Shown here: positions 1 through 27,985 of the stretch, piece by piece | Numbering within the stretch: the first letter of the stretch is position 1 | Layout: each line of letters opens with the position of its first letter | DNA from: Baffinella frigidus | Lineage: Eukaryota; Cryptophyceae; Cryptomonadales; Baffinellaceae | DNA length: 27,985 nucleotides | Direction: 5' to 3' | NCBI GenBank assembly: GCA_026770585.1 | Contig: MU647131.1 | Span: 34,344 to 62,328 of the forward strand | Notes under the pieces: model-generated | Seen by the model: the letters and a program-made list of their open reading frames with translations, nothing else | What the model was told of the DNA's origin: nothing | Databases searched by the model: none | Translations under genes and position numbers: made by a program

Positions 1-815
1 ACCCTGAACCCTGAACCCTGAACCCTGAAACCCAAACCCTGAACCTTGAACCCTGCACCCTGAACCCTGCACCCTAAAACCTAACCCCTCAAACCTAACC
101 CCTCAACACAAACCCTCAACCCCCAACCCCCAACCTTAAACCCCACGCCCCAAACCCTAAACCCAACACACTCCACCCTCCACCCTCAGCCCTAAACCCA
201 AACCCCGAAAACCCAAACCCTGAACCCTAAACCCTAAACCCTAGACCCTAAACCCTTAAACGTTAACCCTAAACCCTAAACCCTAAACCCTAAACCCTAA
301 ACCCTAAACCCTAAACCCTAAACCCCAAACACTAAACCCTAAACCCTAATCCCTGAACCCCAAACCCTACACCCTAAACCCCAAATCCTAAACCCTAATC
401 CCTTAAACCCTAAACCCCAAACCTCAAACACTAAACACTAAACTCTTAACCTTAAACCCTCAACCCTTAACCCTCAACCCTAAACCCTAAACCCTAAACC
501 TTGAACCCTACACCCTACACCCTAAACCCTAAACCTCAAATCCTGATCCCTAATCCCTATACCCTGAACTCCAAACCCTGAACTCAACCCTCACCCTCAA
601 AACCGAAACCCCAAACACCAAACACTACACCCTGAACCCTAAACTCCACACCCCAAACCTCTGAACCCTAAACCCTTCACCCTACACCCTAAACCTTACC
701 CCCTGAACCCTAGAACCTAAACCCTCAACCTTTGACCCTTAACCCTACTCTGTACCCCAAACCCTAAACCCCGAACCTCAAACCCTCAACCTTCAACCCT
801 CAACCCTAAACGCGG
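1..815 (+). repeat. Degenerate telomere-like repeat, C-strand orientation
   Basis: The stretch is almost entirely 7-mers of the CCCTAAA type with many variants (CCCTGAA, CCCTCAA, CCCCAAA, CCCTACA). The longest pure CCCTAAA run is about 265-330. It is too degenerate for a working chromosome end, and it lies upstream of the exons of an N-terminally incomplete gene. I therefore read it as interstitial, probably an intron of that gene. Confidence 0.9.
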
Positions 816-931
816 TGCGCACAAACGCTGGCAGGGCACGCGTACGCGGCGTCATCGCGGGAGGAGGCAGCAGCCATCAGCGATCAAGAGTGCAGGTCTG
901 CCGCGAACCCCCCCCCATGCACCCTGCAGGT

Positions 932-994
932 GTGACTCGAGATTAAGCCGGGGTTACTCGAGATTAAGCTGCAGTGGTTACTCGAGATCAAGGA
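932..994. repeat. Three tandem copies of an ~23-nt unit
   Basis: The core ACTCGAGATTAAGC appears three times (third copy ACTCGAGATCAAGG), spaced about 22-25 nt, each with an XhoI-type CTCGAG palindrome. Confidence 0.7.
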
Positions 995-1349
995 CACGCA
1001 CCCGCCCTAGAGTGGTCATATTCCCCTAGGACTGGTCCTGCTCTCGGAGCCAGGACCTTATTGGCGAGTAACCCCTGCACGGTGTCCGACTAAGGTAGGG
1101 CTTAGTTCTCCCACGCGAGACTCGGTGCAAGAGGCAGGTGCAGACCGGAAGCGATGTTCTCTGGGGGGCTACAACCTCCGGAACCAAACCTGAGAGGGTG
1201 CTAGAACCTCCGGAACCAAACCCTCGGGGGGGAGGCACCGGTGCGTGTCCGCATGGCACGGCCGTTGAAAGCTCGCGCGCTGTGCTACCACTCGAGGCTG
1301 GAAGAGGGAGTATTTTAAATGTGGGGTTGTTAAATTTAGTACCAGTCAC

Positions 1350-1404
1350 GGGCATGCTTGGTCACGTAGCTCAACGTAGCTCAAGCTACGTGACCAAATG
1401 CCCG
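1350..1404. repeat. Near-perfect hairpin-forming inverted repeat
   Basis: GGGCAT-gc-TTGGTCACGTAGCT on the left pairs with AGCTACGTGACCAAATGCCC on the right around a 12-nt loop. About 20 bp pair, with a 2-nt bulge. It may be a miniature inverted-repeat element or a structured RNA. Confidence 0.75.
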
Positions 1405-1624
1405 AATTTGTGTGAAAATTACTACACATCTTTTTTTATTTTCTTCACTTGTAAAAGAAGCTCTGTTTTAAAATGGTCCTATTTCTAGCCTCGAGTGGTA
1501 GGAGAGACGTGAGGGCAGAAGGCCACGCACCGCGAGTGATAGTTTATTGATGCATTCCTCGTGGGAATCCATCTGTCTGCAAAGGGCCCCAGTTCCTCCC
1601 CTTATCGCCCCAGTACCTGACGAA

Positions 1625-1870
1625 CAGGTTTTGGGTTTTGGGTTTGGGGTCGGGGGTTGGGGGTTGAGGGTTTAGGGAACAGGCAGCCAAAACCGGGATA
1701 TCAACGTGTGGGATCCTCAACCTGTGGGAGACCAAATCGCCTTGGTCAAGGCTCGCCCGCCCCACCCCCTTGAGTGTTTTTGTTTAGGGATTAGGGGTCA
1801 GGGTTTAGGGTTTAGGGTGTGGGTTCAGGTACAGAGTTGAGCGTTTATGGTTGAGGGTTTAGGGTTGAGA
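1625..1870 (+). repeat. Degenerate telomere-like repeat, G-strand orientation, interrupted
   Basis: TTTAGGG/TTGAGGG/TTTGGGG 7-mers occur at 1629-1680 and 1786-1870, separated by about 100 nt of unique sequence. It lies immediately upstream of the first aldolase-like exon I can identify, so it is probably intronic. Confidence 0.85.
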
Positions 1871-1950
1871 GGTTGGATCGCGTCCCATCCCCGTGTCCCT
1901 GCGGCACCGTCCTCCCACGACTCACATATCTCGTTTGTTCCGCCTGGCAG

Positions 1951-2785
1951 ATCTTGCCTGTCCTGCAACTGACAGCGCTTGCCTGTACGCGCGCGGCAGG
2001 GCCGCCGCCGCCTTCGCGCAGAGGCTCGCGGACGCAGGGGTCGCGTGTCCCGTGATCTCGGTCGGGAGTACTCCCGCGTGCGCCGCCGCGGACAAGTTCC
2101 CGGGGGTTACGGAGATCCACCCGGGGAATTACACCTTCTACGACCGCCAGCAGGTGCCGCACCCGCCCTACATCCTGCACCAGGCCGCCACACTTCAAAC
2201 CTATACCCTACACCCTGCACCCTACACCCTGCACCCTACACCCTACACCGTACACGCCCTCCAAGTACACTTCACTGGGGATGGCTGGTGGACTGCCCGT
2301 GACGGCGAGGTTACGTTGTCGTTTCGGCGTTCCCCAACGTTAGCGTCGCCGGTCAGCTGCCGGCCGTCTCTCGTGCGTAGCATGTCCCAGCGACGAATAG
2401 ATGGCTGTCACGTCCTGACGGCACGTGCGCAGGTGGCGGTGGGCGGCTGCCAGGAGGGGGACGTGGGCGTGACGGTGCTGACGCGCGTCATCGGACACTA
2501 CGCGAGCCACATGCTGTGTGACACTGGGTCCCTCGCCGTGTCCAAGGATGTTGCGCCCCAGGATCAGGTTTCTGGGTTGCGTTTTAGGGTTTAGGGTTTA
2601 GGGTTCAAGCAGGGACCAGGTTGATTGCAGGGGAGTTGAGGAGACGCGGTACCAGGAGTTCCAGGACCGCCTATTTCACTGCAGACTCGTATAAACGATG
2701 GACCTCCCAATCCTACACTCTACACCCTACACCCTCAACTCTAAACCATAACCCTCACTCAATCCTCAACCCTCAACCCTCGACC

Positions 2786-2873
<88 letters not shown>

Positions 2874-5800
2874 ACCCTGAAGTCTAACCCCTAACCCCTA
2901 AACCCTAAACTTCAAACCCTAAACATAATCCATAAACCTTGACTCACGAACCCTGGACAACGTTCTCCCCAACAGGCGTTTGGCGCCGTGGCAGGGCATG
3001 CATGGTGTAGGGAGTAAAGTGGGTGTGTCGTGTAGGGTGCGGGGGGTAGCGTGTTGATGTTGACACCCACCACGCCGACCTGCACCACCAGGCGTTTGGC
3101 GCCGTGGCAGGGCATGCGCTGCTCCTGCAGTCTGTTTCGCAGGAGGTCGGCAAGCTTGTGGTCTGGCCCCAACCCGATTTGATTTGTCTGAGTCTTTTTC
3201 ATCACAAAGCATCAAAGCATGAACCCCGTTTTGGCGTGTTTCAACCCTGAATCCTAAGCCCTAAGCCCTTACAACTGAACCCTGCCCTCAAACCTAAATC
3301 CTGAACCCTAAACCCTAGGCCCTAGGCCCTAGGCACTAAGCCCTAAGCCCTAGGCCCTGAGATCTGAACTCTAAATCCTAAACTCTACTCTCAGTCCTAA
3401 ACCTCAAACCCTGAAACCTATACCCTAGGCCCTAGACACTGAGCCCTAAGCCCTAAGCCCTAAGCTCTAACTCTAAACCCTGATCCCTAAACCCTAACCC
3501 TAACCCTAAACCCTAAACCCTGAACCCTAAACCCCAAACCCTAAACCCTGAACCCTAAACCCTAAACCCTAAATCCTAAACAACAAACCCTAAACCCTAA
3601 ACCCTAAACCCTAAACCCTAGACCCTAGACCCTAAACCCTAAACCCTAAACCCTAAACCCTAAACCCTAAACCCTAAACCCTAAACCCTGAACCCTAAAC
3701 CCTCATCCCTAAACCCTAAACCCCTAAACCCCAAACCCTAAACCCTAAACCCTAAATCCTGAATCCTAAAAACTAAAACCTGGAACGTAAACCCTAAACC
3801 ATAAACCATAAACCCTCAACCCTCAACCCTCAACCCCAAACCCTAAACCCTAAGCCCTCAATCCTGAAACCTGAACCTTAAACCATAAATCCAAAGTCCT
3901 GAACCCTGAACCCTAACCCCTAAATCCTAAATCCTACACCCTACACCCTACACCCTAAACCCCAGCCCTCAACCCTCAACCCTCAACCCTGAATCCTCAA
4001 CCCTAAATCCTCAACACTCAACACTCAACACTCAACACTCAAACATAAATCATACACCATCAGCCATAAACCCTAAACCCTAAACTCTTAACCCCTCACC
4101 CTTAGCCCTTAACCCTACACCCTAAACCCTAAACTTGATACCCTAAACCCTAAACCCTAAACCCTAAACCCTAAAACCTAAAACCTAAAACCTCAACCAT
4201 CAACCCTGAACCCTTGACTCTCGACCCTCGACCCTCAACCCTCAACCCTGAATAATGAAACCTAAACACTAAACCATGCACCCTGCACCCTGCACCCTGC
4301 ACCTTGCACCCTGCACTCTACACCATACACCCAACACCCTACACCCTACACCCTGCACCATACACCATACACCCTACACACTACACACTACACCCTACAC
4401 CCTATACCCCACACCCTACACACTGCACCCTACACCCTACACCCTACACCCTACACCCTACACCCTACACCCTACACCCTACACCCTACACCCTACGCCC
4501 TACACCCCACACCCAACACCCTGCACCCCACACCCTACACCCTACACCCTACATCCTACAACCCACACCCTAAACACTGAACAATGAACACTGAACCCTA
4601 AACCATAAACCCTAAACTCTAAACCTCAAACCCTCAACTCCAAACCTCAAACCCCAGACCCCAAACCCCAAACCCCAAACCCCAAACCCCCAACCCCAAA
4701 CCCCAACGCGAAGCCCTGAAACCTCAACCCTTTTCTCGCATGACGCCTTGCATGACTGATGCCCGCTCGCCTATCGGCAGGTCGCAGGAACCATGGCTGC
4801 CCCGAACCCCGCAGACTACCCTGTGGGGACGCTGCTGCAGATCGTTCCGAACCACTCATGTGTGCTCCCCCGCATCCGCCATGCATCCTCCTGCCTTGCG
4901 TTGGGTTTGGGGGTTCAGGGTTCAGGGTTTAGGGTTTAGGGTTGCCGACCAAAGATTTCTTTCCAAGTTCAGCCACGGCTGTTTGGGTGGGCCCCTCTCG
5001 GTTTTCTCCGAGATTCACAACCTGTCTCGTGCAGGAGTGTGCCCCCCTCCAACAGGTGCCTACAGGGGTACCCAAAGTAGAAGACAACGCCCTCATCTTG
5101 CACCCTACAGCACGCCGATACCTAGAGCCGTGTTTTTATCTCAGATACCTAGAGCCGTGTTTTTATCACGCCGATCCCTAGAGCCGTGTTTTTACCTTGA
5201 GGGTGGGACGGTGTCTCGAAATCGAGGCCCTGCAATGGTGAATCGGCCTAGGAACCTTCCGTGCGCGTGACCCAGCCTAGGATTTAAGGTTCAGGGTTTA
5301 GGGGATCCCTCAAGTGGCCAGGCAGTTTGACGGCCAAGAGGTCGTAGGCAGGTCCTAGGGCCCTACGGTAGGGCGTATGAGCCTACTGGGCATTTGAGGG
5401 GTAGGGTTCTTGGCATGCTGGCAAACGCGACGGCACGGTCACGTCGGGGTGCGCTCAGCCCCCGGCAGGCTTGCCAGCCGCGCCCGTTCCTCGGGTCCGT
5501 CCTACAAGGGTACCTCGCTCATAAAAAAACGCCCCCCGCTAGGACCCTGCAGTAGGCCTATGCCTAGGGCTCTATGGTGGTCGTAGGGGGTGGACGTTTT
5601 CTTGTGAGCGAGGTACCCCTGTAGCTCGCAGGGAACCTACGCGGCTGCCAGGCCTGCCTCCAGCACGGACTACCTCCACGTTGCCATCACGCGCTACTCC
5701 TGGAACTTGTCCTAGGATCATAACCTTAAAGCGTAGGTTCCCTGAGAGACAGGCCAGTCACCTTGCCCTAACCCTCAACCATGAACACCTGGAACCTGAA

Positions 5801-5985
5801 CCCGCATCCCCCAACCCTAGGCCAGACAGCGGCGTGCCACCTGACCCTAACCCTCAGCCCTAACCACCTAAAACCTGAAACCTCAACCCTGAGCCCCAGG
5901 CTTGACAGCGGCGTGCCACCCAGTCTACTACGTCGTCGAAGACGGCAAGGTCATCGATGCCTGGCACCCCTGCCGAGGATGGTAG
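1951..5985 (+). CDS. D-threonine aldolase / D-serine dehydratase-like PLP enzyme, N-terminus missing
   Basis: Five exons encode the C-terminal half of a fold-III (alanine-racemase type) PLP enzyme: about 1951-2153 (start uncertain, 1951 or 1976), 2433-2567, 3092-3157, 4781-4859 and 5900-5985 (TAG). The last four joins are in frame. Family signatures are ISVGSTP (PLP-phosphate loop), [32 protein letters not shown]...[38 protein letters not shown] and the terminal AWHPCRGW. The His and Cys of NHSC are the metal ligands known in this family, and the Cys codon is split by the last intron (T|GC). Known members cleave D-threonine or D-allothreonine, or deaminate D-serine; which of these this one does cannot be decided here. 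The PLP-binding lysine lies in the missing N-terminal part, probably upstream of the window. Introns of 279, 524, 1623 and 1040 nt are rich in telomere-like repeat. An optional exon at 2620-2688 is open but not needed by the family alignment. Confidence 0.88.
2182..2252 (+). repeat. CCCTACA-type repeat in aldolase intron
   Basis: About nine 7-mers, mostly CCCTACA and CCCTGCA, lie 30 nt after the donor at 2154. Confidence 0.85.
2712..2935 (+). repeat. CCCTCAA-type homogenised repeat in aldolase intron
   Basis: CCCTCAA is repeated almost without error from about 2765 to 2878, flanked by CCCTACA and CCCTAAA variants. A short G-strand TTTAGGG run (2584-2604) sits just after the donor of the same intron. 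Confidence 0.9.
2973..3117 (+). repeat. Duplicated acceptor plus exon start
   Basis: A 29-nt sequence is repeated exactly at 2973-3001 and 3089-3117. It includes the CAG acceptor and the codons for AFGAVAGH. Only the second copy continues into coding sequence; the first reaches an in-frame stop (TAA at about 3017). The 87 nt between the copies contain decayed TGTAGGG-like 7-mers. Confidence 0.92.
3240..4737 (+). repeat. 1.5-kb telomere-like array filling one intron
   Basis: C-strand 7-mers fill nearly the whole intron 3158-4780. Sub-blocks have their own dominant variant: CCCTAGG/CCCTAAG (3310-3470), CCCTAAA (3490-3740), CACTCAA (4012-4042), CCCTACA (4318-4560) and CCCCAAA (4650-4705). The array ends about 45 nt before the acceptor of exon 4781-4859. 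Confidence 0.95.
4905..4944 (+). repeat. Short G-strand TTTAGGG/TTCAGGG run after a donor
   Basis: About five G-strand 7-mers lie 45 nt downstream of the donor at 4860. The same intron ends in C-strand repeat next to its acceptor (5765-5899). Confidence 0.9.
5117..5194. repeat. Three tandem copies of a 27-29-nt unit
   Basis: GATACCTAGAGCCGTGTTTT is present at 5117 and 5144, and as GATCCCTAGAGCC at 5173. It is intronic. Confidence 0.9.
5304..5403 (+). mobile_element. MITE family A, copy 1
   Basis: This is a ~100-bp element in the last intron of the aldolase-like gene. Its termini resemble the family TIR TATCCCTCAAGTGGCCA, though the left end reads GATCCC and the right end GGGGTA. It carries the conserved core GGTCCTAGGGCCCTACGG. 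It encodes nothing. Confidence 0.85.
5503..5623 (+). mobile_element. MITE family B, copy 1
   Basis: A 121-bp element with TIRs TACAAGGGTACCTCGCTCAT and the complement ATGAGCGAGGTACCCCTGTA (here TGTGAGCG). The interior is rich in CCTAGG palindromes. It lies in the last aldolase-like intron. Confidence 0.85.
5630..5743. mobile_element. Miniature inverted-repeat element with 13-bp perfect TIRs
   Basis: AGGGAACCTACGC (5630-5642) and GCGTAGGTTCCCT (5731-5743) bound 88 nt of unique sequence, six nt after MITE B copy 1. Only one copy was seen in the window. Confidence 0.6.
5765..5897 (+). repeat. C-strand telomere-like repeat before the last aldolase exon
   Basis: Degenerate CCCTAAC, CCCTCAA and CCTGAAA units run up to the acceptor at 5899. 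They contain a 23-nt advance copy of the exon boundary (5819-5841 against 5898-5920, two mismatches). Confidence 0.88.
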
Positions 5986-6194
5986 CCCTGCCTTTCTCGA
6001 GCGTTCTTCGCCAGGCCACTGCATATCCCTTAAGTGGCCAGGGGGTCAAAAGTGACCCCCGACAGGTCCTAAGCAGGTCCTAGGGCCCCTACGGTAGGGC
6101 GTGTGAGACTTCTGGCCACTTGAGGGATACCGCTCGGCGTCTCGGGAGTGTGTTTGGAGTTGAGGTATGTCTGGCGCCCCTGCCGAGGATGGTA
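5957..6194 (+). repeat. Duplication of the aldolase C-terminal codons
   Basis: The 28 nt encoding the end of the protein (5957-5984, AWHPCRGW plus part of the stop) recur at 6167-6194 with two mismatches. MITE A copy 2 lies between the copies, and MITE B copy 2 begins at the end of the second. Confidence 0.88.
6024..6129 (+). mobile_element. MITE family A, copy 2
   Basis: A 106-bp element with near-perfect TIRs TATCCCTTAAGTGGCCA and TGGCCACTTGAGGGATA. It starts 39 nt after the aldolase-like stop codon, so it probably lies in the 3' UTR or flank. Its orientation matches copies 1 and 3. Confidence 0.92.
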
Positions 6195-6316
6195 CAGGGG
6201 TACCTCGCTCATAAGAATCAGCCAACCCCTAGCTAGGACCACCGTAGAACCCTAGGCATAGGCCTAATGTGGGGTCCTAGGGGGGGGAGTTTTCTTATGA
6301 GCGAGGTACTCCTGTA
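6193..6316 (+). mobile_element. MITE family B, copy 2
   Basis: A 124-bp element with left TIR TACAGGGGTACCTCGCTCAT and right TIR ATGAGCGAGGTACTCCTGTA. Confidence 0.92.
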
Positions 6317-6363
6317 GCCGTGTCTTGCACGCCAGGCTCTGGGGACACAGTCTCTACTAGAAA

Positions 6364-6469
6364 CAGCCGGAGATCTGGGTGCAAGGTCCCGTGTAGGAAC
6401 AGCCTAAGTGGCGTTAGGTCAGCCGGAGATCTGGGTGCAAGGTCCCGTGTAGGAAGAGCCTAAGTGGCA
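6364..6469. repeat. 56-bp tandem duplication
   Basis: CAGCCGGAGATCTGGGTGCA begins both units (6364 and 6420). They differ at only a few positions before diverging after 6469. Confidence 0.92.
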
Positions 6470-6691
6470 CGGGAACGGGACTGTGTCCAGAGAGGCCAGC
6501 GCGTATCAGATGCATCGCGCGGCACTTCGGAAGTGGGTGTGGGCTTGAGTGAGGTTGAATCGTGGGTAAATCGTTTTCAAGGTCCCTGTAAACCCTGTGT
6601 CCAGAGTGGTCTCGGCCAGAAACTACACATCTGTCCCGTCCCTGTAGTGGGGAAAAACATCGGTAGATCTGCTCAACGGCGTGCTTGGCTG

Positions 6692-6810
6692 TAGAGGGGT
6701 GCCTCGCTCATAAGAAACCACCCACCCCCTAGAACCACCATAGGGCCCTAGGCATAGGCCTACTAGGGTCCTTTAGGGGGGCGCTTTCTTGTGAGCGAGG
6801 TACCCCTGTA
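6692..6810 (+). mobile_element. MITE family B, copy 3
   Basis: A 119-bp element with TIRs TAGAGGGGTGCCTCGCTCAT and TGTGAGCGAGGTACCCCTGTA-type ends. The core CCCTAGGCATAGGCCTACTA resembles the reversed core of the other copies. Confidence 0.9.
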
Positions 6811-7319
6811 ACGTCCACCACACACGCAGCAGGAGGAGCCTACACTAGGCCTATGCATATGGTTCAAGGACCACCTTACGAATGGTGGGTGGCGTTGACT
6901 TGAAGTACGGCCTGGACGCGGGTGGGCTTTCGCTCATCAGCAACTACCGAAGAACCTTTCTGATAATTTGATAAAAGACCATCACACGCATTGGCTTTTC
7001 TGAGGTGCCACTTTGCGAGGGGTAGTGTTGCCCCAAAGACGCAGGCATCAGAGGCAGCAACGGAAAGAAGCGTCCCATATTCGGTTTTTACGTGTATTTC
7101 GCGCACGTGTACCCGAAAGCGGAGGCTCGCTACAGGTAGCGTGGTTGCGTCACACCCGGCATGTTGCTCGGGGCCGCCTAGCCCCGTGTGGGGCTCAAGA
7201 ATACGGAGACGATCTCGGGAATGAATACATGTGAGAGGCTGCAGGAGGTGTGCGGGCCTGAGAAGTAAGAGGTGATTAGTGGAACCGTGGGAGCTCTAGC
7301 AGCCACCCGACGGCTCGTT
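6811..7319. other. Intergenic sequence between convergent genes, no gene recognised
   Basis: Open frames of up to 77 codons exist on both strands (for example 6876-7106 minus and 6991-7224 plus), but none resembles a known domain. Since the genes on either side converge here, it probably holds 3' UTRs and intergenic spacer. Confidence 0.5.
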
Positions 7320-7411
7320 GGAGCAGGCCTCATGTGTGAGGCCCGCTCCATGAATGGCCCACCTCGGGACAGACAGGCCCTCTTCTGATGCGCCTAATGA
7401 TCAGAAGAGGG
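7320..7411 (-). promoter_or_regulatory. Two stem-loops at the 3' end of the STAR gene
   Basis: The first hairpin has arms 7320-7332 and 7337-7349 (12 of 13 pairs, TGTG loop). The second has perfect 12-bp arms, 7378-7389 and 7400-7411, around a 10-nt loop. The second contains the STAR stop codon (7403-7401) in its stem. They could affect 3'-end formation or mRNA stability; a role is inferred from position only. Confidence 0.5.
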
Positions 7412-8218
7412 AGTAAACCCCCCCGCCGAAGGGGTTGGAGGAAGCGGGGAGAGACGAGCCGTACGACAGCACCGGCATGTGCATGTCCAGCTCCCGGGGC
7501 GGCGAGCGCGAGTAGGGGTTGAAGCGCGACTTGCTGCCCGCAGGGGGCGACGTGCGGCGGCAGACCAGCCCGTCGGCCTTGCTCGCTGCGGGGTTGAAGG
7601 TCGCGTTGACGTTGAAGTTGGAGTTGGGGCGGTTGGAGGAGCCGAACGGGACGCGCGCGGGCGCCTGGTATGGGTTGTAGGAGATGGCGCCCTGGTCGTA
7701 CTCGTGCGCGGAGGGCAAGTCGTACTCGTCGAGGTCGAACTGCGGCGCTGCGATGTTGTTGGCCTGCGAGCGCCAACGCTCCTGGCTCCGCGGGGTGTCC
7801 GGGATCGACATGAGGAAGCACGGCGACGTCTCCCCCTGCTTCGAGAAGTTGTCGCGCCCCTTGGGCGTACACGTCACGCCCGCGTTCTCGCCCGACCTCC
7901 GCGCCGGCGACGGCCGTGCGGCCTGCGCCTTCGGAGAGGACGGTGCGACGTTCTCTGAGTCGTTCTCTCCAGGGGGGACCCAGAGCTTTGAACGCTCGGC
8001 GGGCGTGGGCGCAGGCTGCCCCGGGGGGACGAACGGCGCTGCGTCGACGGCGATGCGCCCACGCTGCTGCTGCTGCTGCGCCTGGTTCATCTTGAACGCG
8101 GCGGCCGCGTTGCTGGCGATGGTGGCGTTGTTGAGGTTGTTGTTGTTGTTGTTGTTGTTGAGGGGCGCGCGCATCGCGACGTTGTTGGGCATCGCGACGT
8201 GGTTGTTGGTGTTGTTGG

Positions 8219-8249
<31 letters not shown>

Positions 8250-10042
8250 GCCGTTGATGTTGACAGACCCGGCGTGGAACGGCGGACGCTGCTGCTGGCT
8301 CTGCTGCTGGCTCTGCTGCTGGCTCTGCTGCTGGTTCTGGAGGAAACGCTGCTGGTTCGAGAAGTTGCCGGCCATGGCCTGGTTGTTGAAACCCGGCGCC
8401 GCGCGACCGTTAGGCCCGAAGTTGCCCCCGACAGCCGGAGGGTACATGTGCGCCGTGGTGTTGTTGGCCGCGTGGAAGTTGGCCTGCTGCTGGATCTGCT
8501 GCTGGGCCTGAGCCTGGGCCTGCTGCTGCTGGGCCTGCTGCTGCTGCTGCTGGGCCATCAACGCGCGCTGCTGCAACATCGCGCGCTGCTGCTGAAGCAT
8601 GTTCATCGCCTCCTGCGGGAAGAAGCCCTGCGCGTTCCCGCCCCCCTGGTTGCCGTGCGGCATCTGTGCCATGCCCACGGGCGGCGCGCGGCGGTTGGCG
8701 ACGGCGAGGAGGGTCTTGTTCTCCTTGTAAGTGCCGTTGAGGATGGCGAGCTCCTTGAGCTGCGTCTTCTTGAGCTCGTCCGTGTCGTCGCTCTCGGGCG
8801 GCACCAGGAGCATCCGCACCTGTAGGGTGCAAAACGTGAGTCAGAGACGGTAGGGAATCTGGAAGCTAACGCTCATCAACCACACTCTTGTCACCTCCAT
8901 CAACCTTCCTATCCAGGATGCTTTGTCGCTGCGCCAGCGACTCACAAGTCGCCCCAGAGAAGAACAAGGCAAGAGTCTGGAGTGCGGTGGTGACGGAGCA
9001 AGGGGGAAAAGAATAGAGGAAAGACCTGACGCTCGGCGAGAAGAAGCGCAGCCTCCCGCGCATCAGGCGGGCCCTGATGCTCGATCAGAAGATGCAGTTC
9101 CTCGTTGAGGTGCTCGAACCCCGGGAGGCGCGCCTTCTGGGCCTCGAGGTGCGGGTCTGCGGAGCGGAGCGAGCCGCGCCCGCGGATGAAGAGGCGGCAG
9201 CCCGAGTCGTTCTCGAGCTGCTTGAGCGTCGCACCGCGCGGGCCGAGGAGGCGCCCGATGAAGTTGTATCCGGGGTAGTCTTGCACGGGGATGCGCACCT
9301 GTGATGAGCACGCCACGCAAGCCCGTCAGTCCCACCTCGTGCCATCCTCAAGATCAAGGCGTTCCAGTGATCCAGCAGTCAGTTTGAAAGGAGGGGGGGG
9401 TGCGGGGAAAAGCAACGGATTTGACATGAGATCGTGGATGGTGCCGTAACGCACCTTGATCTGGACCTTCTCGGCCGCCTCGGCGTGGGAAGGCGAGGAG
9501 GTCGAGGGCTCCTGGATGCGCTCCTCGGAGATCGTGGAGGTCTCGCTGGTCTCGGACTCGCGCGGAGACGGCACATCTTCTTGCTCGTCGGAGGAGGATG
9601 AGGTTTCGGTGAACGTGACCTCGGCGGCGGAGGCGAGACGCACTTCGTTGAGCGCGGAGTTCAGGAGACGCGCAGTTGCGTGGCGGGGATCGGAGGACTG
9701 TGCGCGCGAGGGAGTCTCGGGGCCGCCAAGGGGGAGAGCAGCACGGCCCACGCGTCCGGCAGGGTCAGCGGAATGGGAATGGCGAGCAGCCGGCGAGACG
9801 CAGCGCGCGGCGGCGCGGCGCTCCGTGGAGATGCGGGTGATCTCGGTTTGGAGGAGCATCTTGCTGATGGAGAACTGTCCCGCGAAGCGGCGGAGGTGCT
9901 CGAGCTCCACGGAAGCCTGCTCGAGCGTGAAGGGGCCGCGGTCCTGGGAAGCAGGAGCCTGCGCGGCGGCAGGCGGCGGCGGAGCGGCGGCGCCGCACGG
10001 CGAGCGCCCCCTCCGGGCGCTGCGGTTCGTCTTGCGAGTCAT
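7401..10042 (-). CDS. STAR-family KH RNA-binding protein (Quaking/SF1-like) with Q/N-rich tail
   Basis: Three exons on the minus strand, 10042-9455, 9298-9026 and 8819-7401, join in phase 0 with GT-AG introns of 156 and 206 nt, giving 759 aa. Residues ~45-73 (SVELEHLRRFAGQFS...LLQTEITRIS) resemble the QUA1 dimerisation helix. The KH domain starts near 197 (VRIPVQDYPGYNFIGRLLG) with the GPRG RNA-binding loop at 215-218, then CRLFIRGRGS and HLNEELHLLI. QUA2 follows at about 288-325 (LLVPPES...KKTQLKELAILNGTY). STAR proteins bind ACUAA-type RNA motifs and control splicing, stability or translation. The remaining ~430 residues are low-complexity: Gln runs, pure AAC-coded Asn runs, then an Arg/Ser/Pro-rich end. 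The donor AAG|GTGCGT at 9454 was chosen because it alone restores the KH start. It diverges from the DnaJ gene and has no telomere-like repeat in its introns. Confidence 0.93.
8107..8600 (-). repeat. Coding triplet repeats (AAC)n and (CAG)n
   Basis: On the plus strand (TTG)10 fills 8221-8250, with further TTG runs at 8137-8160. CTG-rich runs lie at 8290-8340 and 8490-8600. On the coding strand they specify poly-Asn and poly-Gln in the STAR protein. Uninterrupted AAC codons suggest recent slippage expansion. Confidence 0.92.
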
Positions 10043-10301
10043 GTGAGTGGGGATGGGGGTTGACGAGTGGGAGGGGTGGAGAGGGAAAGTGATTGTGGTG
10101 ATGGAAAATTGATGAATGCAAAATACCCGAAAAAAATGTCGTTGAATCCGCGGAATGAATTTTGCCTGTGAACAAAACGTTTGTGGGTCATCTTACACAG
10201 TCACCAACCAACTCGAATTGAATCTTCGTATATACCTAGTATACCAAAAGCTGATCAAAGTCCATATACGCGTACAGAGTTCGTCAGGTCAGGTCAGGGG
10301 G
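10043..10301. promoter_or_regulatory. Head-to-head intergenic region, likely shared promoter
   Basis: Only 259 nt separate the start codons of the divergent STAR and DnaJ genes, and the DNA is more AT-rich than either exon set. TATATA at 10229-10234 lies ~70 nt before the DnaJ ATG and is a weak TATA candidate. It contains no telomere-like repeat or MITE. Confidence 0.6.
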
Positions 10302-13300
10302 ATGAACCACCTGCGATGGGGCCTCTTGCTCCTTGCCCTGTCGCTGAACTGCGCGGCGGCAGGCAAGGACTTCTACGCCATTCTCGAGGTGCGCTCCAGC
10401 CGACAGCCTGCCTGGTCCTAAATTATTCGACCTCCAAAAACCATTCATGCCTCAACACGCAATGACGAAGCGAGCTAGCCAGCTCTGCGAATCACGGCGG
10501 AGTCCGCAGGCAAACCTCACTCCGTGCGTGTGCGAGCAGGTTGCGCGAAACGCCGACGACGCCACGATCAAACGCTCGTACAGGCAAGCCTCGTCCCCAC
10601 TCAGCCTGCAGACACGGCAGAGTCAAGGAAATGTCTGCGAGGGAGGTCTCTGCCGTGACCTCCCTCGCAGATATTTCCGTGGGGGTCAGCTCCCCATCCC
10701 ATACATATGCTGGCACGTGCTCAATTCATTTGCAGAACTCTCTCGTTGAATGCACCTCCGAAACAAAACAAGGATCCTGATGGGAAAAAACATGGATCTT
10801 GACCTGATGTAGAAACGGCGCCCGGTCGAAATTGCTGGTACAAATCGGAGTGCATTGCATCTAGCAATGCGCCCGTTGACATTTTCCAAAATCCCCGAGT
10901 TTTTGGTTCTGCCGTGACCGCCCTCGCAGACATTCCCTGGAGCTCAGCTCCCCTCTGTGCAAGCTCTAACATTCTCACTCGCTTTACAGAAAGCTCTCGT
11001 TGAAGTACCACCCCGACAAAAACAAGGATCCGAAAGCTGTCGACAAGTTCTCCGACATTGCCCGCGCGTACGAGGTCTTTTCCGAAAAGAAATCCTCACG
11101 ACACCAGCACCCTATCCCCTAAACTCCAAACCCCAAACCCTAAACCCTAAACCCTAAACCCTGAACCCTAAACCCTAACCCTAAACCCTTAACCTTAAAC
11201 CTAATCCCTAAACCCTAATCCCTAAACCCAAAACCCTCAAGACTAAACCATAAAAACGAAATGCCGTGTTTAGACCGTAAAGTTTGGCTGCTCGGCAGGT
11301 GCTGTCAGACAAGGGGAAGCGCCGCGTCTACGACCAGCAGGTGCCCCTCTCCCTCAACCCTCAACCGCAAACCCTAAATGCCTTGGAAAAGGGAGAGCGC
11401 GTCCCGGGCCAACGCGGTACACCCGCTGGGGATGCTTTGGGGTTGATTATCCTGTTTCAACGAGGCTCGTCAGAGGGATGCTGAGTCGCTGACGGTTGGA
11501 GAGTTTCGAGGTTCAGGGTTGAGGTTTAGGGTTGAGGTCGAGGGTGTCGGTCGGGTTTAGGGTCCAGGTTCAGGGTTGAGGTTTAGGTTTGAAGGTTGAG
11601 GGGTTGGGGTTTGAGAGAAGGTGGAAGGGTGATGGCGATCTCGTGTGGGGCGCAGGGAGAAGATGGGCTGAACCGGCACGAGCAGCGCGAGGGGCAGGGC
11701 TCCAGCCAGCAGGACATGTTCTCGCAGATGTTCGGCGGGAGGGGGCGACAGGGGGGGGGGCAGCCCAAGGGGCCTGACGTGGAGATAGACCTCGAGGTTT
11801 CGCTCGCGGATATCTTCACTGGGAAGCAGGTCGCCCGTGTCCCTCCCCGGCTAGGGTACATTTCAGGGGTAAGGGTTTTCATCATCGGTTTATCTTCGTA
11901 TACGTTGTATACTTGGTAAAATACGACTCTAGGTAGGTCCCTCGAGATTATCTTCTCTCTCGTGTGACCTCAGCTCACTGTCGTCACTGTCATCACCTGT
12001 CATCATCATGCCAGCACCTCCCCTTTGAATATCCCAAAAAGTCGGCATCCCGCACGCCTGAGAGCGCGCGCGGTCCCTTGGCCATGTCCCTGCGTTTGAC
12101 CAGTCCGGCACCGTTTGTGGTGTTTGACCATCGCGGCTCCGAGCAGGTGGAAATGCTGGTGCGGAAGCAGGTTGTCTGCCGACAGTGTGCGGGTACCTGC
12201 CCACGCCCCACCCCCAATCATGTCGTGCGCTGGAAATGGCTGGAGCAACTGTGTGGCGTCGGCTGTGAATTGCGAGCAAGCGTCTCGTCTTGCAGAATAC
12301 ACAGTGCTCACTGAGAGAAGCTGGCACGATGCATCGAGGCGGCTATCACCAAGTACCACGTGTTCGGATCCCATGGTCAACACACAACGGCAGGTGAGGA
12401 TTCGACTGATGTCAGAGTCAACAGACCCACACCCAGCCGCATCGCGGTGTAAGTTGACAAAATTGCGTAAGTTGACGAGGCGACACGGTCCCGGGTGGCA
12501 GGGTCGGGGGCGCGCAACCCCGGGGATCTGAAGCAGTGCAAGACCTGCGGGGGGAGCGGCGTCAAGGTTGTTCGCCAGCAGATCGCACCGGGTTTCGTGC
12601 AGCAGATGCAGGTGCCCTCAACACGCAACCCGGAACCCGGAACCCAAGCCCGAAGCCCGAAGCCCTGAACCTTGAAAACCTGAAGCTTGAAACCCAAACC
12701 TGGAAACTGAAAATTGAAACGCAAACCCTAAACCCTAAACCCTAAACCCTAAACCCTAAACCCTAAACCCTAAACCCTGAACCCTGAACCCGAAACCCGA
12801 AACCCGAAACCTGAAACCCTAAGCCCCGAAACAGGAGACACGAAACACGAAACACCTAAACACCTAAACCCTACACTGTTCACCCTAAATCCTAAACCCC
12901 AAACCCTAAACCCTGAACCCTAACCCCTAAATCCTGAGCTATTACCAGGTTCCCTGCACCGCCTGCAGTGGGAAAGGCACAACAATTTCGCACCCGTGCC
13001 CTTCATGCAAAGGCTCCAAGGTACCACCCCGCGACTTTGAGTGCTACTTCCGAACCACGGACCACGTTACTGCTCCGGACTCGAGTCCCACTCGCTTCTC
13101 AGTTTTGTCGGCGGTTCAAGTGTTACCTACGTTATGCCGTGGAAGGGGTGCGTGTTACCCACCGTTGAAACGATTTTTGCCGTGGTACGTATCCCTGACA
13201 TAGCACAGAAGTGTGATGAAGCGAGGATGTTTGAGGTCCGGGCGCTCGGCGCTTCGCCAGGCTGAAGATAACGACTTGATTGGTACCAACATCCCCCCTC

Positions 13301-15144
13301 ACGGTGACTAGGGTGCCGCAGGACCGAGAGAGAGTCACGACTTGATTGATAAGAACATGGCCACCTGCATTCCCCGCCAAGGTGCCTATGGTGTCGCAGG
13401 ACCTAGAGAGACGCTGTGCACGCGTTTGAAAATGTAAACAATTCATCACCCCCCCTCTATGCCGACAGGTGTCACTAAGCACGGAGAACGTGGTGATCAA
13501 GGCTAGGTTGCCGCAGGACCTAGAGAGAGTCCTGCGGCACCCCACCCTCCTGACAAACGCGCTACCCTCTGGGAATACAACCCCATGTAGGATGATCACA
13601 GTGACTTTACAAATGTTTGAGGATGACCGGAGTGACTTTACACAGGTGTCGCTAGGCACGGAGAACGTAGTGGTGGACGTCGAGCGGGGGGCGCCGGACG
13701 GACACTCCATCAAGTTCGAGCAGCAGAGCGACCAGCATCCAGACAAGGAGGCCGGGAACCTCAACTTCAAGCTCCGTTCGGTGCCGCACAAGGTCTTTTC
13801 GCGCGACAGCAACAACTTGAAGATGACCATGGTACCCCCCCCTCAATCCTAAACCCTAAACCCTGAACCCTGAACCCTAAAACCTAGACCATAAACCCTG
13901 AACCTTAACCCTAAACCCTGAACCCGAAACCCGAAACCTTGAACCCTAAACCCTCACCCCTAAACCTCAAACCCTAAACACTAAACCCGAAACCCGAAAC
14001 CCGAAACCCGAAACCCGAAACCCTAGACCCTAATCACTACACCCTAAACCCTAAACCCTAAACCCTAAACCCTGAACCCTAAACCCTAAACCCTAAACCC
14101 TAAACTCTGAACCCAAAACCCAAAACCCAAAACCCAAACCTCAAAACCCGACGCCTAACCCTTTGCACCAGGTGCTGTCCCTAGGAGAAGCGCTGCTCGG
14201 GTTTTCGCGGGAGGTTGAACACCTCGATGGCCACAAGGTCTCTCTCCCTCCCCCGTTTTTCCCTGCTTCTGCGATTGATGGTATCCCTCAAGTGACCAGG
14301 CCGTCAAATTTGCAGGCCAAGAGGTCCTAGGCAGGTCCTAGGGCCCTACGGTAGGGCGTATGAGCCTACTGGCCACTTACGGGATAGGGTTCAGGGTTCC
14401 CCGCTCCCCCGCTCTGCTCCTCGCGGATGGTATGCAGGATGCACCTTGGATCCCCCGTGTGCGTGCGGGGTACGAGGGTTGGAGACCGTTGTGGCAGCGT
14501 GTAACCGCCAGGGTGCTGAGTGTAACCGCCAGGGTGCACGTGCGGTAGGTGACTGTGGAGGACGAGGGGACGACCCAGCACGGCCGCACCCGCCGAGTGC
14601 AAGGCACCTTCCTACCCCCACCCTGATCCATGCTGACCCCGAGCCCCTCCACCAAATCAAATCAAACCGGACACAAGAGCTGCGTCGCCTCCCCTGGCCT
14701 TCGCACGTGAACCGTTTTGTATGGGTGCGTATTCACGCATGTGCTGTGCACGGAATGGCTTGGTGGTCCGCGGTGTGGGGTCCGACCGGAGATGGCGAAA
14801 GCATCATCAAACGAACCCGGAGTGAATGAGCGGACGGCGCAGGCGAGGGTATGGCCTCAACCCTATCCCTTCAGTGGCCAGTAGGTGCATACGCCCTACC
14901 GTAGGGCCCTGGGACCTACCTAGGACCTCGTCGGGGTCAATCTTGACCCCATGGCCACTTAAGGGGTATTATGATCCCTAAACCCTAAACCCTAAACCCT
15001 GATGCAGGCGAGGGTATGCCCGAGCACAACTTTGCTTCGAACCGCGGAGACCTCCTCGTGCACTTCGAAGTGGAGATGCCCAAGACGCTCACCCCGGAGC
15101 AGAAGAAGGTGCTCGGCCAAGTCCTCAGCAAGGCGCCGCCGTGA
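10302..15144 (+). CDS. ER-lumenal type I DnaJ/Hsp40 co-chaperone (ERdj3/Scj1-like)
   Basis: Twelve exons join in frame to 367 aa: 10302-10388, 10540-10583, 10990-11074, 11299-11340, 11656-11829, 12147-12192, 12502-12611, 12949-13020, 13646-13831, 14172-14237, 14549-14603 and 15008-15144 (TGA). Residues 1-20 are a signal peptide ([16 protein letters not shown]). The J domain runs from ~22 to 85 with HPD at 51-53 ([14 protein letters not shown]), followed by a Gly-rich linker. The zinc domain has CRQCAGSG (155), CKTCGGSG (172), CTACSGKG (199) and CPSCKGSK (213, last Gly lost). The C-terminal client-binding part carries [22 protein letters not shown] and GEALLGF...EHLDGHK. The signal peptide and absence of a membrane segment suggest work with lumenal Hsp70 (BiP). 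There is no KDEL-type tail (ends LSKAPP). Introns 2 and 11 start with GC. Introns 3, 4, 7, 9 and 11 carry telomere-like repeat. Confidence 0.95.
10627..10678. repeat. 22-bp inverted repeat in DnaJ intron 2
   Basis: Arms 10627-10648 and 10657-10678 differ at one position and flank an 8-nt loop. The arm core is CTGCGAGGGAGGTC. The right arm overlaps the start of a larger duplicated segment (10649-10788). Confidence 0.88.
10649..11031 (+). repeat. Decayed duplicate of intron end plus exon 3 start
   Basis: The sequence 10649-10788 resembles 10908-11031. Both start TCTGCCGTGACC(T/G)CCCTCGCAG and run through a CAG acceptor into CTCTCGTTGAA and AAACAAGGATCC. Only the second copy is the true exon 3 (HPD motif); the first has frame-breaking changes. 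The copies lie ~259 nt apart. Confidence 0.88.
11116..11245 (+). repeat. C-strand telomere-like repeat in DnaJ intron 3
   Basis: About seventeen CCCTAAA/CCCTAAT-type 7-mers lie in the 224-nt intron 11075-11298. Confidence 0.93.
11346..11611 (+). repeat. Mixed-orientation telomere-like repeats in DnaJ intron 4
   Basis: A short C-strand piece (CCCTCAA, 11352-11377) lies after the donor. A G-strand stretch (TTGAGG, TTTAGGG, 11507-11611) lies ahead of the acceptor at 11655. This reverses the usual arrangement in the window. Confidence 0.82.
12628..12936 (+). repeat. C-strand telomere-like repeat in DnaJ intron 7
   Basis: CCCTAAA runs (12724-12777) are followed by CCCGAAA variants and AAACACCTAAACACC. 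The stretch almost fills the 337-nt intron and ends 12 nt before the acceptor. Confidence 0.93.
13266..13550. repeat. Imperfect tandem repeats in DnaJ intron 8
   Basis: Units containing ACGACTTGATTG...AACAT and (G/T)CCGCAGGACC(T)AGAGAGAG start near 13270 and 13336. A partial unit at about 13500 ends in an inverted GTCCTGCGGCACC. Confidence 0.75.
13463..13679 (+). repeat. Duplicated acceptor plus exon 9 start of DnaJ
   Basis: GACAGGTGTCACTAAGCACG (from 13464) and CACAGGTGTCGCTAGGCACG (13641) continue into near-identical GGAGAACGT(G/A)GTG(A/G)T. The first copy departs from the conserved protein after [10 protein letters not shown]. The second continues into [11 protein letters not shown] and is the true exon. 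Confidence 0.9.
13846..14162 (+). repeat. C-strand telomere-like repeat filling DnaJ intron 9
   Basis: CCCTAAA dominates, with homogenised CCCGAAA (13983-14022) and CCCAAAA (14110-14138) blocks. The repeats run from 14 nt after the donor to 10 nt before the acceptor of a 340-nt intron. Confidence 0.95.
14282..14386 (+). mobile_element. MITE family A, copy 3 (DnaJ intron 10)
   Basis: A 105-bp element with termini TATCCCTCAAGTGACCA and TGGCCACTTACGGGATA and core GGTCCTAGGGCCCTACGG. It has the same orientation as copies 1 and 2. Confidence 0.93.
14839..15018 (+). repeat. Direct repeat of exon 12 start flanking MITE and telomere-like DNA
   Basis: GCAGGCGAGGGTATG is exact at 14839-14853 and 15004-15018. 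The second copy is the acceptor and start of the last DnaJ exon. Between them lie MITE A copy 4 and four CCCTAAA units (14976-15000). Confidence 0.92.
14874..14968 (-). mobile_element. MITE family A, copy 4, inverted (DnaJ intron 11)
   Basis: A 95-bp element whose reverse complement aligns with copy 3 along its length (CCCTACCGTAGGGCCC core). It lies on the other side of the 55-nt exon 11 from copy 3, in opposite orientation. Confidence 0.93.
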
Positions 15145-15324
15145 GCTTCCGTTGTGTGAGCAACCGTGCTGCGTCACGTGCAGGGGGTGTCTCCAATACA
15201 CGCCATGTACAGGAATCCACGGTGTCTGTGGGGTGGTCTCATGCGCCTTGGCATTGCCCTCCCGTACATTGAGGACCCTAGAAGTTGTTGCACAGAGGTG
15301 CCTGGAATGTGAGGAAACGCTCCC

Positions 15325-15461
15325 TACAGGGATACCTCGCCTTGTTCGTGGGCCGGTCGCGATATTAAGTCAACCCTCTGGTACTAAATTCAGAACACGC
15401 AGGGTTCGAATCCGTTCCATATTCTCAAGTTCCGGGCTCTTGTACACGAGGTATCCCTGTA
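15325..15461. mobile_element. MITE related to family B
   Basis: A 137-bp element with 15-bp perfect TIRs TACAGGGATACCTCG and CGAGGTATCCCTGTA. The outer ends resemble family B (TACAGGGGTACCTCG) but the interior is unrelated. It lies ~180 nt after the DnaJ stop codon. Confidence 0.82.
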
Positions 15462-15622
15462 CTGTACATGTAGGTCAAAATCGTCCATCCGGTTACATGG
15501 ACGATTCAGCTCCAAAGCATTAAAGAGAGATGTCCTTGCCGCATGTCGCCGGATCGAGGGGATATTGAGGTGGGCGGGACTTTGCGGCGCGGGGAGACGG
15601 CGTTGGCCCGTGTCGTGCATAC

Positions 15623-18515
15623 ATGCCGGCCGTGTTGGTAGTAATGATGATATCTTTGGGTGCTGTATGTGCGTGCAGGTAAGTGCACGCACGGGTTTAG
15701 GTTTTAGGGTTTAGAGTTGAGGGTTTAGGGTGAAGGGTGAAGGGTGTGTAGAGGTTTGGGTTTAAGGTTTAGGGTTTAGAATTAGGGGTGTATGGTCAAG
15801 GTCGTGGGGTTGAGGGTTTAGGGTTCAGGGTTTAGGGTTTAGGGTTCAGGGTTCGAGTTCAGGGGATTGAGTTTTTAGAGTTTAGTGATTTCGTTTTAGG
15901 GTTTAGGGTTTGAGGTTTGAGGTTGAGGGCATAGGGTTAAGGGTTAAGGGTTCAAGGTCCATATTGTGGGGGTTAGGGTTGAGAGTTTAGGGTTCAGTGT
16001 TTAGGGTTCAGTGTTTAGGTTTAGGATTTGAGTGTTCAGGGATTAAGGTTTGAGGGTTGAGTTTTTGGGGTCTAGGGTTGAGATTAGGGTTTAGTGTTTA
16101 GGGTTTTGGTTTAGGGATGAGGGTTTTGGTTTTGGGGATTAGGGTTCAGGGTTTAGAATTGAGAATTTGGAGTCAGGATTGAGGGTTTAGGGGTTCTGGG
16201 TTTGGGGTTGAGGGTTTGGATTTTAGGATTTAGAGTAATAGTTCAGAGTTCTGGAGTTTAGGGTTGAGGGTTTGGGGGTCCGGGTTCCGGGAATATGGAT
16301 AAGGGTTTAGGTGTTTGGTTTTGGTTTGAAAGCTTAGGGGTTTGAGGTTTAGGTTTGAGAGTTAAGGGTGAAGGGTGAAGGGTGTGTAGAAGTTTGGGTT
16401 GAGGGTTTAGAGTTTAGAATTAGGGGATCATGGTAAAGGTTGTGGGGTAGTGTGTTTAATGTTTAGGGTTTGGGGAATATAGTTCAGGGTTGAGGATTTA
16501 CTGTTTTTGGCCCCCTTTCCCCCGCCTGGAACCTGAACAAAAAACAAATCAGGGTTGAGGTGGCCCTTTCGACAGGTTATTTCAATCAGGCCGCTCAAAA
16601 AAACGGCTTTAGGAATTAGGGTTTGGGGTTTCAGGTCTAGGGTTCAGGGTTCAGGGTATAGGGTTTAGGATTCAGGGTCTGAGGTTTGAGGTGTAGGGGT
16701 TCAGTGTTGAGGGTCTAGGGTTTAGGTGTTTGGGGTTTAGTGGAGCAGGGTTTGAGGGTTGAAGTGTCAGAAGTTGAAGTGTCAACGTTCAGGGTCTGGT
16801 TTTGGGTTTTAGTGTTTTGGGTTTGGGGTTCATTGTTGAGGGTTTAGGGTTGAGGGTTAAGGTTGAAGGTTTAGTGTGTAGGATTTAGAAGTCAAGGTTT
16901 TCAAGGTTGAGGGTTTATAATTTTGAGGAAAGGGTTAAGGATTCAGGATTCATGGTTCTGGGTTTAGTGTTTAGTTTTTAGGATTGAGGGTTTAGGGGTT
17001 GAGGTTCAGGGTTATTGTTAGGGGTTCAGGGTTTAGGTTTGTAAGTTTATGGTTCAGTGGTTTAGTGTTGAGTGTTCATGGTTTTATTTGTAGGTTTCAG
17101 GGTTCAGGGTACAGGGTTCAGGGTTCAGGGTTCAGGGTTCAGGTTCAGTGTTTAGTGTTCAATGTTATGAGGTTTCGAGGTTTCCATGCAAGATGTTGTG
17201 TTGACTTAGGAAAACAATCCATTTCACACGGAATTTGTACCATTTTTAAAAACTTCCAGTGTTCGGGGGGATGAAAGTCCACTAATTAACTTTCATAATC
17301 GTTAGATTCTGACGATTCCTGCTGTAAGTCAGTCAGCTCAAAACTTCTACGTGGTTAGGGTTGAGTGTTAAGTGTTTGGATTTTAGGGATCAAGGTTTGG
17401 GGTGGAGTGTTTTGCCCGTGACTGGTACACAAAACTCAACAACTACGTTCAGAAATAGTTCCACTTCTCGAGTCATTTGAGTCGAAGTCAACTCAAGAAA
17501 ATTATTTCAAAATATCTCCAAAAAGTGACTGAAAAGGAGTAAGTGGCGATGGCCATCACGTTTCAAGCCTGAGACAAGACCCAGCTAATCTGAACGCCGA
17601 GTAAATTTAAAACGTTGCACGTTAGAATACTGCAAGTCTTCCGTTGGTGCCCGAGGACAACTTAAGAAAACTATCTTCAGGGCAGTGACTGAAATTAATA
17701 GTTGAAGCCCATAACTAAAGATTTGTAAAGTTGCTTTTGTTGTACATGTTATAAAATTCGACTCACTTAAAACTCGAAGCGGCTCGAATTCGTTTGTCAA
17801 ACCCCCATGGTTTTAAGATTTTTACCAAAACCCAGCGACTTGACAAATGTTAGTTTATGGGCCTCGATTGAGTGGCAAAGGTCATATATGCGCTGCTTCC
17901 AGCCAAACCAGTTCAGCCCCTGTCCCCCCACTCCCCGCACCTCAACTGGCCATATTCTCCCCCCTTCCCCCTTGAAGATTTTTGATTTTTTTAGGCCTTG
18001 AGATGACCGAAAGTACAGGTTATTTGGATCAGGCGGCTCAAAAACCGGCTATATGGTTTCAAGCCGAAACAAGACCCAGCTGGCAAGTAGAACGCGAGGC
18101 TGGGCAAACTCGCACGCGTCTTGCCGAATGATTGATCCTGTAGGTCCTTCAGGTCCTTTAGGTTTTGATTTCTCCAACATAGGCGAACATCAAGACTTTC
18201 CGTAGAAAAAGGGGAAAAGGCGAAATTTAATAAGTTGGTAAACCGACGGCACACGCCATTTGACCAGAGGGCTCAAGCTGCCCTCGACCACCCCGGAGGT
18301 TAGATATGGAAACTAATGTCTCGTCCACCAGGGCGAAAAAGCATTTTTTGCTTTCGGATCGCGTTGAGCTCTCCAGTGCAGAGGCTCGTGGCGAGCGGCT
18401 GAAGGGTGGTTCTCGAGTGGTGTGTTTGCGTTACCCCACCGAGGAACGCGCTCGCACTCACACCAGCACCCCAAGCCAGCCTTTATGCGGCCCCTTAATG
18501 GTTCACATGAAGTGA
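15623..18515 (+). CDS. Tentative two-exon small secreted protein
   Basis: An ATG at 15623 opens a short hydrophobic, signal-peptide-like exon (MPAVLVVMMISLGAVCAC) ending at the strong donor CAG|GTAAGT (15679). The next phase-compatible candidate is 18332-18515 (acceptor CACCAG; AKKHFLLSDRVELSSAEARG..., TGA). Joined, they give 79 aa with no family I recognise. The intron would be 2.65 kb and contain the G-strand array and AT-rich island. The first exon is more believable than the pairing; the second may belong elsewhere or be noncoding. Confidence 0.28.
15690..17165 (+). repeat. 1.5-kb G-strand telomere-like array
   Basis: TTTAGGG, TTGAGGG and TTCAGGG 7-mers with heavy decay begin 12 nt after the donor candidate at 15679. 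A TTCAGGG block is locally homogenised at 17095-17140. About 110 nt of non-telomeric sequence (16501-16610) interrupts it. Confidence 0.95.
16568..18082. repeat. Dispersed repeat fragments in and beside an AT-rich island
   Basis: ACAGGTTATTT..ATCAGGC(C/G)GCTCAAAAA..CGGCT occurs at 16571-16607 and 18015-18050. GTTTCAAGCC(T)GA.ACAAGACCCAGCT occurs at about 17560 and 18056. They look like remnants of one noncoding element. The surrounding DNA (17166-18300) is visibly more AT-rich than the rest and shows no convincing gene. Confidence 0.7.
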
Positions 18516-18785
18516 GATGCTTGGTGCCCTTGGAGCCGTTGACCGAGAATTTGACCCTCCCTATTAGGGTTGGGTGATCGGACTTTTAGTTAGAGCGTTT
18601 GCGGTAATTGTTGTCCGTTTCGGACGTGCGGTTTTCCGGTTCATTTGTACCAGAAGCTCTATCGGCGTCATCGGCAGGGGCCCGACAATAACTCCTGTTA
18701 TTGGACTTATCGGGTTTGTGCCGATAACTCATCGGCGAGGGGTGCTGGGGAAGCCCCTAAATAAGGCCCAAAGGGGGCCTTTCCT
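18516..18785. other. Unassigned sequence with imperfect palindromes
   Basis: No gene is recognised. TCGGCGTCATCGGCAGGG and its near-inverse around CCGATAACTCATCGGCGA (18660-18740) give weak inverted symmetry. Confidence 0.35.
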
Positions 18786-18788
18786 GAC

Positions 18789-18932
18789 AAAAAGGGTCTT
18801 AGTATGTCAAAAAGGGTCTTAGTATGTCAAAAAGGGTCTTAGTATGTCAAAAAGGGTCTTAGTATGTCCTCAAAAAGGGTCTTAGTATGTCACAGAAGGG
18901 TCTTAGTATGTCAAAAAGGGTCTTAGTATGTC
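18789..18932 (+). repeat. 20-bp tandem array, seven units
   Basis: AAAAAGGGTCTTAGTATGTC is repeated seven times: four perfect head-to-tail units, then a CTC insertion, one perfect unit, one 21-nt variant (ACAGAAGGG...) and one perfect unit. There are no variable spacers. Confidence 0.97.
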
Positions 18933-18999
18933 GGTGTAATGGCAAAATCCAGGAATCAGGCGGCAGGAAGAGGGCTGTGTCTCAGCCCGAGGGCCAGAG

Positions 19000-19911
19000 A
19001 TGGTTACCACACCGCATCGCGCTAGTGCGGCCCTCACACTCACGCTCCTCATCGCCTCGTGCTCGCCGGCAGTCCATCCCAGAGGAAGGGGTGGAGCCCA
19101 CAAGAGGGCGTCATCAGACGTCAACGGGGTCAAATTTTGGGAGACAGCCCTTGGGGGGGTCGAATCAGGCGCGACGATGGGGGATGGGCCGCGTGGGCAT
19201 CCCGGGCCGCGTGGGAGAGAGAACCCCGGCGCGCAGATCCGGCCGTCGATTTCCTGTGATCCCTCTGTGGATCCTTTCCAAGCGATCCAGGCCTCTGTGT
19301 CTTCCGTACCATCCTGGGCAAGCTCCAAGGGGCTGGACCTTCCCACACCCCGCGGCGCCACAGCGTCCGGCAGCGCCCAGCTGTCTCGAACAGCGCTTTC
19401 CAGGGAGGGTGCCAGGGGATCGGCCTATGCAAGCAGCGGCAGCTGGCAGGCGGGTGGGGTTGACCGGATGGGTGGGCGAGGAGGAGGAGGTGCAGGGTGG
19501 CAGCACACGGGGGAGCAGTGGAGAGGAGCGCGAGGATCGGCTTCGGATCGAGGGGGTCAGTGGCGGGGGCGAGGGAGGGGCCGCTGGGGCGGGGGAGAGC
19601 AAGCGCCGAGCAGGGTTCGGGCCCTTGCTTGATTCCAGAATGCACCGCTGGGAGAAATTGTCACAGCGCTCGAGCTGTGCGACCTTGACCCCGCAGTGCG
19701 GCCCTTCGCGCGACAATGGCAGCGAGGGCGTGATGAGCAATCGCCACCTGCAGTGCGCGATCCCGCGCTGCCGATTCAGCGGGTGGGGGATGGGAGCAGA
19801 GCACGGTGTGATGGAGGGGTTTGCGGTGGGCAGGCGGGCCGCACGTGGGATTTGCCGACGGCGCTGCTCAATGAGGAAGCCCTCACGCAAGAGGTACCCA
19901 ATCGCGCTTAG
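19000..19911 (+). CDS. Probable RGG-rich protein coding stretch with one in-frame TGA
   Basis: From an ATG in good context (GAGATGG) one frame runs 210 codons to TGA at 19630-19632, then continues in the same frame to TAG at 19909-19911. It starts with a hydrophobic segment (ALTLTLLIASCSPAV) and has an Arg/Gly/Trp-rich stretch at about residues 155-201 (GGQWRGRGRGRWGGG), typical of RNA-binding RGG boxes. After the TGA the protein-like text goes on (PLGEIVTALELCDLDPAVRP). The TGA lies inside a 24-nt GTTCGG...TTCCAG segment that would splice in frame if such a small intron is possible. An in-frame stop in a pseudogene, or a larger intron, are alternatives. GAG|GTACCC at 19894 is a good donor, so the stretch may continue into the next gene. 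No family was recognised. Confidence 0.5.
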
Positions 19912-19916
19912 TGCTT

Positions 19917-20790
19917 GGAGTTTAGGGTTTAGAGTTTAGGATATAGGGTTTAGGGTTTAGGGTTTAGGGTTTAGGGTTTAGGGTTTGGGGTTTAGGGTTT
20001 AGGGTTTAGGGTTTAGGGTTTAGGGTTTGGGTTAAGGGTTCCGGCTTGAGGCTTTATGGTTTAGGGTTGAGGGTTTCAAATTTAGGTTTTAGGGTTGAGG
20101 TTCAGGGTTTGGGGGTCAGGGTTCAGGTTTCAGGGTTTGGGTTTACGGTGGGGGTTAGGTGTGAAGGGTTAAGGGTGTAAGGTTTAAGGTTGAGGGTTTA
20201 GAGTTCAGGATTCTAGGCATCTAGGGGTAAGGGATTTTGGGTTTAGGGTTTAGGGTTTAGGGTCGAGGGTCGAGGGTTGAGGGTTGTGTTTTTAGAGTTT
20301 AGGGTTCAAGTTTGAAGGTTTAGGGTTCACGGTTTTAGGGTTCTGGGTTTAGGGTTCTGGACTTATGGTGTCAGGGTTCAAAGGTTCAGGTTCAGGGTTC
20401 AGGGTTCAGGTTTTAGGGATTAGGGTTCAGGGTCAAGTTTGTGTGGGTGTAGACACTTAGGGTTATAAGGTTTAGGGTTTAGGCGTTAGGTTTTGGGGTG
20501 TAGGGTTTAGGGTACAGGGTCTAGTTTTGAGGGTTTAGGGTTTAGGGTTCAGAGTTTAGGGTTTTAAGATTTAGGGTTTAGTGGTTAGGGTTCAATGGTT
20601 TGGGGTTCAGTAGTTAAGGTTTAGGGTTTAGGGTTTAGGGGTTGGTGTCTTGGGTTTAGAGTTTTGGTTTTTCGGTCTGCGGGTTCGGGGTGCAGGGTTC
20701 AGTGTTTGGGTTTCAGGTTCAGGGTTCCAGTGATTAAGGGTTCTATGGTACCGGGTCATAGGCTTTTGGGTGCTGGGTGTTGGGGCGAGG
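19917..20790 (+). repeat. 0.9-kb G-strand telomere-like array
   Basis: Nearly pure TTTAGGG at 19945-20030 decays rightwards into TTCAGGG, TTGAGGG and TTTTAGG variants. It begins ~23 nt after a possible donor (19894). Confidence 0.95.
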
Positions 20791-20805
20791 GTTGAGGCTT
20801 GATAG

Positions 20806-21963
20806 TGGAGTGGTCAGAATTCAAGGACAATGTTGCTTTGATTGGCGTTCAATTTCTGATCAAACCCGGCCTCCTCGGGAGGATATACATGGTGTCCATG
20901 TTACTCATACACACGTTTTTTTTTCGTGCGGCGGACATATATGCAACATATATATGCTCTCAACTGCATATGATTTTCACTAAATACGATTTTCAAACTG
21001 GGGGTGCAGGAGTTGGAGGCGACTCCTGAGGGAATGGTCGATTCTGCGCGAAAGATCATCTCGACCCTCAACACAACCCTCATCGCGGTCAAATCCCTAA
21101 ACCCTAAACCTTAGACCCTAAAATCTGAACCCTAACCCCTCAATCCTATTGCCTAAACCCCTAGACCCTAAACCCTAAACCTAAACCCTAAACCCTAAAC
21201 CCTAAACCCTAAACCATAAACCCCAAACCCTGAACCCTGAACCCTGAACCCTAAACCCGGAACCTTTAACTGTGAACACTAAACCCGGACCATGAACCCT
21301 AAAATTTGAACTCGGAACCCTGCATCCCAAACCCTTAACCCTAAACCCTGAACCCTACACCCTAAACCCCAAACCCTCAACCTTCAACCCTATACCTCTG
21401 ATGCAGCACACTGCTGAGCGCTTGAAAGCCACGACGGCGACTCTTGATGGAATCTCCACCCTCCTATATACCAGAAAAGGGATGGCACGTTGTCATTCCC
21501 TGGATCACAAATGCTGAACTCCAAACGGTACACCAGAACGGGAAGAAGGAGGTGCAGGTTGCAAAGCGGATGAACAAGGCCATCGAGCCGTTGACACGCC
21601 GCCAGCGGTCAGCGTCCCCAAACTTCAAACCCTAAACCCTAAACCCAAAACCCTCATCCCCAAAACCTAGATCCTAAACCCTAAACCCTCAACCCTAAAC
21701 CCTAAACCCTAAACCCTAAACCCTAAACCCTCAACCCTCAACCCTTATCCCTCAACCCTCAACCCTATACCCTAAACCCCAAACCCGCAATCCCTAACCC
21801 TAAACCCTAAACCCTACAACCTTAACCCGAAACCCTGAACCCTAAACCCTAAACACCCAACAATCCTAAAACCTCAACCCGCAATCCTAAACCCTAAACC
21901 CTAAACCCTAAACCCTGAACCCTCAACCCTCAACCCTAAACCCTAAACCCTAAACTCTAAACC

Positions 21964-21995
<32 letters not shown>

Positions 21996-24607
21996 ACCTT
22001 AAATTCTGGCATCTCTCGGGTTGCTTGCAGCCATGAGCTCCCTGACTTGATGAGCGTTTCTCCTGGGACCAACTCCTGGGTGACCAACCCCGCAAGTTGC
22101 CGAGCCACAGGTTGTCTTGGTACACCAAGCACGCCCGGTTTAGCGGTCGAGGTTGTGCACACGACAGGAGCAGTGAGCCTGCTTGATCGAGGTGCGGGTT
22201 CAGTGAGCCCTGGCGTCTACCCCCTGGGATCCTACAGCGTGTGCGCCACCTCGACCACACTGCAACATCCGTGGTTGGCAAAACACAACGTGGTCCGAGG
22301 ACGAAACCCAAGAGAGAGCGAGCGAGGGAGAGCGCGAGAGCGAGAGAGGGAGGGACGGACGGAGGGAGGGAGGGAGGGAGGGAGACCTGATTGGCGTCAA
22401 CTGTGAGGCCCACAAGGACTTGACGTAGGAGGAGTGGGCAGCAGCGCTCCAACGTCAAGTCCAGAGCAGCAACGTGGTCAGAGAGCAAAAATCCTTGACG
22501 TGGGATGGGGTTGGTAACCCACGACATGGTCCGAGGACGAAACCCCTCTTGAATTCGGAGGGGTGAGCAGCAAAGAGCAGCGCGACCTCATGGCAACCCT
22601 CCAAACTAAGATCGAGGAGATCGAGACCGCCCCGCTCATCTCTGAGATTGATCACCGCACTCACGCCCGCAAGGTCTGTCCCTTGACCACCGCACCAAGA
22701 CCCGCAATTTGACCACCGCCCCCACGCCCCCAAGGTCTGTCCCACCACTCCATGCACTCACTTCTCACGCTAGACACTCGTTTCACACCGCGCACGCTAG
22801 ACACTGACTTCTCACGCCAGACACTGACTGCATTCGCTTTAACTAGGCTCTTTGGGAAACGTTGATGTTCTTCTGGAAATGAAATTCCCGGGTCTCTGTT
22901 TTTTTGGAACCCCCTCCTCGTTTGATGCGCGCAACAACCACGGGTGCTTCTCTGCCACGCATCATCGTCTCTAAAACAAATATCACTCCGCATTTCATGA
23001 GCCGCGTCATATTTATAAAACATGTTCAGGGTTCATGATGTTGATAAAAAGGTGTTGGATTATCTGAATGGAGAAGCGCGCGTGCAGGTTGCGGCACTCG
23101 GAGTGTTCCTGGCGCTGCCCTCCACCCTCGGCCACGCCGGCCTCGGTCTCTGCCGACCACTCTGCTTTAGGGTTTAGGGTTTAGGGTTTAGGGTTTAGGG
23201 TTATGGTTTAGGTTAGGGTTTAGGATTTGGGGTTTAGGGTTTAGGGTTTAGGATTTGGGGTTCAGGGTTTAGGGTTTGGGGTTTAGTGTTTCGGGTTTGG
23301 GGTTCGGGTTTCGGGTTTAAGGTTTCGGGTTTCGGGTTGAGGGTTTAGACCCTGAAGCAGCCTTGACGACAGCTCTTTCCGGGGAGGGTGCCCTGCAGGT
23401 TGCCCGCAACGCCTCACCATCCTCATAACCTCACGAATCCCCGCAGTTCACGCGACACCTGACACCCCTCGTGCGTCAAGTCCAGATGACGTGTGAAACG
23501 TGGGCAGAGGGTTTCTGGGAATCAAGGACGGTCCTATACTCCTAGGACGAGCCCTAGTGAAGGGCCCCAAGACGGTGTGCGTCCTAAACATCGAGAAACC
23601 TCCTCTGTACAGGGGGCCCGGACTGGGAGATGGAGGAGTACTGGCGGAAACAGAGGGAAGCGAAGCTGCGAGAGCGCGCGGATCCCCTCGATCCCTTCTC
23701 TCCCACCAGAAAGTGGTTCAACGCGTCCGAGGTCTAGCTCTGCCTCACTTAAATTGGTCTCGTCATTTGTCTGGTCGCATCGTTTGACGAGACCGGAAGT
23801 TGACTTTCTTGTTTTGTGGGACAAATCCGTCAACTTTTGGCGTGCAAACTGAGAAAATGATGAGACCAAATTAAGTCAGACATACTTAGGAGGTCTCCAT
23901 CCGATCTGCGCTTGTGTTTGATTTGAATACTCGGACCCATGGGAAATTGGAGTTTTCCTTGAGAATGAAGGCTGACGGCTCCAATCCCTGATGGGCGGAG
24001 AGCATTTAAATCAAACACCAACCCTGATTAGATATGTCTCCCTCCATCTGAGCGCGTTGAAATGACGAGCTCAGGTGTTGAGTTCCTTGGTCCGTGGCAT
24101 AAATTTGACATATCTTGCCCTGCAATAGTCAGTTATTCCTCAAGTGCCCAGTAGGCTCAAACGCTCTACTGTAGGGCCCGAGGACCTGCCCAGGACGAGT
24201 TGGGGTGAATATTCACCCTATGGGGACTTATGGGATATCAACAGACTCAGAGCTAGGAGGGGTCTTGCTCGCCGAAGTGACCCTGCGCGTGTTTCTCCGT
24301 GCGGCTTGAGGCACAATGCAGCACCACAATCTTAGGCCGCTGTCTTCTTAACAAATGCACAGTGTGGTGGTGCTGGCTGTATTTGGGGCGTGTTTTTCCA
24401 CTTTGAAAAAAACTCTGTGGTGTCGGAGTAGACGCGGCCAGATCCAGAAACATTTCTTCGAGAAGATGACTCGATCACACATGCCTCACCCACACACCCA
24501 CTCCAGGCTTGAACATGAACACCCTACACCCTAAACCCTGAACTCTAAACCCCGAGCCCTGTACCCTCAAACCTCAACCCTCAACCCTCAACCCTCAACC
24601 CTAAACC

Positions 24608-24667
<60 letters not shown>

Positions 24668-27431
24668 ACCCGAAACCCTGAACCCTCAACCCTGCTCCCT
24701 TCACCCCAAACCCTCAACCCTTAACCCTCAACCCTCAACCCTCAACCCTCAACCCTAAACCCTAAACCCAAACCCTAAACCCTAAGCCCCAAGCCCCAAA
24801 CCCCAAGCTCTAAGCCCTACACCCTAATTCCCAAACCCTAAACCCTAAACCCTGAACCCTAAACCCCTCAACACCCGCAACAGGCGCGGGGGTTGATGCC
24901 AGATCGCGCGGACGAATTCCGCAAGTTGGGGGAATGGATGCCCGAAATCATCCAAGGTATGCCCTACCACTCTAATCTGCGGAAACGAGTTTTTCTTTCT
25001 TTTTTGGACCTTTCTGGCAACAAAAGTTACTACACAATTGGGGTTTACTACTAATGGTAAAGCCTCTGTGTAGCAATTTTCGTTGCTAAAAGGACCAAGA
25101 GAGAAATAGTGTTATTCATTTCGGGAGAAGAAGTCGGAAGGCAACGATTCACATCTCCCCTGGATATCCAGGTATAACGCGACCAAAAATTGCTGACTTT
25201 TGGCATGTTTCCCTCAAAAACAATCCTAATTAACTTGATAAATTCCCCGTAGTGTTCCGAGTGGACACCGGCCTCCGATGGGATTCGGTGAATACTCCGT
25301 ACGTGAATAATCTATAGGACCCTACTCAGGCCATACCGTAGGGACACAGGCTGGTCCTGTGGATGTCCTGACCGATTCTTGGTGGCTGGGCCAACAAGAA
25401 TCCCTGTGTACGCAGCCACCACGAATCCCTTTGTAGCCCTCTGGGTGGCTGTTCCTCGGTTCTAGCGAGACGACTTGCGTCACAGAGTCGGTTTCGACTG
25501 CAACGCGCTCCACCCTAACCCCTACACCCTACACCCTGAACCCCACACCCTCACCCCCCAGAGGCAAAGGACAACCCTCAGGACTGGGGAGGGGAAGAGG
25601 GGGACGACGAAGGACCGGGTGGGGCGGGAGAGAAGTGGCAGGAGACTCCTTGGTACTGCGAAGTCTGCGACGTACGCGCCCTTCCGTATCCCCTCTTCTG
25701 CTCTCTTGGCGTCTGCTCTTTCGACTCTCGGCGTCTTCTCTCTTCTGCCCTCTTGGCTTCTGCCCTCTTCTGCCCTCTCGACGTCTGCCCGCTTCTGCCC
25801 TCTTGGCTTCTTCTCTCTTCCGCCCTCTCGGCGTATCCCCTCTTCCGCCCTTTCACCTCTCGCCTAGCGTCTGCTTCCTCCTCTTCTCCTGCCCTCTCGC
25901 CTTCTGCCCTCCCGTCTCTCGCCTGGCGACTGCCCTCTCGCCCCTCTCCTGCACGCGCCGCCCTGCCTGATCTCTTCTCCTGCCCTCTCTTCTCCTGCCC
26001 TCTCGCCTCTCGCCTCGCGTCTGCTTGCTCCTCGGCTTCTACCCTTTCGCCTTCTGCCCTCTTCTGCCCTCTTGCCTTCTGCTCTTTCGACTCTCGGCGT
26101 CTGCCCTCTTCTGCCCTCCCGTCTCTCGCCTGGCTTCTGCCCTCTCGCCTCTCGCTGTACTCACTTCTTCTTTATTACTCTCGATACAGGTCCTAAATGA
26201 GGCCCTTGAGCCTCGAGTTGAGTGACACAAAAGTCTATGCTCCTTCAGAAACGGGCCCGTCTCAGAGACAAGAGCTGCACTCACTGCCGACACGCCTTTC
26301 CATCCACCCACCATCCGCTTTCCGCGTCCTATTGCTCAACGAAGCCCCCCCCCCCCTTGTATGTCGGTGCACCCCAGTAGTCTGAAAAAATTCATCCCCA
26401 TAAAAGTATTGATTAATCCCTTTTGGCGTAACGCAATCTACTACCAAAACGCTCTACTATTACTTGTATGGCCCATCCGTGTAGTGATGTTTGTTGCCCA
26501 AAAATAATTAATGAAGACTTCTATGGAGACAAACGTGTGGTGCCGATTTCGAGTCTACCGCCCGGACCACGCCCCAGCAGAAGTTGTTTCTATTACCAGC
26601 ATTGCTGGATAAATCTAGGTCCTACTCGGACACAGTTCTTGCCACTTAATACGTGATGGTGGTCAATCAAAAGTTGCCGCACGGACAGGTTCCAGCAATT
26701 TCCTGAAAGTCGGCGAAAGTGGACCCGAGGCCTCACGGGAGTTGACTTTTGCGATTTACCCCCCTCAGGTCTAGCGTAGCGTGCTGCCAAGAGGGCATAC
26801 TCGATCAGCGCGGGCGGTGCGAGGATACACATCACCAAGTTGTTTTCATCACCAGTATTGCTGGATAAATGTAGGTCCTACTCGGACAAAGCCCGCGGGC
26901 GCCGAGAGGGGTGGCTAGCCGCCCCGGGAGGACTTATCCGATCAGCGTGGGCGGCGCTGGGCAGACATGGGCAGAGGCTCATGTGAATCCTCGCGAGGAT
27001 GCCCATGAGCGCAGACGCATCAGCGCATGCACACTCATGCCTTTCCGGGCACTGATGCCTGCCGTGTTTCACTCTCAACCCCTAGTTAGGGTTGAGGGGT
27101 AGTCAGGGTTGAGGGTTGATATGGACAGATGGTGCAGCGCGCACCGCGCGCATCGTTGCACATCCAGCGTCACTTTCATCCATTCCGTACTCCACCAAGC
27201 TTGCGGGAACAGGAAAGCACCACCGCGGTCTGCACATGCCTTCCCAAGTGAAATGTCTTGATCGTTTGGCGCATTTCGAAGTGAAATGGTTTGATCGTTT
27301 CCGAAGTGAAATGTTTGGGGCATTAGGTGTCGGCGACGAACGATATGATGTGGCTGGATCACGTGAACGGCATCAAGCACAACAAGATGCTCGGGTATTC
27401 GATGCGCCACAAGGAGGAGTCCCCCCTCGAG
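20806..27431 (+). CDS. Coiled-coil / hydrophobic / U1-type C2H2 zinc-finger protein, partial
   Basis: Phase-compatible exons: about 20806 or 20818-20891, 21010-21087, 21407-21484 (end uncertain, GC donor), 21558-21607, 22571-22673, 23088-23145, 23613-23731, 24884-24956, 25562-25671 and 27327-27431. Together they encode ~280 aa. In order: FKDNVALIGVQFLIKPGLLG; helical segments (SARKIISTLNTTLIA, MATLQTKIEEIETAP); a hydrophobic stretch VAALGVFLALPSTLG; charged DWEMEEYWRKQREAKLRER; DEFRKLGEWMPEIIQE; acidic WGGEEGDDE; then the finger PWYCEVCD|VSATNDMMWLDHVNGIKH (C-x2-C-x12-H-x5-H). The finger and the following NKMLGYSMR resemble the U1/matrin-type finger of the spliceosomal protein ZMAT2/SNU23. 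The upstream part is not like ZMAT2. It may be two genes (split between 23145 and 23613). It continues past 27431. Introns carry telomere-like repeat, MITE A copies and foldbacks. Confidence 0.7.
21098..21400 (+). repeat. C-strand telomere-like repeat in zinc-finger gene intron
   Basis: CCCTAAA and CCCTGAA variants fill the intron 21088-21406 almost completely. Confidence 0.93.
21628..22006 (+). repeat. C-strand telomere-like repeat in zinc-finger gene intron
   Basis: CCCTAAA and CCCTCAA blocks, including homogenised CCCTCAA at 21965-21998, begin ~20 nt after the donor at 21608. Confidence 0.93.
22040..22570. other. Intron remainder with purine-rich microsatellite and internal repeats
   Basis: A GAGC/GGGA purine run spans 22312-22384. 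GTGGTCCGAGGACGAAACCC appears near 22290 and as ATGGTCCGAGGACGAAACCC near 22525. A weak advance copy of the next exon boundary is visible (GGAGGAGTGGGCAGCAGCG near 22427 against GGAGGGGTGAGCAGCAAAG near 22558). Confidence 0.7.
22653..22742 (+). repeat. Duplicated exon end plus donor
   Basis: CACCGCACTCACGCCCGCAA followed by GGTCTGTCCC (22653-22682) recurs as CACCGCCCCCACGCCCCCAA plus GGTCTGTCCC at 22713-22742. The first copy is the end of exon 22571-22673 with its donor; the second is intronic. Further short tandem repeats (CACGCTAGACACT) follow to about 22830. Confidence 0.85.
23164..23350 (+). repeat. G-strand telomere-like repeat after a donor
   Basis: TTTAGGG runs, decaying to TTTCGGG, start ~20 nt after the donor at 23146. 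Confidence 0.93.
23742..23880. mobile_element. Foldback/MITE-like element with ~28-bp terminal inverted repeats
   Basis: ACTTAAATTGGTCTCGTCAT (left) and ATGATGAGACCAAATTAAGT (right) pair with few mismatches. A nested AAGTTGAC...GTCAACTT inverted repeat lies inside. It is intronic, starting ~10 nt after the donor at 23732. Confidence 0.82.
24134..24237 (-). mobile_element. MITE family A, copy 5, inverted and diverged
   Basis: A 104-bp element with ends TATTCCTCAAGTGCCCA and ...GACTTATGGGATA. The core TCTACTGTAGGGCCC is diverged from the other copies. Confidence 0.85.
24510..24880 (+). repeat. C-strand telomere-like repeat before an acceptor
   Basis: CCCTCAA is homogenised at 24572-24665 and 24725-24755, with CCCTAAA and CCCCAAG elsewhere. 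It runs to within ~10 nt of the acceptor at 24883. Confidence 0.94.
24995..25107. repeat. Long imperfect palindrome (foldback element)
   Basis: The left arm (~24998-25047, containing TTGGACCTTTCTGGCAAC and TACTACACA) pairs with the right arm (25058-25107, containing TGTGTAGCA and GTTGCTAAAAGGACCAA) around a ~10-nt loop. About 40 of 48 positions pair. It could form a miRNA-precursor-like hairpin in the intron transcript. Confidence 0.82.
25512..25560 (+). repeat. Short C-strand repeat at an acceptor
   Basis: CCCTAACCCCTACACCCTACA and similar units abut the acceptor CCCCCCAG|AG at 25561. Confidence 0.85.
25680..26165 (+). repeat. 500-nt pyrimidine-rich repeat in intron
   Basis: Variants of CTTCTGCCCTCTCG and CTCTTGGCTTCTGCC recur about every 11-24 nt on the coding strand, starting ~10 nt after the donor at 25672. 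Apparent open frames here are composition artefacts. Confidence 0.9.
26166..26583. other. Intron sequence with no feature recognised
   Basis: Mixed-composition sequence with a C10-11 run at about 26346-26357. No gene or RNA is recognised. Confidence 0.5.
26584..26957. repeat. Two interleaved direct-repeat pairs in intron
   Basis: AGTTGTTT..AT.ACCAG.ATTGCTGGATAAAT.TAGGTCCTACTCGGACA occurs at 26584-26634 and 26838-26888 (about 46 of 51 identical). CGATCAGCG(C/T)GGGCGG(T/C)GC occurs at about 26801 and 26939. The pairs overlap in order, suggesting successive duplications. Confidence 0.85.
27246..27324 (+). repeat. Three short tandem units just before an acceptor
   Basis: AAGTGAAATG(T/G)-(C)TTGATCGTTT begins at 27246 and 27279. 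A third, truncated unit at 27304 (AAGTGAAATGTTTGGGG) runs to the TTAG acceptor at 27326. Confidence 0.85.
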
Positions 27432-27495
27432 GTCCCCCCCTCCCCCGTTACCCCCCACTCGCTTTACACCGAACCGCTTTGCACTCCAGCCGCTT

Positions 27496-27600
27496 TATCC
27501 CTCAGGTGGCGAGTAGGCGCATACGCCCTACCGTAGGGCCCTAGGACATGTCTAGGACCTGTAGGGGGTCCTTTCAGACTCCATTGCCACTTAAGGGATA
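27496..27600 (-). mobile_element. MITE family A, copy 6, inverted
   Basis: A 105-bp element with ends TATCCCTCAGGTGGC and GCCACTTAAGGGATA and core CGCCCTACCGTAGGGCCC. It starts 64 nt after the donor at 27432. Confidence 0.93.
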
Positions 27601-27809
27601 TAGGATCCTTGCGGGAAGGACCTCGAGGTTCAACCCCCTGGTTCCCCACTCCACTCCAGAAGTCGTGCCGCCATGCTCTGTGTGACTCCTGCACACCGCT
27701 GGAGGTGCAGTGTGATGCAATCATCCACGTGTCGGCTGTTCATGACAGTTGCTAGACACCGGATACTGCCGTTGTCAGCCGTAGCGTTTGGGATGGTACC
27801 GGCAACGGG
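27601..27809. other. Unassigned sequence after the zinc-finger exon
   Basis: No exon could be assigned. GGAGGTGCAG|TGTGATGCAATC (about 27702-27711) is a possible acceptor without protein support. Confidence 0.4.
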
Positions 27810-27833
27810 ATCTCTCTATGTCTCTCTGTTTCC

Positions 27834-27872
<39 letters not shown>

Positions 27873-27985
27873 GCTCTCTCGCTCTCTCGCTCTCTCGCTC
27901 TCTCGCTGTCTCTCTCTCTCGCTCTCTCGCTCTCTCGCTCTCTCGCTCTCTCCCTCCCTCCCTCTCTCCCTTCCTCCTTCCCTCC
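27810..27985. repeat. Pyrimidine microsatellites
   Basis: (TCTG)n at about 27834-27862, then (CTCTCTCG)n and CCCTCC runs to the window end. Confidence 0.95.

What the first reader, a model, noticed from the sequence alone, without database searches (positions are those of the whole stretch)
1..25560. Telomere-like DNA fills introns of three plus-strand genes but never exons
About a quarter of the window is degenerate TTTAGGG/CCCTAAA. It occupies large parts of introns in the aldolase-like, DnaJ and zinc-finger genes, up to 1.5 kb in one intron. In every exon I could anchor by protein family the repeat stops short of the splice site. The minus-strand STAR gene, with only two small introns, has none. 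Interstitial telomeric sequence as routine intron filler is not something I know as common.
Basis: partly seen in the sequence, partly recalled or inferred. Interest (0 to 1): 0.85.

Follow-up and report, generated by a model that had tools for sequence, protein, structure and literature searches.

The report
Strand-sorted telomere-like repeats in introns
This cryptophyte alga carries a great deal of degenerate telomere-type repeat inside its chromosomes, and in the introns examined the long arrays nearly always have their C-rich strand facing the same way as the gene, which suggests that only the orientation free of splice-like letters is tolerated there.

Summary
The repeat is real: 25.3% of the window is TTTAGGG/CCCTAAA-like, 0.9% in a shuffle. 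The DNA is from the cryptophyte Baffinella. Protein-anchored exons hold 0 of 4,339 bp, their introns 3,228 of 11,002 (29%).

"Introns, never exons" needs two corrections. The repeats are not intron-specific: the likely intergenic 15145-19000 is 32% repeat, and 41 kb sampled elsewhere is 11%. Absence from exons is expected, since the perfect repeat has a stop codon in every frame of both strands.

The unexpected result is orientation. In six genes, arrays of 100 bp or more are C-rich on the sense strand in 15 of 15 cases; with the public zinc-finger model, 17 of 19. Genome-wide, acceptor-like CAGGTG within 30 nt follows C-rich arrays 676/416 times and G-rich arrays 151/115 times (forward/reverse).

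CCCTAAA has neither GT nor AG; TTTAGGG has both in every unit. Best reading: expanded interstitial telomeric repeats, filtered in genes by splicing. Donor-side and background counts did not complete, and yeast data point the other way.

The parts
1951..5985 (+). D-serine-deaminase-like gene, 3' part (exons about 1951-2153, 2433-2567, 3092-3145, 4781-4873, 5922-5985); some boundaries approximate
   Evidence: PF14031 E 2e-13; homologs
2709..2940 (+). C-rich-on-sense array, 230 bp masked
3241..4732 (+). C-rich-on-sense array, largest in the window, in intron 3146-4780
7401..10042 (-). KH/STAR gene, two introns of 156 and 206 bp, no telomere-like repeat
   Evidence: KH E 3e-17
10302..15144 (+). 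DnaJ gene, 12 exons, all in frame
11108..11257 (+). C-rich-on-sense array in DnaJ intron 3
11509..11613 (-). G-rich-on-sense array (96 bp masked), the longest such in the homology-anchored genes
12717..12939 (+). C-rich-on-sense array in DnaJ intron 7
13839..14140 (+). C-rich-on-sense array, 302 of the 340 bp of DnaJ intron 9
15691..17161 (-). Long G-rich (plus strand) arrays in likely intergenic DNA
19427..27752 (+). Zinc-finger gene as in public model T484DRAFT_1842862; protein-family support only for the 3' part
19913..20802 (-). G-rich array (766 bp masked); G-on-sense if the public model is right
21089..21397 (+). C-rich array (285 bp masked); C-on-sense if the public model is right
21620..22004 (+). 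C-rich array (385 bp); C-on-sense if the public model is right
23161..23350 (-). G-rich array (190 bp); G-on-sense if the public model is right
24518..24870 (+). C-rich-on-sense array in a zinc-finger gene intron

Best explanation
These are interstitial telomere-type repeats that have expanded through the non-coding DNA of Baffinella. Seeds entered the chromosomes (inferred: by break repair with telomerase or end joining), then grew in place by slippage or unequal exchange (supported: neighbouring units share variants) and decayed. Exons lack them because a perfect array has a stop in every frame. Inside genes, long arrays persist mainly with the C-rich strand on the sense strand (shown for six genes; supported genome-wide at acceptor-like sites). 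Inferred cause: CCCTAAA and its common variants have no GT and no AG, so the pre-mRNA gains no decoy splice sites (nor G-quadruplexes), while TTTAGGG offers both every 7 nt, so G-rich-on-sense arrays are purged or stay short.
For: Arrays in six genes: C-on-sense 26, G-on-sense 6 (at least 25 bp); 19 and 1 (50 bp); 15 and 0 (100 bp), on both genomic strands (plus in the window, minus in L028-L030). Genome-wide CAGGTG within 30 nt downstream of C-rich arrays 676 forward, 416 reverse; of G-rich arrays 151 and 115. In the DNA in hand the repeat's own bias runs the other way (CAGG downstream: 38 for G-rich, 3 for C-rich). Dinucleotide content and stops. Exact 5-unit runs 9,698 forward, 9,049 reverse, control 0. 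Neighbouring variants identical in 131 of 619, 21% against 9% after shuffling.
Against: In yeast the C-orientation in a reporter intron lowers mRNA more than the G-orientation (PMC9272169, passages). With the public zinc-finger model two long G-on-sense arrays appear: 17 to 2. L027, fetched for its array, has it 3' of a minus-strand gene in the opposite sense and was left out. In the 94 kb or so in hand, CAGGT lies within 30 nt of pure C-rich 14-mers 0 times and of G-rich ones 5 times. Arrays in one gene are not fully independent. CAGGTG is not proof of an acceptor; donor-side and background-hexamer counts were not obtained.
Confidence: 0.5

Rival explanations
1. The orientation bias is made by DNA metabolism, not splicing: transcription or replication polarity makes C-rich-sense arrays expand and G-rich-sense arrays stall or break, so long arrays survive in one orientation.
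For: In yeast, interstitial telomeric tracts show orientation-dependent rearrangement and expansion (PMC6410037, passages).
Against: For human-type repeats in yeast, length change without selection did not differ by orientation (PMC9272169, passages). Long G-rich (plus) arrays exist next to DnaJ outside it.
Confidence: 0.25
2. No real bias: genic arrays fell C-on-sense by chance or by choice of genes, and the CAGGTG difference reflects other flanking sequence.
For: Six genes only; the zinc-finger gene may add two counter-examples; exon calls on L028-L030 rest partly on a codon score that made strand errors in the window, with two of three Pfam hits under the cut-off.
Against: 15 of 15 long arrays, and a genome-wide difference of about 3.6 to 4.5 fold against the repeat's own bias; the listed flanks are diverse.
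Confidence: 0.13
3. Telomeric insertion at breaks gives birth to introns: a staggered break at an AG|GT site is filled with repeat and the two copies serve as donor and acceptor.
For: Intron starts resemble the start of their own next exon: 76 against 52 +/- 6.6, P = 0.0008, 29 introns. 14 of 29 downstream exons begin with GT. One repeat-filled intron of L029 is flanked by near copies (BR_i9). Break repair with direct repeats is a proposed route of intron gain (PMC3443670, passages).
Against: The upstream side is weaker (P = 0.016). Strong copies of the next exon's start lie inside 3 of 29 introns, which looks like ordinary local duplication. Several of the 29 boundaries are approximate. Many arrays are outside genes; intron ages are unknown.
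Confidence: 0.12

Closest known systems
Interstitial telomeric sequences of mammals (short ITSs; PMC7215372)
   Same: Telomere-type repeats at internal sites, both orientations genome-wide, none in exons, some in introns.
   Different: Here the repeats fill 11% of a 41-kb sample and up to 89% of an intron, are degenerate with locally amplified variants, and are sorted by strand within genes. For human ITSs the intron share (31%) is called compatible with random insertion.
Yeast artificial introns carrying telomeric tracts (PMC6410037, PMC9272169)
   Same: Telomeric repeats inside an intron, with orientation-dependent effects.
   Different: Engineered; there the C-orientation was the more harmful to expression, the reverse of what Baffinella seems to tolerate.
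Introner elements and AGGT-duplication intron gain (PMC3443670; introners partly recalled)
   Same: Related sequence in many introns; AG|GT at both intron ends in some.
   Different: The arrays carry no splice sites of their own and also lie outside genes.

Membership tests
Interstitial telomeric sequence | Tandem telomere-type repeats away from chromosome ends | tested here: met
   Listed matches on contig C1 lie between 188 kb and 2.09 Mb of 2.12 Mb; the window is internal to C781
Interstitial telomeric sequence | Unit equals the organism's own telomere repeat | not tested
   Most contig starts that I fetched read N; TTTAGGG as the cryptophyte telomere unit is my assumption
Interstitial telomeric sequence | Inserted at once, with empty sites in relatives | not testable with these tools
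   No cryptophyte relative genome was searchable (one search says the genome has no relatives here)
Introner element | The element itself supplies the splice sites | tested here: not met
   CCCTAAA has no GT or AG; flanking splice-site sequences differ between introns
Introner element | Confined to introns | tested here: not met
   15145-19000 is 32% repeat with no supported gene
Intron gain by AGGT duplication or break repair | Direct repeat with AGGT at both intron ends | tested here: inconclusive
   P = 0.0008 in sum on the downstream side, P = 0.016 on the upstream side; carried by a few introns

The most novel reading that the evidence does not exclude
In Baffinella, telomeric repeat insertion at breaks is both a source and a lengthener of spliceosomal introns: staggered breaks at AG|GT sites leave a short duplication filled with telomeric repeat, and insertions that land C-rich on the sense strand are spliced out cleanly because they hold no GT or AG, so chromosome-end sequence became routine intron material with a fixed orientation.
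Probability: 0.15. Interest if true: 0.88.

Novelty: new variant of a known kind. Interest (0 to 1): 0.6.

Why it matters
Whether telomeric repeats in introns affect splicing is named as an open question in PMC7215372 (passages). A genome with very many natural arrays, sorted by strand inside genes, would let one measure which repeat orientation a spliceosome tolerates, and ask whether break repair feeds intron growth. It may also account for part of the size gap to Guillardia theta (534.5 against 87.2 Mb, 41.1% repeats; PMC9756366, passages); that link is not tested here.

Tried and rejected
Rejected: intron-specific filler (15145-19000 is as dense); exon avoidance as something surprising (stops in all frames); introners (no splice sites in the unit, arrays outside genes); decay alone without later growth (variant clustering).

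Led nowhere: Rfam found nothing at gathering thresholds. The codon score gave wrong strands in the window, for example 3050-3163 and 23617-23733, so off-window I used only genes that Pfam also touches: WD40 23.2 bits and bromodomain 17.9 bits are under Pfam's cut-offs, LRR_4 32.8 is above. Dropped from the orientation count: L027, picked for its array like L026 and L028-L030; its RWP-RK gene looks intronless by my reading and the 2.1-kb array lies 3' of it, G-rich relative to that gene's sense strand; and L026, where no exon was called. Likewise dropped: the arrays of 1-1950 and 15145-19000, assigned to no gene, and the upstream part of the zinc-finger model, reported separately.

Not achieved: genome-wide count of the 14-mer, family search PF00118, donor-side patterns. 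A pattern with CAGGTG before G-rich arrays would also be confounded by repeat variants.

Literature: searches listed no title or abstract start on telomeric repeats filling introns in a cryptophyte, or on their strand bias; only the listed papers were seen, and the library lacks most subscription journals. The main text of the Baffinella genome paper has 0 uses of 'intron' or 'telomer' (word search). PMC2246262 was seen in listings only.
Full report
What the DNA is. The window is contig C781:34344-62328 of a 382-Mb assembly in 1,364 contigs. The DnaJ protein from my 12-exon model matches Baffinella frigidus T484DRAFT_1581362, a partial record of 316 residues, at 303 of 320 aligned positions; the differences all lie where the public model lacks one exon. 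That exon, 14549-14603, is supported by Guillardia theta and other relatives, which have the same stretch. The published assembly of Baffinella sp. CCMP2293 is 534.5 Mb, with 41.1% repeats and 53.9% GC (PMC9756366, passages).

The observation. Marking every base covered by a 14-mer within three mismatches of the repeat gives 25.3% of the window, against 0.9% in one dinucleotide shuffle. In the four genes with protein support the mark covers 0 of 4,339 exon bases and 3,228 of 11,002 intron bases. Over 27,984 circular shifts zero overlap with exons has P = 0.0003, but exons found through protein similarity are biased against repeats, and a perfect array has a stop codon in every frame of both strands. 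Variants such as CCCTCAA are open on the C strand, so the exclusion is not absolute. The likely intergenic 15145-19000 is 32% repeat; 5986-7439 is 1%, 10043-10301 has none.

Beyond the window. Seven loci chosen without regard to arrays or genes (three of them continuations of readable contig starts) gave 4,583 of 41,167 readable bases, 11.1%, from 2% to 19% per locus. Exact runs of five units occur 9,698 times forward and 9,049 times reverse, overlapping matches counted, with none for the pattern read backwards. The window has 16 such matches, about twelve times the genome rate, so it is richer than average.

Orientation in genes. In the window, introns of the three plus-strand genes are mostly C-rich on the plus strand. 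To see whether this follows the gene I fetched five places on contig C1 chosen only because one search listed pure arrays there. Three held genes, all on the minus strand: WD40 (L028), bromodomain (L029) and LRR (L030) (two of the three Pfam hits are below the curated cut-off). Their long arrays are G-rich on plus, so C-rich on sense. Over the six genes, arrays of at least 25 bp are 26 C-on-sense and 6 G-on-sense; at 50 bp 19 and 1; at 100 bp 15 and 0. By my count the 15 lie in 12 introns; one of these, at the left edge of L028, is bounded by withheld DNA. Weakening this: the public model T484DRAFT_1842862 joins exons from 19427 to 27752 and, if right, adds two C-on-sense and two G-on-sense long arrays, giving 17 to 2. 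Its upstream part found no homolog but that model itself. Of the other two fetched places L026 had no gene called, and L027 had its array 3' of an apparently intronless minus-strand gene, in the opposite sense to it.

Genome-wide check. If intronic arrays are C-on-sense, acceptor-like CAGGTG should follow C-rich arrays more often than G-rich ones. Within 30 nt downstream of two perfect units the counts are 676 forward and 416 reverse for C-rich, 151 and 115 for G-rich. From the listings, forward counts several array starts per anchor and reverse one per anchor. Distinct anchors among the listed places on contigs C1 to C19, counted by hand, are 75 and 27, and 14 of those 27 end in TTCAGGTG, close to a variant of the repeat itself. 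In the DNA in hand the repeat's own bias runs against the result: CAGG lies within 30 nt downstream of G-rich 14-mers 38 times and of C-rich ones 3 times; CAGGT 5 and 0. A CAGGTG is not proof of an acceptor, and donor-side and background counts did not complete.

Why C on sense. CCCTAAA and the variants CCCTCAA, CCCTGAA, CCCTACA and CCCGAAA have no GT and no AG; TTTAGGG has one of each per unit. A C-rich-sense array adds no decoy donor or acceptor. This cause is inferred. Unmasked intron sequence has only a slight C excess on sense (skew -0.07). The yeast literature offers a rival and a contradiction: orientation-dependent breakage and expansion (PMC6410037, passages), and a stronger loss of mRNA with the C-orientation in a reporter intron (PMC9272169, passages).

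How arrays grow. Among 1,244 units from 49 arrays (window and five off-window loci), 22.5% are canonical and the fifth base varies most. Neighbouring non-canonical units are identical in 131 of 619 cases, 21%, against 9% after shuffling within arrays and 4% for random pairs: local amplification after insertion. How the seeds came in is not shown; for mammals, insertion during break repair is proposed, with direct duplications at some sites (PMC7215372, passages).

Intron birth. Across 29 introns, several with approximate boundaries, the intron start resembles the start of its own next exon more than that of other exons (76 against 52 +/- 6.6, P = 0.0008); the other side is weaker (P = 0.016). 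A strong copy of the next exon's start inside the intron was found in 3 of 29. Fourteen of 29 downstream exons begin with GT. This fits intron gain at AG|GT sites or just repeated small duplications; I rate the former low.

Verdict. The intron-exon contrast is expected, the intron-intergenic contrast is not supported in the window, and the sense-strand orientation is the part worth following. The decisive count needs the full genome with RNA-seq gene models.

Noticed in passing
window 10740-10790 (DnaJ intron 2), 13469-13496 (DnaJ intron 8), 2974-3001 (D-serine-deaminase-like intron 2): Partial copies of the start of the next exon lie inside the intron, 5' of the functional exon. L028 and L030 show several more such relics by eye.
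   Followed up: partly
window 5502-5624 and 6193-6316: Short inverted-repeat elements with matching ends (TACAGGGGTACCTCGCTCATAAG and its complement), MITE-like; further copies by eye near 6690-6810 and 15330-15470.
   Followed up: no
window about 5305-5400, 6027-6130, 14281-14390, 14865-14970, 24130-24236, 27490-27600: A second short repeated element with ends like ATCCCTCAAGTGGCCAG and its complement, seen by eye; several copies abut telomere-like repeats.
   Followed up: no
window 14549-14603: A DnaJ exon missing from the public Baffinella model but present in relatives.
   Followed up: yes
window 18788-18932: About seven copies of a 20-bp tandem repeat, CAAAAAGGGTCTTAGTATGT.
   Followed up: no
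window 10584 and 14604: Two of the 11 DnaJ introns begin with GC rather than GT.
   Followed up: no
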